From Micromonospora rosaria (GTDB lineage Bacteria; Actinomycetota; Actinomycetes; Mycobacteriales; Micromonosporaceae): a stretch of DNA of 64,000 bases. Under the pieces are notes generated by a model. The model was not told the origin of the DNA and made no database searches. It was given only the letters and a program-made list of their open reading frames with translations. Shown piece after piece: positions 1 to 64,000 of this stretch (position 1 is its first letter; each line of letters begins with the position of its first letter). Both the position numbers and the translations under genes were made by a program. The stretch is taken from the NCBI RefSeq assembly GCF_001567585.1, contig NZ_LRQV01000010.1, forward strand, positions 1 to 64,000, written 5' to 3'.

Positions 1-2
1 CG

Positions 3-1150
3 CCCGTCGGCGACCCCGCCCCCGGGGTTGTCGACCCCTCGGGGTCGCCGACCCCGGTCGACCCGACGAACCCGACCGTTCCGACCCCGGTCACCCCGGC
101 CCCGATCGACCCGACCAGTCCGGCCCCGGTCAATCCGACCCCGGTGAACCCGTCCCCCACCAGTCCGGCCCCGGTGAACCCGGCCCCGATCGACCCCACC
201 GGTCCGGCCCCGGTCGTCCCGGTGAACCCGGCTCCGGTCGTCCCGGTGAACCCGGCCCCGGTGGGAGACCCGCAGCAGACCGAGGGCTCGTCGCCCGTCC
301 CGGCCCCCGTGACCAGCGACAACCGGCCGCTCCAGCACGTCCCGACGCCGACGCCGACGCCGGCTCCGATCACCGGAGACGACGGCACGGTGGCGCGGCC
401 CAACCCGCACCCCGGCACCGTGAGCCCGGCACCGCAGGCTCCCCCGACGCAGGACCCCACGGCCCCGCCGGTGGCCCCGGCCGCACCGGTACCGACGCCG
501 GTCACCGGTCCGCAGGGATCGCCGCCGACCGGCCCGACCGCACCGCCGGACGGGCAGCAGCCGGGCACCACGCCAGCCGGCTCCGCGCCACCAGCCACCA
601 CGCCCGGTACCGGGCCGACCGACATCGGCCCGGCGGACGCCGTCACCGCCCCACCCGCCACGGTGCCCGGGGCCCTGGCCCCGGTTCCGGGTGCCACCCC
701 GCCCGCGACCACCGGGACGACCGGAGGCACGACCCCGCAACCGGCCGCACCGGCCGACCGGCCGGTCGTACCGGGCCCGACGGTCGGAAGCGTCCCAAGC
801 ACGCACACGCCCGCGCCCCCGGCGTCCGGGCCCACGCCGACCCGTGACACCCCCAGGGGCCCCTCCACCACCGGACGACCTGCACCCACGAGGCCGGGCC
901 CGACGGACGCTCCGCCGCCCAGGCCGGTCACCACCGTCACGGATTCCCCGGTCACGGATTCCACCCGCGACAACACCGACGACGAGAGCCCGGAGGTCCG
1001 CGACCAGACCACGGCCACGGACGCGCCACCGGAGCGGACAACCGACCCGACGGCAGACCCGACCGGCCGGCCACCGGATCCGAGCAGCCCCGTGGCGGTG
1101 GCGACGCCCGACCCGACCGACCGGCGGGCGGTACCACCGCCGGGTGAGCG
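3..1150 (+). repeat. Coding low-complexity tract, Pro/Val/Thr-rich
   Basis: Degenerate short units coding for PAPVNPAPI-like and PTPVTPAP-like peptides fill the start of the RHS protein. The first 300 bases are the most regular. Such tracts usually act as flexible linkers or cell-wall-spanning segments in actinobacterial surface proteins. Confidence 0.85.
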
Positions 1151-4100
1151 GAACGGTCCTCGTCCGTCGCGGTTCTCCCCTGCGGTGTCGCCCTCCGGTC
1201 GGGCCCGGTCGCTGCGGACCGTGCCGCCTGCGGTGGTGGTGAAGTCGACCGCCGAGACGCCGTGCGTGGGTGACCCGATCGACGTGACGACCGGCCGGAT
1301 GATCTACACCGAGACCGATGCGGCCCTGCCCGGCCTGTCCCTGTCCCGCACCCACCGCTCGGACTACCGCTGGGGCCGGTCCTTCGGCCCGAGCTGGGCG
1401 TCGACGCTGGACCAGTGCGTGGTCGCCGACGACCGGCACGCCTGGTTCCTGGACGCCGACGGGTCGATCCTCACCTACCCGCTGCCCGCCGAGGGCGAGG
1501 AGGCGCTGCCACTGCTCGGCCGTCCCGTTCCGCTGCGCCGGCTGGTCGGCGGTGGCTGGTCGCTCGCACGGCCCGACGCCCTGCTGCTGTTCACTCCGGC
1601 CGGTGACGACGGGGCGGCGCTGCTCTCCGACGTCGCGACGGCCGGTGTGCGGTGGCACGTCGTCCGGGACGACGCCGGCACTCCGGTACGGCTCAGCTCG
1701 TCGGCCGGGGACCGGGTGGAGCTGCGTACCGGGGACGGCCTGGTGAGCGGCGCGCTCTTCGTACCCGCCGACGGGGCCGAGGACGCGGTCGAGCTGCCGG
1801 CCTTCGGGTACGACGACCGACGCCGCCTGGTCGAGGTACGGAACTCGTCCGGTGACCCGGTACGGCTCGACTACGACACCGACGGCCGGATCGTGCGGTG
1901 GGAGGACCGCAACGGCGAGTGGTACACGTACACCTACGACGAGGCCGGCCGCTGCGTCGGCACCGACGGCAGGGGCGGCTACCTGCGCTACCGGTTCGCG
2001 TACGCGGACGGCCTGACGGTCGTCACCGACTCGCTCGGCGGGGTGCGCAGGTTCGAGCTCAACGACCGCCTCCAGGTGGTGGCGGAGACCGACGCCCTCG
2101 GAGCCACCACCCGCCACGAGTGGGACGACACGTACCGGTTGCTGTCGCGGACCGACCCGCTGGGCCGCACCACGCGGTACGAGTACGGCGCCGACCGACG
2201 GCCGACCGTGATCGTCCGGCCGGACGGCAGCCGCTCCACCACCACCTACGACGGGTTGGGCCGGGCCACCTCGTGGACGGACTTCGACGGCTCGACGGTC
2301 AGCCGGGAGTTCGACACCGACGGCCGGGTGCTGGCCGAGATCAACGCCAGCGGCGAGGTCGTGCGCTTCGACCGGCCCGTCGGCGACAGCGCGGCGACGG
2401 CCGTCCAGGTCGGTTCGGCGGTGGTCGTCCGGGACGCGGCGCGGCAGGTCATCTCGACGACCACCGGCAACGGCGACACCCACTACGGGTACGACGCCCT
2501 CGGCCGGGTGGTCGTCATCGAGAACGAGAACGGCAGTACGGAGATCGGCTGGACGCCGGAGGGCGACGTGGCGTCGCGCGTCGGCCCGGACGGCTCCCGA
2601 CAGCTTTGGCACTACGACGGCGAGGGGAACCTGGTGGAGAGCATCGACGCAGCAGGTCGTGCGGTGCGGTTCGAGTACGGCCCGTTCGACCTGCCGATTG
2701 CGCGGGTCGACGAGGCGGGCAACCGGACGGAGTACACGTACGACACCGAACTACGGCTGACCGCGGTCACGAACCCGGCCGGGCAGGTCTGGCGGTACGC
2801 CTACGACGCGGCCGGCCGGTTGGTCGAGGAGACCGACTTCGACGGCCGCACCCAGCGGTACGCGCGGGACGCCGCCGGGCAGTTGGTGGCGCACACCGAT
2901 CCGACCGGCGAGACCACGCACTACGGCTACGACCTGCTGGGGCGGGTGACCGAGCGGCGGGTCGGCGACGCCGTGACCCGGCTGGAGTACGACGCGCAGG
3001 GCCGGATCACCGCGGTGACCAGCCCCGACGCCGTGGTCCGGTTCGAGCGCGACGAGCAGGGCCGGGTGGTCGCCGAGACGATCAACGACCGGACCGTCCG
3101 CACCTCGTACCACCCGGGACTGGGCACGGTGCAGGCGCGCACGACGCCGTCGGGCCGGTCGAGCCGGTGGTCCTACGACGCCGACGGCCGGCCGGAGAGC
3201 CTGCGCACCGGCGGTCACCTGGTGCGCTTCGAGCACGACGACCTCGGGCGGGAGATCAGCCGGACCGTCGACGACGCGGTGGCGCTGCGTCAGACCTTCG
3301 ACGCCGCCGGGCGGCTGGCCGTCCAGCACATCGCCGGCATCACCGAGCGTGACTTCCGCTACGACGCCGCCGACCGGGTGACCGCGATCGTCGAGACCCT
3401 CGACGGCGAGCGGACCTTCGCCGCCGACGAGGCGGGCCGGATCCGCACCGTGGTCGCCGACGGCTCCGAGCGCGAGCGGTACGACTACGACGCGGCCGGC
3501 AACCTGACCGGCACCGGCGGGGGCCGGTGGGAGTTCGACGGCACCATGCTGGTGCGGTCCGACGACGCCACGTTCGAGTACGACGGGAAGGGCCGGCTGG
3601 CCGCCCGGGTCGACGCGGCCGGCACGTGGCGCTTCGGCTGGGACGCCGAGGACCGGATCGTGCAGGTGGTGACGCCGGGCGGGGACCGCTGGCGGTACCG
3701 CTACGACGGCTTCGGTCGCCGGATCGCCAAGCAGCGCCTCGCCGCCGACGACAGCGTGGTCGAGGAGGTACGGTTCGCCTGGTCCGGCGACCTGCTGGTG
3801 GAGCAGAGCCACCGGGACGCGACCGGCGGCACCGCCACCACCCACTGGGAGTACCGGCCGGGCGGCTCGGCTCCGGTGACCCAGACCGACGGCGACGAGT
3901 TGCGGACCGTCGTCACCGACCTGATCGGCACGCCGACCCACCTGGTGACGGCGAACGGTGAGCTGCACTGGTGGTCGCGCAGCGACCTGTGGGGCCGTGG
4001 CCACGGTCCGGCCGCCACCCCGCTGCGCTTCCCCGGGCAGTACTTCGACGGTGAGACCGGCCTGCACTACAACCGGTTCCGGTTCTACGATCCCGGCACG

Positions 4101-7100
4101 GCACGCTACCTGAGCCCGGACCCGCTCGGCCTGACCGGTGGACCGAACCCCACCGCGTACGTCGCGGACCCGCTGACCCTCGCGGACCCGCTCGGTCTGG
4201 CGAGCTGCAAGGTGGCCCAACCGGCGCTGAACCCGCTCGGCGACGGCGGTCCGGTGGGCACCGTCACCGCCGACGGTGAGCCGAGCCAGCTCCCGCCCCA
4301 GGCGACCGCGCCGCCGCCGGAGGCGCTGTACGGCACGCCACCGCTGATGCAGGTGGTCACCACCGACCCCGACGGCAACCAGATCGTCCGGTACCAGCCG
4401 CGTCCCGCCCCGATGCCGGCCACGGCCACCACGACCGACGGCACGGTGCGGCACGCCGACACCTGGTACGCCGAGAGCGGGTCGACGCCGAACCTGTCGC
4501 CGGACGCCACCGTGGACAGTGTCCGGGACGGGTTGCAGTCGCTGCCCGAGCCGGGTCCCCAGCCGGACCGCGACGGCAACCGTGACCCGTCCCCGACCAC
4601 GCGGCGGCGGGGCCGCGTCCTCAGCCAGCCGACCGTGACGCAGTTCGGACCGATCCGACCGGTGTTCACCCCGGGCGGTCTGCGCATGCTGCACGAGACC
4701 GACACCACCCACCAGGCCCACGCCGACTCCCTCCCGGTCGGGCCCGACTACAAGCTCGCGGTGGAGGGCGTCGACGGCGAGATCGTCGCCGGTGGGCACG
4801 CCTACGACCCCGACGTCGTCGGCGGTCTGATCGAGAACGACCCCGGCTGGAACAACCGGCCCATCACGGTCGTCGCCTGCGACGCGGGCCCGCTGTTCGC
4901 CGTCGACCTGGCGAAGCGGCTGCCGAACGTCCCGGTCACCGCGGCCCAGACGACCGTGTTCACCACGGGCCGGGGCCACGCCTTCTCCGACGACGTCTGG
5001 GTCACCTACACCGCCGACTCCGACGGCCGGGTCAGCGAGGTGGTCCACGACCAGACCCACATGCCGGGCGGCCCGGTGCCCTCCGCCGCCGACATCGCCA
5101 CCGCCGAGACCCACTGGCGGCTCGCCACCGAGACGGAGATCGCCGTCCAGATCGCCGGGCAGAACGGCATCAACATCGATCTGGGGCAGCCGCTCGCCCG
5201 CGCGCCCGGCCTGGTCTTCAAGGTCGACAGTCAGCAACGCACCATCGGCAACCGCACCGGCATGGTCATGATCATCGAGGTGGTCTCGGGGCCGAGCAGG
5301 GTGGAGGACTGGGAGGACGCGGCGGACCCCGACGATGTCCGCGAGGCGCGGGACATCGCGTTGAACGCCATCCTCTCCGTTCCGGCCGGGCGGGCCTTCA
5401 CGCTCCGGACCGTGCTCGGCCGGGTGCCGGGAATCCAGTTCCGCTCTCCGGGCGGCCTGTCGACGGGCGACAACGTCGCGGTCCAGGGTGGCCAGTTCGC
5501 CGCTCCGTACACCCAGTGGACCGTGGGCATGCACAACCACTCGTTGCCCGCCTTCCTCGGGTACGCCGCCGCGAACTACTCCCCCGCCGGGAACCAGACC
5601 CCGCGGCGACTCACCGAGAGCGCCCTCGCACTCGGGCGGGAGGTGGCAGCCGACTTCCGCCAGTACACCCGCGGGCGGGCGCTGCCCTGGCACCAGAGTC
5701 GCCTGAACGGGTACGTCGCCATCTCCTTCCCGGTCGTCGCGGCGCAGCTCGTGGCTGCCGTCGAGGCGATGAACAACCGCGTCCGGATGCTGAACAAGCA
5801 CTTCGTCCTCCTGGCGCCGCGCAAGGAGATCAGGGACATGCGTGCGGCCCTGCCGAAGGACGTCCGGAACTACCTGCGCGACCGTGCCGACCACGTCAAG
5901 GAGCTCATGCACGATCGTCTCAGCAGCTTCGACCCGGGCCAGCGGCACGCCCAGGGGGCAGGTCTGATCGATTTCGAGACGGACACCGCCGACTACTACT
6001 CCGACGAGGACATCAAGAACGGGGCGGACAACATCGTCTACGGGTCCCGCTACCCGGACGGCAGCTCCGTACCCTTCTTCAGCCTTGAGCAGGAGCTCGG
6101 CATCAACCCCACCACCGACAACGTCGACCCGCCGGGCATGGTGGGCGGGGAGTTCCGCTACCTCGTCACCATGAACGCGAACCTCAGCGGCATCGACCGC
6201 CAGTCCGACGACCTCGCCGCCATGGTGCGGCGTAACGCCACGCCGCCGCCGCTCACCTCGAACCAGGCGCACCAGATCCTCGGCGCGGTCCGCGAGGAGA
6301 CCAACCGCGTCAAGGGCGACCTCGACACCATCGAGGAGAGCCTCCGACGGGACCGGTCACCGCACCGGGTGCGATCGGCCCTGACGGACCTGCTGACGCG
6401 GGCGCGAAAGGCTGCCGCCAGCGCCAAGACGAACGAGTCCTACGCGCACGAGGTCCGGGAAGCCGCCCAGGCCACCTTCCCCCACGACGATCCCGCCCGG
6501 CGCAACGCCCGGAGGTACCACCACAGCGCGCAGGAGCAGAACGAGCGGGCGGAGCGGCTCGTCAGCCGCATCCAGGGCCACCTCGCCGACATGCCAGACC
6601 CGACGAGCAGTCGGCCCCCCCGTGACGACGACGACAGCGGTGGCGGGTACCGCCGCCCGACCGGCATCCAGATGCCCACCTACGGGCCGGTGTCGTACAA
6701 CACCTATCCCACCGCTCCCCCGCCTCCCCCGGCCCCCTACGGCGGCAACTACGCGCCGTACGGCGGTTTCGCCCCGTACGGCGGCGGCCCGTACACCTAC
6801 CTGGCCCTCGTCGACAGCACCGCGACGGACCCGAACCAGCCCACACCCCGGGTGCTCGACCCCGGCCTCGGCGTCGACGGGCGGCAGCGCATCCTCGACG
6901 ACCTCACCATGCTGGCGACCGAGCGCTCCGCCGCCGTCCGCGACTTCCTCGGCCGGCACGAGTCCCACCCCGACCACGCCACCGCCGCCGCCGTCTGGGA
7001 CAGCTTCGTCTCGGCTGTCGACTACACCGACCAGGCCGGGGTGCAACCGGTCGTCAACCTCTACGAGCAGGCCCACGGGCTGCTCGCCGGCCTCGACTCG

Positions 7101-10100
7101 ACCAGTCCCCTGCCGTCGGTCGAGACCACCCTGGACGACGCGGACTTCCTGCCGCGACGGCAGCCGGGTACGCCGTCGACCACCGACGACCCCGCCGCCG
7201 TCCCGAACGACCTGCTGCGCACCGTGCCGCTCACGGACGGCTCGGACCTCCAGGTGCTCGCGGCGAACGTGCACAGCACCACCCCGAACACCGCCACGGA
7301 CCTGGCGGACTTCGGCAACCGCAACCTCGGCTGGGTCAGCCGGATCGGCGCCGGTGGGCCCGGTCGGACCAGCATCGAGTCCGCCGTGATCATCGACGAG
7401 TACCAGCGGTCCGGGCGGGTCCTCGACACGCCGCCGACGACCGTGCCGGCAACCCTCGACGAGGTGCGCAGGTCGTACCCGGGAGCCACCGTCACGGACG
7501 TCGGCTCCGTGCAGGGCCTGATGGACGCGCTCGGCGCGACGCCGAAGGGGACCAGGAGCCAGGGTGTCGTCGCCTTCCGGCCCGGCCCGGTGGGCACCCC
7601 CACCCACGTGGTCAACGTGACCCGGTACCCGTCCGGCCCGGTGGTCTTCATCGACGGACAGGTCGGCGGTCTCGGCACCGTGCCGGCGGTCGGCCCGGAG
7701 GGGTCGGTCGTCCTGTTCGACACGACGAACCTCGCCGAGATCACGGACCTCGCCGACACCAGCACGGAGACGGCGCTGGCGCCCTTCACGGACGTGCCGC
7801 CGGCCATGGTGGCCAAGACCACCGTGCAGACGCCGACCGCCGGTGACCCCATCGACGTGACCACCGGCCGGATGATCCTGACCGAGACCGACGCCGTGCT
7901 GCCGGGCCTGACCCTGGAGCGCACGCACCGCTCCGACTACCGGTGGGGCCGGTCCTTCGGCCGGTCCTGGGCCTCGACCCTCGACCAGCGGGTCGTCGTC
8001 GACGGCGAGCAGGTGCGCTACCTGGCCACGGACGGTTCCATGCTCACCTATCCGCTGCCCGCCGAGGGCGGGGAGGCGCTGCCCGAGGTCGGCCGGGCCC
8101 TGCCGCTGCGCCGGCTGGTGGGCGGGGGCTGGCTGCTGACCGATCCGGCGTCGGGACGCGTCCTGATCTTCGCCGCCGGGAAGGGCAGGGAGTCGCTGCT
8201 CACCGACGTCATCGAGGGTGATCTCCGCTGGTCGGTCGAGCGGGACGACGCGGGTACCCCGACCGAGCTGCGCTCCACGGCCGGCGCCCGGATCGGCCTC
8301 AGCTCCTCCGGCGGCCTGCTGACGGTGCTCTGGCTGCCGAACCGGTCCGGCACCATGCAGGCCGCGTACCGGTTCGGCTACGACCGGGAGCACAACCTGG
8401 TCGACGTGGTCAACAGCTCCGGCGAGGCCACCCGCTTCGGGTACGCCGACGGGCGGATCGTGCGGTGGGACGACCGCAACGGCGAGTGGTACACCTACAC
8501 GTACGACGAGGCGGGCCGCTGCGTCGGCACCGACGGCAAGGGCGGCCACCTGCGGTACGGGTTCGCGTACGCCGACGGGCTGACCACGGTCACCGACTCG
8601 CTCGGCGCGGTGCGGCGGTACGAGCTGAACGACCGCTTCCAGGTCGTCGCGGAGACCGATCCGCTCGGTGCGACGACCCGCAGCGAGTGGGACGGCGCGA
8701 ACCGGCTGCGGTCGCGGACCGACCCGCTCGGCCGCACGACGACCTACGACTACGACGAGGACGGGCGGCCGACCACGGTCACCCGGGCGGACGGCAGCCA
8801 GTCCACCATCGCCTACGACGACCTCGGCCGGGCCATGTCGTGGACGGACTTCGACGGCAGCACCCGCCAGCGGGCCTTCGACACCGACGGCCGGGTGCTC
8901 GCCGAGACCGACGCCGACGGCGAGGTGGTGCGCTTCGACCGGGCGGTCGAGAACGGGCCGGGCACGCTCACCCAGGCCGGTCCGACGGCCATCGTCCGGG
9001 ACGCCACGCGGCTGGTCACCTCGCTGACGCAGGGGGGCCGGCAGACCCGGTACGAGTACGACAACCTCGGCCGCATCGCCCTCGTCGAGGACGACCACGG
9101 CGTCACCGAGATCGGCTGGACGGTCGAGGGCGAGCTGGCCTGGCGGGAGAACCCGGACGGCAGCGTCGAGGAGTTCGGCTACGACGGCGAGGGCAACCTC
9201 GTCGAGTCCGTCGACGCCGACGGCCGCCGCACCCGGTTCGAGTACGGCGCGTTCGACCTGGTGACGGCCCGGATCGACGACGACGGCAACCGGACGGAGT
9301 ACACGTACGACACCGAGCTGCGGCTGACCACCATCACCGACCCGCAGGGCCGGACGTGGCGGTACACGTACGACCCGAACGGCCGGGTGATCGAGGAGAC
9401 CGACTTCGACGGCCGCACCCAGCGGTACGGGTACGACGCCGCGGGGCAGCTCGTCGAGCACACCGACGCCGCCGGTGAGGTCACCCACCTCAGCTACGAC
9501 GTGCTCGGCCGGATGGTGGAGCGCCGCACGGGCAAGGCCGTGACGCGGTGGACGTACGACGCAGCCGGCCGCGTCGTCGCCGCCGACGACGCCGACTCGA
9601 CGATCCAGCTGGAGCGTGACGCGGCCGGTCGGGTGGTCAGCGAGACGGTGAACGGGCACACCGTCGCCGTCTCGTACAGCGAGCAGTTCGGGGTGGTGAC
9701 CGCGCGAACCCGTCCCTCCGGCGCGGTGACCCAGTGGTCGTACGACGAGTCCGGTCGGCCGACGGTCCTGGTGGCCGGCGGGCGGCAGCTCTCCTTCGCC
9801 TACGACGGCGGCCGGGAGGTCAGCCGGAGCTGGGACGCGGGACCGACGATCACGCCGCCCACCGCCCCCGCCCCGACGCCCGGCGAGCCATCGGGCGAGG
9901 TCACGTACACGCTTGACGACCTGGGCCGGCCGGTCATTCGCTCGGGCCCGACCGGTGACTGGCACTTCACCTGGGACCACCGCAACCGGCTGGCCACGGT
10001 CACCACGCCCGAGAACGACCGGTGGCACTACCGGTACGACGCGTTCGACCGGCGGATCGTCAAGCAGCGCCAGGGCGCCAAGGGCGCGGTGCTGGCGGAG

Positions 10101-10454
10101 ACGCGGTTCGTCTGGTCCGGTGACCTGCTGGTCGAGCAGCACCACCGCGACGGCGACGGCCCGCTCACCACGACGGCGTGGGAGTACCACCCGACCGTGG
10201 CGCACCCGGTCGTCCAGGTGCAGGACGGCACGGTACGGGCGGTGGTGACCGACGGTGCCGGTACCCCGACGGGGCTCGTCGGCCCCGACAGCCGTCGGCC
10301 GGTCGACCCGGACGGCACCCCGCTGCGGCTCGGCGGCCGGTACCTGGACGCCGAGACCGGGTTGCAGTACGACGGCTCCCGCTACTACGACCCGGCGGCG
10401 GCCCGCTTCCTGCCGCAGCCCCGGACGGCCCCGGCCCCGGTAGCCGTCAGTTGA
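3..10454 (+). CDS. Giant RHS/YD-repeat polymorphic toxin-like protein with two RHS shells (5' end outside window)
   Basis: The reading frame is open from base 3, so the GTG at 144 is probably internal and the true start lies upstream. Order of parts: a Pro/Thr/Val-rich tract to about 1150; a DUF6531-type start with the motif GDPIDVTTGRM near 1270; YD repeats; an RHS core ending in RYLSPDPLGL near 4107; a middle region (4200-7790); a second GDPIDVTTGRM near 7842; a second YD array; and a stop just after YYDPAAARF. The middle region holds a possible clan-CD-like His/Cys pair (His codon 4797, Cys codon 4878 in VVACDAG), APYGG repeats near 6740, and a papain-fold-toxin-like stretch (7340-7700) with the HVVNV and FIDGQ motifs. 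RHS proteins form shells that enclose a C-terminal toxin. Here the second shell ends without any toxin. The next gene looks like an immunity protein. No secretion signal can be judged because the N-terminus is missing. Confidence 0.9.
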   Translation, partial: PVGDPAPGVVDPSGSPTPVDPTNPTVPTPVTPAPIDPTSPAPVNPTPVNPSPTSPAPVNPAPIDPTGPAPVVPVNPAPVVPVNPAPVGDPQQTEGSSPVPAPVTSDNRPLQHVPTPTPTPAPITGDDGTVARPNPHPGTVSPAPQAPPTQDPTAPPVAPAAPVPTPVTGPQGSPPTGPTAPPDGQQPGTTPAGSAPPATTPGTGPTDIGPADAVTAPPATVPGALAPVPGATPPATTGTTGGTTPQPAAPADRPVVPGPTVGSVPSTHTPAPPASGPTPTRDTPRGPSTTGRPAPTRPGPTDAPPPRPVTTVTDSPVTDSTRDNTDDESPEVRDQTTATDAPPERTTDPTADPTGRPPDPSSPVAVATPDPTDRRAVPPPGERNGPRPSRFSPAVSPSGRARSLRTVPPAVVVKSTAETPCVGDPIDVTTGRMIYTETDAALPGLSLSRTHRSDYRWGRSFGPSWASTLDQCVVADDRHAWFLDADGSILTYPLPAEGEEALPLLGRPVPLRRLVGGGWSLARPDALLLFTPAGDDGAALLSDVATAGVRWHVVRDDAGTPVRLSSSAGDRVELRTGDGLVSGALFVPADGAEDAVELPAFGYDDRRRLVEVRNSSGDPVRLDYDTDGRIVRWEDRNGEWYTYTYDEAGRCVGTDGRGGYLRYRFAYADGLTVVTDSLGGVRRFELNDRLQVVAETDALGATTRHEWDDTYRLLSRTDPLGRTTRYEYGADRRPTVIVRPDGSRSTTTYDGLGRATSWTDFDGSTVSREFDTDGRVLAEINASGEVVRFDRPVGDSAATAVQVGSAVVVRDAARQVISTTTGNGDTHYGYDALGRVVVIENENGSTEIGWTPEGDVASRVGPDGSRQLWHYDGEGNLVESIDAAGRAVRFEYGPFDLPIARVDEAGNRTEYTYDTELRLTAVTNPAGQVWRYAYDAAGRLVEETDFDGRTQRYARDAAGQLVAHTDPTGETTHYGYDLLGRVTERRVGDAVTRLEYDAQGRITAVTSPDAVVRFERDEQGRVVAETINDRTVRTSYHPGLGTVQARTTPSGRSSRWSYDADGRPESLRTGGHLVRFEHDDLGREISRTVDDAVALRQTFDAAGRLAVQHIAGITERDFRYDAADRVTAIVETLDGERTFAADEAGRIRTVVADGSERERYDYDAAGNLTGTGGGRWEFDGTMLVRSDDATFEYDGKGRLAARVDAAGTWRFGWDAEDRIVQVVTPGGDRWRYRYDGFGRRIAKQRLAADDSVVEEVRFAWSGDLLVEQSHRDATGGTATTHWEYRPGGSAPVTQTDGDELRTVVTDLIGTPTHLVTANGELHWWSRSDLWGRGHGPAATPLRFPGQYFDGETGLHYNRFRFYDPGTARYLSPDPLGLTGGPNPTAYVADPLTLADPLGLASCKVAQPALNPLGDGGPVGTVTADGEPSQLPPQATAPPPEALYGTPPLMQVVTTDPDGNQIVRYQPRPAPMPATATTTDGTVRHADTWYAESGSTPNLSPDATVDSVRDGLQSLPEPGPQPDRDGNRDPSPTTRRRGRVLSQPTVTQFGPIRPVFTPGGLRMLHETDTTHQAHADSLPVGPDYKLAVEGVDGEIVAGGHAYDPDVVGGLIENDPGWNNRPITVVACDAGPLFAVDLAKRLPNVPVTAAQTTVFTTGRGHAFSDDVWVTYTADSDGRVSEVVHDQTHMPGGPVPSAADIATAETHWRLATETEIAVQIAGQNGINIDLGQPLARAPGLVFKVDSQQRTIGNRTGMVMIIEVVSGPSRVEDWEDAADPDDVREARDIALNAILSVPAGRAFTLRTVLGRVPGIQFRSPGGLSTGDNVAVQGGQFAAPYTQWTVGMHNHSLPAFLGYAAANYSPAGNQTPRRLTESALALGREVAADFRQYTRGRALPWHQSRLNGYVAISFPVVAAQLVAAVEAMNNRVRMLNKHFVLLAPRKEIRDMRAALPKDVRNYLRDRADHVKELMHDRLSSFDPGQRHAQGAGLIDFETDTADYYSDEDIKNGADNIVYGSRYPDGSSVPFFSLEQELGINPTTDNVDPPGMVGGEFRYLVTMNANLSGIDRQSDDLAAMVRRNATPPPLTSNQAHQILGAVREETNRVKGDLDTIEESLRRDRSPHRVRSALTDLLTRARKAAASAKTNESYAHEVREAAQATFPHDDPARRNARRYHHSAQEQNERAERLVSRIQGHLADMPDPTSSRPPRDDDDSGGGYRRPTGIQMPTYGPVSYNTYPTAPPPPPAPYGGNYAPYGGFAPYGGGPYTYLALVDSTATDPNQPTPRVLDPGLGVDGRQRILDDLTMLATERSAAVRDFLGRHESHPDHATAAAVWDSFVSAVDYTDQAGVQPVVNLYEQAHGLLAGLDSTSPLPSVETTLDDADFLPRRQPGTPSTTDDPAAVPNDLLRTVPLTDGSDLQVLAANVHSTTPNTATDLADFGNRNLGWVSRIGAGGPGRTSIESAVIIDEYQRSGRVLDTPPTTVPATLDEVRRSYPGATVTDVGSVQGLMDALGATPKGTRSQGVVAFRPGPVGTPTHVVNVTRYPSGPVVFIDGQVGGLGTVPAVGPEGSVVLFDTTNLAEITDLADTSTETALAPFTDVPPAMVAKTTVQTPTAGDPIDVTTGRMILTETDAVLPGLTLERTHRSDYRWGRSFGRSWASTLDQRVVVDGEQVRYLATDGSMLTYPLPAEGGEALPEVGRALPLRRLVGGGWLLTDPASGRVLIFAAGKGRESLLTDVIEGDLRWSVERDDAGTPTELRSTAGARIGLSSSGGLLTVLWLPNRSGTMQAAYRFGYDREHNLVDVVNSSGEATRFGYADGRIVRWDDRNGEWYTYTYDEAGRCVGTDGKGGHLRYGFAYADGLTTVTDSLGAVRRYELNDRFQVVAETDPLGATTRSEWDGANRLRSRTDPLGRTTTYDYDEDGRPTTVTRADGSQSTIAYDDLGRAMSWTDFDGSTRQRAFDTDGRVLAETDADGEVVRFDRAVENGPGTLTQAGPTAIVRDATRLVTSLTQGGRQTRYEYDNLGRIALVEDDHGVTEIGWTVEGELAWRENPDGSVEEFGYDGEGNLVESVDADGRRTRFEYGAFDLVTARIDDDGNRTEYTYDTELRLTTITDPQGRTWRYTYDPNGRVIEETDFDGRTQRYGYDAAGQLVEHTDAAGEVTHLSYDVLGRMVERRTGKAVTRWTYDAAGRVVAADDADSTIQLERDAAGRVVSETVNGHTVAVSYSEQFGVVTARTRPSGAVTQWSYDESGRPTVLVAGGRQLSFAYDGGREVSRSWDAGPTITPPTAPAPTPGEPSGEVTYTLDDLGRPVIRSGPTGDWHFTWDHRNRLATVTTPENDRWHYRYDAFDRRIVKQRQGAKGAVLAETRFVWSGDLLVEQHHRDGDGPLTTTAWEYHPTVAHPVVQVQDGTVRAVVTDGAGTPTGLVGPDSRRPVDPDGTPLRLGGRYLDAETGLQYDGSRYYDPAAARFLPQPRTAPAPVAVS

Positions 10455-10458
10455 TCCC

Positions 10459-10498
10459 GGTGCCCGCCCCGGTCACCACCGTGACCGGGGCGGGCACC
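10459..10498 (+). terminator. 18-bp perfect hairpin between RHS gene and immunity-like gene
   Basis: The arms 10459-10476 and 10481-10498 pair perfectly around a 4-base CACC loop, five bases after the RHS stop codon. There is no T-tract. It may end or attenuate RHS transcripts while leaving the following gene under its own or read-through control. Confidence 0.6.
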
Positions 10499-10529
10499 CC
10501 ACCCGAGGACCACGAGAAAGGACCGAGCT

Positions 10530-10865
10530 ATGAACGCCGACAGGGCACTCGTCCGGGCGACCGCGGCGCTCCGGCGGCTCGAACAGAGCGGGTCGGGTGA
10601 GCCGCTGGCGCTGGTGCCGGACGCTGCCACCGAGCGTGGGTGGTGCTGGCTCTTCCCCTTCAACACCGTGCGCGCGATCGAGACCGGCGACATCATGGAC
10701 AGCCTCGCCACCGGTCCGCTGGTGGTGCCGAAGGACGGCGCGGAGCCGTGGGTCGCGCCGTCGAGCGGGCCGGTCGAGCGCTGGCTCAACGAGTACGCCA
10801 TGGAGAAGGACCTGCCCCTGGTGTTCGAGCCGGCGACGCCGGACCCGTTCGCCCCGGCCCCGTGA
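10530..10865 (+). CDS. Small immunity-like protein (Imm35/YrhB-like)
   Basis: A 111-residue soluble protein begins 75 bases after the giant RHS gene, with a GAAAGGA ribosome-binding site before the ATG. It has the layout of the YrhB/Imm35 immunity family: an N-terminal helix, a Gly-Trp-containing strand (RGWCWLFPF, residues 37-45), a central LATGPLVVPKDG turn and a C-terminal helix with WLNEYAME. Its position directly after a polymorphic toxin is typical for an immunity protein. The match is by pattern only and lacks the common GN.P motif, so a related SUKH-like or unassigned immunity fold is possible. No signal peptide or membrane segment is seen, so it should act in the cytoplasm. Confidence 0.6.
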   Translation: MNADRALVRATAALRRLEQSGSGEPLALVPDAATERGWCWLFPFNTVRAIETGDIMDSLATGPLVVPKDGAEPWVAPSSGPVERWLNEYAMEKDLPLVFEPATPDPFAPAP

Positions 10866-10934
10866 GCACCGTCGTGCCGGTCGCGGCGTACCGCGAACCG
10901 GAGCCCTTGTCTGCCTGACCCCGGGGGCGGGGTA

Positions 10935-10974
10935 CGGCGTGCGGTCCCGGCGGTGCGGTCGGGACCGCACGCCG
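10935..10974. terminator. Bidirectional terminator between convergent genes
   Basis: A 14-bp perfect stem (10935-10948 with 10961-10974) with a 12-base loop lies between the immunity-like gene and the convergent hydrolase. Confidence 0.7.
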
Positions 10975-10985
10975 GGGGTGGGCGG

Positions 10986-11675
10986 TCAGTCCGTGAGGAA
11001 GGCGGTCAGGGCCGCGAGGTACTCCTCCGGGGCGGTCTCGTGCACCAGATGACCGGCCTCGATCGTGGTCAGCCGGGCGTCGGGAAGACGTCGCGCGAGT
11101 TCGGTGACGTGCTCGTGGGCGACCGGGCTCGCCGCCCCACCCGCGATGAGCAGCGTGGGCGCGGTGACCCGCGCGACGGTGTCGGCCCAGCCGGGATCCG
11201 GGTCGTCGATCTCGGGCCGGACCTGCTCCACCACCCGCCAGTCAAAGGGCAGGGGCCCGGCGGGGCGGGCGGGTAGCCCCGGTGCTCGCGGGTGCGGGAA
11301 TCCGATGTCCTCGAGCACGAGCCGGCGGACCCGTCCGGGCCGGGCGGCGGCCACCGCACAGGCCACCAGACCGCCGAGGGAGTGACCCACCAGGTCCACC
11401 GCGCCGGTGTCCAGCCGCTCCAGGATGCCGATGACGTCGTCGGCGAACAGCCCGACGCGGTACCTGCCCGGCCAGGCGCTGGCACCGTGGCCCCGCAGGT
11501 CGACGGCGTACACCGGACGCTCGGCCGCCAGTGCGGCGGCGATCACGTCCCAGTCCTGTGCGGTCTTCCCGGTGCCGGGCAGCAACACCGTCGGTGTCCT
11601 CCCCCGGGCGCGGGCGGGCCACACCCGCAGTGCGAAGTGCAGGTCCCCGACCGCGACGTCCATCGACTCCGGCAT
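10986..11675 (-). CDS. Alpha/beta-fold hydrolase
   Basis: A 229-residue alpha/beta hydrolase. The oxyanion region LLPGTGKTAQDW is followed by the nucleophile elbow GHSLGG and a C-terminal AGHLVH that supplies the catalytic His. The acid is probably the Asp in one of the loops before LIAGGAASP, but it cannot be fixed by eye. The frame can be extended 20 codons upstream; the ATG at 11675 was chosen because the upstream part is an Arg-rich, low-complexity stretch and a G-rich site precedes this ATG. An ATG at 11663 with a close GGAG is an alternative. It stands alone and convergent to the immunity-like gene. The substrate is unknown; the family covers esterases, lactonases and epoxide hydrolases. 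Confidence 0.85.
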   Translation of the reverse strand: MPESMDVAVGDLHFALRVWPARARGRTPTVLLPGTGKTAQDWDVIAAALAAERPVYAVDLRGHGASAWPGRYRVGLFADDVIGILERLDTGAVDLVGHSLGGLVACAVAAARPGRVRRLVLEDIGFPHPRAPGLPARPAGPLPFDWRVVEQVRPEIDDPDPGWADTVARVTAPTLLIAGGAASPVAHEHVTELARRLPDARLTTIEAGHLVHETAPEEYLAALTAFLTD

Positions 11676-12016
11676 GCCCCCCAGTCTCGCCGGCCGCCGG
11701 CGGCGTACCCACGGCATTCGGCCGTGGGCAGACACCGCGCCGTGCCCGGCGGTACCGGCCGGTGGCGGCAGGCCGGGCCGGCGCGGCCCTGCCGGTGGTG
11801 TCGGGCCAGGTCAGCGGGGGTGCCGGGCCAGGTCGGCGCGCTGTCGGAGTCGGTGTTGGCAGGTGCTGACAATGTCGGCGCACGGCGCTGCGGGCGTGTC
11901 GGCCCCGCCGCGCTCTACCGTGCCGGCAGGCCCCGCTGCGCCGCCACCACCTGCCCGTCGCCGTCGGCACCGCCACCGCCGTCGCGCACCCTCGTTCACC
12001 TTCGGGAGGTACCGCC

Positions 12017-13993
12017 ATGACCAGAGCCGACCACCCCGACCGTGACTCCGGTCGCCCCGGACCGGCCCGGCCGGACTCGGTCCTGCCGGAGTTGCGGGAG
12101 ATGTGGTGGGAGACCGGGGTGCGGGCGCGGGCCCAGGCCGGCCTGTTCGCGGTCTTCTCCGAGCTGCCCCGGCTGGTCCGGAGCGCCCTCGCCGTCAGTT
12201 GGCGCGCCGACCGGCTCCGGACGTCGATCGTGGCGGCGACGACGGTGGGCGCCGGGGTGCTGTCGGCGTTCGGGCTGATCGCCACCCAGCGGGTGCTGGT
12301 GGAACTGTTCGCCGGCGGGCCGACCGCCGACAAGGTCGTCGCCGCGCTGCCCGCCCTGGCCGCGCTCGCGGCGGTGACCGCGCTGCGCGCCGGCATGGCC
12401 GCCGCGACGGGGTACGCGCAGAACGGCCTCGCCCCCAAGGTCGACCGGGAGGTGGAGCGGGGGCTGTTCGAGGTGACCACGGCGGTCCGGTTGGAGGCGT
12501 TCGACGCCGACGCGTTCGCCGACGACATGGAACGGGCCTCCCGGGGCGCCGACTCCACCACCGACCTGGTGCAGTCGTCGATGAACCTGCTCGCCGGCGT
12601 CACCGGGGTCCTCGCCGTCACCGTCGCCGTCGCGGTGATCCATCCCCTGCTGCTGCTCGCCCTGCTCGTCGCGACCGTGCCGAACGGGTGGGCGGCGCTG
12701 CGGGCCGGGCACCTGCGCTACCAGACCTACGCCGCGGGATCGGTACGGCGTCGGCGGCTGTGGCTGCTGCACCGGCTGATGGCCGAGCGGGACTCCGCCC
12801 CGGAGCTGCGCTCCTACGGTCTCCGGGGCTTCCTGCTCGACCAGTACGACCGGGTGATGGGGGTCGAGACCGGCATCCAGCTCGCGTTGGCCCGGCGGGT
12901 CACCACGACCACCACCGTCGGCGCGATGATCGGCGGGATCGCCACCGCCGCGGTCTACGTGCTGCTCGGACTCCTGCTCGTCGACGGGCAGATCCCGCTC
13001 GCCGCCGCCGCGACCTGCGTCATCGCCGTCCAGGCCGCGCAACGCAACCTGGCCGTGGTCACCTTCCAGATCGACCGCGTCTACACCGAGGGCCAGCACT
13101 TCCGCGACTACACCGCGTTCATGACCCGTGCCGCCGAGTACCTGCCGCCCGCCGCCACCCCGGACCCGCACACACCGCCGGGCGAACGGCTGCGCGAGGT
13201 GGCCATCGAGGCGGTCAGTCTGCGCTACCCCGACCGGGACGGCGCCGCCGTCGACCAGGTCACCCTGACCATCGAGGCGGGACAGACCGTGGCGTTCGTC
13301 GGCGAGAACGGCTCCGGCAAGTCCACCCTCGCCACCATGATCGCCACCCTGCGCACCCCCACCGGGGGCGGCATCCGCTACAACGGGCGGCCCGTGACCG
13401 ACTGGGACGGCGACGCCCTGCGCGCCCGGATCGCGGTCGTCACGCAGGAGTACCACAAGTGGCCGTTCACCGCCGCCACGAACATCGCCATCGGCGACGT
13501 CCCGACCGCCGCCGAGCAGGACCGCATCGAAGCCGCCGCCGCCCGCGCCGTCGCCCACGACATGATCACCGAGCTACCCCACGGGTACGAGACCCTGCTC
13601 GACCGCACCTTCGCCGGTGGCCAGGACCTCTCCGGTGGTCAGTGGCAACGCATCACCGCCGCCCGCGGTTTCCTGCGCGACGCCGACGTGCTCATCATGG
13701 ACGAACCGTCCTCCGCCCTCGACCCCCGGGCCGAGGACGCCCTCTTCCAGGCCATCCGCGACCGGCAGCGCCACGCCATCACCATCCTCATCACCCACCG
13801 GCTCGCCAACGTCCGCCACGCCGACCGCATCTACGTCCTGCACCAGGGTCGCCTCGTGGAAGCCGGCACCCACGACGAGCTGGTCGCCACCGGCGGCCGG
13901 TACGCCGAACTCTTCGCCCTCCAGGCCGCCGGCTACGACGTCGGGCCGGCCACGTCCACCGCACCGCCACCGCGCCAGCCCGCGTCCGCCTGA
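12017..13993 (+). CDS. ABC exporter, fused permease and ATPase
   Basis: A 658-residue half-transporter with an N-terminal membrane domain (hydrophobic segments near residues 70-90, 110-135, 195-225, 290-350) and a C-terminal ATPase. The ATPase shows Walker A GENGSGKST, Q-loop VVTQEYHKW, signature LSGGQWQR, Walker B VLIMDEPSSALD and switch ITHRLANV. A GGGAGGT site sits six bases before the ATG. There is no N-terminal C39 peptidase domain. Sequences of this type, with the GQWQR signature, are common as exporters in actinobacterial peptide or small-molecule loci, but no precursor or modification gene is adjacent. It probably works as a homodimer. The substrate cannot be inferred from the surroundings. 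Confidence 0.9.
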   Translation: MTRADHPDRDSGRPGPARPDSVLPELREMWWETGVRARAQAGLFAVFSELPRLVRSALAVSWRADRLRTSIVAATTVGAGVLSAFGLIATQRVLVELFAGGPTADKVVAALPALAALAAVTALRAGMAAATGYAQNGLAPKVDREVERGLFEVTTAVRLEAFDADAFADDMERASRGADSTTDLVQSSMNLLAGVTGVLAVTVAVAVIHPLLLLALLVATVPNGWAALRAGHLRYQTYAAGSVRRRRLWLLHRLMAERDSAPELRSYGLRGFLLDQYDRVMGVETGIQLALARRVTTTTTVGAMIGGIATAAVYVLLGLLLVDGQIPLAAAATCVIAVQAAQRNLAVVTFQIDRVYTEGQHFRDYTAFMTRAAEYLPPAATPDPHTPPGERLREVAIEAVSLRYPDRDGAAVDQVTLTIEAGQTVAFVGENGSGKSTLATMIATLRTPTGGGIRYNGRPVTDWDGDALRARIAVVTQEYHKWPFTAATNIAIGDVPTAAEQDRIEAAAARAVAHDMITELPHGYETLLDRTFAGGQDLSGGQWQRITAARGFLRDADVLIMDEPSSALDPRAEDALFQAIRDRQRHAITILITHRLANVRHADRIYVLHQGRLVEAGTHDELVATGGRYAELFALQAAGYDVGPATSTAPPPRQPASA

Positions 13994-14031
13994 CCGCAGG
14001 TGCCGTGGGTGTCGCGGCGGTGGGTGGTGGG

Positions 14032-16662
14032 TCAGGGCAGGATCTCGACGTACCCGTCGGTGCCGTGCAGGCGGATCCGCTGCCCGGTCCGGATCAGCCG
14101 GGTGGCCTGCGCCACGCCCACCACGGCCGGCAGGCCGTACTCCCGGGCGATCACCGCGCCGTGGGTCATCAGGCCCCCCACCTCCGTCACCAGCCCGGCG
14201 ACGGCGACGAAGAGGGGCGTCCAACTGGGGTCGGTGTAGGCGGTGACCAGGATGTCGCCCGGTTCGAGGTCGGCCTGCGCCAGGTCCAGGACGACCCGGG
14301 CCCGGCCCTCGACGGTGCCGGCGGAGACCGCCAGGCCGACCAGGGCACCGGCCGGCACGTCGTCGCGGCGGTAGGACCCGTTGACGGCCTCACCGTCGGA
14401 GGTGAGCACCCGGGGCGGCGTGAGCGCCTGGTACGACCGGAACTCGTCCCTGCGCCGGTCGATGAGCCGGTCGTCCACCCGGTGCGTGCGCGCCACCTCG
14501 TGGAACTCCTCGACGGTGAGGAAGAAGACGTCCTCCCGCTCCCGGAGCACCCCGCTGCGCACCAGCCGCTCGGCCTCCGCCAGCAGCGCCTGCTTGTAGA
14601 CGAGGTAGCGGCTGACGATGCCGTACTTCGGGTACTCCCGGTACCCGACGAAGGTCCGGACCCGGTCGATCATCCGGGCGGTCTCCTGGGCCTTCTGCTC
14701 GCCGTCGGGCAGGGCCCGCAGGCGGGCGAGCACCTCCTGCGCCTTCTTCTCCGCCGCGTGCCGGCCCTGCTCGAAGCGGCGAGCGGCGGCACCCGGCGGG
14801 AAGTTCCGGACGTTGTCGAGGATCGCGGGTACGAGCGTGCTGGGGCGCTCGCTCCACCGGGGCCGGGTGATTTCGATCTCGCCGACACAGCGCATGCCGT
14901 ACCGGTCGAGGTAGGCCCCGATGGCGACGCGCGCCTCGGCTCCGCCCGGAATGTGGGGCAGTCCGTCCAGGAAGGTCTCGTCCTCGACCTTCTGCAGGAA
15001 CGCCACCACCTCCGGATACGGGCGGATCACGTCGGCGACGTCGAGGAGCGCCAACCCCATCTCCGAGGTGACGTTGCCCGGGGCGGAGAGGGTGAGGGTG
15101 TCGGCCGCGTTCCTCTCGCCGAGCCACTCCCACAGGTTGTCGTTGAGCCACCAGGTGGCCTCCATCCCCGCCATGATCGCCTGCATGCTGAGCGGGTCGG
15201 CGAGGGCCCGTCGGTGTTCCTCGAACGCCTCCAGCAGGAAGTCGAACAGCGCCGGTCCGTGTTTGGTCCGGATCGCGCGCCGCAGGGCGGCGACGGAGGC
15301 CTCGGTACGCCTGATCAGCTCGGTGACGATGCCCGGGTCGGCCTCGATCGGCGCGGGCGGGCCGCCGGGCGCGCCACCGCCCGGCCCGCCGGGCGCGCCA
15401 CCGGGCGGGCCGCCGGCCCCCTCGTGCGGGGTCGACGGGACGACGTCGCCCCGGTCGAGGATGGTCTCCAGGGCGTCCCTGGTCAGCGGATCGGACCTGC
15501 CCATCAGTTCCAGGAGGGCGGCACGGCTCGCCGGCGAGGCCAGGCGCGGGGTGACGTCCACGAAGAGCCGCCCGCCGGCCTCGTGCATCGGTGCCAGGGC
15601 CGTCAGCCGCCACACCGAGAGCCCCAGGGGCTTCATGGGGTCGGTCATCATCTGCTGGTGGCCGACGGAGACGTAGACGTGGTCGTCCTGATCATCGACC
15701 GCCGGCACGGGGAAGAGGGTCGTGATCGGCCGGCTCTGGACGATCTGGAAGTCGTCGTCGACCAGGCACCATTCGATGTCCTGGGGTGAACCGACGTGGG
15801 CCTCGATCCGCCGGCCGAGCTGCGCGAGCCGTACGACCTGCGGGTCCGTCAGGGCCGGCTGCCGCTGTCGCGCCGGCTCGATCACCTGTTCCCGGGTACC
15901 GCCGGTCGGCAGGGCGGTGACGGCCCGCTGCTTGGTGGCGATCGTCCTGGTGACGATCTCGCCGTCGCGCACCGTGAACACGTCCGGGTTCACCAGGCCG
16001 GCGACCAGGGCCTCGCCGAGGCCGAAGCTGGCGTCCACGGTGGCGACCCTGCGGTTGCCCGTGACCGGGTCGGCCGTGAAGAGGATGCCGGCCGCCGCCG
16101 GGAAGACCATCCGCTGGACGACCACGGCCATCTGGACCGACCGGTGGTCGATGCCGTGGCGCTGGCGGTAGGTCACCGCCCGCTCGGTGAACAGCGACGC
16201 CCAGCACCGGCTGAGGTGCGCGAGGAGCGCCGCCGGGCCCACGACGTTCAGGTAGCTGTCCTGCTGGCCCGCGAAGGAGGCCGTCGGCGAGTCCTCCGCC
16301 GTCGCGCTGGAGCGGACCGCGTAGGCGGCCCCCTCGCCGAGCTGCGCGTGTGCGCGGGTGACCGCCGCCGCGATCTCGTCGGGGATGGCGACCCCTTCTA
16401 TGGTCCGGCGGATGTCCGCGCTGAGTGTGCGGACCGCCTCCCGGTCGTCCGGGCCCAGACGCGAGAGCTGGTCGAGCTGGTCGTCGAGCGACGGCGCGTC
16501 CGCCATGATCCGCCGGTAGGCGTCGGTCGTCACGCAGAAGCCGGCCGGCACGCGGATGCCGTCGATCCGCGACAGCACGCCCAGGCCCGCCCCCTTGCCG
16601 CCGACGACCGCGACCTGCGTCCCGTCGGCCTCGGCCAGATCCACGACGTACGGAACTGTCAT
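14032..16662 (-). CDS. rph: Rifampin phosphotransferase (PEP-synthase-like)
   Basis: An 876-residue protein with the three-part layout of RPH: an ATP-grasp domain (starting VVGGKGAGLGVLSRIDGIRV), a rifampin-binding middle domain, and a C-terminal swivelling His domain with GGLMTHGAVIAREYG (catalytic His near residue 834) ending GTDGYVEILP. The enzyme transfers the beta-phosphate of ATP to the ansa chain of rifamycins, inactivating them. PEP synthase itself is less likely because the PEP/pyruvate domain is absent. A Gly/Pro-rich insert (15351-15425) lies at the join between ATP-grasp and middle domains. The ATG at 16662 gives the family's usual length; an in-frame ATG at 16800 would add 46 residues with no family support. 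A rifamycin-associated element lies upstream, supporting the assignment. Confidence 0.92.
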   Translation of the reverse strand: MTVPYVVDLAEADGTQVAVVGGKGAGLGVLSRIDGIRVPAGFCVTTDAYRRIMADAPSLDDQLDQLSRLGPDDREAVRTLSADIRRTIEGVAIPDEIAAAVTRAHAQLGEGAAYAVRSSATAEDSPTASFAGQQDSYLNVVGPAALLAHLSRCWASLFTERAVTYRQRHGIDHRSVQMAVVVQRMVFPAAAGILFTADPVTGNRRVATVDASFGLGEALVAGLVNPDVFTVRDGEIVTRTIATKQRAVTALPTGGTREQVIEPARQRQPALTDPQVVRLAQLGRRIEAHVGSPQDIEWCLVDDDFQIVQSRPITTLFPVPAVDDQDDHVYVSVGHQQMMTDPMKPLGLSVWRLTALAPMHEAGGRLFVDVTPRLASPASRAALLELMGRSDPLTRDALETILDRGDVVPSTPHEGAGGPPGGAPGGPGGGAPGGPPAPIEADPGIVTELIRRTEASVAALRRAIRTKHGPALFDFLLEAFEEHRRALADPLSMQAIMAGMEATWWLNDNLWEWLGERNAADTLTLSAPGNVTSEMGLALLDVADVIRPYPEVVAFLQKVEDETFLDGLPHIPGGAEARVAIGAYLDRYGMRCVGEIEITRPRWSERPSTLVPAILDNVRNFPPGAAARRFEQGRHAAEKKAQEVLARLRALPDGEQKAQETARMIDRVRTFVGYREYPKYGIVSRYLVYKQALLAEAERLVRSGVLREREDVFFLTVEEFHEVARTHRVDDRLIDRRRDEFRSYQALTPPRVLTSDGEAVNGSYRRDDVPAGALVGLAVSAGTVEGRARVVLDLAQADLEPGDILVTAYTDPSWTPLFVAVAGLVTEVGGLMTHGAVIAREYGLPAVVGVAQATRLIRTGQRIRLHGTDGYVEILP

Positions 16663-16830
16663 CGCGACACCGCCACGTTCCCTTGTCCCGTATTGGCCGG
16701 TCGAATTGTCGACGTCCTGAGCGCTGTCGCGCCTCGTGTCGAACACGTCCTCATTGCTGGTCGCCTTTCCCCCGATGATTCGGCCGGTGCCTCCGACCAT
16801 TCGTCGGCGGACGATTCTGCGGTACGACCC

Positions 16831-16849
16831 GGGCCTTGCCGCAAGCCCC
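16831..16849. promoter_or_regulatory. Rifamycin-associated element (RAE)
   Basis: The 19-bp imperfect palindrome GGGCCTTGCCGCAAGCCCC, read on the minus strand as GGGGCTTGCGGCAAGGCCC, matches the conserved inverted repeat known upstream of rifamycin-inactivating genes in actinomycetes. It lies 169 bases before the rph start codon and also overlaps a plus-strand promoter. Confidence 0.85.
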
Positions 16850-16864
16850 CGGGTGCGCTATACA
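16836..16864 (+). promoter_or_regulatory. Plus-strand promoter overlapping the RAE
   Basis: TTGCCG, a 17-base spacer and TATACA form a good sigma-70-type promoter reading away from rph. Its -35 box lies inside the RAE. Transcription would start near 16871, directly in front of an intrinsic terminator. Confidence 0.6.
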
Positions 16865-16872
16865 TTAAGAGT

Positions 16873-16904
16873 GGCAAGGAGTTCGTCTCCTTGCCTTTCT
16901 TTTT
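16873..16904 (+). terminator. Intrinsic terminator or attenuator with T-tract
   Basis: GGCAAGGAG and CTCCTTGCC form a 9-bp perfect stem with a TTCGT loop, followed by TTTCTTTTT. A run of T after a hairpin is rare in this GC-rich DNA. It stands only about 10 bases after the TATACA box, so most transcripts from that promoter should end after roughly 35 bases, before the VOC gene. Confidence 0.8.
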
Positions 16905-16973
16905 GCCCGCCCCGTTTCGGCCCTCCCCGCTCCGGCTTGACCCTCACGTCGCGTGAGGCTGGAGGGTGGGTGC

Positions 16974-17510
16974 ATGAACGACCACTACGACGCGTTCGAG
17001 ATGAGTCCCGTGCCCGCGCCCGGCCCCGACGCGGTCGCCCCGGAGCCGTTCCGGGGCATCTACGGCATGCCCGCCTTCGTGACGATCCCCACCGGCGACC
17101 TGGCGACGTCGGTGGACTTCTGGACCCGGGGGCTCGGGTTCTTCGAGTTGTTCGGCATCCCCGGCACGCTCGTGCACCTGCGCCGGTGGGCGTTCCAGGA
17201 CGTGCTCCTCGTCTCGGCGGCGACCGGTGCGGAGCAGCCGCCGGCGATGAGCGTCAGCTTCGCGTGCGTGCTCAGCCAGGTCGACCCGCTTGTCGAGGCC
17301 TGTCGTGCGGTACGCCCGGACTCGGTCGACGGCCCCCGGGACACGCCCTGGAACACCCGCGACGTGGAGGTGATCACCCCCGAGAAGGCACGGATCGTTT
17401 TCACCGCGGCGAAGCCCTTCGACCCGGCCAGCCAGGAGGCGCGGAACCTCGCGGCCATCGGGATCACCCCACCGGCCGCCGGGCGCGACGACAATGAGGG
17501 GCATGCCTGA
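16974..17510 (+). CDS. VOC/glyoxalase-fold protein
   Basis: A 178-residue single-subunit VOC-fold protein. The start YGMPAFVTIPTGDLATSVDF and a later strand with RWAFQDVLLVSA match the beta-alpha-beta-beta-beta modules of the glyoxalase/bleomycin-resistance/dioxygenase superfamily. The ATG at 16974 was chosen over the GTG at 16953 because GGAGGGTGGG lies just before it. Its stop overlaps the start of the MerR-type gene, so the two are probably translationally coupled. VOC proteins next to TipA-type regulators often bind or sequester antibiotics, but a catalytic role cannot be excluded. Divergent from rph and placed behind the RAE promoter and attenuator. Confidence 0.8.
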   Translation: MNDHYDAFEMSPVPAPGPDAVAPEPFRGIYGMPAFVTIPTGDLATSVDFWTRGLGFFELFGIPGTLVHLRRWAFQDVLLVSAATGAEQPPAMSVSFACVLSQVDPLVEACRAVRPDSVDGPRDTPWNTRDVEVITPEKARIVFTAAKPFDPASQEARNLAAIGITPPAAGRDDNEGHA

Positions 17511-18309
17511 TGCCGCCGACGCCGACGGCCTGACCGTCGGTCAGGTCTCGACGCATCTGAGCGTGACGGTCCGCGCGCTGCACCACTGGGACGAGATCGG
17601 TCTGGCGCGACCGTCGCTGCGCACGACCGCCGGGTACCGGCTCTACACGGCTGCGGACCTGGAACGTCTGCACCGCATCGTCGTCTACCGGGAACTCGGT
17701 CTGGGCCTGGACAGGATTCGGGCCGTCCTGGACGATCCGGCCGCGGACGTGCCCGGCGCGCTGCGGGCGCAGCGGGCCCAGGTCGCCGAACGGATCGACC
17801 GCCTCCGGCAGCTCAGCGCCGGGCTGGACCGGATGATCGACGCCCACGAGCGCGGCCTGCTGCTAACCGTCGAGCAGCAGGCCGCGATCTTCGGCCCGGG
17901 GTGGAACCCGGACTGGCCCGCCCAGGCCCGCCAGCGCTACGGCGACACGGCACAGTGGTCGCAGTACGCCGAACGCTCCGCCACCCGTGGCCCACAGGAG
18001 TGGCAGGCCATCTCGGACGCCGTCGCCAGCCTCGACCGCGCCCTCGCCGACGCGATGGACGCCGGCGTCGCACCGGGCAGCCCGGAGGCGAACCACCTCG
18101 TCGAGCGGCACCGCGACGTCTTCGCCTCGTCGTACTTCCCGCTCAGCAGGCAGATGCAGGTCTGCCTCGGCCGCAGGTACGAGGCCGACCCGGCCTTCGC
18201 CGCCCACTACGACGGCATCCGCCCCGGCCTCGCCCGCTGGCTCCGTCGCGTCATCGACGCCAGCGCCCGCGCCCACGGCATCGACCCGGACACCGCAACC
18301 TGGGCGTAG
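17494..18309 (+). CDS. TipA-like MerR regulator with TipAS antibiotic-binding domain
   Basis: The N-terminal winged helix (LTVGQVSTHLSVTVRALHHW, residues 13-32) is followed by a long coiled coil and a C-terminal TipAS domain starting near residue 125 (VEQQAAIFGPGWN). In TipA the TipAS part binds thiopeptides and related drugs, with a cysteine in a CLGEMY context that can be bonded covalently. Here the equivalent VCLGRRY keeps that cysteine, while the neighbouring DCGYEMH cysteine is replaced (FPLSRQMQ). The ATG at 17494 overlaps the end of the VOC gene; the ATG at 17503 is an alternative start. It probably activates its own operon in response to an antibiotic-like ligand. Confidence 0.88.
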   Translation: MRGMPDAADADGLTVGQVSTHLSVTVRALHHWDEIGLARPSLRTTAGYRLYTAADLERLHRIVVYRELGLGLDRIRAVLDDPAADVPGALRAQRAQVAERIDRLRQLSAGLDRMIDAHERGLLLTVEQQAAIFGPGWNPDWPAQARQRYGDTAQWSQYAERSATRGPQEWQAISDAVASLDRALADAMDAGVAPGSPEANHLVERHRDVFASSYFPLSRQMQVCLGRRYEADPAFAAHYDGIRPGLARWLRRVIDASARAHGIDPDTATWA

Positions 18310-18339
18310 CGCGCGGGTCCGCACCCGTACCCGGCGGTT

Positions 18340-18981
18340 TCAGGTGGCAGCGGCGAGGATGATCGCGCCGAGCGAGCTTTCGGCCGAGGTGAGAGTCGTC
18401 TGAGCCTCGACGGTGAACCCGCCGTCGCGCAGCCAGGTCGCCACCTGGGCGGGCTGACGACGGTGGACGTGGACGTGCATCGGGTGGCCGCCATAGCCCT
18501 GCGTCTTGAGTCGTGACTCGTTGCCGACGTGGAAGCCGAGCAGCAACGGCCCACCGGGACGCAGCACCCGCCGGAAGTGCGCCAGGACCGCGCCGACCCG
18601 GTGGTCGGGGACGTGGATCAGCGAGTACCAGGCGACCAGACCGGTGACCGAGGCGTCCGCCAGATCGAGGTCGGTCATGCAGCCCACCTCGAACCGCAGA
18701 CCCGGATGATCGCGCCGCGCGACCTCGATCATCCGGGGTGACAGGTCGATGCCGAAGGCGTCGATGCCGAGGTCGTGGAGGTGGGCGGTGATGCGCCCGG
18801 CCCCACAGCCCACGTCCGCGACCGGCCCACCACCGGCGGCGTGCACGATGTCGGCGAAGAGTGCGAGCGCCGCTCGTTCGTGGGGCGTTGTGGCCAGGAG
18901 GTCGCGCACCAGGTCCGCATAGCTGGCGGCGACCGTGTCGTAGGAGGCGCGGGTCTGCGCCAACCAGGCTTCACAGGTCAT
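18340..18981 (-). CDS. Class I SAM-dependent methyltransferase
   Basis: A 213-residue methyltransferase of Methyltransf_11/25 type. Motif I is VADVGCGAGRI, motif II contains AFGIDLSPRMIEVAR, and the post-motif region has WYSLIHVPDHR and LRPGGPLLLGF. The length is usual for a stand-alone small-molecule methyltransferase. It is convergent with the MerR gene, with only 30 bases between. The substrate is unknown. Confidence 0.85.
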   Translation of the reverse strand: MTCEAWLAQTRASYDTVAASYADLVRDLLATTPHERAALALFADIVHAAGGGPVADVGCGAGRITAHLHDLGIDAFGIDLSPRMIEVARRDHPGLRFEVGCMTDLDLADASVTGLVAWYSLIHVPDHRVGAVLAHFRRVLRPGGPLLLGFHVGNESRLKTQGYGGHPMHVHVHRRQPAQVATWLRDGGFTVEAQTTLTSAESSLGAIILAAAT

Positions 18982-19200
18982 GTCGGCAAGCTAGTGCCTC
19001 TGCCGCCTGCCGATGGTCCTCTTCTGTTTTGCCTCGATCGCGTTGAAAGCCCTGGTCAGCAGGGAAATCTGAGCCTTCCAACCACCCGAACACAGGGATG
19101 GACTTCGATATCTACGGCGAGTAGCGTGACGGGCACCCTTGGTGTGGAGGTGGCCGATGCCAGCCTCATGGCACACCACAGCCGGATGCGGAGGTCGCAC

Positions 19201-20094
19201 ATGCAGGACGAACAGAACCGGCGTCGGTCGATGAGCCGCCGGGACGTGATGCGGGGCGCGGCCGTGCTCGGCGGTGCCGCCGCGACGGTCGGGTTGGTCG
19301 CACCGGGCAGTGCGACGGCGGCTCCCGACCCCGCACCGGCGAAGCCGGCACCGGCTGTCCTGGCCGGGCTCGACGACTGGCTGGGCTCCCTGGTGCAGGT
19401 GGCGGGCGTGGCGGCGAACATCCTGCCGATGCTCCTGCTGGCGAAGCAGGGGCAGGCGACCGGCCCGTACCAGGTCGGTGGCGTGCAGTTCCAGATGCTG
19501 GACATCGGAGGCGGACCGGACCTCTACGCGCACAACGTCTCCGGCGACGACGTGGGACTCTGCTACACGTTGACCCAGTCGCTGCCGGCGTCGAACACCA
19601 GCGTGTACCAGCAGCTGGGGAAGAACGGCCTGTACAAGTGCCAGGCCGACCTCCAGGCCTTCACCAACGGCGAGCTCTTCATGGCCCCCAGCCCGACCTT
19701 CACCACGTCGGACGGGGTGCCGACCCGCACGCTGAGTTTCGCGGTGCGCGCCCTGGCCATCGGCGCCCTGGTGCAGGTGGTCGGCGGCGTGAAGCTCTCG
19801 GTCACCAAGGACCCCGCGACCGGGTCGTTCACCGCGGAGATCACGGCCACCGGCACCCCGAAGATACTGCGGGCCCAGATCGAGGCGACCTGCCCGGACG
19901 GCAGCGTGGTCCGCGCGCAGTGGGACTCCTCCACATCGCCGAACCGGCTGAACGACCAGACCGTCAAGCTTCCGCTCCCGGTGGGGGTGAACCTCGACCC
20001 GGTGGTGCAACTGCTCGAGCTCTACGTGGACCTCGACGCGGCCGGCCTGGACGAGGTCACCGCCGACCGCCGCAGTCGGGTGATCTACCTCTGA
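19201..20094 (+). CDS. Tat-exported protein of unknown function
   Basis: A 297-residue protein with a twin-arginine signal: SRRDVMRGAAVLGG and a hydrophobic stretch ending in GSATAAPDP, with cleavage likely after ATA. The mature part has two Cys (CYTLTQ, CQADLQ) near its start and one in IEATCPDGS, with many beta-strand-like stretches. The ATG at 19201 was chosen for its GGAGGT site; an ATG at 19231 also keeps the whole Tat motif. No domain is recognised. It is followed by two strong tandem terminators, so it is probably transcribed alone. Confidence 0.7.
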   Translation: MQDEQNRRRSMSRRDVMRGAAVLGGAAATVGLVAPGSATAAPDPAPAKPAPAVLAGLDDWLGSLVQVAGVAANILPMLLLAKQGQATGPYQVGGVQFQMLDIGGGPDLYAHNVSGDDVGLCYTLTQSLPASNTSVYQQLGKNGLYKCQADLQAFTNGELFMAPSPTFTTSDGVPTRTLSFAVRALAIGALVQVVGGVKLSVTKDPATGSFTAEITATGTPKILRAQIEATCPDGSVVRAQWDSSTSPNRLNDQTVKLPLPVGVNLDPVVQLLELYVDLDAAGLDEVTADRRSRVIYL

Positions 20095-20100
20095 TCCGCC

Positions 20101-20138
20101 CGTCGCCCGGCGGAGGGCGGAACCACCGCCGGGCGACG
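20101..20138 (+). terminator. Terminator after Tat-exported protein gene
   Basis: A 13-bp perfect stem, 20101-20113 with 20126-20138, six bases after the stop codon. Confidence 0.7.
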
Positions 20139-20152
20139 GACCGCAGCCAAAA

Positions 20153-20185
20153 CGGGGTCACCGGCGCTGGCAGCCGGTGACCCCG
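20153..20185 (+). terminator. Second tandem terminator
   Basis: A 13-bp perfect stem, 20153-20165 with 20173-20185, with a 7-base loop, directly after the first hairpin. Confidence 0.65.
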
Positions 20186-20257
20186 TCGGTCCTCTGCCAC
20201 CACTCCGACGAGACCGAGGCGCGGCGGCACCCGGCGCACCCGAACGACACCCGACTT

Positions 20258-20323
20258 CCGTCTGTACCGGTCAAGGAATCCCTCTTGACCGGTACAGACG
20301 GCCGGGTTACTGTATCGGTACAG
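20258..20323 (+). promoter_or_regulatory. Promoter within a set of palindromic operators
   Basis: A perfect 18-bp inverted repeat (20258-20275 and 20284-20301, CCGTCTGTACCGGTCAAG) is followed by a third related site, CTGTATCGGTACAG (20310-20323). A promoter TTGACC (20285-20290), 17 bases, TACTGT (20308-20313) is built into these repeats, so a bound repressor would cover both boxes. The downstream 65-codon gene and possibly the LacI-type gene are the likely targets. Confidence 0.7.
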
Positions 20324-20348
20324 AAAGAAGCGCCGAGGACGTCAGGAG

Positions 20349-20546
20349 ATGATCGTCATGGAAATGCCCGCCGCCTTCACCACCGCCATCAACGACGTCA
20401 ACTACGAGTTCAACAGCGCCCGCCCCAACGCCCCGGTGGTCCCGCACGTGGAGAAGCCGCAGCGCACCCGGGCCGTCCGCGAGGCGCTCGCCCGCGGCCT
20501 CTCCCGCGCGGCCGACGCGGTCCGGCCGACCCGGCCCGCCGTTTGA
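20349..20546 (+). CDS. Small protein of unknown function, 65 residues
   Basis: Starts at an ATG directly after AGGAG (an ATG nine bases later, with more usual spacing, is an alternative), and follows the operator-controlled promoter. The N-terminal half is mildly hydrophobic with AAFTTAINDVNYEF; the C-terminal half is basic and helical (RTRAVREALARGLSRAADAV). No signal peptide, no membrane segment, no Cys and no recognised family. The well-formed promoter, ribosome-binding site and codon use make it a likely real gene. Confidence 0.6.
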   Translation: MIVMEMPAAFTTAINDVNYEFNSARPNAPVVPHVEKPQRTRAVREALARGLSRAADAVRPTRPAV

Positions 20547-20711
20547 TAGGCTGCGACCAGCAACAATGATCGATCGATAGCCGCCGCAGTCCGGCCCGGC
20601 CCGGCAATCCCATCCGGCCCAGGCTGCACCCGTACACGAAAAGACCATTCCGCCGTCGGCGACGTTTCCTGGTCGTCGGCGGCGGACGCAGATCCAGCGA
20701 CCGGTGGTGAC

Positions 20712-21776
20712 GTGGCGCCACGAGTGACCCTGCAGACGATCGCCGATCGTGTCGGCGTGAGTCGGATGACCGTGTCGAACGCGTTCTCCAAGCCGGATCA
20801 ACTCTCCGCGGCGCTCCGCGAGCGGATTCTCGCCGCCGCCCAGGAAGTCGGCTACGTCGGTCCCGATCCCGCCGCCCGGGCCCTGGCCAAGGGCACCACC
20901 GGTGCCGTCGGGATCGTGCTGACCTCCTCGCTCCGCTTCGCCTTCACCGACCTGGTCGCCACCAGCTTCCTCGGCGCGATCGCCGAGGAACTCGGCCCGA
21001 CCGGGCTGGCGCTCACCCTGTTGACCTCGTCCGACGACGGCGCGGTCATCCCCGCGCGGGACGTCGCGATCGACGGCGCGCTGGTCTACTCCTGCGACCC
21101 GACGTCGACCGCCGTGCAGTACCTTTCCCGCCGCAGGTTGCCCCTGGTCTACATCGACCAGGACCCGGTGGAGGGCATCCCGGCGGTCAACGTGGACGAC
21201 CGGTCCGGCGCGCGGGCCGCCGCCCAGCACCTCATCGACCTCGGGCACCGCCGGGTCGGGCTGCTGCTGTCCGGGCTGCACGGCACCCACGGCCTGGTCA
21301 CGCCGGAGGAGCTCACGGTCGACGGGCACGCCTCGAAGCAGCGACTGCTCGGGTGGCGCGACGCGCTCGACGCGGCCGGCATCACCCCGCTGATGGCCCG
21401 TCAGGGCGGCGCCAACCTGGAGCAGGCGAAGGCCGGGGCCCGGCTGCTGCTGGACCGGCCCGACCGGCCCACCGCGCTCCTCTGCTTCTCCGACGCGGTC
21501 GCCCACGGTGTCCTGCAAGCCGCCGAGGATCTCGGCATCCGCGTCCCCGACGAGTTGTCGGTGGTCGGCTTCGACGACAACCCGCTGGCCGCGCAGCTCC
21601 GCCCCGCACTGACCACCGTCCGGCAGGACGTCCAGGCCAAGGGCCGGGTGGCGGCGGCGGCCCTTGCCCGGGCGATCGGGGACACCCGCGGCGACCGGCC
21701 GGTCACCGCGGACCACGTGCTGCTCCCCGCCGAGTTGGTCGTCCGGGACAGCACCGCCGCACCCCCGCCGGACTGA
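20712..21776 (+). CDS. LacI-family transcriptional regulator
   Basis: A 354-residue regulator. The DNA-binding head is VTLQTIADRVGVSRMTVSNA (residues 5-24), with the hinge around residues 48-62 (VGPDPAARALAKG). The periplasmic-binding-protein-like core has DGALVYSCDP, VNVDDRSGARAAAQHL and the C-terminal DELSVVGFDDNPLA typical of the family. It starts at GTG with only a weak G-rich site. The ligand is unknown. Whether it binds the CTGTACCGGT-type repeats upstream is untested; those sites look more like TetR-type than LacI-type operators. Confidence 0.9.
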   Translation: MAPRVTLQTIADRVGVSRMTVSNAFSKPDQLSAALRERILAAAQEVGYVGPDPAARALAKGTTGAVGIVLTSSLRFAFTDLVATSFLGAIAEELGPTGLALTLLTSSDDGAVIPARDVAIDGALVYSCDPTSTAVQYLSRRRLPLVYIDQDPVEGIPAVNVDDRSGARAAAQHLIDLGHRRVGLLLSGLHGTHGLVTPEELTVDGHASKQRLLGWRDALDAAGITPLMARQGGANLEQAKAGARLLLDRPDRPTALLCFSDAVAHGVLQAAEDLGIRVPDELSVVGFDDNPLAAQLRPALTTVRQDVQAKGRVAAAALARAIGDTRGDRPVTADHVLLPAELVVRDSTAAPPPD

Positions 21777-21856
21777 CCAGGACGGGACCAGGCGGAGGAC
21801 GACATCGTTGGTCGTCCGGAACGGCACCGCTCCCCGACCTGACCGGGACGCGACGG

Positions 21857-21884
21857 TGCGGGGGACGACGGTTCGTCCCCCGCA
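21857..21884. terminator. Bidirectional terminator between LacI gene and biosynthetic operon
   Basis: A 12-bp perfect stem (21857-21868 with 21873-21884) and 4-base loop between two convergent genes. It marks the 3' end of the long minus-strand operon. Confidence 0.7.
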
Positions 21885-21901
21885 GCATCGTCCGACCAGG
21901 C

Positions 21902-23194
21902 TCAGGCCGACAGGGCCGGGGCCCGGGCCGGCTCGGCGACCGGGCGTCGGGCGACCCGCTGGGCGGCCGGCACCGGACTGGTCCGCCGGACCCAGAGCGG
22001 CCCGGCCAGGAGCAGCAGCAGGCCGGTCAGCGGGAACAGCGCCGCGATCACCTGTTCCCAGCCGGCCAGGGCCATCGGGGCCGGCGGTGACTCCTCGATG
22101 CCCAGCAGCGAGAAGACCCGCACCGAGAAGACCGTCACCAGCGCCGCCGTCGCCACGGCCAGACCGACGGAACGGGTCCGGTACGCCCGCACGGCCAGCC
22201 AGACCAGCAGGGGGATCACGTACACCCAGTGGTGTTCCCAGCTCACCGGCGAGACCAGCAGGCCGGTGACGGCGGCGGCCGAGAAGCCGAGGAAGTCCGA
22301 GCCGTGCCGGTGCACGTACCAGGCCACCGCGAGGCCGAACACCGCCAGCCCCGCCAGGACCACCAGCCACCAGGACGCGAACTGGGTGCTGTTGACCGCC
22401 CGGGACAGCGCTCCGGCGACCGACTGGTTCGGGGTGTCCCAGACCCCACCGGCCCGGGACGAGTGCAGCACGAGGCCACCCCAGTACCGGGCCGCGTCCG
22501 CCGGCAGCAGCACGAAGCCGGCGAGCACCGTACCGAGGAAGGCCGCGAGCGCGGTGCCGGCGGCCCGCCACTGCCGGGTCACCACCAGGTAGCCGATGAA
22601 AATCAGCGGGGTGACCTTGAGGCCGGCGGCGATGCCGATGCCCACCCCGCGCCACCGGCCTGCGTACCCCCGGAAGTCGAGCAGGACCAGTAGCAGCAGG
22701 AACATGTTGATCTGACCGGCGATGAGCTGGATCCGGACCGGGAGCAGCCAGGTGGCCGCCAGCAGCACGACCAGGGTCAGCGCGGCCCGGGTGCGCGGGG
22801 TGCGGACCCCGGCGACACCGAGCGCGAGCCAGGCGACCGCGCCCAGGGCGATCAGCGACGCGGTGTTCCACACCAGGCTCGCCGCGCCGATGGGCAGCAG
22901 GGAGAGCGGTACGAAGAACAGGATCGCGGTCAACGGCGGGTAGAGGTACGGCATCGGCCCGTACATCGGGTTCTGGATCGCGACGTCGTAGAGCGAGGTG
23001 CCGTCCCGGACGGCCTCGCCGCTGGCCAGGTAGACCTTGAGGTCCACGGTCCAGCGCAGCGCCCAGTACGGATCCCGGGTGAAGATCGCCTCGGCGAGCA
23101 CGGCCAACGCGAGGGCGGTCACCACCACCGCCGCCGCCGTGCCGAGGCCGAGGGCGCGGCTCGGGCGGATGCTCCGGAGGTCTGTCGTCTGCAT
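21902..23194 (-). CDS. GT87-family membrane glycosyltransferase (DUF2029)
   Basis: A 430-residue polytopic membrane protein with about ten hydrophobic segments. The first extracytoplasmic loop carries RWTVDLKVYLASGEAVRDG with the Asp typical of GT87 enzymes, then YPPLTAILFFVP. GT87 members such as PimE use polyprenyl-phosphate-mannose donors to glycosylate acceptors on the outer side of the membrane. It is the last gene of the operon and starts two bases after the preceding gene. Together with the GT2 gene two places upstream (a possible donor-lipid synthase), it suggests transfer of a sugar outside the cell. The acceptor is unknown. A role in C-nucleoside tailoring is inference from operon position. 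Confidence 0.8.
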   Translation of the reverse strand: MQTTDLRSIRPSRALGLGTAAAVVVTALALAVLAEAIFTRDPYWALRWTVDLKVYLASGEAVRDGTSLYDVAIQNPMYGPMPYLYPPLTAILFFVPLSLLPIGAASLVWNTASLIALGAVAWLALGVAGVRTPRTRAALTLVVLLAATWLLPVRIQLIAGQINMFLLLLVLLDFRGYAGRWRGVGIGIAAGLKVTPLIFIGYLVVTRQWRAAGTALAAFLGTVLAGFVLLPADAARYWGGLVLHSSRAGGVWDTPNQSVAGALSRAVNSTQFASWWLVVLAGLAVFGLAVAWYVHRHGSDFLGFSAAAVTGLLVSPVSWEHHWVYVIPLLVWLAVRAYRTRSVGLAVATAALVTVFSVRVFSLLGIEESPPAPMALAGWEQVIAALFPLTGLLLLLAGPLWVRRTSPVPAAQRVARRPVAEPARAPALSA

Positions 23195-23196
23195 GG

Positions 23197-24597
23197 TCAG
23201 CCCCTGTCGTAGGCGAGTGGTCGGCGGTGGGACGGGCCGGCGAGCGCCGGCGGGAGGGGGTGTGGACCGGCCAGCAGGTCGTCGTGCCCGGCCAGGCGGA
23301 GTCGGGCCCCGGTGATGCCGAGGCGGGCCAGCACGCCGACCGCGTCGACCTCGTCGCAGCCGTTGAGCAGGACGCTGACCTGCCCGTCCGCTGCCACGAC
23401 CTCGTCGGTGGGGCGCAGCGAGCCGGCCGGTACCGACCCGCCCTCGGGCAACCGCACCAGGGTGGCGATGTCGGAGCGGGCCGACCGGCGTCGGGCCAGG
23501 TCGGACCCGGCGACCCGGATCTCGTGCTCGACCACACCGGCGAGGAGCGCGGCGCTGCGTTCCCAGGTGAAACGGCCGGCCCAGGAGCGGCACGTCTCGG
23601 CGGCCCGGTCGGCAACCTCCTCGTCGCGCAGGTCGGTCAGGTACCCGGTCAGCGTGGCCGGAAGCTGGTCGCAGGACTCGGCGACCTGCCCGGTGCGACC
23701 GGCCCGGACGAAGTCGCGGGCACCCGATGTCGCCAGCACGACGCTCGGCACCCCGTACGCGGCGGCGGTGAGCAGCCGGGAGCCGCACCCCCCGCCGTCG
23801 GCGGTGGAGACGGTCAGCCAGGCGCGGCGCCACCACCGGTCCCGGTCGTCGTCGGTGGCCCGGCCGTGCAGGGTCACCGTGCCGGCCAGCCGCGCGTCCC
23901 CGGTGAGCCGGCGCAGCCGGTCCCGGTCGGGGCCGGTGCCGAGGATCTCGACGCGGAGGCCGGGCAGGGCGGCGGCGACGGCGGGCAGCGCCCCGAGCAG
24001 CAGGTCGACCCGTTCCTCGGCGACCAGGTCAACGTCGACCACGATGGTCGGGACGGCGGCCCGTTCCCCGCCGGCCCGGGTCGGGGCCGGTGTGCCGGGT
24101 GGCACGACGAAGATCGGGCCCTGGAGGCGGTGCCGGCGGCGCAGGTCGTGCCGGGCCGAGGGGGAGAGCGCCACCCGGGCGCGTTCGGTCCGGCTCCGCC
24201 GGCCGGCCAGGAACCGCCCCAGCCGGCCGGCGGGCTGCCGGGGAACCCGGTGCAGCACCTCGATCACCGGTACCGACCGGCCGGCGCCGCGCGGCAGGCC
24301 GTCGGTCGATCCGCCGGTGGCGTCCAGCACGACGTCGAACCGGCCACCGTCGCGGGCCAGCCGGGCGACGGTACCGAGCGGGCCGGCCCGGTACAGCCGG
24401 ATCCCGTCGAGGGTCTGCGCGGTGGGGGCGTCCGGCGCTCCGGGGGTCACCCAGGTGACCTCGGTGCCGGCCGCCACCCAGTGGCGGGTGATCTCGTACA
24501 GGTAGCGTTCCGCGTCGCCGGCGTGCGGGTGCCGGATGTCGTACCGGCTCATCACCAGCACCTGGCGGCCGGTCGGGGCCGGTCGGCGCGGGCTCAC
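23197..24597 (-). CDS. GT-B fold glycosyltransferase (GT4-like) with degenerate acceptor motif
   Basis: A 466-residue protein. It starts at a GTG overlapping the stop of the GT2 gene (GTGA); this keeps the first strand RQVLVMSRYDIRHP, which an ATG start at MSRYD would cut. The C-terminal half has the nucleotide-sugar fold (LLGALPAVAAALPGLRVEIL, TGPDRDRL, LHGRATDDDR). The usual EX7E motif of GT4 enzymes is replaced: in DGGGCGSRLLT both Glu positions are lost (Gly and Thr). About 75 extra residues follow at the C-terminus (TLVRLPEGGSV onward) with no recognised domain. It may use a different mechanism, or serve as a binding protein. Confidence 0.75.
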   Translation of the reverse strand: MSPRRPAPTGRQVLVMSRYDIRHPHAGDAERYLYEITRHWVAAGTEVTWVTPGAPDAPTAQTLDGIRLYRAGPLGTVARLARDGGRFDVVLDATGGSTDGLPRGAGRSVPVIEVLHRVPRQPAGRLGRFLAGRRSRTERARVALSPSARHDLRRRHRLQGPIFVVPPGTPAPTRAGGERAAVPTIVVDVDLVAEERVDLLLGALPAVAAALPGLRVEILGTGPDRDRLRRLTGDARLAGTVTLHGRATDDDRDRWWRRAWLTVSTADGGGCGSRLLTAAAYGVPSVVLATSGARDFVRAGRTGQVAESCDQLPATLTGYLTDLRDEEVADRAAETCRSWAGRFTWERSAALLAGVVEHEIRVAGSDLARRRSARSDIATLVRLPEGGSVPAGSLRPTDEVVAADGQVSVLLNGCDEVDAVGVLARLGITGARLRLAGHDDLLAGPHPLPPALAGPSHRRPLAYDRG

Positions 24598-25364
24598 CGG
24601 GCACCCGCCCGAGCGGTGTCGAACAGGTCGGCCCGGTAGAGGCGGAACAGGTCGGCGAAGGCCGCCTGGCCGTCGCGCACCGGGCGGAACGTGGACCGCT
24701 CGTCGTCGGTCCAGGTGACCGGGACCTCGGCGATCCGGCCGCCGGCCCGGTGGATCCGGCGCAGCAGTTCCACGTCGAACGCGAAGCCGCTGACCTGGCA
24801 GCGGCGCAGCGCCCACTGCACGGCCGACCGCTCGAAGATCTTGAACCCGCACTGGGTGTCGTGCACGCCGGGGACGAGTCGGCGGGCGATGGCCCGGAAC
24901 ACCGCGCCGCCGAGCCGGCGGGTGACCGGCTGGGGGCGGGCCAACGCGGCGCCGGGGGCGTGCCGGGACGCGATGGCCGCCACCGCGCCCGCCTCCAGCT
25001 CGGCCACCGCGCGGCTCAGGGTCGGTACCGGAGTGGACAGGTCGGCGTCGATGAATCCGACGTACCGGGCGGCGCTGCCGGCGATGCCCCGCCGGACCGC
25101 CGCGCCCTTGCCGGGTCGGGAGCAGCCGACCACGACCACCTCGGTGGCCCAGTCCCGGGCGGCCACGATGGTGGCGGTGTCGTCGGTGCTGCCGTTGTCG
25201 ACCACCACCACCCGGGACCGCCAGGGCTGGTCGGTCAGGAAGCCGGTCACCTCGGCGAGGGTGGCGGGCAGCCGGGCCGCCTCGTTGAACGCCGGGACGA
25301 CCAGTTCCAGGTCGACCTGGTCGCGGGGGGCCGGGTCGTGCCGGCCCCGGGGCAGCGGGCTCAT
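24594..25364 (-). CDS. GT2-family glycosyltransferase, polyprenyl-phosphate hexose synthase type
   Basis: A 256-residue soluble GT-A enzyme of the dolichyl-phosphate mannose/glucose synthase group: ELVVPAFNEAARLP, VVVVDNGSTDDTATI, the metal-binding GFIDADLSTP and HDTQCGFKIF. It lacks C-terminal membrane helices, like DPM1 and Ppm1-type catalytic domains. Reaction: transfer of mannose or glucose from a nucleotide sugar to polyprenyl phosphate. Its ATG overlaps the stop of the transglutaminase-like gene (TGATG), and its own stop overlaps the GT4-like start, so the three are tightly coupled. It probably supplies the lipid-linked donor for the GT87 protein. Confidence 0.85.
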   Translation of the reverse strand: MSPLPRGRHDPAPRDQVDLELVVPAFNEAARLPATLAEVTGFLTDQPWRSRVVVVDNGSTDDTATIVAARDWATEVVVVGCSRPGKGAAVRRGIAGSAARYVGFIDADLSTPVPTLSRAVAELEAGAVAAIASRHAPGAALARPQPVTRRLGGAVFRAIARRLVPGVHDTQCGFKIFERSAVQWALRRCQVSGFAFDVELLRRIHRAGGRIAEVPVTWTDDERSTFRPVRDGQAAFADLFRLYRADLFDTARAGAR

Positions 25365-26059
25365 CAGACACCTCCCGGGGTCGTCGCGTCGGCCACCAGG
25401 GAGCCCCGGGCCGTGGTGTGCTGGCTGGCGAAGAGCTTGGGGTGGTTGGTGCGGATGCCGCCCACCACCAGGTCGTACGGGACGTCGTCGAACTCGCCGT
25501 GCTCGTGGAGGAACTCCATGTGCCGGCGTCCCTCGTCGTCGAACGGGTGGTACATCGAGTCGGTCCGGCCGTCGAACTCCAGCGGCTTGATCCGGTAGAG
25601 CCGGCAGAGCATCTTGTTGAACACCGGCGTGGCCCGGACCCAGCGCCCGTCCAGCAGCACCGTGGTCAGGCTGTGGAAGGTGAACAGGTTGCCGCCCATC
25701 AGCTCCTCCAGCCGGGGCGAGGCGAGGTGGTTGCGGACGTCGCCGTAGTAGATCCGGCTGGGGACGCCCACCGCGCGCACCGCGGCGGCGTACACGATGG
25801 ACTTGTGCACGCAGAAGCCCATGCCCCGGGTGATCGTCGAGCTGGCCTTGAGGCCGTGGCGGGACAGGTCGGCCCCGTACACCTCGTAGTGGATGCCGTC
25901 GCGGACGGCGTAGTAGAGGGCGACGGCCCGTTCGGTCGGGGTCAGCTCCGCGCCGCCGTCGGGCAGCGTCCGGGCGACGAAGTCGCGGACGACGGCGGAG
26001 TCGTGGTCGAGGAACTCGGTGGGGTCGAGCAGGGTGGTGTCGACGAGTGGCGTGGACAT
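25364..26059 (-). CDS. Transglutaminase-like protein
   Basis: A 231-residue protein with a transglutaminase/papain-like core: the nucleophile region GMGFCVHKSIVYAAAVRAVG (Cys83) and the His region LFTFHSLTTVLLDGRWVRAT (His129). The third triad residue, usually Asp in a W..vDpt context, is not seen: the aligned stretch reads WVRATPVFN. Such proteins can be Cys proteases or acyltransferases; AdmF-type members form amide bonds in antibiotic assembly. Placed between the flavoprotein and the GT2 gene. In this cluster it could join an amino acid or peptide to the nucleoside, or trim a peptide, but no direct evidence fixes the role. Confidence 0.75.
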   Translation of the reverse strand: MSTPLVDTTLLDPTEFLDHDSAVVRDFVARTLPDGGAELTPTERAVALYYAVRDGIHYEVYGADLSRHGLKASSTITRGMGFCVHKSIVYAAAVRAVGVPSRIYYGDVRNHLASPRLEELMGGNLFTFHSLTTVLLDGRWVRATPVFNKMLCRLYRIKPLEFDGRTDSMYHPFDDEGRRHMEFLHEHGEFDDVPYDLVVGGIRTNHPKLFASQHTTARGSLVADATTPGGV

Positions 26060-26105
26060 CGTGCGGGTCCTCCAGGAAGGGATGTGATGCGCGGGGGCGG
26101 GGGTG

Positions 26106-27245
26106 TCAGAGGCCGAGCATGCGGGCGATGCGCTGACGCTGGACGTCCGAGGTGCCGGAGTAGATCGTTCCGGCGACGGCGTTGCGCAGGTCCTTCTCCA
26201 GGCCGTACTCGCTGGTGTAGCCGTAGCCGCCGAAGATCTGCACGGCGGCGAGCGCGGACGCGACGTTGTTCTCGCTGGTGACCAACTTGCTGGCGGCGAC
26301 GTCGAAGGTGACGTTCTCGCCGTTGGCGTGCCGTTGCGCGGTGTCGTAGAGCCACTTGCGGGAGGTCTCCACGGCGATGTGCATGTCGGCGAGCCGGTTC
26401 GACACCGACTGGAACGCGCCGATCCGCTGGCCGAACTGGGTGCGGGAGCGGGCGTACTCGACGGAGCGTTCGAGCCGGTGCTGCATCTCCCCGACGTTGA
26501 TCACGAAGGAGCAGAGGATCTCCCACTTCATGACGTGGTCCATGACCAGGAATCCGGCGCCGGGCGAGCCGACCACGTTGGTCGCCGGGACCCGGCAGTC
26601 GTCGAGGAACAGCTCCGAGAAGGGCGAGGTGCTCAGCCCCATCTTCGCCACCGGTGGCCCCACCACCAGGCCCGGTGTGTCCCGGTCGACCAGGAACGCG
26701 GTCAGGGCGGCCGGGCTGCCCCGCTTGCCGGTCAGCGCGTAGACCACGATCACGTCGGCGATCGGGCCGTTGGTGACGAAGGCCTTGCTGCCGTTGAGGA
26801 CGTAGTCGTCGCCGTCGCGGACGGCGGTGGTGCGCATCGCCATCACGTCGGAGCCGCCGGACGGCTCGGTGATCGCGTGCGCCCCGATGACCGACCCGTC
26901 GCTGACCCGGGTCAGGTAGCGGTCCTTGAGGTACGCCGAGCCGAAGCGTTGCAGGGGTACGCCGGTGCTCACCACGTGGGTGGAGACGGAGAAGCTGAAC
27001 CCGCCGTCGCGGCAGGCGTACCCGAGGCCCTCCAGCACGTACATGGTGGTGGGCAGGTCCTGGCCGAGCCCGCCCCACCGCTCGTCGAACGGCAGGCCCA
27101 GCAGGCCGGTCTCGCGGATCAGTTTCCATCCCGCGTGGCCGAACTCGCGGTCGGCGTCGCGGGTGAGGTGTCCCTCCCCGGCCGCCGCGCCCAGCTCCTC
27201 GGCTAGGGCGCGCAGCTCGCGCTGCTCCTCGGTCCAGTTGATCAT
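26106..27245 (-). CDS. Acyl-CoA-dehydrogenase-type flavoprotein, likely aminoacyl/pyrroline-S-carrier oxidase
   Basis: A 379-residue ACAD with the FAD-binding motifs ITEPSGGSD and AFVTNGPIADV and the signature RSRTQFGQRIGAFQ. The catalytic Glu of medium-chain enzymes is replaced by Ser363 (TIYSGTSDVQR). A Glu sits instead at residue 242 (MKWEILCSF), the place used by isovaleryl-CoA and prolyl-carrier dehydrogenases. Such enzymes oxidise the ring of prolyl-S-carrier proteins to pyrrole. With the neighbouring adenylating enzyme and carrier protein this points to dehydrogenation of a five-ring aminoacyl thioester. The ATG overlaps the previous stop (ATGA). Confidence 0.88.
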   Translation of the reverse strand: MINWTEEQRELRALAEELGAAAGEGHLTRDADREFGHAGWKLIRETGLLGLPFDERWGGLGQDLPTTMYVLEGLGYACRDGGFSFSVSTHVVSTGVPLQRFGSAYLKDRYLTRVSDGSVIGAHAITEPSGGSDVMAMRTTAVRDGDDYVLNGSKAFVTNGPIADVIVVYALTGKRGSPAALTAFLVDRDTPGLVVGPPVAKMGLSTSPFSELFLDDCRVPATNVVGSPGAGFLVMDHVMKWEILCSFVINVGEMQHRLERSVEYARSRTQFGQRIGAFQSVSNRLADMHIAVETSRKWLYDTAQRHANGENVTFDVAASKLVTSENNVASALAAVQIFGGYGYTSEYGLEKDLRNAVAGTIYSGTSDVQRQRIARMLGL

Positions 27246-28702
27246 GATGTCGGTCCTCCTCCGGTGGATCCGGCCAGCGCCGGGTGCCGGCGCTCGCGCA
27301 GGACGGTGCGGTCGACCTTGCCGGTGGACGTCCGGGGCAACGCCTCGTCGAGTACCTCGAACGCGCGGGGAATCGCGGTACGGGGCAGCGCGGCGGCACA
27401 GTGCAGCCGCAGATGCAGCCCGTTGAGTTCGGAGGCCACCGTCCGGCGGACCACCGCGTGCAGGACGGTGCCGGCGTCCGGGTCGGGGACGGCGAGCACG
27501 GCGGCCTCGCGTACCTCGGGGTGGGCGAGCAGCACCTGCTCCACCTCCTGCAGGTTCGTCCGGACGCCGCGCACCTTGACCTGGTGGTCGTTGCGACCGG
27601 TGAGGTGGAACAGGCCGTCGGCGTCGCGCCGGACCAGGTCGCCGGTGCGGAACCAGCCGTCCCGCCAGTGCTGGCCGTCGAGCCGGGCGTCCAGGTAGCC
27701 CCGGGCCCGGAACGGCGTCCGGACCACCAGCTCCCCGCTGCCCGCGCCGGTCAGCTCCGCGTCGTCGGCGTCCACCACGCAGACCTCGACGCCGGTGATG
27801 GGGCGGCCGATCGGCAGGCCGTTCCGGGTCGACGCGTCGGCCGGGTCGATCCGGTGGAGGAAGCTGTCGTTGGTCTCGGTGCAGCCGTAGACGTTCCACA
27901 GCCGGGCGTTCGGGAACGCCTCGACGATCCGGTCCAGCAGGGGCGGTGGCACCACGTCCCCGGTGAGCAGCACCTCCCGGACGCCGGGGAACCGGCCGCC
28001 GGCCTCGGTGACCAGCCGGAAGAACAGCGGGACCGCCTGCACCACGGTCGGTTGCCGGTCCTGGCAGAACGCCGTCAGCCAGGCGCCCTCGGCAGCCCGT
28101 TCCGGGTCGACCAGGTCGACGCGGGCCCCGCTGGCGAGCGCGGCCCAGACGTCCAGCAGGCACAGGTCGAAGTTGAGCGGCGCGTAGTTGAGCACCCGGG
28201 CGGCGGCCCCGATACCGAAGGTGCCGGCCGCCCAGGTGAGGAACGCGTCCACCCCCTCGGCGGCCAGGTCGACGACCTTCGGCGTACCGGTCGAGCCGGA
28301 GGTGGTGAGCAGCAGGCCGGGGCCGGGCAGCGGGCGGCCCGGGGCCCCGCTGGTGCGGACGGTCAGGCCGGTGGCGGTGGCCCGCAGGATGTGGGGGGCA
28401 CCGACCTGGGCGCAGAGCCGGGTGAGCGCCTCCGCTCCCAGGGACGCCGAGGGCAGCAGCACCCGACGGTCCGCCTCGAACGCGGCGATCAGCAGCGCGA
28501 TGGTCTCCGGGGACTTCGCCGCCGGGACGCAGAGCGGGTGTGCCGGGGCGAACGCGAGGGCGGCCAGCGCCTCCCGCGCGTCCTGGACCCGGTGGGCCAG
28601 GTCCCGGTAGCTGATCTCGCGGCCGGCCCAGGACAGCGCCGGGGCGTCCGGTGTGCGGCGGACCTGTTCGGTGAAGGCGGTGCAGAACGATCTGGTAGGC
28701 AC
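27242..28702 (-). CDS. Stand-alone amino-acid adenylating enzyme (A domain)
   Basis: A 486-residue ANL-superfamily ligase without a carrier domain. Core motifs: A3 TTSGSTGTPKVV, the A4/A5 region YAPLNFDLCLLDVWAAL and YGCTETNDS, A7 GWFRTGDL, A8 GRNDHQVKVRG and A10 STGKVDR with the catalytic Lys. The Asp of NFD is kept, in line with binding an alpha-amino group. It starts at GTG, six bases after AGGAGA. It should load an amino acid onto the 83-residue carrier protein of the same operon. In showdomycin biosynthesis the amino acid is L-glutamine; that specificity is inferred from pathway similarity, not read from the pocket. Confidence 0.88.
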   Translation of the reverse strand: MPTRSFCTAFTEQVRRTPDAPALSWAGREISYRDLAHRVQDAREALAALAFAPAHPLCVPAAKSPETIALLIAAFEADRRVLLPSASLGAEALTRLCAQVGAPHILRATATGLTVRTSGAPGRPLPGPGLLLTTSGSTGTPKVVDLAAEGVDAFLTWAAGTFGIGAAARVLNYAPLNFDLCLLDVWAALASGARVDLVDPERAAEGAWLTAFCQDRQPTVVQAVPLFFRLVTEAGGRFPGVREVLLTGDVVPPPLLDRIVEAFPNARLWNVYGCTETNDSFLHRIDPADASTRNGLPIGRPITGVEVCVVDADDAELTGAGSGELVVRTPFRARGYLDARLDGQHWRDGWFRTGDLVRRDADGLFHLTGRNDHQVKVRGVRTNLQEVEQVLLAHPEVREAAVLAVPDPDAGTVLHAVVRRTVASELNGLHLRLHCAAALPRTAIPRAFEVLDEALPRTSTGKVDRTVLRERRHPALAGSTGGGPTS

Positions 28703-28778
28703 GGCATGTCTCCTGTCGTTCCTCGTCGCATCGGTGGGGTGGGGTCGGGGAGGGAGGGCGACGGCGGGGTGGACCGGG

Positions 28779-29567
28779 TCAGGCGTGGGCGTCGACCAGG
28801 CGACCGCCGCCCGGCACGGCCGGTTCGAGACCGGCGATGGTGAACAGCCGGCGCAGGCAGGCCTGGTTGGAGGTGACCACCGGGACGCCGAGGGTCTCCT
28901 CCAGCCGGGCCACCGCGTCCCAGGAGCGGAACCCGCTGCCGGGGATCAGCACCCCGTCGGCCTCCGCCGGGAAGTGGGCACCGACCTGCCGGCAGACCTC
29001 GTCCGGGTCGATCATCCAGCGGCCACCCCGGTCGAAGATCCGGTGCCGGGCCACCCCGTCCCAGTCGTCGTCGAGCCGGTAGTGCAGCAGTCCGGCCACC
29101 TCGAACCCGCCCGCCGCCAGGTACCGCCGGGTGGCGGCGAAGGTCGGCTCGGTGAACCACGGCGGTACCAGCACCAGCGGGCGGCGGACGGCCAGCTCGG
29201 CCAGTCCGGCCCGGATCGCCTCCCCGGCGGTGTAGACCGGGGTGCCTCCGGCCAGGTCGGTCGCGGCGGCGGCGAAGCCGGCGTCGAACTCGGGGCCACC
29301 GAAGAAGCTCGCCGAGGCGAAGCAGAGGCAGATCGCGGTCAGGTCCATCTGACCGAGCTGCACCAGTCCCCGCCGGACGTCCGGCTGGGCGATCAGGCGC
29401 TGCCAGGTCTCCTCGGTGTACTCGGCGCCGGTGCTGGTCGGGCTCTCGAACCGGGCGGCGTGCACGGTGACCCCGGTGGGGGCCCGGCCCCACAGTTCCG
29501 CCTCCACCACCGGGTCGTTGTGCACCACCAGCACGCCGAGCTGGGCGACCCAGGCCGGGGCCCTCAC
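28779..29567 (-). CDS. Maleate isomerase / Asp-Glu racemase superfamily protein
   Basis: A 262-residue protein of the maleate isomerase, arylmalonate decarboxylase and Asp/Glu racemase fold. The first active-site Cys fits ICLCFASASFFGG. The place of the second Cys (SACVQMP in maleate isomerase) reads LIPGSGFRSW, without Cys. The later VPVVTSNQACLRRLF is in the usual SNQA context. It starts at GTG overlapping the stop of the MFS gene (GTGA). Because showdomycin is a maleimide that can open to a maleamate, this protein may isomerise or bind such compounds, as a tailoring or self-protection step. That role is inference. Confidence 0.75.
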   Translation of the reverse strand: MRAPAWVAQLGVLVVHNDPVVEAELWGRAPTGVTVHAARFESPTSTGAEYTEETWQRLIAQPDVRRGLVQLGQMDLTAICLCFASASFFGGPEFDAGFAAAATDLAGGTPVYTAGEAIRAGLAELAVRRPLVLVPPWFTEPTFAATRRYLAAGGFEVAGLLHYRLDDDWDGVARHRIFDRGGRWMIDPDEVCRQVGAHFPAEADGVLIPGSGFRSWDAVARLEETLGVPVVTSNQACLRRLFTIAGLEPAVPGGGRLVDAHA

Positions 29568-31132
29568 GGCCGGCTCCCCTCGACCGGGGCGGCCATCGCG
29601 GGCGGCAGCCGGTCGGCCCGGTCACCGCCGGCCGGGTCCGGCCGGTACCCGAGGGCCGCCGGGTCGCCGCCGACGCCCGGGGTGGCGTCGGCCACCGGCC
29701 CCGTGGCGGCAGCCGACGTGCTGCCGGTGGCCGGCGTGCTGCCGGTCTTTCCGCGTCGGGGCAGGCCGAACCAGGCCAGGACCGCGCCGGCACCGGCCGC
29801 CAGGGCGGTGGTGACGAACGCCGCGCCGAAGCTGCCCGGCCCCGGGTCGGTGCCGAGCACCAGCACCAGGACGGCGATGCCGAGGGCCCCGGCCATGTAC
29901 TGCGCGGTGGTCATCAGGGCGCTGCCGGTGCCCTGGTTGCGGTCGTCCACGTCGGCGGTGCCGGCGATGAACATCGACACGTACGTGACGCCGTGCGCGA
30001 AGCCGGTGATCAGCAGGCCGGGCAGCAGGTGGACCAGGTAGCTGTCGCCGTGCACCTGGGCGGCCAGCAGCAGCAGGCCGGCGGCGTTGCCGACGAAGGC
30101 CAGGGTCAGCGCCGCCCGGACGCCGATCCGGGCCACGATCCGGGCCGCCACCGAGTTCGCCACCGCGATCGCCACCGCCATCGGCAGGAACGCCATGCCG
30201 GCCGCGATCGGGCCGTACCCGCGCAACTGCTGCAACAACAGGGTGAGGACGAAGAACTGGTTGCCGACGCTGGCCATGTAGAGCGCGGTGGCCCCGCAGC
30301 CCACCAGCAGCGACCGGGTCCGCCGCAGCAGCGGGTCGACCAGCGGCTGGGCGCTGTGCCGTTCCCGCAGGACGAAGCCGACCAGCCCGACGGCGGCGAC
30401 GGCGAACGCGCCGAGCGTGCCGACGTAGCTCCAGCCGTGGCTGGACGCCCAGGTCAGGGCGAGCGCGGTGGCGAGGACGGTGCCGGTGCACAGGATCGCG
30501 CTGGGCAGGTTGAGCTGCCCACGGCCGGTGACCGAGGCCCGCAGCCGGGGCAGCAGCCGGGGCGCGCCCATCGCGCAGATCAGCGCGAGCGGCAGGTTGA
30601 TCAGGAAGACCCAGCGCCAGGAGACGGTGCTGAGCAGGCCGCCGATCACCACTCCGGCGGCCAGGCCGGAGGCGCCGACCGTACCCCAGACACCCAGGGC
30701 CCGGTTGCGGGCCGGCCCGGCGGCGAACGACGTGTTGATCAGGGCGATGACCGCCGGTTGGAGGGCGGCGGCGGCGATGCCCTGCACCGCGCGGGCCACC
30801 AGCAGCAGCGCCGGGGCCGTGGCGAGGCCGCCGGCGAGGGCGGCGATCCCGAAGGCCGCCATCGCCACGACGAAGAGGTTGCGGGGGCCGAACCGGTCGG
30901 AGGCGCGTCCGCCGACGATGAGGAAGCCGGCGAAGAAGACGGCGTACCCGCTGACCACCCACTGGATGGTGCTCTCGGTCAGGCTGAACTCGTCGCCGAT
31001 GCGGGGCAGGGCGATGTAGACGATGGAGTAGTCGAGGGCGATCAGGAACTGGGCGATCGCCAGGATGGCCAGCGTGGCGGCGGGGGACGCCGACGTGCCG
31101 GGCAGGGGCGCGGAGCGGGTGGTGCGGGACAT
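29564..31132 (-). CDS. MFS drug exporter, DHA2/EmrB-QacA type
   Basis: A 522-residue major facilitator with about 14 hydrophobic segments. Family marks: LDYSIVYIALPRIGDEF in the first helix, WVVSGYAVFFAGFLIVGGR with the loop motif GRASDRFGPRN, and the antiporter stretch WRWVFLINLPL. A Pro/Ala/Thr-rich tail follows the last helix. It lies in the operon between the HAD phosphatase and the maleate-isomerase-like gene, and probably exports the product and gives self-resistance by proton antiport. Confidence 0.92.
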   Translation of the reverse strand: MSRTTRSAPLPGTSASPAATLAILAIAQFLIALDYSIVYIALPRIGDEFSLTESTIQWVVSGYAVFFAGFLIVGGRASDRFGPRNLFVVAMAAFGIAALAGGLATAPALLLVARAVQGIAAAALQPAVIALINTSFAAGPARNRALGVWGTVGASGLAAGVVIGGLLSTVSWRWVFLINLPLALICAMGAPRLLPRLRASVTGRGQLNLPSAILCTGTVLATALALTWASSHGWSYVGTLGAFAVAAVGLVGFVLRERHSAQPLVDPLLRRTRSLLVGCGATALYMASVGNQFFVLTLLLQQLRGYGPIAAGMAFLPMAVAIAVANSVAARIVARIGVRAALTLAFVGNAAGLLLLAAQVHGDSYLVHLLPGLLITGFAHGVTYVSMFIAGTADVDDRNQGTGSALMTTAQYMAGALGIAVLVLVLGTDPGPGSFGAAFVTTALAAGAGAVLAWFGLPRRGKTGSTPATGSTSAAATGPVADATPGVGGDPAALGYRPDPAGGDRADRLPPAMAAPVEGSRP

Positions 31133-31139
31133 GGTCGGA

Positions 31140-31835
31140 TCACCTCTGGCTGAGGTCGAGGGTCACGGAACGGGGAGCGGGGCTGAGCAGGAGCGCCGGG
31201 CCGAGCGTGGCCGGGCCGGTGAAGACCGCGCCGGCACCGGCCAGCAGGAGTTCGATCCGGCTGGCCACCCCGGTGGTGACGCCGAACGCGGTCATCCCGG
31301 CGGCGTTGGCCATCCGGACGTCGTCCACCGCGTCGCCGACGACGATGCAGCGCGCGGGTGGCACCCCGAGCGCGTCGGCGGCCAGCAGCGCCAGGTCGGC
31401 GTGCGGCTTGCCGCGTTCGGTCATGCCGTGGCAGGCGAGGGTGTCGAAGGCGTCGAGCAGCCCGGTGGCGGCCAACAGTTCGACGGCGCTGGGTCGTACC
31501 TTGCTGGTGACCACCCCGAGCGGGTGGCCACGGTCCCGCAGGGTGGCGAGCAGTTCGGCCACGCCGGGGAAGACCAGCCGGGCGGCGGTCGGGATGACCG
31601 TCTCGGTGAACAGTTCCCGGGCCCGGTTCGCGGCCCGCGCCACCTCGGGGTGGTCGGCGGGCACCGCGAGGAGGGTGGCGAACGAGGCGGCCAGGGACCG
31701 GCCGACGGTACGACGGAGTTGCTCGTCGGTGGCGGTGCGGCCGTGCTCGGTGACGACCGCGCGCAGGACGGTGGTCATCCCGCCCGGGGTGTCGACCAGG
31801 GTGCCGTCGACGTCGAAGAGGATCGCGGTGGTCAC
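31140..31835 (-). CDS. HAD-family phosphatase
   Basis: A 231-residue HAD hydrolase of the phosphoglycolate-phosphatase group: motif I ILFDVDGTLVD, motif II VVTSK, motif III Lys in GKPHADL, and motif IV IVVGDAVDDVRMA. An N-terminal helical cap lies between motifs I and II. It starts at GTG overlapping the PsuG stop (GTGA), a tight coupling. PsuG-type synthases make a 5'-phosphorylated C-nucleoside, so the natural role here is to remove that phosphate to give the free C-nucleoside. Confidence 0.88.
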   Translation of the reverse strand: MTTAILFDVDGTLVDTPGGMTTVLRAVVTEHGRTATDEQLRRTVGRSLAASFATLLAVPADHPEVARAANRARELFTETVIPTAARLVFPGVAELLATLRDRGHPLGVVTSKVRPSAVELLAATGLLDAFDTLACHGMTERGKPHADLALLAADALGVPPARCIVVGDAVDDVRMANAAGMTAFGVTTGVASRIELLLAGAGAVFTGPATLGPALLLSPAPRSVTLDLSQR

Positions 31836-32746
31836 GACCGCTCCCGCAACGCGACGGCGACCTCGGCGGCGACGGCGCTGGTGGACAGCAGCACGGACCG
31901 GTTCGCGGCGGCGGTACGGCCCTGGGTCGCCGCCGAGACCCGGCTCAGGATGTACGGGGTCATCGCCGGCCCCTGCACCCCGGTCGCCTCCGCCTCGGCC
32001 TGGACCTCGCGGACCAGCGCGTAGACCTCGTCGGCGGGCAGCGCGTCCAGCTCGTCGATCGGGTGGGTGACGAGGAACCCGCCGTCGTTGCCGACCGCCC
32101 AGTGCAGGCGGATCGCGTCGACCAGTTCGGTCAGGTCGTCGATGCGGCGCGGGTTGCGGACGCCGCTGGAGACGCTGTAGTACGCCGGGAAGTCGTCGCA
32201 CCGGTAGCCGACGACCGGCACCCCGAGGGTCTCCAGGTACTCCATGGTCAGCGCCGGGTTCAGCAGCGACTTCGCGCCGGCGCAGACGACGGCGATCCGG
32301 TGCCGGGTGAACTCCACCAGGTCCGCCGAGATGTCGAAGCTGCGCTCGGCGCCGAAGTGCACGCCGCCGATGCCGGCCACCGCGAAGACGTCGATGCCGA
32401 CCTGCGCGGCGGCGATCAGGGCGGCCGAGACGGTGGTGCCGCCGTGGCCGCCGCCGGCCAGCGTCGGGCCGATGTCGCGGGTGCTGACCTTCGGCACGTC
32501 CGGGGTGGTGGCGAAGAGCGCCACCTGCTCCTCGGACATGCCGACGACGAACCGGCCGTCGACGATGCCGGTCCGGGCGGGTACCGCGCCGCCGGCCCGG
32601 ATGGTCTTGTCGATGTCCAGCGCGGTGTCCAGGTTGAGCGGGTAGCTCAGGCCGTGGACCACGCCCGAGGATTCCAGGGCCACCACGGGCCGCCGGTCGG
32701 CCAGCGCGTCGGCGACCTCCTCGGAGAGCGAGAAGTACTCGTTCAT
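31832..32746 (-). CDS. PsuG-family C-nucleoside synthase (SdmA-like)
   Basis: A 304-residue pseudouridine-5'-phosphate glycosidase family enzyme. All key residues are present: Glu25 in VALESSGVVHG, Lys86 in PKVSTRDI, His130 in GGVHFGAE, Lys159 in CAGAKSLLN, and the FDISADL metal region. They match E. coli PsuG Glu31, Lys93, His137 and Lys166 with constant offset. PsuG cuts pseudouridine phosphate reversibly. Homologues in showdomycin (SdmA), formycin, pyrazofurin and minimycin/indigoidine loci form C-glycosidic bonds with ribose 5-phosphate. No psuK kinase is nearby, which argues against pseudouridine breakdown, and the pyrrole-forming genes around it argue for C-nucleoside synthesis. Confidence 0.92.
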   Translation of the reverse strand: MNEYFSLSEEVADALADRRPVVALESSGVVHGLSYPLNLDTALDIDKTIRAGGAVPARTGIVDGRFVVGMSEEQVALFATTPDVPKVSTRDIGPTLAGGGHGGTTVSAALIAAAQVGIDVFAVAGIGGVHFGAERSFDISADLVEFTRHRIAVVCAGAKSLLNPALTMEYLETLGVPVVGYRCDDFPAYYSVSSGVRNPRRIDDLTELVDAIRLHWAVGNDGGFLVTHPIDELDALPADEVYALVREVQAEAEATGVQGPAMTPYILSRVSAATQGRTAAANRSVLLSTSAVAAEVAVALRERS

Positions 32747-32817
32747 CGGTGCTCCTTCGTGTGGGGGTGGGTGGGGCCGGGGCGGCGCGGGCGGGCTCCG
32801 CCCGCGCCGTGGCCGCG

Positions 32818-33189
32818 TCAGTACTCGGAGAACCCGTTGGCGTCGAAGTTGTGCCGCTCGTCGCCGCGCAGCGGCGGGTTGAACACGCTGATCAGCTCCA
32901 TGTCCTGCTCCGGATCGGCGATCAGGAAGTGCTCGTCGTGCTGGTCGAGGGCGTAGAGGATGCCGGGCTCGATCTCGTGGGTGACGCCGTCGGCGATCAC
33001 CCGGCCCCGGCCGGAGATGCAGTAGCAGGCCTCGAGGTGGTTGCGGTACTGCAGGGGGGACTTGGAGCCGGCCGCGACGACGGTGTGGGCGACGGCGAAG
33101 CCCATCTTGTCCTGCTCGACGAGGAGCCGGAAGCTGGTGCCGTTGCCCCAGTCGACGGCCGGAACCTCGGACCTGGTCTTGACGATCAT
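32818..33189 (-). CDS. Ectoine-synthase (EctC) homologue, probable ring-closing enzyme
   Basis: A 123-residue cupin closely resembling ectoine synthase: NHLEACYCISGRGRV with the iron-ligand Glu, ILYALDQHDEHFL with the Tyr and His ligands, and VFNPPLRGDERH near the end. No ectA or ectB is present, so it is not part of ectoine synthesis. Ectoine synthase can cyclise glutamine to 5-amino-3,4-dihydro-2H-pyrrole-2-carboxylate, the ring of the showdomycin pathway. Here it probably cyclises a glutaminyl group, likely while it is bound to the carrier protein. It lies between the carrier-protein and PsuG genes. An AGAAGGGC site precedes the ATG. Confidence 0.9.
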   Translation of the reverse strand: MIVKTRSEVPAVDWGNGTSFRLLVEQDKMGFAVAHTVVAAGSKSPLQYRNHLEACYCISGRGRVIADGVTHEIEPGILYALDQHDEHFLIADPEQDMELISVFNPPLRGDERHNFDANGFSEY

Positions 33190-33287
33190 GATGGTTGCCC
33201 TTCTGTCGCTGGCGGCTGGTGACGGAGGTGTGCGCTGCCGCGCACGAGGACGGGGACGTACCGGTGGTGGTCGTGCGGGGTGGCGGC

Positions 33288-33539
33288 TCAGACGAGGCTG
33301 CGGGCGTCCTCGACGAAGGCGGCGATCGAGGCCACCGAGCTGAACTGCAGGGGCGAGATGTCCTGGTCCTCGATCGGGATGTGGTAGCGGTCGCCGACCC
33401 AGGCGATCAGGCGCAGCAGCCCGAGGCTGTCGACGATCCCGGTGTCCAGCAGGTCCAGGTCTGCCGGGAGCTGGTCGACGGGGATGTCGGGGGCGAACGC
33501 GGTGACGACGAACTGCCGGATCTCGGCTTCGTGGGACAT
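33288..33539 (-). CDS. Stand-alone peptidyl/acyl carrier protein
   Basis: An 83-residue four-helix carrier protein. The phosphopantetheine site is the Ser in TGIVDSLGLLRLIAW (about residue 38); the third and fourth helices carry HIPIEDQDISPLQFSSVASI. AAGGAG lies five bases before the ATG. It resembles discrete prolyl-carrier proteins such as PltL that work with a free adenylating enzyme and an ACAD. It should hold the amino acid during ring closure and oxidation. It has no attached domains. Confidence 0.9.
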   Translation of the reverse strand: MSHEAEIRQFVVTAFAPDIPVDQLPADLDLLDTGIVDSLGLLRLIAWVGDRYHIPIEDQDISPLQFSSVASIAAFVEDARSLV

Positions 33540-33662
33540 CGGGGCTCCTTGTCGCCGGGCCGCCGGCGGGTGCCGGACGGCGGTGTCGAGGGGGCTCACC
33601 GGGGTGGGTGAGGGGTGCTGCTGCCCTGCGCGGTGGCGGGGCGGTCCGAGGGGCGCCGCTGG

Positions 33663-34499
33663 TCAGCGCGGTGCCGGGAGGGCGCTGCTCAACAGCTCGA
33701 CGAGGAGCACCTGCTCCGGATCGGTACGCCCGGCCCGCTCGCCGAGCACCACCTGACGCAGGTCGCCGACCAGGCGGTAGCGCGGTTGGGGGTGGCTCCG
33801 GGCGTACGCCGGTCGGGCCAGGCCGTGCGCGGCGGCCGGCTCGACCAGGGAGAGGTCGTCGACGAACACCGTGTTGACCTGGGCGGCCAGGGCCGGTGGC
33901 AGGTCGCGGCCGGAGGCGTTGACCAGGAGCGCGCCCCTGGCCAGGTGCAGTGGCGGCGCCGGGCGCTGCTCCCCGCCGGTCGACTCGGTCGGCCCGATGA
34001 CGACCACGAGGTTCGCCCCGAAGGCGGACTCCGCCGGCGTGGCGGCCCGGGTCAGGGTGATGCCGGCGAGGTCGAGCTCGTCGACCGTCCCCGGGTCGAG
34101 GAACGGCCCGGCCGGGGCGGTCGGCTCGGCAGCCGCCGGCTGCGGTGCCGCCGCGCCGTCGGTGAGGAAGACCGACACGAGGCTCACCCAGGAGACGTAC
34201 CGGGCGAAGATCAGGGTGTGTAGCTGGACGGCGCGGCGGGGGCCGATGACCGAGGCCGTGACCACCTCCGGGCCGAGCAGGTGGCGGGCGGCCAGGGCGG
34301 CCAGGATCGCGGCGTGGCGGATCGCCTGGTCCGCCCGGTGCGGGCCGGCCGGCGGGGGGCACCCGAGCCGGTCCCAGATGTCGACCGACAGGGGGGACGT
34401 CCCGCCGGTCATCAGCCGTTCGGCCAGCAGGTCGACCGGGTCCACCGGGTCGCCGTCCGGGAGCGGATCGGCACATGAGCGGGGAATGAGGCTGTCCAT
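33663..34499 (-). CDS. Ornithine cyclodeaminase / mu-crystallin family protein
   Basis: A 278-residue protein and the first gene of the operon, with GGAGGG before its ATG. Family marks: SVIGPRRAVQLHTLIF in place of the usual GtGvQA nucleotide loop, GANLVVVIG, ALLVNASGRDLP, TVFVDDLSLVE, and GERAGRTDPEQVLLVELL near the end. The N-terminal substrate-binding part is short and the Rossmann glycines are partly altered, so NAD binding is uncertain. Relatives make proline, dehydroalanine or imines, or reduce them. It might act on a cyclic imine or supply an unusual amino acid. The role is open. Confidence 0.7.
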   Translation of the reverse strand: MDSLIPRSCADPLPDGDPVDPVDLLAERLMTGGTSPLSVDIWDRLGCPPPAGPHRADQAIRHAAILAALAARHLLGPEVVTASVIGPRRAVQLHTLIFARYVSWVSLVSVFLTDGAAAPQPAAAEPTAPAGPFLDPGTVDELDLAGITLTRAATPAESAFGANLVVVIGPTESTGGEQRPAPPLHLARGALLVNASGRDLPPALAAQVNTVFVDDLSLVEPAAAHGLARPAYARSHPQPRYRLVGDLRQVVLGERAGRTDPEQVLLVELLSSALPAPR

Positions 34500-34560
34500 C
34501 GGACGGTCCCTCCGGTGGTCGTGTCGGCTGCTGCGATCCACACGGTGGGCGCGGTTCCTA

Positions 34561-34617
34561 TCGGGCCGCCTTCGAAGGGCTATCGACGTCGACCGGATCT
34601 CGAACAACGATCGGAGG
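34561..34617. promoter_or_regulatory. Candidate SARP binding site (11-bp-spaced TCGA/TCGG repeats)
   Basis: TCGGGCC (34561), TCGAAGG (34572) and TCGACGT (34583) stand exactly 11 bp apart. A second set, TCGACCG (34589), TCGAACA (34600) and TCGGAGG (34611), is again 11 bp apart. SARPs bind direct repeats of TCGAGxx-type heptamers at 11-bp spacing. The site is in the divergent region between the biosynthetic operon and the DTHW peptide gene. Confidence 0.65.
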
Positions 34618-34691
34618 CCGGCTCGATAGCGGCCGACGGTCTGGTGATGGCACACCGCCACGGCGGGAACCACGCCCCGAAGGGAACGAAG

Positions 34692-34886
34692 ATGTCCGTC
34701 ACCCGCACGTTCGTCACCACCGTCACGTCTGTCCTCGCCACCGCCGCGCTCGCCGCGATCCTCGGCATCGGCGCCGCCGTCGGCGGCGGGGCGGGAGCGG
34801 ACAGCTCGCTGGCGACCGAGGTCTGCCCCAAGGACACGCACTGGAGCGTGGAGCTGGGGGTGTGCGTGGCGGACACCCACTGGTGA
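34692..34886 (+). CDS. Small secreted peptide with two Cys-x2-DTHW units
   Basis: A 64-residue protein with an AAGGGA site before the ATG. It has a signal peptide (basic TRTF, hydrophobic TSVLATAALAAILGIGAAVGG, likely cut near AGADSS). The mature peptide is about 28 residues and contains VCPKDTHW and VCVADTHW, two near-identical units of Cys, x, x, Asp-Thr-His-Trp, the last at the very C-terminus. The two Cys could form one disulphide. No family is recognised. It is read divergently from the biosynthetic operon across the likely SARP site. It might be a secreted signal, a binding peptide, or a substrate for the transglutaminase-like protein; all are guesses. Confidence 0.75.
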   Translation: MSVTRTFVTTVTSVLATAALAAILGIGAAVGGGAGADSSLATEVCPKDTHWSVELGVCVADTHW

Positions 34887-34892
34887 TCTGAC

Positions 34893-34942
34893 CCGACGTG
34901 GTCGAGGGGCAGCCCGGGCGGGCTGCCCCTCGACCACGTCGG
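34893..34942. terminator. 23-bp perfect hairpin, bidirectional terminator
   Basis: The arms 34893-34915 and 34920-34942 pair without mismatch around a 4-base loop. The hairpin stands between the DTHW peptide gene and the convergent SARP gene. Confidence 0.8.
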
Positions 34943-34984
34943 TGGGCCGGCCACCGGGGGCGGTGGCGTCGGAGGTCGGGGCGG

Positions 34985-37900
34985 CTACGCCGGAAGGGGG
35001 ATCTGCCGGGTCAGGCCGGGGGCGGCGCCGTCGTCGGGAGGGTCGTCGGAGAGCAGGGCCGCCTCGGCCAGCAGCGAGCAGGCCCGCTCGTGCCAGACCG
35101 TGGAGCCGAGCTGCTCGAACAGCTCGCGGGCGGCGCGCAGGTGCGCCACCCCGGCGGTCAGCCGGCCGGTGGCGAGGGCGATCTCGCCGAGGGAGTACCG
35201 GGCGCGGGCCTCGACCAGCCGCTCGCCGAGCTGGCGGGCCCGTTCCAGGGTGTGTGTGAGGATCATCGTCGCGTTGTCCGGCCGGCCCTCCCGGTGCCGG
35301 AGCAGGCCCAGGCCGTACAGGGCGTGGGTCTCGCCGATCCGGTCCCCGGTGTCCCGCACGATGCGCAGCACCCGGTGCAGGGCCTGCCGGGCCAGCTCGA
35401 TCTGGTCGGTGGCCAGGTAGACCTCGGCGAACCGGTGCGTCACCTGCGCCTCGACGCGCAGGCAACCGGTCTCCCGGCAGATGGTCAGGGCCTGGTCGAG
35501 CAGGTCGATCGCGCCCCGGTGGTCGCCGTCGTCCATCCGGTGCTGGGCGAGGCTGCGCATGATGTGCGCCTCGCCGATCCGGTCGCCGGCCCGGCGCATG
35601 ATCTCCAGGGAGCGCGCGTACTTGGCCAGCATCGACGCGGTGTCACCGCGCAGCCGGTCGATGTGCGCGGCGTTGCGCAGCACCAGCCCGCCGCCGTACT
35701 CCACGCCCTCGGCGGTGAAGATCTCCAGCGCCGTGCCGAAGCAGGCGTCCGCGTCGGCGAGCCGGGTCTGGAACATGTGCAGCGTCCCCATGGAGTACCG
35801 CATCGCCGCCATCCCGACCCGGTTGCCGGCCCGCTCGGCGGCGCCGTACGCGGTGGTGGTGCACTCCCGCCAGTCGTCGAAGTACCCCTTGGACTCGAAG
35901 AGGCTGACCGAGGTCAGGGCCAGGTCCCAGCAGAGCTCCGCCAGGCCGGCGTCGGCGGACTGCCGGACGGCGACGATCAGCGCCCGCCGTTCCGTCTCCC
36001 ACCAGTGCGCCGGGTCACCGAGGTACGCGACGGCGTCGGCATGGTCCATGATCCAGCGGGGGGCGGTGCCGTGCAGGGTGGTGTAGTTGCCGCCGTAGGT
36101 GCTGCGGTGCGCCTCCTCCGCCAGGGCCAGCCAGCCGCTGAGCACCCGGCTCAGCGCCGCCGTACGCTCCTCGTCGGTCTCCGTCTCGGCCAGCTTCTCG
36201 GCCGCGTACACCCGGATCAGGTCGTGCAGCCGGTAGCGCGGGGCGGCGTCCGGGTACTGCACGGTGTCGACGAACTGGGCGTCGACGAGACCCTCCAGGA
36301 TGTCCTCGGCCTCGAAGGTGCTGCTGTCCAGCAGGGCGGCGGCGGTCCAGCTCGGGAAGTCGGGGGCCCGCATCATCGAGCAGAGCCGCAGCAGCCGTTG
36401 CGCGGCAGCGCCGAGGCCCCGGTACGCCAGCTCCATGTTGGAGCGCAGTTCGAGGCCGTGGTGGACGAACTCGTCCAGCCGCTTCGCCTCATCCCGGAGG
36501 CGGTGCACCAGCCCGCCCAGTCGCCAGTGCGGGCGGGAGGCCAGCCGGGCGCCGGTGATGCGCAGCGCCAGCGGCAGTCCGCCGCAGAGGGTGGCCAGCT
36601 CGGCGGCGTCGTCGCGGCTGGCGGCGACGCGGTCCGGGCCGACCAGCGCGGTCAGCATCTCCAGGGACTGCGCGAGGTCGAAGAGTTCGAGGTCGACCAG
36701 GCGTGCGCCGGGCAGGCCGGTGAGGCGTACCCGGCTGGTGATGATCACCGCGCAGGACGAGCTGCCGGGCAGCAGCGGCAGGAGCTGGATGTCGGGCGGG
36801 ACGTCGTCGAGGACGAGGAGCAGCCGTTTGCCGAAGAGCATGCTGCGGTACAGCTCGCCGCGTTCCTCCATGCCGTCGGGGATGGCCGAGCCGGTGATGC
36901 CGAGGGCGCGCAGGAACCGGGCGAGCAGCTTCGCGGTGTGGTCCTGCCGGTCCCAGGAGCGCAGGTCGGCGTAGAGCTGGCCGTCGGGGTACTGGTCGCT
37001 GAGTTCGTGGGCGGCGCGGATGGCGAGGCTGGACTTGCCGACCCCGGCCATGCCGGAGATGACCACGATCGGCATGCCGTGGCCCGTCACCTGGTCGCCG
37101 TCGGAGTCCCGGGCGAGCAGCCGGCAGATCCGGTCGAGCTGCCGCTCCCGGCCGACGAAGTCGGTGATGCTGGCGGGAAGCTGGCGGGGCAGCACCACCA
37201 TCGGGCCGCCGCGTGGTGGCGGGGGTGTCCACTTCGGGGTCGGTGGGGGTACGACGGCCGGCGGTCGTTCGTCGGTGGTCCCGAGCGCCGGGTCGCGTTG
37301 CAGGATGGCCCGTTCCAGGCGTTGCAGTTCCTCGCTCGGGTCCAGCCCGAGTTCGTCGGCGAAGACCGTGCGGGCGTGGCGGGCGGCCTTGAGTGCGTCG
37401 GCCTGGCGTCCGCACCGGTAGAGCGCGAGCATGAGGAAGGTGTGCAGCCGCTCGCGGAGGGGGTGCTCCCCGACGAGGCCCTGCAACTCGCTGACCGTCT
37501 CCTGGTGGGCGCCGAGTTCGAGGTCGAGCTGGATGCGCTCCTCGACGGCGGCGAGTCGCTGCTCCGCCAGCACGGTGGCGGCCCGCTGGACCTGGTCGCT
37601 GGCCACCCCGGAGAGCGGGTCGCCCCGCCACAGGGCGAGGGCGGTCCGCAGGGTCCGGGCCGCGTCGGCCTTGGTGCCCGCGTCGACCTGCCGGCGGGCC
37701 TCGGCGACCAGCGCGGCGAAGTGGAGGCTGTCCACGTCGGTGGTGTCCAGTTGGAGGAGGTACCCCGGCGGGCGGGTGCTGATCGCCTGTGGTCGCCCGA
37801 CGTCCTCGAAGAGCCGACGCAGCGCGGAGATGCAGATCTGGATCTGGCTTCGGGCGGTGGTGGGTGGGTCGTTACCCCACACCGCGTCGATGAGTTGACC

Positions 37901-38026
37901 CACGGGGACGACCCGGTTGATGTTGAGACCCAATACCGCCAGGACGATCCGCTGGCGGGCTCCACCCAGGTTCAGCGACCGGTCACCATTGATCAGTTCC
38001 ACCGGCCCGAGTAGTCGCAGACCCAT
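34985..38026 (-). CDS. Large SARP/AfsR-type regulator with NB-ARC and TPR domains
   Basis: A 1013-residue regulator. The N-terminal winged helix (GLRLLGPVELINGDRSLNLG) and BTAD domain (to about residue 245) form the SARP part. They are followed by a Pro-rich linker, an NB-ARC ATPase with Walker A GMAGVGKSSLA near residue 325 and LLLVLDDVPPD as Walker B, then TPR repeats over the last 300 residues. AfsR-type SARPs switch on antibiotic clusters, often in response to nucleotide state or ligands. The ATG at 38026 is preceded by GGGGGAGAGA; an earlier in-frame ATG at 38068 lacks support. It is on the same strand as the biosynthetic operon but is separated from it by the DTHW gene and a terminator. 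Likely the pathway activator. Confidence 0.93.
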   Translation of the reverse strand: MGLRLLGPVELINGDRSLNLGGARQRIVLAVLGLNINRVVPVGQLIDAVWGNDPPTTARSQIQICISALRRLFEDVGRPQAISTRPPGYLLQLDTTDVDSLHFAALVAEARRQVDAGTKADAARTLRTALALWRGDPLSGVASDQVQRAATVLAEQRLAAVEERIQLDLELGAHQETVSELQGLVGEHPLRERLHTFLMLALYRCGRQADALKAARHARTVFADELGLDPSEELQRLERAILQRDPALGTTDERPPAVVPPPTPKWTPPPPRGGPMVVLPRQLPASITDFVGRERQLDRICRLLARDSDGDQVTGHGMPIVVISGMAGVGKSSLAIRAAHELSDQYPDGQLYADLRSWDRQDHTAKLLARFLRALGITGSAIPDGMEERGELYRSMLFGKRLLLVLDDVPPDIQLLPLLPGSSSCAVIITSRVRLTGLPGARLVDLELFDLAQSLEMLTALVGPDRVAASRDDAAELATLCGGLPLALRITGARLASRPHWRLGGLVHRLRDEAKRLDEFVHHGLELRSNMELAYRGLGAAAQRLLRLCSMMRAPDFPSWTAAALLDSSTFEAEDILEGLVDAQFVDTVQYPDAAPRYRLHDLIRVYAAEKLAETETDEERTAALSRVLSGWLALAEEAHRSTYGGNYTTLHGTAPRWIMDHADAVAYLGDPAHWWETERRALIVAVRQSADAGLAELCWDLALTSVSLFESKGYFDDWRECTTTAYGAAERAGNRVGMAAMRYSMGTLHMFQTRLADADACFGTALEIFTAEGVEYGGGLVLRNAAHIDRLRGDTASMLAKYARSLEIMRRAGDRIGEAHIMRSLAQHRMDDGDHRGAIDLLDQALTICRETGCLRVEAQVTHRFAEVYLATDQIELARQALHRVLRIVRDTGDRIGETHALYGLGLLRHREGRPDNATMILTHTLERARQLGERLVEARARYSLGEIALATGRLTAGVAHLRAARELFEQLGSTVWHERACSLLAEAALLSDDPPDDGAAPGLTRQIPLPA

Positions 38027-38079
38027 CCAGTCTCTCCCCCGCTGGCTGTGGGTGATCTGTCGGTCCACACTACGCCACC

Positions 38080-38115
38080 GATCGCCAATATATCGATTAT
38101 TAACGATGAATAACC
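38080..38115 (-). promoter_or_regulatory. AT-rich promoter region of the SARP gene
   Basis: A stretch with ATATAT and TTATTAACGATGAATAA, far richer in A and T than its surroundings, lies 55-90 bases before the SARP start. TTATTCATCGTTAATAA on the minus strand is a short imperfect palindrome. Exact -35 and -10 boxes cannot be fixed. Confidence 0.5.
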
Positions 38116-38514
38116 TTGGCTGTTCTCGGATGTGGGTGTGCTCTTTGGACCGAGGGACGGGGGCGCGGGCCCGGCCCGTTCACCCCGTTCGACACCCACC
38201 GAGGCAAGGACCGGCGAACTGCTGACGCCGCCCCCGTGATTGATCGCTCATTTCGGCGCACGGCGGCAAGAACGACGTCGGACGCCTACTCCGTTCGACG
38301 GACGACCGGAGCGCCGTGGCGATCTCCACCCGGCGGCGACCACAAAGGCAACGGGGACGGATGTCCAATCCGCCGCCAATCAATGGGCGAGGTTCGCCCG
38401 AGACGATGCCGGGAGCGACCGACCGGCGACCGGGCGGCCGGAGTTGTCGGGGCGGTTGCGCCCCCGCCTTTCCGTCGACCCCAGCCGCTCGATGGGCGGC
38501 GAGGGCTCGCCCCC
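38116..38514. other. Intergenic region without a supported gene
   Basis: About 400 bases between the SARP promoter region and the end of a TetR gene. Open frames here are short, lack ribosome-binding sites and have poor codon bias. No clear hairpin or repeat was seen. Confidence 0.5.
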
Positions 38515-39105
38515 TCACCGGCCGGGGGACGGGTGGGTCGGCTGGGGGATCACCCCCGAGACGGCCAGCCGGAACAGCCGGTCGGCCCGGGTCGCCGGGT
38601 CCGGGTGGTGCTCGGTGGCCAGGGTGATGCCGACGATCAGGTCGATCAGGTCGGCGATGGTGACCCCCGCCACCACCGCTCCGGCCCGCTCGGCCTCCCG
38701 CAGCAACGGGCCCGCCGCCTCCTCCAGCACCGCCGCGCACGAACTCTGGCGCACCGGGCCGGCACCGGCCCCGTCGTCGTAGGACAGCGCCTCGGCCAAC
38801 CCCCGGACCGACACGGAGTACGCGACGACCTCGTCCAGCCACGCCAGCAGCGCCGCCCGGGTGTCGGCCCGGCCGGTCAGGTCACGGGCCCGTTCGCACA
38901 GGGCCTCGATCCGGGTGTGGGAGACCGCCTCCAGCAGGGCCCGCCGGGTGGGGAAGTGCCGGCGCACGGTCGCCGAGCCGACCCCGGCGGTACGGGCGAT
39001 CTGTTCGAGGGAGGCGCTGGCGCCGTGGGCGGCGACCTCCCGCTCCGCCACGGCGAGGATCCGCGCGTAGTTGCGCCGGGCGTCGGCGCGCTGGTGGTCA
39101 GGCAT
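38515..39105 (-). CDS. TetR-family repressor
   Basis: A 196-residue TetR regulator. The N-terminal helix-turn-helix is SLEQIARTAGVGSATVRRHF (about residues 31-50). The C-terminal ligand domain carries YSVSVRGLAEALSYDDG. The ATG at 39105 follows GGAGAGGA. It is divergent from the NmrA-like gene, and two near-identical palindromes between them are its likely operators, so it probably represses both itself and that gene. Confidence 0.92.
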   Translation of the reverse strand: MPDHQRADARRNYARILAVAEREVAAHGASASLEQIARTAGVGSATVRRHFPTRRALLEAVSHTRIEALCERARDLTGRADTRAALLAWLDEVVAYSVSVRGLAEALSYDDGAGAGPVRQSSCAAVLEEAAGPLLREAERAGAVVAGVTIADLIDLIVGITLATEHHPDPATRADRLFRLAVSGVIPQPTHPSPGR

Positions 39106-39127
39106 GGCGTCCTCTCCGAGGTTGCCT

Positions 39128-39183
39128 AAATGGCGGGGCCCGCCGTATCGTACCTTCACGGGAAACGGCGGGCCCCGCCGTTT
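39128..39183. promoter_or_regulatory. Pair of TetR-type operators
   Basis: Two copies of AAAYGGCGGGsCCCGCCGTWT occur at 39128-39148 and 39163-39183. The right copy is a perfect 10-bp inverted repeat with a 1-base centre. The centres are 35 bp apart. They lie between the divergent TetR and NmrA-like genes. Together the two copies could also pair as a 15-bp hairpin. Confidence 0.75.
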
Positions 39184-39209
39184 TCGCCGCGTACCCGAGG
39201 AGCACCCCC

Positions 39210-40139
39210 ATGTCCCCAGCAGCATCCGCGCCCGTCCTGGTCACCGGTGCCACCGGCCGGCAGGGCGGGGCCACCGCCCGGGCCCTGCTCGCGGCGGGCG
39301 TCCCCGTCCGGGCCCTGGTCCGCGACCCGGACAGCGACCGGGCCCAGCGGGTTCGCGCCCTCGGCGCCGACCTGGTCACCGGCGACCTCGACGACCGCGA
39401 CTCCCTGGTCCGGGCCGCCGAGGGGGTCCGGGCCGTCTTCTCCGTCCAGATGCCGGCCTGGACGGAGCAGACGGGCTTCGACTTCGCCGGGGAGGTGACC
39501 CAGGGGGTGAACCTCATCGAGAGCGCGAAGGCCGCTGGGGTGCCGCAGTTCGTCTACAGCTCCGTCTCCGGAGTGGGTCAGCACACCGACATCCCCGGCT
39601 GGGCCGAGGGTCGCTGGTCCGCCCTGGAGGGGCCACTCGGGGCCAAGGCCGCCATCGCCGACCGGCTCCGGGCGGCCGACTTCCCGCGCTGGACCCACCT
39701 GAAGCCGGGCTTCTTCATGGAGAACTTCACCCCCTCGATGGCCTTCCTCTTCCCCCGTGGCGTCGAGGGCGGGCTGGTCAGCGTCCTGCGACCCGAGACC
39801 CGGCTCTCCCTGGTCGCCGCGCAGGACGTCGGCCGGGCCGCCGCGGCGGCCTTCCTCGACCCGAGCCGGTTCCACCGGGTGGAACTGGAACTAGCCGGCG
39901 ACTACCTGTCGATGACCGAGATCGCCGAGATCCTCTCCCGCGCCCTCGGCACCCCGCTGCGGGCGCCGGAGATGACCGAACAGCAGGCCTTCACCGCCGG
40001 GATGCCGAGCATGGGGGCCTCCCACGAGTACCTGAACGTCGCGGGCCAGCCCGCCCGCCCCCGGTACGCCCGGTCCCTCGACATCCCGCTGACCAGCTTC
40101 GAGGAGTGGGCAAGCACCCACCTGGGCCCCACCGCCTGA
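39210..40139 (+). CDS. NmrA-like NAD(P)-binding protein
   Basis: A 309-residue Rossmann protein of the atypical short-chain dehydrogenase group. PVLVTGATGRQGGATARALL gives the GxxGxxG motif, followed by VRALVRDPDS, GDLDDRDSL and VPQFVYSSVSG. A catalytic Tyr-x3-Lys is not obvious, as in NmrA and quinone-reductase QorB-like proteins, which sense or use NAD(P)H. GAGGAG lies before the ATG. Under control of the divergent TetR. The substrate is unknown. Confidence 0.88.
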   Translation: MSPAASAPVLVTGATGRQGGATARALLAAGVPVRALVRDPDSDRAQRVRALGADLVTGDLDDRDSLVRAAEGVRAVFSVQMPAWTEQTGFDFAGEVTQGVNLIESAKAAGVPQFVYSSVSGVGQHTDIPGWAEGRWSALEGPLGAKAAIADRLRAADFPRWTHLKPGFFMENFTPSMAFLFPRGVEGGLVSVLRPETRLSLVAAQDVGRAAAAAFLDPSRFHRVELELAGDYLSMTEIAEILSRALGTPLRAPEMTEQQAFTAGMPSMGASHEYLNVAGQPARPRYARSLDIPLTSFEEWASTHLGPTA

Positions 40140-40176
40140 CGTCTCCGGGCCCGGGGCACGGTGGCGGGCGGGACGG

Positions 40177-41154
40177 TCAGCCGAGGGCCGGCCGCCACCG
40201 CCCCGGCTCGGTGTCGGGCGACCGGGCGAAGTAGGGCTCGGCCGCCGCCAGGCGGGGCACCGCCACGCCCAGCCGGTGAGCTTCCGCCAGGGTGTCGCGG
40301 CAGATGGCGCGCAGTTCCTCGGGGTTCGCGTGCGCCTCCATGACCCGGCGTGCCGGCGGGAAGTAACGGAACAGCCAGGCGAGTGCCGGTGCCGCCAGCC
40401 AGAGGGGCGCCGTGAAGGGCAGCAGGTCGCTCCGGTGCCGCCGCAGGTCGACGCCCCGGGCCTCGACGAGCGGTAGCAGTTCGCGGGTGGCGAGGATCGC
40501 CTCGCGTACGGCGCCGGTCGTCCACCCGGACAGCGAGCCCTGCTTGAGGCTCTGGGTGTGCAGGCCCGCGTTCTGGGCGAAGTGGATCGACAGCCAGCCA
40601 CGGAAGTCGGAGGTCTCCCGGATCCGGAACCCCGCCTGGCGGAACACCTGCCGTACGGCCCGCTCGCGCTCGGTCGGCGGCTGGTCGAGAGTGCCGGCGA
40701 AGACCACGGGCAGCAGCGCCCCCCGCAGCACACCGTCGTCGCCGAAACCGCCGCCGGCCCCGGGGAAACCCCAGGCCACCTGGTCGGCGGGGAAGTGCTC
40801 TGCCGCGGTCGACGGCTCGACCAACAGGTTGTTGAAGACGAGCACCGTGGCCCCGCCCACACGCGGCCCCAGGAAGGCCGCGGCCTCCGGGAAGGCGTAG
40901 TGCTGCACGCTCAGCACGATCAGATCGAAGTCGTGGTCCGGCTCCAGGGACTCGCGGTAGCGCACCGGCCATCGCTCGGTGACGCGCTTGCCCCACGGTC
41001 GTCGCCGCGCGTCAAGCAGGTCGAGGTCGATCGCCTCCCCGTAGGCCGCCGCCCGGCCCGGCCGGACGTAGAACTCGACGTGGTGCCCGGCCCGTTCCAG
41101 GGCCCACCCGTACGCCGCGCCGATCACGCCCCGGCCGAACATCAAGATCTTCAC
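40177..41154 (-). CDS. Ketopantoate-reductase family (PanE/ApbA) oxidoreductase
   Basis: A 325-residue protein that starts MKILMFGRGVIGAAYGWALE, the nucleotide-binding loop of PanE/ApbA enzymes, with FDLIVLSVQHYAFPEA and VLVFNNLLVE in the N-terminal domain. The C-terminal helical domain has GWLSIHFAQNAGLHTQSLKQ, where ketopantoate reductases carry the substrate-binding Lys and Asn region. The true substrate may not be ketopantoate, since such paralogues are common under TetR control. A strong promoter with an operator in its spacer lies upstream, shared with a divergent TetR gene. Confidence 0.88.
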   Translation of the reverse strand: MKILMFGRGVIGAAYGWALERAGHHVEFYVRPGRAAAYGEAIDLDLLDARRRPWGKRVTERWPVRYRESLEPDHDFDLIVLSVQHYAFPEAAAFLGPRVGGATVLVFNNLLVEPSTAAEHFPADQVAWGFPGAGGGFGDDGVLRGALLPVVFAGTLDQPPTERERAVRQVFRQAGFRIRETSDFRGWLSIHFAQNAGLHTQSLKQGSLSGWTTGAVREAILATRELLPLVEARGVDLRRHRSDLLPFTAPLWLAAPALAWLFRYFPPARRVMEAHANPEELRAICRDTLAEAHRLGVAVPRLAAAEPYFARSPDTEPGRWRPALG

Positions 41155-41170
41155 GTCGCACCTCGTAGCC

Positions 41171-41225
41171 TATAATTGGAGACGACCTCCACTTAGAAAA
41201 TATGGAGACAATCTCCACTTGTCAA
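41171..41225. promoter_or_regulatory. Divergent promoter with two TetR-type operators
   Basis: TGGAGACGACCTCCA (41177-41191) and TGGAGACAATCTCCA (41203-41217) are palindromes with centres 26 bp apart. On the minus strand TTGACA (41220-41225), 17 bases and TATTTT (41197-41202) form a near-consensus promoter for the PanE-like gene; the second operator fills its spacer. TATAAT at 41171-41176 is a possible plus-strand -10 box. Confidence 0.8.
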
Positions 41226-41239
41226 CTGCGAGGCCCCCC

Positions 41240-41806
41240 GTGACCGATGCCAAGCCACTGCGCGCCGACGCCCGCCGCAACCGCGACGCCCTGATCGCCA
41301 AGGCCCGCGAACTCTTCGCCGGCGGCTGCTTCAACCTGCGCTTCGACGACTTCGCCAAGCTGGCCGGCGTGGGCACCGGCACCCTCTACCGCCACTTCCC
41401 CACCCGGGAGGCCCTGGCCGAGGCGGTCTACCGCGAAGAGATCACCGCGATGTGCGACCGCGCCCGCGAACTACGCGCCACCCTCCCCGCCGACGAGGCG
41501 CTGGAGGCGTTCCTCCGTGGCTTCGTCGACCACCTGTACTCCCACGAGGGCCTCGCCCGTACCCTCGCGACGCTCATGGCCACCCGCTCGGGCGCGCTGG
41601 CCGAGGGCGGCCAGGCCCTGCACCAGGCCGTCGCCGACCTCCTGGCCGACGCCAGGACCGGAACCGTCCGCGACGACGTGGGGGCCGGCGCCGTCATGGT
41701 GGCCCTGCACGGCATCTGCGCGGCCTACGACCACCCGACCCACCGCGCCGATGCGGACGGCGTCGTCACCCTTCTCCTCGCCGGCCTCCGTCGCCCGGCG
41801 ACCTGA
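41240..41806 (+). CDS. TetR-family repressor
   Basis: A 188-residue TetR regulator with the N-terminal recognition region FDDFAKLAGVGTGTLYRHFP. The C-terminal part has ALEAFLRGFVDHLYSHEGLA, typical of the SbtR-like subgroup. The GTG at 41240 was chosen over a TTG at 41219 because a GAGG site precedes it. It probably binds the two GGAGA-type palindromes upstream and represses itself and the PanE-like gene. Confidence 0.9.
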   Translation: MTDAKPLRADARRNRDALIAKARELFAGGCFNLRFDDFAKLAGVGTGTLYRHFPTREALAEAVYREEITAMCDRARELRATLPADEALEAFLRGFVDHLYSHEGLARTLATLMATRSGALAEGGQALHQAVADLLADARTGTVRDDVGAGAVMVALHGICAAYDHPTHRADADGVVTLLLAGLRRPAT

Positions 41807-41904
41807 GCGACGCCCGCCCGGCACCGCCCCCGTCACCTCAGCGGGGGCCGCAGACGCCGCCGGCCCCGAGGCCCTGGCGGGTGCCGGCCACCCGCCAGGC
41901 CCGG

Positions 41905-42427
41905 TCAGGAGCTGGTCGGGGCCATTGCCGGGAGGCGCTGGGCGAGCGCCTCGCCCTCGACGTCCAGGCTCGGCACGACCTTCTCCATCCAGCGGGGCAT
42001 CCACCAGATCCGCCGGCCGAGGATGAGCATGACGGCGGGGACGACGAGCATCCGGACCAGGAAGGCGTCGACGAGGACGCCGACGGCGAGGGCGAAGCCG
42101 ATGGTCTTGAGGATGATGTCGTCGGTGAGGGTGAAGCCGGCGAACACCCCGACCATGATCAGGGCGGCGGCGGCCACGACACGGGCGCTGTGGGTGAACC
42201 CGTCGACGACCGCCTGGCGCGCCGGCGCCCCGTGCACGTAGGCCTCCCGCATCCGCGTGACGAGGAAGACCTCGTAGTCCATCGCCAGGCCGAACAGGAT
42301 GCCGGTGAGCAGGATCGGCAGCAGGAACAGCACCGGGCCGGTGGTGTCGAGACCGACGAGTTCGTTGAGCCAGCCCCACTGGAAGACCGCGACGGTCGCC
42401 CCCAGGGAGACACCGACGGGCCTGCGG
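41905..42427 (-). pseudogene. MMPL transporter remnant (C-terminal part only)
   Basis: The last about 174 codons of an MMPL/RND-type membrane protein: GILFGLAMDYEVFLVTRMRE, ALIMVGVFAGFTL and LRMLVVPAVMLILG are family marks of the final helices. The N-terminal three quarters are missing. Just above 42427 the same strand no longer encodes protein of this family, and the plus strand instead reads the end of a TetR gene. No start codon fits. The remnant still lacks stops, so the deletion looks recent. Confidence 0.85.
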
Positions 42428-42643
42428 GCGGAGATCACGGCGCTTCTCGCGGAAGGCCAGGCGGCGGGCAGCGTCCGGTCGGACATCTCCCTGACCGACG
42501 CGGCCTCGCTCGTCCTCGCGGCGGCCGACGGTCTCAGCACCCAGTGGCTGCTCGACGGGAGCGCCGACCTCAAGAGCGGCCTGTTGCTGCTGCAACGCCT
42601 CCTCGAACCGCCGGACCGACAGGTGGGTCGCACCGAGGGCTGA
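42428..42643 (+). pseudogene. TetR-family regulator remnant (C-terminal part only)
   Basis: About 70 codons reading RAEITALLAEGQAAGSVRSD and DAASLVLAAADGLSTQWLLD, the usual end of a TetR ligand-binding domain. The DNA-binding head is missing. It abuts the MMPL remnant back to back: MMPL genes are often divergent from their TetR repressor, so a single deletion across the shared promoter would leave this arrangement. Confidence 0.8.
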
Positions 42644-42678
42644 CCCCCGCCCGCACCCGCACCGACGAGGACCGCAGC

Positions 42679-42705
42679 GGGCCCGGCGGGTCACCCGCCG
42701 GGCCC
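42679..42705. terminator. Bidirectional hairpin terminator
   Basis: A 13-bp perfect inverted repeat with a one-base centre lies between the TetR remnant and the convergent sugar-dehydrogenase gene. Confidence 0.65.
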
Positions 42706-42721
42706 ACCGGTCACGGCCGGG

Positions 42722-43837
42722 TCACCGGGCCGGGAACCGCAGGACGCGGTCGTCACCGTCGCGGACGTCGCCCCGGCCGTCGGTGTTGGAGGTGGTCACC
42801 CAGAGCGCGCCGTCCGGAGCCACCTGCACCGTGCGCAGCCGCCCGTACGCGTCGGTGAGCTGGGCGGACGGCTCGCCGAGCCGGTCACCGTCGAGCGGCA
42901 CGACCCACAGCCGTTCACCGCGCAGCGCGGCGACGTAGGCGGTACCGGCGGTGATGGCGAGGCCGGACGGGGAGGCCTCGCGGGTGGACCAGGTGACCAG
43001 CGGGTTGGTGTAGCGGCCACCCGCCGTGTCGCCCTCGCCCTCGACCTCGGGCCAGCCGTAGTTGCGGCCCGGCTCGATCAGGTTGACCTCGTCGACGTCG
43101 TTCTGCCCGAACTCGGTGGCGAAGAGCCGGCCGTCGGCGTCCCAGGCCAGGCCCTGCACGTTGCGGTGACCCAGGCTGTAGACCGGGGAGCCGGCGGTGG
43201 GGTTGCCGGGTGCGGGGTCACCGTCCGGGGTGAGCCGCAGGATCTTGCCGGCCGGGCTCGCCGGGTCCTGGGAGCTGGAGGTGTTCCCGGCGTCACCGGT
43301 GCCGACGTACAGCATGCCGTCGGGGCCGAACGCGATGCGCCCGCCGTTGTGGAAGCTCGCCTTGGCGATGCCCGAGAAGACCACCTCGGGCGCACCGCCA
43401 CCGAGCCGGAAACGCACGATCCGGTTGTCGTCGGCCGCGGTGAAGTAGGCGTAGACCAGGTCGTCGGTGGCGAACTCCGGCGAGACGGCGAGGCCGAGCA
43501 GCCCGCCCTCCCCGGCCGCGGCCACCCCGGCCACCTCGGCGACCTGCTGCGGGGCACCGCCGCCGGCGGCCACCCGCAGGATCCGACCGGAGTCCCGCTC
43601 GGCGACCAGGGCGTCGCCACCCGGCAGGAACGCCAGACCCCACGGTACGTCGAGGCCCCGTGCCACTTCCTCTCCCGCGCCGAGGTCGGGGGCCCCGGCG
43701 GGAGAACTGCTCGCCGTACTCGTCGCCACCGGTCCCGCGCCCGGACCCGCCTCGTCCTCGTTCCCGGTGCCACACCCGGCGGCACCGGCAGCCAGCAGGA
43801 GGGCCAGTGCCGATCCCGCCCATCGTCGCGTCCGCAT
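42722..43837 (-). CDS. PQQ-dependent sugar dehydrogenase-like lipoprotein
   Basis: A 371-residue lipoprotein with lipobox LAAGAAGC near residue 20, so it is anchored outside the membrane. The rest is a six-bladed propeller of the GdhB/sorbosone-dehydrogenase/HHIP-like group: GLDVPWGLAFLPGGDALVAE, FHNGGRIAFGPDGMLYVGTG, and GHRNVQGLAWDADGRLFATE with the conserved His-Arg. GGAGGAG precedes the ATG at 43837. It probably oxidises an aldose with PQQ, but many actinobacterial members have no proven activity. Confidence 0.9.
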   Translation of the reverse strand: MRTRRWAGSALALLLAAGAAGCGTGNEDEAGPGAGPVATSTASSSPAGAPDLGAGEEVARGLDVPWGLAFLPGGDALVAERDSGRILRVAAGGGAPQQVAEVAGVAAAGEGGLLGLAVSPEFATDDLVYAYFTAADDNRIVRFRLGGGAPEVVFSGIAKASFHNGGRIAFGPDGMLYVGTGDAGNTSSSQDPASPAGKILRLTPDGDPAPGNPTAGSPVYSLGHRNVQGLAWDADGRLFATEFGQNDVDEVNLIEPGRNYGWPEVEGEGDTAGGRYTNPLVTWSTREASPSGLAITAGTAYVAALRGERLWVVPLDGDRLGEPSAQLTDAYGRLRTVQVAPDGALWVTTSNTDGRGDVRDGDDRVLRFPAR

Positions 43838-44047
43838 TCGTCTCCTCCGCCGTCGTCCTTGGTTGATCACCTCGGCTCGCCCTATCGAGAAAAGCACAGG
43901 TGGGCGGAGATCGTCGGTCGGCAACCGCGGGTGTGGTGAGCGTCAGCCGGCGCTGCCCCGTTCCGCCGGTCCCGCCCCGCCGGGATCGGCAGGGGCTACG
44001 GTTGGTGTTTCCGGACGGTCCGGGCGGAAGGAGGCGTCGAACCAGCC

Positions 44048-45364
44048 GTGGGCGGCTATGGCGTGCAGGTCACGCTTGTGTTCGTGTTGGTGCTGGTCAA
44101 CGCGGTGTTCGCGGGCAGCGAGATGGCGTTGGTGTCGCTGCGGGAGAGCCAGTTGCAGCGCCTCGAACGGCGCTCCCGGGCCGGGCGGGTGCTGGCGAAG
44201 TTGGCCCGCGACCCGAACCGCTTCCTGGCCACGATCCAGATCGGTATCACGCTGGCCGGGTTCCTGGCCTCGGCGGCTGCGGCGGTCTCCCTCGCCGCGC
44301 CGCTCGTGGGCCCGCTGGGGTTCCTGGGGTCGGCGGCCGAGCCGGCCGCGATCGTGGTCGTGACGATCCTGTTGACCTTCGTCACCCTGGTCTTCGGCGA
44401 GCTGGCGCCGAAACGCATCGCGATGCAGCGTGCGGAGGGCTGGGCGCTGCTGGTCGCCCGACCGCTGGACACGCTGTCGGCGGTCTCCCGGCCGGTGGTG
44501 TGGCTGCTGAGCAGGGCGAGCGACGCCGTGGTACGGCTGACCGGTGGTGATCCGCGCGCCCGACGGGAGGAGGTCACCACCGAGGAGCTGCGGGACATGG
44601 TCGCCGCGCAGCGCAACCTCACCCTCGAACACCGGATGATCATCTCGGGGGCGTTCGAGGTCGCCGAGCGGACCCTGCGGGAGATTCTGGTGCCGCGCCG
44701 GGACGTGGTGACCCTGTCGGCGTCGTTGTCCGCGCCGCAGGCGTTGCGGGAGCTGGGCGCGTCGGGGCAGACCCGGGCCCCGGTCGTGGGTCGCAGCGGC
44801 CTGGACGACACGCTCGGCGTGGTGCACCTGCGTGACCTGCTCGACCAGGACGGACCGGTCGCCGAGCACGCCAGCCCCGCGGTGTACCTGCCCGAGACGT
44901 TGAAGGTGACCGAGGCGATCCGGGAGCTGCGCGCGCAGCGGCAGCAGTTCGCGCTGGTGGTGGACGAGCGCGGCTCCATCGACGGCATCGTCACGATGGA
45001 GGACCTGGTCGAGGAGATCGTCGGCGAGATCTACGACGAGACCGACCGGGACGTGCAGTCCGTGGTCCGGGAGCCGGACGGATCGCTCCTGCTGCCCGGC
45101 GGGTTCCCCCTGCACGACCTGCCCGACGTCGGCGTCGATCTCGACGAGGACACTCTCGAGGACAACGACTACACGACCGTGGCGGGTCTGCTGTTGGCCC
45201 GCCTGGGGCACATCCCGAAGGCACCCGGCGGGGTGGTCGAGTTGCCGGGCCTGACCGCAGCGGTCGCGGAGGTGACCGGGCAGGCCATCACCCGCGTCCG
45301 CCTGCGCCCCAGGCCCACCGGCGACGAGGGGCCCGAGACCGGCGACGACGTCCCCGGCTCGTAG
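44048..45364 (+). CDS. CNNM/HlyC-CorC family membrane protein
   Basis: A 438-residue protein with an N-terminal DUF21 membrane domain (helices around residues 5-25, 70-95, 100-125; LNAVFAGSEMALVSL-like start and ELAPKRIAMQ), then two CBS motifs (EILVPRRDVVTL onward; FALVVDERGSIDGIVTMEDL) and a C-terminal CorC/HlyC domain. Relatives take part in magnesium or cobalt efflux. It starts at GTG, with AAGGAGG 13 bases upstream, a rather long spacing. Transcribed alone and followed by a hairpin. Confidence 0.92.
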   Translation: MGGYGVQVTLVFVLVLVNAVFAGSEMALVSLRESQLQRLERRSRAGRVLAKLARDPNRFLATIQIGITLAGFLASAAAAVSLAAPLVGPLGFLGSAAEPAAIVVVTILLTFVTLVFGELAPKRIAMQRAEGWALLVARPLDTLSAVSRPVVWLLSRASDAVVRLTGGDPRARREEVTTEELRDMVAAQRNLTLEHRMIISGAFEVAERTLREILVPRRDVVTLSASLSAPQALRELGASGQTRAPVVGRSGLDDTLGVVHLRDLLDQDGPVAEHASPAVYLPETLKVTEAIRELRAQRQQFALVVDERGSIDGIVTMEDLVEEIVGEIYDETDRDVQSVVREPDGSLLLPGGFPLHDLPDVGVDLDEDTLEDNDYTTVAGLLLARLGHIPKAPGGVVELPGLTAAVAEVTGQAITRVRLRPRPTGDEGPETGDDVPGS

Positions 45365-45395
45365 CCCGGCCGTCCCGTTGGTGGCGACGGCCGGG
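45365..45395 (+). terminator. Terminator after the CNNM-family gene
   Basis: A 10-bp perfect stem (45365-45374 with 45386-45395) begins directly after the TAG stop. Confidence 0.65.
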
Positions 45396-45435
45396 CGGTG
45401 GCAGGCTGACGTTCCAGGCGGGGCTGGTTCGGTCC

Positions 45436-46266
45436 TCAGGAGAGGACGTCGCGGACCCGTTCGCGTTCCGACTGGAACAGGCTCCAGAGGTGGTCCTCGT
45501 CCGCGTCCGGCAGGTTCTCGACCCGGCCGTAGTCGAACGGCGGTTCGGGGTCGTACTCCAGGAAGGCCTGCCCCCGGCCGGCGGCCCGCTCGCCCCACAG
45601 GCGCGCGGCCACCACCAGGGCGGCGTCCATGCCGGCGCTGACCCCGGCGCTGGTGACGATCCGCCCGTCGACGACCCAGCGGTGCCGCTTGAACCGCGCG
45701 CCGGACAGGGGCAGCTCGTCGGCGAACGCCCAGTAGGTGGTCGCCGAGCGGCCACGCAGGATCCCCGCGGCGGCCATGAGCAGCACGCCGGTGCAGATGC
45801 CGAAGGTGATGCGGCTGTGGTGGTGCGCGGCGCGGATGTAGTCCAGGATGCGCGGCTCCTGCATGAGGATGCTCGGCTGGCCCGGTCCGGGCACGACGAG
45901 CACGTCGGGTCGGGGAAGGGTGTCGTAGGTGGCGGTCGGCACCCACTGCATGCCGCTGCCGCCGCCACCGGGGATCGGCGTCAGGTCCGGGCCGACGAAG
46001 TGCAGCCGGGCCGGTGGTCCGCCCGCGCGGCCGGTGGCGCCGAGAACGCTCAGCGGGCCCACCAGGTCGAGGGGGACGAGCCCGTCGAAGACCAGGAAGG
46101 CGATGTCGAGCGGCTCCTCGCCGCCCACCGCCGGCCTGCGGTGCGCCGCGTCCGCCGGGGGCCGGCGGTGGGCCGTTGCCGGGCCGGCGGCGCCCACGGT
46201 GAGGCCGGTCGCGGCGAGCGCGGCCCCGATGGTCAGCAACTGTCGCCGGTTCGGGTGGTCAGGCAT
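45436..46266 (-). CDS. Exported DJ-1/PfpI-family protein
   Basis: A 276-residue protein with a Tat-like signal (NRRQLLTIGAALAATGLTVG, cut near ATA). The mature part has the DJ-1/PfpI fold: DIAFLVFDGLVPLDLVGPL, DVLVVPGPG, the nucleophile elbow FGICTGVLLMAAAG and a later SAGVSAGMDAAL. This is the isocyanide-hydratase/GlxA-like subgroup, which is normally cytoplasmic, so export is unusual. The ATG overlaps the end of the GlxA-type regulator by eight bases, so the two are co-translated. Confidence 0.85.
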   Translation of the reverse strand: MPDHPNRRQLLTIGAALAATGLTVGAAGPATAHRRPPADAAHRRPAVGGEEPLDIAFLVFDGLVPLDLVGPLSVLGATGRAGGPPARLHFVGPDLTPIPGGGGSGMQWVPTATYDTLPRPDVLVVPGPGQPSILMQEPRILDYIRAAHHHSRITFGICTGVLLMAAAGILRGRSATTYWAFADELPLSGARFKRHRWVVDGRIVTSAGVSAGMDAALVVAARLWGERAAGRGQAFLEYDPEPPFDYGRVENLPDADEDHLWSLFQSERERVRDVLS

Positions 46267-47251
46267 GGGTCACACCTTTCTGTGACTGGTGGCGGTAGGC
46301 GGTCGGAGCCATCCCCACGATCCGGTGGAAGGCCTTCCGCATGGTTTCGACGTTGCGGAAGCCGCACTGCCTGGCCACGACCTCGACGGGGTCGTCGCCG
46401 GCTTCGAGGAGTTGCTGGGCCGCCTCGACGCGGATCCGCTGGACGTACTGGCCGGGCGTGGTACCCAGCACCTCGATGAACAGGCGGGACAGGTGGCGCG
46501 GGCTCAGCGCGGCACGGCCGGCCATCGCCTCCAGTGAGTGGTCCGCGTGCGGCTGCGCGGCGACCGCGTCGAGCACCGCCCGCAGCGCCGCCCGGCGTGA
46601 CGACCGGACCTGGCCGCGTACCGACAGTTGCGACTGGCCGGCCGGCCGTTGCAGGAAGACCACCAGCCACTGGGCGACCTGACGGGCGAGCGCCCCGCCA
46701 CGGTCGCGTTCCACCAGGGCCAGGGCGAGGTCGATACCGGCGGTGACCCCGGCGGCGGTGTACACGTCGCCGTCGCGCACGTACATGCCGTCGGACTTGA
46801 CGGTGACCTGCGGGTACCGGTCGGCCAACTCCTGGCAGGAGGCCCAGTGGGTGGTCGCCCGCCGGCCGTCGAGCAGGCCGGCCTCGGCCAGCACGAACGC
46901 GCCGATGCAGACCGACGCCACCACCGTGGACCGCTCCCGCAGCCGGCGTACCGCCTGGGCGAGGGGGGCCAGCGCGGGACTGTCCGGTGCGGGGTCGCAG
47001 CCGGCGACCAGCAGGATGTCCACCGGGCCGGTCACCGAGTCCAGGGCGGTGTCGACGCCGAGCGGTACCCCTTCCCGGGTGTGGACCGGCCGGCCGTCGG
47101 GCGAGGCCAGTCGGACGCGGTAGCCGCCAGCGCACTTCGCCGCGAGGGCGAAGACCTGCAACGGCCCGGCGACGTCCAGCAGCACCGCGCCGTCGCCCGC
47201 CGCGATGACCACGTCCCGAGCGCCGCCAGCGCGCGACGGTGAAGCTCTCAT
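46259..47251 (-). CDS. GlxA-type AraC regulator with DJ-1-like domain
   Basis: A 330-residue regulator. The N-terminal DJ-1-like part has DVVIAAGDGAVLLDVAGPLQ and VASVCIGAFVLAEAG with Cys at the nucleophile place. The C-terminal AraC domain has two helix-turn-helix units, MAGRAALSPRHLSRLF and VARQCGFRNVETMRKAFH. The ATG at 47251 gives the family's usual start; the frame runs on upstream without support. Coupled to the exported DJ-1 gene that follows, its likely target. Confidence 0.92.
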   Translation of the reverse strand: MRASPSRAGGARDVVIAAGDGAVLLDVAGPLQVFALAAKCAGGYRVRLASPDGRPVHTREGVPLGVDTALDSVTGPVDILLVAGCDPAPDSPALAPLAQAVRRLRERSTVVASVCIGAFVLAEAGLLDGRRATTHWASCQELADRYPQVTVKSDGMYVRDGDVYTAAGVTAGIDLALALVERDRGGALARQVAQWLVVFLQRPAGQSQLSVRGQVRSSRRAALRAVLDAVAAQPHADHSLEAMAGRAALSPRHLSRLFIEVLGTTPGQYVQRIRVEAAQQLLEAGDDPVEVVARQCGFRNVETMRKAFHRIVGMAPTAYRHQSQKGVTHA

Positions 47252-47429
47252 GCAGCGAGTATCGAAGGATGCTCCGGTCCCGGACAACGACGGCCACCCC
47301 ACGGTTCCGGCCATGGTCGTCCGGAACCGCAGCCCCTCGCCCGACGACCCCGGGCAGCCCGCGCCGCCAGGTGACCGGATGGCTGCGTGTTGTCACAATG
47401 GTGGTTCGTGTGGTGGGAGGGCGGGTGTG

Positions 47430-47822
47430 ATGACCGGGGTGGAGTTGATCGTGGCGGCGTTGGCTGCCGCCGCGACGGCGGGGGTCACCAGCGGGGTTCA
47501 GGACGCCTACGGGGGGTTGAAGGGGCTGCTGGCCCGACGGTTGTCCGGCCGGGACCGGGCGGTGCGGGCCCTGGACGCGCGGGAGACCGAGCCGGGGGTG
47601 TGGCAGGCCCGTCTCGGCGCTGACCTGCGCGCTGCCGGTGCGGACAGCGACGAGCAGGTCCTGGCGGCGGCGCGGGCGGTCCTCGCGCAGGCGGACCCGG
47701 CCGGGACCCGGGCCGGGGCGTACACGGTGACGACCAACTACGGGGCGGTGGGGCAGTTCCACGCGCCGGTGACGTTCCACCAAGGGCCGCCGGTCCCCCC
47801 GGCCCCGCCGGGGACGGTGTAG
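47430..47822 (+). CDS. Bell-like effector with C-terminal amyloid signalling motif
   Basis: A 130-residue protein with GGGAGGG before its ATG. It starts with an Ala-rich hydrophobic helix (GVELIVAALAAAATAGVTSG), then DAYGGLKGLLARRL and further helices, the layout of the Bell domain, a proposed membrane-damaging module like fungal HeLo. The C-terminal end carries NYGAVGQFHAPVTFHQG (about residues 103-119), a short Gly/hydrophobic motif of the bacterial amyloid signalling type. A matching motif, GAAGVFYAPVTI, opens the next gene, an NB-ARC protein. In such pairs the NLR's motif templates amyloid folding of the effector's motif and switches on cell death. No enzyme domain is seen. Confidence 0.75.
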   Translation: MTGVELIVAALAAAATAGVTSGVQDAYGGLKGLLARRLSGRDRAVRALDARETEPGVWQARLGADLRAAGADSDEQVLAAARAVLAQADPAGTRAGAYTVTTNYGAVGQFHAPVTFHQGPPVPPAPPGTV

Positions 47823-47860
47823 GGTCGCCCGTCTCCGGTACCACCGACCCGCCGGTCGCG

Positions 47861-50458
47861 GTGGCGGCCAGCTCGGGTGCGGCCGGCGTCTTCTACGCGC
47901 CGGTGACGATCAACGCCCGTGCTCTGGTGTCCTGGCCGCACCGGGTCGGCGCGGTGCCGCCGCAGGCGCACCGCCGGCAGGAACGCCCCGCCGATCGGTT
48001 GCTCGACGCCCCGTCGACCGGGGACGGTGGTGGGGCGTGTCAGGTGGTGACCGGTCTCGGTGGAGTCGGCAAGACCCAGCTCGCCGCCGGGCTGGTGCAC
48101 CGGCTGTGGCACGCCGGGAAGGTGGACCTGCTGGTGTGGGTGTCGGCGACCTCCCGACCGGCGGTGGTGACGGCCTACGCCCAGGCGGCCACCGACGTCA
48201 CCGGGGCGGAGGACGCCGACCCCGAGCAGGCGGTCCTCCGGTTCCTGGGCTGGCTGGCGACCACGACCCGGCGGTGGCTGGTCGTCCTCGACGACGTCGA
48301 GGACCCCACCGACCTGCGCGGCCTGTGGCCGCCGCGCACCGGGGCGGGTCGGACGGTGGTCACCACCCGCCGGGTCGACAGCGCCCTGACCGCCGGCCGG
48401 CAGCACATCACCGTCGACGTGTTCACGCCGGAGGAGTCCACGGACTATCTCACCGGGAAGCTCGGCGGTGATCCGGGCCGGCTGGCGCAGGCCGCCGACC
48501 TCGCCGACGACCTCGGGCACCTTCCGCTGGCGCTGGCGCAGGCCGCCGCGTACATCCTCGACCGCAGAAGCATGACCTGCGCCGGCTACCGCCGCCGCCT
48601 GGCCGACCGGCGTCGACAGTTGGGCGCGCTGGCTCCTGGCGTCCTGCCCGACGACCATCCCCACGCGGTCGCGGTGACCTGGTCACTGTCCATCGAACGC
48701 GCCGACACGCTCCCCCCTGCGGGACTGACCCGTCCGGTACTGGAACTCGTTGCCCTGCTCGACCCGAACGGCATACCCGCCGAGGTGCTCACCGCCCCCG
48801 CCGTCCTGGACCACCTCGCTGTCCGCACCGGTGAGCCGGTCGAGGCCGACGACGTCACCGACGCGCTGGACAACCTGGCCCGGCTCAGCCTCGCCACCCT
48901 CGACGAGAGCACCGGCGTTGTCCGGGCGCACCGGCTCCTCCAACGCGTCGTCCGGGAATCCGAGGAGGCTGTCGACTTTGAGCAGGCCACCGCACGGGCT
49001 GTCGCCGTCGCCACCGCACTGCTCACCATCTGGCCCGAGGTCGAACGCGATCGCGAACACGCACAGACCCTTCGCGACAACACCATCGCTCTGCACACCA
49101 CCACCGGGTCACTGCTCTGGAGCACCGTTGGGGGCGGGCACCCGGTGCTGTTCGAAGCCGGCCACAGTTTCGGCCACACGGGTCAGGTCCTTGCCGCCGG
49201 CCGCTACTTCCAGACCCTGTACGACACCGCCACCGCGCAGCTCGGGGCTGAGCATCCGGACACCCTGAGCGCCCGTGCCTACCTCGCCGCCTGGCTCGGT
49301 CGCGCCGGGGACGAGCTGGGTGCGGTGTCAGCCCTCGGCGAGTTGCTCGCCGACGCCCTGCGGGTCCTGGGCCCGGATGATCCGACCACCCTGATGATCC
49401 GCGGCCACCTCGCCTTCTTCCGTTCCTACGCCGGGGATCCGGCGGGGGTGGCCTCGACGTACGAGGAGCTGCTCGCCGATGCCGTGCGGGTGTGGGGCCC
49501 TGACGATCCGACCACGCTGACCATCCGCCTCAACCTGGCCGGCTCACGCGGTGAGGCCGGGGATGTGGCAGGTGCGCTCTCGGCCCACGAGGAGTTGCTC
49601 GCCGATGCCCTGCGCGTGCTCGATCCCGATGATCCGTTGCTGCTGGCCATCCGCGTCAACACGACCGCCTGGATCGGTGAGGCCGGAGACGCGGCAGGCG
49701 CGGCGTCCACCTTCGAGGAACTGTGCACAGAGTTCCTGCGGGTGCTCGGCCCGGACCATCCGGACACCCTGGCTGCTCGTCACGCCCTCGCCACCTGGCG
49801 GGGTGAGGCTGGGGACGCGGCAGGCGCCACGGCAGCCTTCGAGGAACTGCTCGGGGATCTCCGGCGGGTGCTCGGCCCGGACCATCCGAACACGCTGACC
49901 GCTCGGGGCCACCTCGCCAACTGGCACGGTCGTGCCGGGGACGCGGCAGGTGCGGCGGCAGCCTACGAGGAACTGGTCGTCGATGACCTCCGAGTGTTCG
50001 GCCCCGACCATCAGAACACGCTCTCCGCCCGTAACAACCTCGCGGCCTGGCGCGGTGAGGCTGGAGACGTCGTGGGCGCGATGTCGGCCCACGAGGAGCT
50101 ACTCGCTGACGTCCTGCGGCTGCTCGGCCCCGACCAGTGGCTCACGCTGGCCGTTCGGGAACGGCTCGCCGGCTGGCGTGGCCGGGTCGGCGACGCGGCG
50201 GGGGCGGCGGCAGCCTACGAGGAACTGGTCGTCGACCGGCTGCGGGTGTTCGGCCCGGACCATCCGGACACCCTGGTCGCTCGGGCCCTCCACGCCAACT
50301 GGCGTGGTCTCGCCGGGGACGCGGCGGGCGCCGCCTCGGCTTACGACGAGCTGCTTGCTGACGCCCTGCGAGTCCTCGGCCCGGACCACCCGCACACGCC
50401 GATCTTCACCGCCAAGCGAGCCAGGTGGCGCGCCGCGGCCGCGCGTCCCGGCCCCTGA
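47861..50458 (+). CDS. NLR-type NB-ARC/TPR protein with N-terminal amyloid-like motif
   Basis: An 865-residue protein, 38 bases after the effector-like gene. Residues 6-17 (GAAGVFYAPVTI) mirror the end of that protein. The NB-ARC domain has Walker A GLGGVGKT (65-72), Walker B WLVVLDDVED (about 140), GRTVVTTRR and a GLPL-like GHLPLALAQAAAYI. From about residue 460, ten units of about 42 residues follow, each with an LGPDxPxTL-like motif. These are TPR repeats, the usual ligand-sensing part. It starts at GTG without a good ribosome-binding site, so translation is probably coupled to the first gene. It should act in the cytoplasm as an immune receptor, for example against phage. Confidence 0.9.
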   Translation: MAASSGAAGVFYAPVTINARALVSWPHRVGAVPPQAHRRQERPADRLLDAPSTGDGGGACQVVTGLGGVGKTQLAAGLVHRLWHAGKVDLLVWVSATSRPAVVTAYAQAATDVTGAEDADPEQAVLRFLGWLATTTRRWLVVLDDVEDPTDLRGLWPPRTGAGRTVVTTRRVDSALTAGRQHITVDVFTPEESTDYLTGKLGGDPGRLAQAADLADDLGHLPLALAQAAAYILDRRSMTCAGYRRRLADRRRQLGALAPGVLPDDHPHAVAVTWSLSIERADTLPPAGLTRPVLELVALLDPNGIPAEVLTAPAVLDHLAVRTGEPVEADDVTDALDNLARLSLATLDESTGVVRAHRLLQRVVRESEEAVDFEQATARAVAVATALLTIWPEVERDREHAQTLRDNTIALHTTTGSLLWSTVGGGHPVLFEAGHSFGHTGQVLAAGRYFQTLYDTATAQLGAEHPDTLSARAYLAAWLGRAGDELGAVSALGELLADALRVLGPDDPTTLMIRGHLAFFRSYAGDPAGVASTYEELLADAVRVWGPDDPTTLTIRLNLAGSRGEAGDVAGALSAHEELLADALRVLDPDDPLLLAIRVNTTAWIGEAGDAAGAASTFEELCTEFLRVLGPDHPDTLAARHALATWRGEAGDAAGATAAFEELLGDLRRVLGPDHPNTLTARGHLANWHGRAGDAAGAAAAYEELVVDDLRVFGPDHQNTLSARNNLAAWRGEAGDVVGAMSAHEELLADVLRLLGPDQWLTLAVRERLAGWRGRVGDAAGAAAAYEELVVDRLRVFGPDHPDTLVARALHANWRGLAGDAAGAASAYDELLADALRVLGPDHPHTPIFTAKRARWRAAAARPGP
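49240..50410 (+). repeat. Ten tandem TPR units coded by 126-bp repeats
   Basis: A unit of about 126 bp (42 codons) centred on RVLGPDHPDTL followed by LAxWRGEAGDAAGA is repeated ten times with variation. The internal units are similar enough at the DNA level to allow recombination that changes repeat number. Confidence 0.85.
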
Positions 50459-50532
50459 CCCGGTGCGGTCATCTCCTGGGAGGTCTCAGCGGCTGCCCGC
50501 CCCGGCCAGGTCGCGCCGGCCGGTACGCCGAT

Positions 50533-50561
50533 GCCGGCGTCACCGCAGCGGTGACGCCGGC
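50533..50561. terminator. Bidirectional hairpin terminator
   Basis: A 14-bp perfect inverted repeat (50533-50546 with 50548-50561) lies between the NLR gene and the convergent pectate lyase gene. Confidence 0.7.
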
Positions 50562-50575
50562 GTCGACTGTGCTCG

Positions 50576-52258
50576 TTACGGGGTGACCACCCGGCCGCCG
50601 AAGGTCACCACGAGCCGACCGTCGGAGGCGAAGGACCAGCCCAGGGCACCGGAGTACGCGGAGCAGCGGGAGCCGTTGGTGCCGGACCAGAACTGGTTCG
50701 AGCTGTCGGCGTTGCCGACGATCCGGTCGTTCGAGCCGCTGTCGCAGGAGGTGTTGTTCCGGAACACCGAGGAGCCGCCGTCGAAGTTGAAGTTGCGCTC
50801 GGTGTTGCCGATGTTGGCGTTGTTCGACACCGTCATCGTGCCCGGGTTGCGGTTGTAGGTGAACCCGTGCTTGCCGTTGTCGTAGGCGATGTTGCCCCGG
50901 ATGGTGTGGTTCACCGCGATGTCCTCGCCGCCGAGCTTGAAGCCGTTGCGGTCACCGTTGCCGGCCTGACCGCCGTTGCTCAGGGTGCCGTTGCCGAAGG
51001 CGAGGGAGTGCTCGACGACCACCGCGCCGATGGCCCCGGTGTCGCTCTTCGTGTAGAGGTCGTAGCCGTCGTCGATGTTGTTGTGGGCCACGGTGTAGCG
51101 GAAGATGTTGCCGGGGCCGACGGTGAGCTTCGGGGCGAAGCCGTCGGCGTCCTCACCGTCGGAGTCGACGTTGTCGTGCGACACCGTGCTGACCACGAGG
51201 TTGTTGGAGGGCCACTGGTCGCGGGGCGCGTCGGCGATCAGCCGCGAGAGTTGCAGCCCCGAGTCCCGGTTGTGGCGGGTCACCACACGCTCGATGATGT
51301 TGTTGTTGCCGGCGAGCAGGATGCCGTTGTCCCCGGCCCGCTCGACGATGATGCCCCGGACGTGCCAGTACGATCCGCCGATCGCGAGGCCGCGGTTGGC
51401 CGGGTCCTCGCTCTGCGCCGAGAAGTTCAGGATCGGGGTCTCACCCGAGTACGCGAAGATGTTCTTGCGCGCGTTCGACGTGCCGTTGTTGTTCTGGGCG
51501 ATGGTGATGGTCTGCGAGTAGCGGTAGGTGCCGCCGCGCACGAAGATCGTCCCGCCGGCGGGGATCCGGGTGATCGCGGAGGTGAGCGTCGTCGGGTTCG
51601 CCAGGGTTCCGGCCGCGCTGTCGGTGCCGGTCGGCGCCACGTACAGGGTGTTGCCCGACGGCGGCGGGGTCGTCGGCGGGGGCGTGGTCGGCGGCGGGGT
51701 GGTCGGCGGGGGCGTGGTCGGCGGCGGGGTGGTCGGCGGGGTCGTCGTGCCCGAGGCGTACGTCTCGAACTCGGCGATCCTCGGCGTGCCGTTCGCGCTG
51801 GTGATCTCGAAGTTGATCTTGCGCAGCGAGGTGGCGGCGAAGGTGATGGTCCCGGCCCCGGTACCGGTACCGCTGGCCAGGGTGGCCCCGGTGTCGTTGT
51901 TGACCAGTCGCCAGGCGCCCACGACCCCGACCGCGCCGGCCGCCTCGCGGATGGTGACCGAGGCCACCGTGGTGGCGGACCCCCACTTGACCGAGATGCG
52001 CCCGGTCGAGCCGGACGGCGACCAGTAGGTGCTCATGTTGCCGTCGAGCACGTTGCCGTAGCTGGTGCCGCCACCCTTGCTGGAGCCGTCGGAGCCGGCC
52101 CCGAGACTGAGGTTGGTCTCGTTGGCGCTGACCGACGCGGCGGCGGGGGCGTCCGTCGCGCCCGACGCCTGGGCCACCGGCAGCGCCGCAGCCACCGCGG
52201 CTGCGGCGGCCACGGCGGTGCCGCCGGCAAGAAGCCTGTGTCGCACTGCAGTTCTCAC
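50576..52258 (-). CDS. Secreted PL9-family pectate lyase with N-terminal carbohydrate-binding-like domain
   Basis: A 560-residue exported enzyme. The signal peptide is HRLLAGGTAVAAAAAVAAAL. A discoidin/CBM-like domain (about residues 40-165, VLDGNMSTYWSPSGSTGRIS) is joined by a TTPPP repeat linker to a right-handed parallel beta-helix. PL9 marks are TRHNRDSGLQLSRL, DADGFAPKLTVGPGN, NNIDDGYDLYTKSDTG and NGFKLGGE, with the Lys and Asp residues that bind calcium and abstract the proton. It cleaves polygalacturonate outside the cell. It starts at GTG, eight bases after GAGGAG. The promoter carries an AAGCGCTT palindrome typical of LacI-type control by sugars. Confidence 0.9.
   Translation of the reverse strand: MRTAVRHRLLAGGTAVAAAAAVAAALPVAQASGATDAPAAASVSANETNLSLGAGSDGSSKGGGTSYGNVLDGNMSTYWSPSGSTGRISVKWGSATTVASVTIREAAGAVGVVGAWRLVNNDTGATLASGTGTGAGTITFAATSLRKINFEITSANGTPRIAEFETYASGTTTPPTTPPPTTPPPTTPPPTTPPPTTPPPSGNTLYVAPTGTDSAAGTLANPTTLTSAITRIPAGGTIFVRGGTYRYSQTITIAQNNNGTSNARKNIFAYSGETPILNFSAQSEDPANRGLAIGGSYWHVRGIIVERAGDNGILLAGNNNIIERVVTRHNRDSGLQLSRLIADAPRDQWPSNNLVVSTVSHDNVDSDGEDADGFAPKLTVGPGNIFRYTVAHNNIDDGYDLYTKSDTGAIGAVVVEHSLAFGNGTLSNGGQAGNGDRNGFKLGGEDIAVNHTIRGNIAYDNGKHGFTYNRNPGTMTVSNNANIGNTERNFNFDGGSSVFRNNTSCDSGSNDRIVGNADSSNQFWSGTNGSRCSAYSGALGWSFASDGRLVVTFGGRVVTP
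51658..51743 (-). repeat. 15-bp repeats coding a TTPPP linker
   Basis: Five to six GC-rich units encode TTPPPTTPPP between the binding domain and the catalytic domain of the pectate lyase. Confidence 0.8.
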
Positions 52259-52373
52259 TGTTGGACTCCTCAGGTGGGGGTACGGCGCGGGGGCACTGCC
52301 TCTCCAGCCCGACACCGCGTGGCTACGTGTCCGTCTTCAGCCCGTCCATAGAGCGAAACATCGATGTAATACC

Positions 52374-52402
52374 AGGCTAGGAAAGCGCTTGCCGCGCCAC
52401 AA
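52374..52402 (-). promoter_or_regulatory. Promoter and operator of the pectate lyase gene
   Basis: On the minus strand TTGTGG (52397-52402), a 17-base spacer and TAGCCT (52374-52379) form a promoter. The spacer contains GGCAAGCGCTTTCC with the core palindrome AAGCGCTT (52383-52390), a common operator form for LacI-family sugar regulators in actinomycetes. Confidence 0.6.
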
Positions 52403-52512
52403 GTGTTGGAGACGTGCAGTTTTGTTGCAGCCCGGTCGGAGATCCGCACGGCGCATCAGCGGAGGGCGCGCGACTACGGCGGACCACCCGGGGCGACATG
52501 ATGCGCACGAGC

Positions 52513-52552
52513 GACATACCTGCCGGGTATAAATATGCCTCTCAGGTATGTC
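52513..52552. promoter_or_regulatory. Orphan operator-like inverted repeat
   Basis: GACATACCTG (52513-52522) and CAGGTATGTC (52543-52552) are perfect inverted repeats with a 20-base AT-rich centre (GTATAAATATG). It lies over 250 bases from the pectate lyase start and beyond the end of the YdeI-family gene. The gap 52403-52658 holds no supported gene. Confidence 0.5.
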
Positions 52553-52658
52553 ACCCCAACGGCATCATGCCGGCCGGCTGGTCACCCTCCGTAGCGCGGC
52601 CGGCGAGCCGAGCACCCCTCGCGGGCGGCCTACATCCGGGCTGGTCGACGTGGTGTCG

Positions 52659-53279
52659 TCACCGTGGCTGACCGGAGGGCGAGGTCGCCGGGGTGGCCTT
52701 CTGCGGGAAGATCGTCTCGTGGCGGGCCAGCATGGCGACGAACTCGCCGATCTTCCGCTCCCGGGTCTGCGCCCGTTTGACGGCGTTGAGACGGTGGATG
52801 AGAGCGAACCGGTTGGTCTTGGTGAGCACGTCGAACATGGCCTGGGCGGCGGGGACGGCGGCGATGGCGGCGAGCAGGTCGGCCGGCACCTCGGCCTCCG
52901 ACGGCGGGGCGTAGGCGGCTGCCCACCGCCCGTCCGCCTGGGCGGCCTCCACGGCGGCCCGGCCCGGGGGCAGCATCCGCCCCTGCGCCTCCAGCCGGGC
53001 CACGTGGCCGACGTTGCGCTGTGACCAGGAACTGCGCGGCCGACGAGGGGTGAACCGGATCCAGGAGATGTCCTGATCCCCCTTACGGGCCTGCCCGTCG
53101 ATCCAGCCGAAGCAGAGAGCCTCGTCGACCGCCTGCTGCCAGGTCAGGGTCGTGACCGTGCCGCCCTTCCTGGTCAGCGCGAGCCACACACCGGGCGACG
53201 TGCCGTGGTGGGCCGACAGCCACCCGCGCAGCGCGTCGGCGTCCACGACGATCAACTCATCCAGCTCGACGCTCGCCAT
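52659..53279 (-). CDS. YdeI/OmpD-associated family protein
   Basis: A 206-residue cytoplasmic protein of the YdeI family: the start DADALRGWLSAHHGTSPGVW, ALCFGWIDGQARKGD and WIRFTPRRPRSSWS, followed by an OmdA-type C-terminal part (TNRFALIHRLNAVKRAQTRE). The biochemical role of the family is unknown. An 18-bp perfect hairpin ends two bases before its ATG, leaving no room for a normal ribosome-binding site outside the hairpin. Confidence 0.88.
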   Translation of the reverse strand: MASVELDELIVVDADALRGWLSAHHGTSPGVWLALTRKGGTVTTLTWQQAVDEALCFGWIDGQARKGDQDISWIRFTPRRPRSSWSQRNVGHVARLEAQGRMLPPGRAAVEAAQADGRWAAAYAPPSEAEVPADLLAAIAAVPAAQAMFDVLTKTNRFALIHRLNAVKRAQTRERKIGEFVAMLARHETIFPQKATPATSPSGQPR

Positions 53280-53281
53280 GA

Positions 53282-53319
53282 CGGCAGGTTACTGCGGCCG
53301 TGGCCGCAGTAACCTGCCG
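53282..53319 (-). terminator. 18-bp perfect hairpin between histidine kinase and YdeI gene
   Basis: The arms 53282-53299 and 53302-53319 pair fully around a GT centre. It follows the histidine-kinase stop by 37 bases and ends two bases before the YdeI-family ATG. It may be a terminator for the kinase, a translation block for the next gene, or both. Confidence 0.6.
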
Positions 53320-53356
53320 CCGGTCGGCGAGGGCACCAACCAGGCCCCGTCAGCGG

Positions 53357-54523
53357 TCAGCCGGCCCGCAGCGGCACGTCCGCGAGCACCTGCCAGCCGC
53401 CACCGGGCACCCGGCCCACCTCGAACCGGCCGCCGAGCAGGTGCACCCGCTCCCGCATCCCGACCAGGCCGTACCCGCCGCCGCCGGACCGTTTCGGCTG
53501 GTCGGTGTGTCGGCCGTCGTCGCGTACCCGGATCCGGACGGTGCCGTCCCCGGCCCGTACCGCCGCCGTGATCTCCCGGGCGCCGGTGGCGTACCGGCGC
53601 GCGTTCGTCACCGCCTCCTGGACCAGCCGCAGCACCGTGGTCGCGACCTCCGCCGGGACGGGCTCGGTGAGCTCCACCGTCAGCCGGACCGGGGTGCCAC
53701 CGTCCGGGGTGGCCGTCGCCGCGTGCAGGTCGGCGGCCAGATCCGTGGTCGGCGGTACCGGTCCCCCGCCGCCCTCACCGGAGTCCCGCAGCATGTCGAC
53801 CATGAGCTGCACCGCCGCGAGGGCGTCCGTGCCGGCGCGCTCGATGACGGGCAACACCCGCACCGGCGCACCCGGATCGGGCACCGCCACCGCCTGCGCC
53901 GCCTGGGCCTGCACCACCATCCCGCCGATGTGGTGCGCCACCACGTCGTGCAGCTCCCGGGCCAGCGCGACCCGCTCCCGTAGCTGCGCCGCGTCCACCA
54001 CGGCTTGCAGCTCCCGCGCGTGTGCGGCGTCGCGCGTGCGCAGGTACCAGCCGGCGAGGACGGCCAGCCCCGGCAGGATCACGGCCCAGCCGAGGCCCGG
54101 GGGGTGGTCCGGGTGCTCGGGCCGCAGGCCCCGGGCCGCGAGACAGCCGAGCAGGACCAGCACCACGAGGCCGGCGGCGGCGGACCGGGACGACCGGCGG
54201 ACCACGGCGACGATGACGGCCAGCACCCCGACGACCTCGGCGGCCCCCAGCCCGCTCACGGCGGAGGGGATCGCGACGCCGGCCAGCCGCAGCACCGCCG
54301 ACCAGACCACCAGGACCACCGGTACGCCGACGCCCGCGACGGTCGGCCAGCGGGACGCCACCACCGCGAGGGCACACACCGTGAGGAAGCTCGGCAGCAC
54401 CCACCGGTCGTCGTAGTGCTGCGTCAGCTCGCTCGCCGCCGCCCCGTCCAGCAGCAGCGCGAACAGCAGCAGCGCCGCCACCGGCCAGTCCCAGGTGAGC
54501 AGGCCCCGCCAGTCGAGCTTCAC
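53357..54523 (-). CDS. NarL-type sensor histidine kinase
   Basis: About 388 residues from a GTG at 54523 (an ATG at 54559 is possible; neither has a clear ribosome-binding site). Six hydrophobic segments fill the first 165 residues, followed by a HisKA_3 dimerisation domain with ARELHDVVAHHIGGM (phospho-His in the first H) and a HATPase domain with an intact N-box VQEAVTNARRY and GYGLVGMRERVHLLGG. It should phosphorylate a LuxR-type response regulator. The nearest is at 56037. It is divergent from a second, similar kinase. Confidence 0.88.
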   Translation of the reverse strand: MKLDWRGLLTWDWPVAALLLFALLLDGAAASELTQHYDDRWVLPSFLTVCALAVVASRWPTVAGVGVPVVLVVWSAVLRLAGVAIPSAVSGLGAAEVVGVLAVIVAVVRRSSRSAAAGLVVLVLLGCLAARGLRPEHPDHPPGLGWAVILPGLAVLAGWYLRTRDAAHARELQAVVDAAQLRERVALARELHDVVAHHIGGMVVQAQAAQAVAVPDPGAPVRVLPVIERAGTDALAAVQLMVDMLRDSGEGGGGPVPPTTDLAADLHAATATPDGGTPVRLTVELTEPVPAEVATTVLRLVQEAVTNARRYATGAREITAAVRAGDGTVRIRVRDDGRHTDQPKRSGGGGYGLVGMRERVHLLGGRFEVGRVPGGGWQVLADVPLRAG

Positions 54524-54622
54524 GCCGCCACCACAGCAGTCCTCGGGTCGGCCGGGCATCAGCAGGTGACGATAGCGCAGCGGTCGTACCGGCCCGGTGA
54601 CGGTGAGCCGTACTGTGTCCGG

Positions 54623-55834
54623 GTGTCCTCCCCCCTGCTCGGGTCGGTGAGAAGGTCCGCGGTGCTGGCGTCGGTGCTGCGGCAGTGGCCGTTGGCCGTG
54701 CTGCTGGTGGTCCTGGTACTGCTCGACGTGCAGATCACGGCGGAACTCGACACGGCGGGCCGGGGCTGGGCGGCGCCGGGCGTCCTCGTGCTGGCGGCCC
54801 TGGCGCTGCTGGCGCAGTTACGGCCGGTGGCCTCGGCCCTGGGTGCCGTGGCGACGCTCGTCGTCTCGACGGGGTTGCTGCGGGCGGTCGGGGCCGAGAT
54901 GCCGGCGGGCCTGGCGGTGACCGAGTTCGCGGCGTTGGCGGCCGTCATCGTGGGCGTGGTCCGGCGGGTCCGGCCGGTGGGGGCGGCCGGGCTCGTCGGG
55001 TCGCTCCTGGCCACCGGCGCGGCGGCGGCGCAACTGCGGCCGGAGTACTGGTCGCTGCCGGCCGGGTCGACGCCGGAGCCGTGGTGGAGTGTGTCGCTGT
55101 CGGGGCTGGCACTGGTGGTGCTGCCGGTGGCGTACGGCTCGTACCTGCGGGCCCGGGACCGGGAGCGGGCCCGCGCGAGCCGGGCCGCGGTCGTCGCGGC
55201 GCAGCAGCGTGAACGGCTGACCCTGGCGCGGGAACTCCACGACGTGGTGGCCCACCAGGTCGCCGCGATGAGGGAGCAGACGCGGGCCGCGCGGGTGCTC
55301 TCCGAGACGGACCCCGGTGCGGCGGCCCGGGTGCTGCCGGTGATCGAACGCTCGGGAATGGAGTCGTTGTCCACGATGCGCCGGCTGGTCGCGGCGCTCC
55401 GCGAGGGTGACCAGGGCGACGGCGCGTCGCCGGCACGGCCGGTACGCACCGCCGATCTGGCGGCGGATCTGCGGGCGGTGACCTCGGTCGGCAGTCCACC
55501 GGTACGGCTGACCGTCGAGTTGGCCGAGCCGGTGGCCGACGAGGTCGCGACGTCGGTGCTGCGCGTGGTGCAGGAGTCGGTGACCGACGCCCGGCGGCAC
55601 GCCGCCGGGGCCCGGGAGATATCGGCATCGGTACGGACGGAGCAGGGGAAGGTCCGGATCGAGGTACACGACGACGGGCGGGCCAGGGCGGCGACCGGCC
55701 GGCGGCGTGGTGGCGTCGGGCTGATCGGCGTCCGGGAACGGGTGCGCCTGCTCGGCGGCCGGTTCACCGCCGGCCGCACGACCGGCGGCTGGCGGGTGAC
55801 CGCCGACGTGCCGCTGCGCCGTGCCGAGCGGTAG
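54623..55834 (+). CDS. Second NarL-type histidine kinase, N-box altered
   Basis: A 403-residue paralogue of the divergent kinase with the same layout: membrane helices in the first 165 residues, HisKA_3 ARELHDVVAHQVAAM, then HATPase GVGLIGVRERVRLLGG. The N-box reads VQESVTDARRH: the Asn that holds magnesium-ATP is Asp. It may therefore be weak or inactive as a kinase and work by pairing with its neighbour or as a phosphatase. The GTG at 54623 was chosen because it starts directly before the membrane domain; the open frame upstream runs antisense to the other kinase. The response regulator lies downstream on the same strand. Confidence 0.85.
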   Translation: MSSPLLGSVRRSAVLASVLRQWPLAVLLVVLVLLDVQITAELDTAGRGWAAPGVLVLAALALLAQLRPVASALGAVATLVVSTGLLRAVGAEMPAGLAVTEFAALAAVIVGVVRRVRPVGAAGLVGSLLATGAAAAQLRPEYWSLPAGSTPEPWWSVSLSGLALVVLPVAYGSYLRARDRERARASRAAVVAAQQRERLTLARELHDVVAHQVAAMREQTRAARVLSETDPGAAARVLPVIERSGMESLSTMRRLVAALREGDQGDGASPARPVRTADLAADLRAVTSVGSPPVRLTVELAEPVADEVATSVLRVVQESVTDARRHAAGAREISASVRTEQGKVRIEVHDDGRARAATGRRRGGVGLIGVRERVRLLGGRFTAGRTTGGWRVTADVPLRRAER

Positions 55835-55928
55835 GCCGGGTACACCTCCCGCGCGCTCGGTGCCGCTGCCCGCGATATCCGGTTGACCGCCGCTCCGCCG
55901 TGCCCCGGGCCGGGTCCAGGGCTTAGCG

Positions 55929-55944
55929 GTATCAACCCGTATCA
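55929..55944 (+). promoter_or_regulatory. Direct repeat upstream of the response regulator
   Basis: GTATCA occurs twice with an exact 10-bp period (55929 and 55939) in a short AT-richer patch about 95 bases before the response-regulator start. Such spacing suits a dimeric LuxR-type regulator; auto-control is possible. Confidence 0.4.
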
Positions 55945-56036
55945 TTCCAGCGCGATCGGCGGGATCTCCGTCGGCATCAGCGGTACGGCCGGCGGGTGGT
56001 CACCGAGCTGCCGGGGCCGGGACGGGGCGGTGGGCA

Positions 56037-56684
56037 GTGCGGGTCTTGATCGCCGATGACCAGGAGCTGATGCGGGTCGGGTTCCGGATGATCCTGGAGG
56101 CCCAGCCGGACATCACCGTGGTGGCCGACGTCGCGGACGGACGGTCGGCGGCCGAGGAGGCGCGTCGGCTGCGCCCGGACGTCTGCCTGCTGGACATCCG
56201 GATGCCGGGCCTCGACGGGTTGCAGGTCACGCGACTGCTCGCCGGTCCCGACGTGCCGGATCCGATCGCGGTCGTGGTCATCACCATGTTCAACGACGAC
56301 GAGTACGTGGACACCGCGTTGCAGTACGGGGCCAGCGGATTCCTGCTCAAGGACTGTGGACCGGCGCTGCTCGTCGAGGCGGTCCGGGCGGCCGTCCGGG
56401 GTGACACGCTGGTGGCCCCGCAGGTCACCGTGCGGCTGCTGCGTCATTTCCGGCACCGGCCGCAGGTCCGGGCGACCGCACCGGTGCAGGCCCTGACCGA
56501 GCGGGAGAACGACGTCGTGCGGGGGGTGGCCCGGGGTCTGACCAACCAGGAGATCGCGACCGAGTTGTTCGTCGCGGTGTCCACCGTCAAGACCCATCTG
56601 GCCGCCGCGCAGGCGAAGCTCGGTGTGCGTAACCGGGTCGAGGTCGCCTCGTGGGCGTGGCGCGCCGGCCTGGTCGACGCCTGA
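56037..56684 (+). CDS. NarL/LuxR-type response regulator
   Basis: A 215-residue response regulator. The receiver domain has acidic DD (residues 7-8), phospho-acceptor Asp53 in LLDIRMPG and Lys in FLLKDCG. The C-terminal LuxR helix-turn-helix is LTERENDVVRGVARGLTNQE to VSTVKTHLAAAQAKLG. It starts at GTG with a weak G-rich site. It is the natural partner of one or both of the kinases just upstream. Confidence 0.93.
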   Translation: MRVLIADDQELMRVGFRMILEAQPDITVVADVADGRSAAEEARRLRPDVCLLDIRMPGLDGLQVTRLLAGPDVPDPIAVVVITMFNDDEYVDTALQYGASGFLLKDCGPALLVEAVRAAVRGDTLVAPQVTVRLLRHFRHRPQVRATAPVQALTERENDVVRGVARGLTNQEIATELFVAVSTVKTHLAAAQAKLGVRNRVEVASWAWRAGLVDA

Positions 56685-56747
56685 CCGGTCACCACCTGCG
56701 GAATCCCCGCCCGGCCCGACGCGGCGACGGCGGGAGGTGAACCGTGG

Positions 56748-56769
56748 GCCTCCACCTTTGGGTGGAGGC
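56748..56769 (+). terminator. Hairpin after the response regulator
   Basis: A 9-bp perfect stem (56748-56756 with 56761-56769) and TTTG loop, 63 bases after the stop codon. The rest of 56685-56940 holds no supported gene. Confidence 0.5.
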
Positions 56770-56940
56770 GGAACGCCTGATGTCCGCCCAGCGCCGATCC
56801 GGTGCCGGCTCGTGGACGGAAGGCGTGGCGGTCGCTGTTCGGCAGTCTCTGGGACGTCGAACCGGACCGCCGGTACGGGGCGGGTCGCCTGCGCAGGCGC
56901 TCGACCGGTACCCGCCACCACCTCTCGTCGGAGGAAGCTC

Positions 56941-57633
56941 ATGCGTCTCACCCGTTCGTTCCTCGTCGGGGCCGCGCTCGCCGTCACCGTCCCGCTGACC
57001 GCCTGCACCGCCGACGGCGAGGTCACGGCCGGAGCGCCGGCGGCCAGCTCCGCGCCGGCCGCGCCCGCCCCGGCCGGGTCGCCGGCTGTTCCGCCGGCCG
57101 CCGACCAGACCGCGCCCGTGCCGGCCTCCGGCGCGCCGACCGGAAGGCCGACCGCCGCCCCGACCAGGACGACGGCCACCTCGAAGGCCACGTCGGATCT
57201 GTCCGGACTCCGGATCACCGGCATCAAGGCCGGCAAGAGCGTCCTGATCGACATCGCCGGTGACGGCGTGGACCGCTTCCTGCAGGTGGGTGAGGAGGGG
57301 GTCGACTTCACCGGGACCGACCGGACGGATTCCACGGCGATGTCCCTGCACCCCGCCCCGGTGTCGGCGGACAACCGGGTGGTCATCAAGCCGTCGTTCT
57401 GGAACGAGGAAACCGGCGACGGGTACTGCGTCGCGGACACCGCCGGTGCCGCGCTGAAGCTGGAGACCTGCGAGGCCGGCGCGGCGTCGCAGGTCTGGCG
57501 GGTGGTCCTGGCGGGTGACTCCGGCCTGTTCGAGCTGCACGGCGCCTACGGCGTCGTCGGCGTCGAGAACGGCCGCATCACCGCCTCCGGCAGCGGGGAC
57601 ACCGGCCTGCAGGTCCTGCCGTACGCGCCGTGA
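56941..57633 (+). CDS. Lipoprotein of unknown function
   Basis: A 230-residue protein with a lipobox (VTVPLTAC, Cys22) and GGAGGA before the ATG. A long Ala/Pro/Thr linker (residues 30-85) precedes a globular part with SGLRITGIKAGKSVLIDIAG, FWNEETGDGYCVADTAGAAL and ETCEAGAASQVWRVV. The QVW and paired Cys recall one ricin-like beta-trefoil lobe, but a full lectin is not evident. It is anchored on the outer face of the membrane. Placed after the two-component genes, it might be regulated by them. Confidence 0.8.
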   Translation: MRLTRSFLVGAALAVTVPLTACTADGEVTAGAPAASSAPAAPAPAGSPAVPPAADQTAPVPASGAPTGRPTAAPTRTTATSKATSDLSGLRITGIKAGKSVLIDIAGDGVDRFLQVGEEGVDFTGTDRTDSTAMSLHPAPVSADNRVVIKPSFWNEETGDGYCVADTAGAALKLETCEAGAASQVWRVVLAGDSGLFELHGAYGVVGVENGRITASGSGDTGLQVLPYAP

Positions 57634-57776
57634 CCGCCTCCGGCGGGCGGTGTCGACCGGGACGTCCGGGGTGTCAGCACGAAACACCCCGGTACCGACC
57701 GGTCGCACACCCGGCAGAGACCGCCGACCCCATCGACGTCGTTCCCCCCGTTCCGCTGAAACGAAGGAAGCAGACC

Positions 57777-57956
57777 ATGGGAATCTCGGTTTACCTGGCA
57801 CTGTTCGCGGTCGCCGCCTCCGCCACCGTCTTCGTCGTGGCGCGTCGGCGCCTGGGCCTCGGGAGGGCGTCGGCGCTGTCGGCGCTCACCTTCCTGGGCA
57901 TCGCCGCCGCCTCGATCCTGTTCGTGCAGGTCGCCCTGAGCGGCATGGACGGCTGA
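57777..57956 (+). CDS. Small two-helix membrane protein
   Basis: A 59-residue protein with AAGGAAG before its ATG. Two hydrophobic segments (ISVYLALFAVAASATVFVVA and ASALSALTFLGIAAASILFV) are joined by a basic loop with RRRLGLGR. No family is recognised. Confidence 0.7.
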   Translation: MGISVYLALFAVAASATVFVVARRRLGLGRASALSALTFLGIAAASILFVQVALSGMDG

Positions 57957-58031
57957 CCGCAACCGGTGCCAGGCCACGCACGACGCGGAGCGTTCGCGAT
58001 GCGGAGCGCGACCGGTGCGGAGTCGCGCAGG

Positions 58032-58055
58032 TCCCTCGCGTGCGCCGGCGAGGGA
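58032..58055. terminator. Hairpin between convergent genes
   Basis: An 8-bp perfect stem (58032-58039 with 58048-58055) lies between the small membrane protein gene and the convergent metallopeptidase gene. Weak as a terminator. Confidence 0.4.
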
Positions 58056-58072
58056 GCGGGCGGCCCGGCCGG

Positions 58073-60994
58073 TCAGCCCCCGCCGGCCTTGCGGATCTCC
58101 GCGATCCGCTCGGTGACCGCTGTCAGGTGTGTGTGCGCGAGTTGCAGATCGTTGATCGAGGCGATGAACTGCTGGCCGTCCCCGATCTCGAAGGAGCGCG
58201 AGCAGCCCCGGCCCGCCCGCGCGACGTGGTCGACGAAGGCCTCCCAGCGCGCCTGCGCCGGCTCGTCGGGGACGGCGGCGAGGCGGGCGGCGTCCTGGGC
58301 GATCGCCTCGATGGTCGCGCACAGCGGCCGGATCCGGGCCTCGTCCACCTCGACCCTGCCGTTCGCGCCCGGCTTCTGCGCTTTCAGGTCGCCGATGGCG
58401 ACGGCGAACGTGCCGTACACGGTGTGGAACCGGGTCATCAGGCTGCCGCCGCCCCGGCCGATCCAGGCTGACACCTCGACGGCTTTCAACCGGGGTGGAC
58501 TCGGGGAACCGGTCGGTCCGGCCGTGGGCGCGACACCGTCGGTGGGTCGGGCACCGCCGACAGGCGGGGCGCTGCTGCCCGGTCCGGGTCGGGCGGTGGT
58601 GCCCTCGACGGCCGGTGCGGTCGCCTCGTACGCGATCGTGAGCGCCAGTGCGGTCGAGCCGGCCACCGTGACGACCGCCCGCCGCGCCACCATCCGCGCC
58701 CGCCCCGGCACGTCCACGGTCGCCGGACGGCCCCGCCGCCATCGGGCGGTGACGGCCCGCGTGCCGGCGACGAGCCCGGCGGCCGAGATGGACGTGACCA
58801 GCGCCGCCACCAGATTCTCGTCGAGCAGCGCACGCCACGCTGTCCACGCCTGCCCGGGCTGCCAGCCGCAGGAGGCGTGGAACAGGGTCAGTGGTCCCAC
58901 GCAGCCGTCGATGGCGACGAGCACGAGCACGCCCACCGTGCCGCCGAGCATGGTCAGGTGGCCCGCGACGACCGCCGCGACGAGGTGGTAGCGGCCGGCG
59001 ATCGTACTGGCGACGAGGGCGCTCAGCGCCGCCGCGCCCAGCAGGGCGAACGTGACCCAGCCCTGGTAGGCGGTGACGAAGGTGCGGGCCCGGCTCTCGG
59101 CCACCGGGAGGGCGAGTCGCATGAGCGCCATCACCGTCGCGACCGCGGCCCAGCACAGCAGGGTACCGGCGAGGGCGGGCAGCACCAGCCGCCGGAGTCG
59201 GGGCAGCGGCACCGGCGGTGGCGGCGTGACGGGTACCGGCGGGCCGGCGACCGCCGTACCCGAGCCAGGGTCGGAAGCCGGACCGGGGCCCGGTGCCGGT
59301 CGGGGTCGCAGCAGCCAGGCGGCGAGCGGAAAGGCCCACGAGACCGCGACCGCGATCTGGCTGAGTGACACGGTGTCCAGCAGCGTCATGGACGCCAGCC
59401 ACCGCATCGTGACGTAGGCCGGCAGCACCGTCTCGTGCGGCAGCGACTGTCCGGCGTCGAGGCCGCCCGGCGCGACGACCAGCGCGAACTGGTCCCGCAG
59501 GAAGGGCACGCCGTGCGCCAGCCAGATGCCCGGGAGGCGCCACCACGTCATCCAGCCCACGATCGCGACGAAGGCCGTGACGAACACGATCCACCGCACC
59601 GGGCGCAGGGACCGTCCCGGCCATGCCGACGCCCACAGGTGGCAGCACTGGGTGATCCACCAGGTCAGCGTGGTGCCGGCGAGGAGCAGCAGGACCAGCA
59701 ACCCGGGCTGCTGGGGCAGCCACTCCCAGATCGCGACCCGGCCGGACACGAACTCGGCGACGAGCATGCCCAGCCCCAGCCACCATCCGGCCCGCAGGCC
59801 CCCGGGGCCGCCGCGACCCGCCCGCCGGGCCGACACCACCGCCTGCCAGACCAGGCTGGAGATCACGCCGGTGACCAGCAACGCCACCGCGACCGCCACG
59901 ACGAGCGTGGGTTCGGCCGCCGAGGCGAGCGTCGGTTCGACCGTCGAGGCGAGCGCCGTAGGGTTGATCCAGAACAGTTGGGCGTCGGCCAGGATCAGCA
60001 CGGCACCGGTGAGGAACATCGCCAGCGCCGGGATGCGGGACAGCAGGTCCGGGTCGGCCAGCACCCGGCGGCGCGACGACCAGTCGGGGTGGGTCCGCCA
60101 CAACCCACCGAAACCGGCCCACAGCCGCCGGCCCCGGCCGGGCGGCACCGGGGACGGCGCCGGCCAACCGCGCAGGTCCGCGCCCCACCGCGCCGCCGTC
60201 AGATCGGCGTGGAACTCCCGGGTCCGGAGCAGGTCCGCACGCGACAGGTAGACCAGCGTCACCAGCAGGGCCGCTGCCAGCAGGTTGCGATGTGTCGACA
60301 CCGCGCCGGGATCGACGGGAGAACTGACGACCAGGTGCAGGTGGGTGGCCACGAACGGCACGAGCGCCACCACGATGAAGGACCGCCACAGCGTGACCGT
60401 CGCGTAGGTCAGCGTCACGTCCCGGTTGTCGATGTGCGCCAGCTCGTGCAGGAGGACCGCGCGGACGGCATGCGGGTCGGTGCGCAGCCGGACCAGGAGC
60501 CCACCGTGCAGACAGAGCCGGGGGTGTCCGGTCCGGCCGAACACCACCGCGCTGGCCGACATCGCGGTGGGGTCGACCAGCACCGTCGGCACCCGCCGCA
60601 GCCCGGTCTGCGCCACCAACTCCGCGATCATCCGACCGACCTGCCCGTCCCGGTCGACGACGGCCAGGGGCAGCACCCGCCCGCGCCGGGCCTTCCATCG
60701 GGGCAGCACCACGAACATCACCGCGGCGGCACCGAGCAACAGCAGGGTGGCCGCCGGGATCACCCACCACGGCGGGGTGACGGCCTGCAACTCGACGCAC
60801 TCCGTCGGGTCGTAGGTGATCTGCCGCCGGTCGTCTGTCGGGATCATGCCGTCGCAGGTGACGCCGGCCGGCCGGAGCAACCCGAGAATCGCCAGCGTGA
60901 ACTGCGCCATCCCCACGCTCGCGACCAGCAGCAGGGTCGACAACAGGACGAAGCGCAGCGTCGTGGCGGCGAGCTGCCGGCCGGTACCAGGCAC
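58073..60994 (-). CDS. Very large M48-family membrane metallopeptidase
   Basis: A 973-residue polytopic membrane protein, about three times the usual M48 length. The HELAH zinc motif (residues 183-187, VLLHELAHIDNRD) and the third ligand in REFHADL near 260 define the M48/HtpX peptidase domain in the first third. Many membrane helices follow, then a membrane-anchored Pro/Gly linker and a C-terminal domain of about 160 residues (EVSAWIGRGGGSLMTRFH) that should lie outside the cell. It starts at GTG with GAGGGG upstream. The extra membrane and C-terminal domains have no clear family. Its substrates are unknown. Confidence 0.88.
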   Translation of the reverse strand: MPGTGRQLAATTLRFVLLSTLLLVASVGMAQFTLAILGLLRPAGVTCDGMIPTDDRRQITYDPTECVELQAVTPPWWVIPAATLLLLGAAAVMFVVLPRWKARRGRVLPLAVVDRDGQVGRMIAELVAQTGLRRVPTVLVDPTAMSASAVVFGRTGHPRLCLHGGLLVRLRTDPHAVRAVLLHELAHIDNRDVTLTYATVTLWRSFIVVALVPFVATHLHLVVSSPVDPGAVSTHRNLLAAALLVTLVYLSRADLLRTREFHADLTAARWGADLRGWPAPSPVPPGRGRRLWAGFGGLWRTHPDWSSRRRVLADPDLLSRIPALAMFLTGAVLILADAQLFWINPTALASTVEPTLASAAEPTLVVAVAVALLVTGVISSLVWQAVVSARRAGRGGPGGLRAGWWLGLGMLVAEFVSGRVAIWEWLPQQPGLLVLLLLAGTTLTWWITQCCHLWASAWPGRSLRPVRWIVFVTAFVAIVGWMTWWRLPGIWLAHGVPFLRDQFALVVAPGGLDAGQSLPHETVLPAYVTMRWLASMTLLDTVSLSQIAVAVSWAFPLAAWLLRPRPAPGPGPASDPGSGTAVAGPPVPVTPPPPVPLPRLRRLVLPALAGTLLCWAAVATVMALMRLALPVAESRARTFVTAYQGWVTFALLGAAALSALVASTIAGRYHLVAAVVAGHLTMLGGTVGVLVLVAIDGCVGPLTLFHASCGWQPGQAWTAWRALLDENLVAALVTSISAAGLVAGTRAVTARWRRGRPATVDVPGRARMVARRAVVTVAGSTALALTIAYEATAPAVEGTTARPGPGSSAPPVGGARPTDGVAPTAGPTGSPSPPRLKAVEVSAWIGRGGGSLMTRFHTVYGTFAVAIGDLKAQKPGANGRVEVDEARIRPLCATIEAIAQDAARLAAVPDEPAQARWEAFVDHVARAGRGCSRSFEIGDGQQFIASINDLQLAHTHLTAVTERIAEIRKAGGG

Positions 60995-61346
60995 GGCCTA
61001 CCCCTCAGCGGCTCTCTGCCGGGGCCGGGCCGGACCCCCACGTCGCGCGACATGCGCGGGGCGTCCGCCCCCGGCGTGCCACCGCCGGCCGCCCCGCTCC
61101 GTCAGACCCGCCGCCACGGCCGGTCCCGTCGGCGGGTGGACGGCGAAACTGGCCGCATCCCACCCCTGCCGCTGTGCCGTGCACGGCCGGACCCATCGCA
61201 GCCTCCCCCGAGACAACAGGCAGGAGGCCACTGTCGCAGCAGAGGCAGGGCACGTCAGTCATCGATACGATAGTTGGGCTTTCCTGCGCTCAGCCGCAGC
61301 ACGGCGGGTGCTCTCGCCAGGGCGGGGAACGTCCTTCACACGCAGG
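60995..61346. other. Intergenic region without a supported gene
   Basis: About 350 bases between the metallopeptidase start and the end of a VOC gene. It should hold the metallopeptidase promoter. Open frames in it lack codon bias and ribosome-binding sites. Confidence 0.5.
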
Positions 61347-61730
61347 TCAGCCCGGGTGCCCGATAATCCGCTCGACCAGCTCCGGCACCCACTCGACGTA
61401 CTCGACCTCGGCCCCACCGGCGTGCCGGGCGTACAGGTAGCGGCCGGTCGGGCTGGTCGCCTCCGGCGTGGTGACCTCGCCGCCCGCGGCGGTCAGCCCG
61501 GCGACGACGGCGTCCAGGTCATCGACGATCACGGTGGCGGAGGCGTGTCCGTAACGGGCCCTCTCCCCGGGTGGGCCGGCGATCACGAGGAAGTCGCCGA
61601 TCGCGGCCAGCTCGATCGCGTCGAATGCGAACCGCAGGTCCGGCTCCGCGCCGACCAGGGTCCGCAGCGACGGCAGCGAGGCGTCGAGGTCGTCCACCCA
61701 GAGCCGGGCGTACGTTTTCAGAACGGTCAT
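61347..61730 (-). CDS. VOC/glyoxalase-fold protein
   Basis: A 127-residue VOC protein: TVLKTYARLWVDDLDASLPS, RFAFDAIELAAIGDFLVIAG, HASATVIVDDLDAVVAGLTA and a final ARHAGGAEVEYVEWV with Glu in a usual metal-ligand place. The start at 61730 follows CGGAG. It is divergent from an HxlR regulator, which probably controls it. HxlR and VOC pairs often respond to electrophiles. Confidence 0.85.
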   Translation of the reverse strand: MTVLKTYARLWVDDLDASLPSLRTLVGAEPDLRFAFDAIELAAIGDFLVIAGPPGERARYGHASATVIVDDLDAVVAGLTAAGGEVTTPEATSPTGRYLYARHAGGAEVEYVEWVPELVERIIGHPG

Positions 61731-61788
61731 GTCCACTCCGGTACGGTGAGGTTGCCGACCAGACCGTACGGCGATGACCACGGTCGGG

Positions 61789-61811
61789 GTAAGTACGCAC
61801 CTTTTGGTAAG
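61789..61811. promoter_or_regulatory. Candidate HxlR operator
   Basis: GTAAGTACGCACCTTTTGGTAAG contains GTAAG twice around a TTTT core, in the divergent region between the VOC and HxlR genes and close to the HxlR start. It resembles HxlR-family sites only loosely. Confidence 0.4.
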
Positions 61812-61837
61812 AGGCGCAGGCGAAGGAGGCACGGCGG

Positions 61838-62218
61838 GTGGACGAGCCGTTGCCCGGCACACCGACGCCGGCAGAGGTGGCGCAGGTGCACCTGGTGGCT
61901 CGCCAGGTGTTCGGCGTGGTCGGCACCAAGTGGGCGGTGCCGGTCATCGACGCCATCGGCACCGACACGCGCCGCTTCGGCGAGTTGCACCGGCAGGTCG
62001 CCGGCATCAGCCACCGGCTGCTCACCGCGACCCTGCGCGAATTGGAGCGCAACGGGGTGGTCGACCGGACGCTGCACCCCACCGTGCCGCCGCGCACCGA
62101 GTACCGGCTCACCCCCGCCGGCCGGGAGTTGCACGACACGATCAACGGCTTCTGCGGGTGGAGCCGCCGTCACCTGGACGAGGTGCTGGCCGCACGCCGC
62201 CGGTTCGAGCAGGCGTGA
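61838..62218 (+). CDS. HxlR-family transcriptional regulator
   Basis: A 126-residue winged-helix protein. GTKWAVPVIDAIGTDTRRFG replaces the usual GKWTLLIL start, then ELHRQVAGISHRLLTATLRE is the recognition region and DRTLHPTVPPRTEYRLTPAG the wing. It lacks the N-terminal Cys that redox-sensing members carry; its only Cys is in NGFCGWS near the C-terminus. It starts at GTG. Divergent from the VOC gene, its likely target. Confidence 0.92.
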   Translation: MDEPLPGTPTPAEVAQVHLVARQVFGVVGTKWAVPVIDAIGTDTRRFGELHRQVAGISHRLLTATLRELERNGVVDRTLHPTVPPRTEYRLTPAGRELHDTINGFCGWSRRHLDEVLAARRRFEQA

Positions 62219-62485
62219 CTCCCGCCTCCGACAGGCGGTGTCGGGGCGGGTGACAGGCACGGCTGAACGAGCACCACGGATCAGCGGCGATCACCTGCGC
62301 CAAGGCCGGGCCCGGTAGCCGATACCGTCCGCACTCCCCCATTCCATCGGCGGCCGAAAAAACCGTCCGCCTTCCTGCCCGAACGGACGCTTCCGCATTC
62401 ACCACAGCCAATGCCAAGCTCCGCAGCAGAGGCCTGCCCTCGGTGGCAGGCACCGCCCGCCACACGTGGAAGGAGTACGGTCTGC

Positions 62486-63358
62486 ATGCGTGGTCGCACG
62501 TATCCAGCCGCCGCTGTAGCCGGGGTGTTGGCACTGCTCGCCGCCGTGACCGGGCCGGTCGCACCGGCCGCCGCCAACCCGGGCCCGGCCGGCGCGGGCA
62601 CCTCGGCGGTCTCCGCGCCCGGACCCGACCGCCAGGCACCACCCGGCGCGGTCACCTACCGGGAGCAGGGCACCCGGAACCCCACCGGCACCTGCACCTT
62701 CACGACCGAAGGGAAGCGCGACGCCCGTAAGGGCCCGGCCGTGCTGTTCTTCACCGAACTGTCGTACGACCCCGGCACGTGCAGCCGCACCATGGCGCGG
62801 GTCGAGTACTCGCCCGACGACGTGCCACCGGCGCTGGCCCGCCGGTTCGAGCAGCGCGACGAAAGGGGCCAGGAACGGACCGAGAGCGGCGAGAAGGCAC
62901 CGGCGCCCCGGTCGAATGCCGCCGCCGGCGAGATGACGGTCATCCCGTTCTGGGTGGAGGCTCAGGCCTGGTGGGAGGACAAGGTCTACATCGATCTGAC
63001 CATGACCCGGTCCCGGGTGTCCGGGGCCTTCGTACTGGAGGATCTCGGCCGCTACGGCGCGTCCTACCACGAGTCGTACTGGTACTGGTTCGACACGAGC
63101 GGTTGGCGGCGCGACTCCGCCGACAACCTGTTCCACGCGGACTTCTACAACGCGCTGACGAACACGGTCGGCACCTTCAGTAATCCGATCTTCTACCTAC
63201 CCGGCATCTGCGACGGAATCGGTCAGGTGACGTACTCCGGTCACCCCCACACCTTCGTCTACTACAGCGCCGGTTTCGTCGGCTACTCACTGGTCCTGGA
63301 GCGGGCCGGGAACTGCCGGGCGGGCATGGTCGAGAACTTCGCGGTGTGGATCGCCTGA
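62486..63358 (+). CDS. Secreted protein of unknown function
   Basis: A 290-residue protein with GGAAGGAG 11 bases before the ATG. The signal peptide is AAAVAGVLALLAAVTGPVAP, cut near AAA-NPG. The mature part is rich in Trp and Tyr (ESYWYWFDTSGWRRDS, FVYYSAGFVGYSL) and has four Cys (CTF, CSRT, GICDG, NCRA) that could form two disulphides. Its middle reads VTYREQGTRNPTGTCTF. No family is recognised. It is exported and probably monomeric outside the cell. Confidence 0.75.
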   Translation: MRGRTYPAAAVAGVLALLAAVTGPVAPAAANPGPAGAGTSAVSAPGPDRQAPPGAVTYREQGTRNPTGTCTFTTEGKRDARKGPAVLFFTELSYDPGTCSRTMARVEYSPDDVPPALARRFEQRDERGQERTESGEKAPAPRSNAAAGEMTVIPFWVEAQAWWEDKVYIDLTMTRSRVSGAFVLEDLGRYGASYHESYWYWFDTSGWRRDSADNLFHADFYNALTNTVGTFSNPIFYLPGICDGIGQVTYSGHPHTFVYYSAGFVGYSLVLERAGNCRAGMVENFAVWIA

Positions 63359-63376
63359 CACCCCTGACGGTACGGG

Positions 63377-63409
63377 TGCCGTGACCAGCTTTCCCGGCTG
63401 GTCACGGCA
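63377..63409. terminator. Bidirectional hairpin terminator
   Basis: A 13-bp perfect stem (63377-63389 with 63397-63409), 18 bases after the secreted-protein stop. Confidence 0.7.
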
Positions 63410-63419
63410 TGGCGGCGCG

Positions 63420-63510
63420 CTACCGGGCGAGCAGGGAGCGCAGCACCGTGCTGATCTCGTCCGGTGCCTCCTCGGCTATGAAGTGCCCGGCGGAGGTGGT
63501 GCGGTGCTCC
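63420..63510 (-). pseudogene. Alpha/beta hydrolase remnant (last about 30 codons)
   Basis: The minus strand reads SAGHFIAEEAPDEISTVLRS, the usual C-terminal end of epoxide-hydrolase or dehalogenase-like alpha/beta hydrolases with the catalytic His in AGHF. Upstream of it nothing of the family remains; the next gene on the plus strand begins about 100 bases away. The gene has been cut off by a deletion or rearrangement. Confidence 0.65.
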
Positions 63511-63608
63511 GTCGGACAGGCTCCGGGGGCGGCTCGTTCAGCGTGCCGCTGGCGGATGAGCAACCGATGCGCGCGATACGTTGACCACCAGGAACGGAGG
63601 GTGGTGCG

Positions 63609-64000
63609 GTGCGGGTCGGGTTCGGGGTCCTCGGGCCGGTCGTCGCCTGGGACGGCGACGGCACGCCGATCGACGTGAAGGGGCCGAAACACCGCGCGGT
63701 ACTGGCCCGGCTGATCGTCGCGCGGGGTCGGGTCGTCCCGGTCAACCGCCTGATCGACGCTCTGTGGGCGGCGGACCCGCCGCCGGGTGCGACGAGCGCG
63801 GTGCGCACCTTCGTGGCGGCGTTGCGGCGTGCGCTGGAGCCGCACCGCCCGCCCCGGGAGCCGGCGCGGTTGTTGGTCACCGAGGGTCCGGGGTACGCGC
63901 TCCGGGCCGCGCCCGACGCGGTCGACGCCTGGCGGTTCGAGGACACCGTCGCCGCCGCGTCCACCGTGCCGCCCCACGAGGCGCTCGACCGCCTGGACCG
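63609..64000 (+). CDS. SARP/BTAD-type regulator, N-terminal part (runs off the window)
   Basis: A frame open to the window end from a GTG at 63609, eight bases after GGAGG. It reads VGFGVLGPVVAWDGDGTPID and KGPKHRAVLARLIVARGRVV, then RLIDALWAADPPPGA and VRTFVAALRRALEP, the winged-helix DNA-binding domain of SARP/AfsR regulators. Only the first 130 codons are present, so BTAD or NB-ARC domains cannot be judged. Confidence 0.88.
   Translation, partial: MRVGFGVLGPVVAWDGDGTPIDVKGPKHRAVLARLIVARGRVVPVNRLIDALWAADPPPGATSAVRTFVAALRRALEPHRPPREPARLLVTEGPGYALRAAPDAVDAWRFEDTVAAASTVPPHEALDRLD

Follow-up and report, generated by a model that had tools for sequence, protein, structure and literature searches.

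The window analysed here, a 64,000-nucleotide stretch of Micromonospora rosaria DNA, carries an operon with a gene for a PsuG-family C-nucleoside synthase and raises the question of which genes are needed with the synthase and what they make. An earlier note had proposed a showdomycin-type route accompanied by extra, unexplained genes. The core set of that interpretation held; the status of two of the extras, the maleate-isomerase-like and transglutaminase-like proteins, did not, and maleate isomerase chemistry is not supported. The operon encodes the nine-protein core of PsuG loci, and its likely product is an aminopyrrole C-nucleoside, which the cell would export and mannosylate on the outside.

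Gene content and conservation of the operon

Thirteen genes run on the minus strand from position 34499 down to 21902, and their intergenic spacing of -4 to +123 nt makes a single operon plausible. Genes were called with a codon-score script, so that start positions may be off. The first gene (33663-34499) encodes an ornithine-cyclodeaminase (OCD)-like protein, tentatively assigned to its type by profile and fold, without a match in Pfam or NCBIfam. It is followed by genes for a stand-alone carrier protein (PCP, 33288-33539; Pfam PP-binding, with the DSLGL serine in the alignment), an EctC-like cyclase (32818-33189; Pfam Ectoine_synth), the SdmA-like PsuG protein (31832-32746), an SdmB-like HAD phosphatase (31140-31835; Pfam HAD_2, FDVDGT motif) and a DHA2-like MFS exporter (29564-31132; Pfam MFS_1), the last of which was absent from the gene list of the earlier note. 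Further downstream lie an AMDase/maleate-isomerase-fold protein (28779-29567; Pfam Amdase, a tight family), a stand-alone adenylation (A) domain (27242-28702; Pfam AMP-binding), an ACAD-type dehydrogenase (26106-27245), a transglutaminase/NAT-fold protein (TGase, 25364-26059) and three glycosyltransferases. Gene calling together with Pfam and NCBIfam searches thus confirmed that PsuG, HAD, EctC-like, A, PCP and ACAD genes share one operon. Among the additional genes listed previously, the OCD-like gene and the three glycosyltransferase genes do belong to the operon. The secreted peptide is encoded on the plus strand and the AfsR-type regulator forms a separate unit, so both are outside the 13-gene operon.

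For comparison 89 other loci were collected, 80 of them with an EctC query and nine with an AMDase-fold query; that each set contains the gene it was searched with therefore proves nothing. Sixteen of these loci contain PsuG (nine from the EctC search, seven from the AMDase-fold search). The AMDase-fold gene was present in all nine PsuG loci found through EctC, and EctC in all seven found through the AMDase-fold protein. Indeed, all nine genes for A, PCP, EctC, ACAD, TGase, PsuG, HAD, MFS and the AMDase-fold protein occur in 16/16 other PsuG loci. In three of the 16 a single fused gene encodes PCP and the OCD-like protein, which is why a raw count gives only eight of nine core genes in L050 and L051. 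PsuG, HAD, MFS and AMDase-fold genes are contiguous in every one of the 16 loci, with the MFS gene between HAD and the AMDase-fold gene. The maleate-isomerase-like and transglutaminase-like proteins had been regarded as extras; their presence in 16/16 other PsuG loci rules this out. The genuine additions of the window are the OCD-like protein, the AfsR-type regulator, the DTHW peptide and the GT2, GT4 and GT87 glycosyltransferases. In a quick tree with several long branches the window core groups apart from Streptomyces PsuG cores.

Conservation of the operon in the 12 other window-type loci is far beyond chance. The identical 13 genes stand in identical order in six of them, four deviate solely by an OCD-PCP fusion or by the insertion of two small genes, one (assigned to Streptomyces radiopugnans) is without GT4 and one (assigned to Actinosynnema) is without any of the three glycosyltransferase genes.

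The PsuG protein (Pfam PF04227, 332 bits) was aligned to structures 4gij and 4gim and keeps the Lys that reads Ala in 4gim. This residue, K159, is invariant in 17 rows, as are E25, D142 and N282, which presumably correspond to the active-site Glu, Asp and Asn of PsuG. The claim of a PsuG-family synthase with its catalytic residues is borne out by these data. A second PsuG, 42% identical, is encoded elsewhere in the genome.

Proposed route and its late steps

We infer each reaction of the following route from gene content, conserved gene order, residue conservation and co-occurrence. The EctC-like cyclase would convert L-glutamine to the amidine 5-amino-3,4-dihydro-2H-pyrrole-2-carboxylate, which the free A domain would load onto the free PCP. 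The ACAD enzyme would aromatise the carrier-bound ring to an aminopyrrole thioester, and the transglutaminase-fold enzyme would free the aminopyrrole from the carrier. PsuG would then form the C-C bond between the nucleophilic carbon of the ring and C1 of ribose 5-phosphate. After removal of the phosphate by HAD, the cysteine-free AMDase-fold enzyme would take the carboxylate off the C-nucleoside, and the MFS protein would export the product. Outside the membrane, a hexose from a polyprenyl-phosphate hexose made by GT2 would be transferred by the PimE-like GT87, and GT4 may add a further sugar. Release, decarboxylation and mannosylation are the least certain of these steps.

Release is assigned to the transglutaminase-fold protein, which has the fold together with conserved Cys83 and His129; a Thr, as judged by eye, seemingly occupies the Asp place of the triad. 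Its predicted role is to free the acyl group from the carrier or pass it on, and we take AdmF to be a parallel. The OCD-like protein, which is shortened in its N-terminal part and fused to the PCP in two genera, is a predicted partner of the carrier protein.

The AMDase-fold protein has lost both cysteines of its superfamily, one by a Cys-to-Phe and one by a Cys-to-Gly change, and contains a PPWF insertion. At these two places Phe or Trp, and Gly, were found in 48/48 rows, and Cys at both in 14/14 outgroup rows. AMDase uses the catalytic Cys188 and the racemases use two cysteines (PMC4996985, partial text). Maleate isomerase or racemase chemistry is therefore unlikely, and a maleate isomerase, racemase or AMDase acting by the usual cysteine mechanism is ruled out. 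We predict that the enzyme decarboxylates the C-substituted aminopyrrole, for which a new acid would be needed in place of the AMDase cysteine. The position of the gene beside the exporter fits self-protection equally well, and it is conceivable, if less probable than not, that both proteins confer self-resistance, the enzyme opening or tautomerising the reactive base with no decarboxylation taking place. Such a role would agree with the loss of the catalytic cysteines, with the MFS gene next to the AMDase-fold gene in 16/16 PsuG loci and with a neighbour that, judged by eye, resembles a membrane transporter in the majority of TrpB-type loci with an AMDase-fold gene. Nevertheless, 20 loci, of which 19 have no PsuG, contain a distant paralogue that shares both Cys losses and the PPWF insertion; this points to a reaction of the ring itself.

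The three glycosyltransferase genes at the 3' end encode GT2 (24594-25364; Pfam GT2), GT4 (23197-24561; Pfam) and the PimE-like membrane protein GT87 (21902-23194; Pfam GT87, 157 bits). GT2 matches GpgS and dolichol-phosphate mannose synthase only distantly, with all NCBIfam models below cut-off, and is a predicted polyprenyl-phosphate-hexose synthase. GT87 matched PimE (9dm5) with 1.7e-30; its D51, Y55, the Lys of GLKVTP and the WEHH motif align with D58, Y62, K195 and W319/H321/H322. Thus the catalytic Asp58 of PimE as well as Tyr62, Lys195, Trp319, His321 and His322 are all six identical in GT87, which scored 202 bits against the NCBIfam equivalog PRK13375 (cut-off 413). Since catalytic and donor-side residues are kept, GT87 is predicted to be a PimE-like mannosyltransferase that takes a hexose from its polyprenyl-phosphate carrier and transfers it on the outer side of the membrane. 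The acceptor-side residues D160 and Y161 of PimE are replaced, so that the acceptor stays a prediction. The earlier suggestion of a possibly glycosylated product is sharpened in this way on the side of the donor and the place of transfer, but not on that of the acceptor.

Mannosylation of an exported antibiotic outside the membrane by a membrane GT-C protein using polyprenyl-phosphomannose has been proposed for Ram29, and likewise for Dbv20 and MppH-I (PMC4635501, partial text), to which the window is likened from its genes. It differs from these systems in that the GT87 is of the PimE type and accompanied by a GT2 of its own, and in that the predicted acceptor is a nucleoside instead of a peptide. 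GT4 was found in ten of the 12 other window-type loci; its absence from S. radiopugnans and that of the whole trio from Actinosynnema mean that the glycosyltransferases are not essential to this locus type. To our knowledge, no relative of the trio acts on a nucleoside. The three genes could be mere neighbours serving a cell-envelope glycan, which we consider unlikely. The usual role of PimE is to make a glycolipid of the cell envelope (PMC12041525, partial text), and the absence of all three genes from the Actinosynnema locus would agree with an envelope function. However, the gaps at the 3' end of the operon measure -1 to +32 nt, and GT2 and GT87-type genes are kept at its 3' end in 11 of the 12 other loci, across several genera. 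We therefore prefer mannosylation of the operon's own product.

Relation to showdomycin and other C-nucleosides

The published showdomycin cluster comprises 16 genes and spans 12.24 kb (PMC8724604, partial text). Locus L091 has 16 genes in 12,239 bp, seven in addition to the nine core genes; it was equated with the layout of this sdm cluster of Streptomyces showdoensis solely on the number of genes and their span. The nine core genes are common to L091 and the window, at 35-59% identity, so that PsuG, HAD, A, PCP, EctC-like and ACAD, all with the expected residues, support the showdomycin-type core claimed before; a PsuG-like gene, HAD, free A, free PCP and EctC-like gene stand together in one locus. 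Nine of the 16 L091 genes are thus present in the operon. The other seven are missing from it: a deaminase-like, a DsbA-like, two SMR, a MarR, a second AMDase-fold and a DUF6253 gene. Conversely, the OCD-like, AfsR, GT2, GT4, GT87 and secreted peptide genes are present in the window and not in L091. When the deaminase-like, DsbA-like, DUF6253 and second AMDase-fold proteins and one of the two SMR proteins were used as tblastn queries, the sole match in the window was its own AMDase-fold gene.

The seven genes without counterpart make showdomycin itself a less likely product, and we regard it as improbable that the aminopyrrole C-nucleoside air-oxidises to the maleimide while the glycosyltransferases serve elsewhere or give transient self-protection. 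This would be in line with the nine common genes, with the deaminase relatives that the genome encodes outside this region (43% over 98 residues) and with final steps described as non-enzymatic (PMC8724604, partial text). Against it stand the deaminase-like, DsbA-like, SMR and DUF6253 queries without match in the window, and the GT2 and GT87-type genes, which come after TGase in all but one of the 12 other window-type loci. Two reports touch on this relation. A trpF gene that is said to lie near the showdomycin cluster (PMC13055916, partial text) is not explained by L091, and an antiSMASH call of 'showdomycin 47%' in Streptomyces californicus (PMC10293955, partial text) would be compatible with a locus without PsuG, for example L094.

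Six natural C-nucleoside antibiotics are covered in a review of 2022 (PMC8724604, partial text). Minimycin/oxazinomycin and alnumycin resemble the window in a PsuG-type C-C bond combined with a HAD phosphatase (same source; AlnA, 4ex8, was matched), whereas the minimycin base comes from one large NRPS, MinA, in place of the split A/PCP/EctC/ACAD set. The window also differs in this set from alnumycin. There the aglycone is a polyketide.

A proposed portable aminopyrrole module

Formation of the proposed base depends on the EctC-like cyclase. Its iron ligands Glu57, Tyr84 and His92 (numbering of PMC6344544, partial text) are intact in 89/89 rows, as are six of seven other ligand residues. The position of Asn38, which in ectoine synthase contacts the substrate carboxylate, is never Asn in these rows (Ala 32, Cys 26, Thr 31), and glutamine cyclisation to ADPC is a side reaction of EctC (same source). 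The assembly encodes one EctC in total, and a search for EctA gave a single match whose 26 bits fall short of the cut-off of 121, in agreement with the earlier description of an ectoine synthase homologue without ectA. The single EctC, the lack of an EctA reaching the cut-off and the changed Asn38 rule out an ectoine pathway; cyclisation of L-glutamine is predicted.

The A domain has Q, T, D and S at pocket positions 278, 301, 330 and 331, near invariant in 83 rows that hold three loci twice (L001/L050, L002/L084, L003/L135); these positions and 517 follow the PheA numbering and were placed by hand on motifs. The signature is the same across all coupling types, and the assigned substrate is a prediction. 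The best solved match of the ACAD protein is the prolyl-ACP dehydrogenase 4irn (2.4e-91), and it matches the PigA (381 bits, cut-off 500) and RedW (345 bits, cut-off 650) models below their equivalog cut-offs; a Glu stands at the presumed base position in 85/85 rows. In PigA/RedW-type systems, too, a free A domain, PCP and ACAD enzyme aromatise a five-ring amino acid thioester, and the EctC-like cyclase is what the window adds. Activation of L-proline, leading to plain pyrrole-2-carboxyl-PCP and a base without amino group, would suit these nearest ACAD relatives and the proline-carrier ligase among the solved A domains nearest to that of the window, but is very unlikely, as the EctC variant is present in 9/9 AMDase-found loci, hence not merely as a product of the EctC search, and a plain pyrrole would be a poorer nucleophile for PsuG.

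The aminopyrrole set A-PCP-EctC-ACAD(-TGase) was found with PsuG (16 loci), with TrpB-like genes (23) and with TrpD/TrpA-C/TrpF-like genes (28, five of them with TrpB); TGase is absent from seventeen TrpD/C/F-type loci. Judged by this distribution, the set is a portable aminopyrrole module. Whether it defines an undescribed actinobacterial family, in which the module supplies a C-nucleophile to swappable C-C coupling enzymes, seems to us evenly balanced. PsuG would yield C-nucleosides, TrpB-like enzymes aminopyrrolyl-alanines, and TrpD/TrpC/TrpF mimics fused bicycles; the window branch, decarboxylated, exported and mannosylated by a PimE-like enzyme, would provide the first mannosylated aminopyrrole C-nucleosides. 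A literature search that covered few subscription journals yielded no paper on clusters of the window type, on their mannosylation or on the family of modules. The gene set is conserved and widespread, with a defined core that can be told apart from tailoring genes. Release and decarboxylation, as late showdomycin-type steps, become testable with two named enzymes. Moreover, the set points to sister clusters predicted to join the same base to amino acids or build it into bicycles, and suggests a route for adding hexose to a nucleoside outside the cell.

Upstream of the operon, the AfsR-type SARP regulator (34985..38026, minus strand; Pfam BTAD, NB-ARC, TPR) matches the NCBIfam AfsR model below its cut-off and has a homologue of at least 55% identity in 12/12 other window-type loci. 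Divergently from the operon, a small secreted peptide is encoded (34692..34886, plus strand), whose translation contains an internal CPKDTHWS and a C-terminal DTHW. Over 13 loci the internal C..DTHWS is kept in 12 and the C-terminal DTHW in eight. The divergent promoter region holds a TATCG-17-TATCG direct repeat (34559..34585, plus strand). It has one match in the window, chance yielding the same in 37 of 100 shuffles, and a scan of 12 other loci gave no exact match. The repeat lies at the same intergenic site in 8/8 Micromonosporaceae-type loci, and it is this conserved position, rather than the match count in the window, that makes it a candidate SARP operator.

Core genes of the predicted C-nucleoside loci

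For comparison 89 loci were used, three second copies being left out; 80 were obtained with the EctC query and nine with the AMDase-fold query. The same nine genes are present in all 16 other PsuG loci (the fused PCP of two Catellatospora loci counted as present), and PsuG, HAD, MFS and AMDase-fold genes are contiguous in each of them. Seven of the 16 were obtained through the AMDase-fold gene itself; without them its count is 9/9, which is the fair figure. A TGase-fold gene was found in 16/16. An earlier note had regarded the maleate-isomerase-like (AMDase-fold) and transglutaminase-like (TGase-fold) genes as unexplained extras. This view has to be given up: both genes are common to all 16 PsuG loci, including L091, and are therefore part of the normal set. 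L091 comprises 16 genes in 12,239 bp, namely the nine core genes and genes for DsbA-like, deaminase-like, two SMR, MarR-like (MarR and SMR named by eye), DUF6253 and Amd2 proteins, the latter a distant AMDase-fold paralogue. The available text of PMC8724604 describes the showdomycin cluster as 16 genes in 12.2 kb, and from the agreement in gene number and span we infer that L091 represents the showdomycin layout. Showdomycin-like tags were assigned by automatic annotation in Lentzea nigeriaca and Streptomyces californicus, according to the relevant parts of PMC9120177 and PMC10293955. Both species also have a TGase relative, so that the showdomycin-like family resemblance is already in print; a literature search for the window-type cluster, a type to which 12 other loci belong, found no paper on it.

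The predicted aminopyrrole module and its settings

The EctC-ACAD core is absent from 5/89 loci and present in 84. Among these 84, the module (A-PCP-EctC-ACAD, with or without TGase) is combined with PsuG in 16, with a TrpB-like enzyme in 18 lacking and five having the TrpD/C/F set, with TrpD/TrpA-C/TrpF-like enzymes but no TrpB in 23, with Amd2 but no PsuG in 19, and with neither PsuG, Trp-like coupling enzymes nor Amd2 in three. TGase is present in 67/84, and the 17 that lack it all belong to the TrpD/C/F kind. Because the A-domain signature Q278, T301, D330 and K517 (PheA numbering, placed by hand) is identical in 83/83 rows, with S331 in 82 (three loci counted twice), the substrate loaded by the module is very likely the same in all settings. 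A quick tree built from 79 joined cores places the PsuG loci in two separate groups. One unites the 13 window-type loci and L138 (support 100); in the other, the Streptomyces loci L089 and L099 join L091 and a pair of Amd2 loci (support 100). The PsuG-module pairing thus arose more than once, or the cassette moved.

A TrpB-like PALP enzyme adjoins the module in L052:7468-8847, L053:7326-8678 and L085:12129-18586. In L085 the module is also accompanied by ATP-grasp ligases and by a MutE-like pair that depends on B12, which suggests that a new aromatic amino acid is built into dipeptides. L092:7306-12320, L156, L157, L161, L165 and L166 combine the module with TrpD-, TrpA/C- and TrpF-like genes, the last five with an added TrpB-like gene, as if tryptophan synthesis had been copied with the aminopyrrole replacing anthranilate. 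In L145, L151, L158, L160 and similar loci the module stands with DsbA-like, deaminase-like, two SMR and Amd2 genes and no coupling enzyme nearby.

The TGase-fold protein has Cys83 and His129 in 68/68 rows, and its model (pLDDT 92.9) matches a putative cysteine protease, transglutaminases, arylamine N-acetyltransferases and the amide synthase GdmF. Transglutaminases, arylamine N-acetyltransferases and GdmF act via an acyl-cysteine. The closest match of the ACAD protein is the prolyl-ACP dehydrogenase 4irn, and a Glu is found in 85/85 at the position which we take to be that of the base. In the EctC-like protein Asn38 alone among the ligand residues checked from PMC6344544 is changed, to Ala, Cys or Thr in 89/89 rows; the others, iron ligands included, are kept in 89/89. 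The same source states that H. elongata EctC is able to cyclise glutamine to ADPC in a side reaction. In the AMDase-fold protein the superfamily cysteines are replaced by Phe or Trp and by Gly in 48/48 rows (window, 27 AMDase-type, 20 Amd2); the outgroup has Cys at both sites in 14/14. A PPWF insertion is common to the AMDase type and Amd2. The Cys directly preceding the first superfamily site is conserved in the AMDase type but not generally in Amd2.

Glycosyltransferases and other window-type additions

GT2 and GT87-type genes occur in 11/12 other window-type loci and GT4 in 10/12; all three are absent from L134, and gene order differs in L084. GT87 aligned to PimE 9dm5 (1.7e-30), its Asp51, Tyr55, GLKVTP Lys and WEHH occupying the places of PimE D58, Y62, K195, W319, H321 and H322, but the acceptor-side D160 and Y161 are replaced. 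GT2 shows only a distant likeness to polyprenyl-phosphate mannose synthases. For mannosylated antibiotics a two-part system of polyprenyl-phosphomannose synthase and membrane mannosyltransferase is proposed in the available text of PMC4635501, and on this analogy and the resemblances of GT2 and GT87 a mannosylated product is predicted; the sugar could be another hexose. Doubt rises from the module product over the release step and decarboxylation to the sugar.

All 12 other window-type loci contain an AfsR homologue, an OCD-like gene (in L134 by motif, as a single ORF with PCP) and, in the same place, a small secreted DTHW peptide gene, which always adjoins the AfsR-type regulator. In the window this peptide (34692-34886, plus strand) has 64 amino acids with the C-terminal end CPKDTHWSVELGVCVADTHW; of the 13 loci, 12 have an internal C..DTHWS and eight a C-terminal DTHW. 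The peptide may serve the cluster as a signal peptide. Between peptide gene and operon lies a direct repeat, TATCG-17-TATCG (34559-34585, 22-bp period), found in the same place in 8/8 Micromonosporaceae-type loci and a candidate SARP binding site. OCD-like and carrier protein form one ORF in Catellatospora and Actinosynnema loci (L001:5148-6350, L051:4733-5938, L134:10140-11051).

Distribution and further genes

From 7997 scored candidates 114 AMDase-fold relatives were obtained at E ≤ 1e-3, of which 94 form a tight group with ≥ 40% identity. Within the window's own family, taken to be Micromonosporaceae, 10/354 genomes had a match at E ≤ 1e-20, window included, eight with the window layout and two with another; in a class-wide sample of 394 genomes the best other long match reached 35% identity. 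The special EctC clade was present in 40/392 Streptomyces-genus genomes at E ≤ 1e-38 (counted by hand from the list), where ordinary EctC comes next at about 40% identity. In the Pseudonocardiaceae-type family 49/297 genomes had an EctC match at E ≤ 1e-30.

A second PsuG of the same genome (contig C41:13609-14502, 42% identity to the cluster copy) is probably a housekeeping copy, since 52/61 genomes, this one among them, contain a PsuG match. Downstream of GT87, a LacI-type regulator and a small ORF (20349-21776, plus strand) were found, LacI recurring at ≥ 80% identity in 6/12 other window-type loci. The window further encodes a rifamycin-inactivating phosphotransferase (14032-16644, minus strand; NCBIfam NF041857, 1582 bits vs a cut-off of 999) and, at 1233-10454 on the plus strand, a very long ORF (3073 aa) that looks RHS-like by eye.
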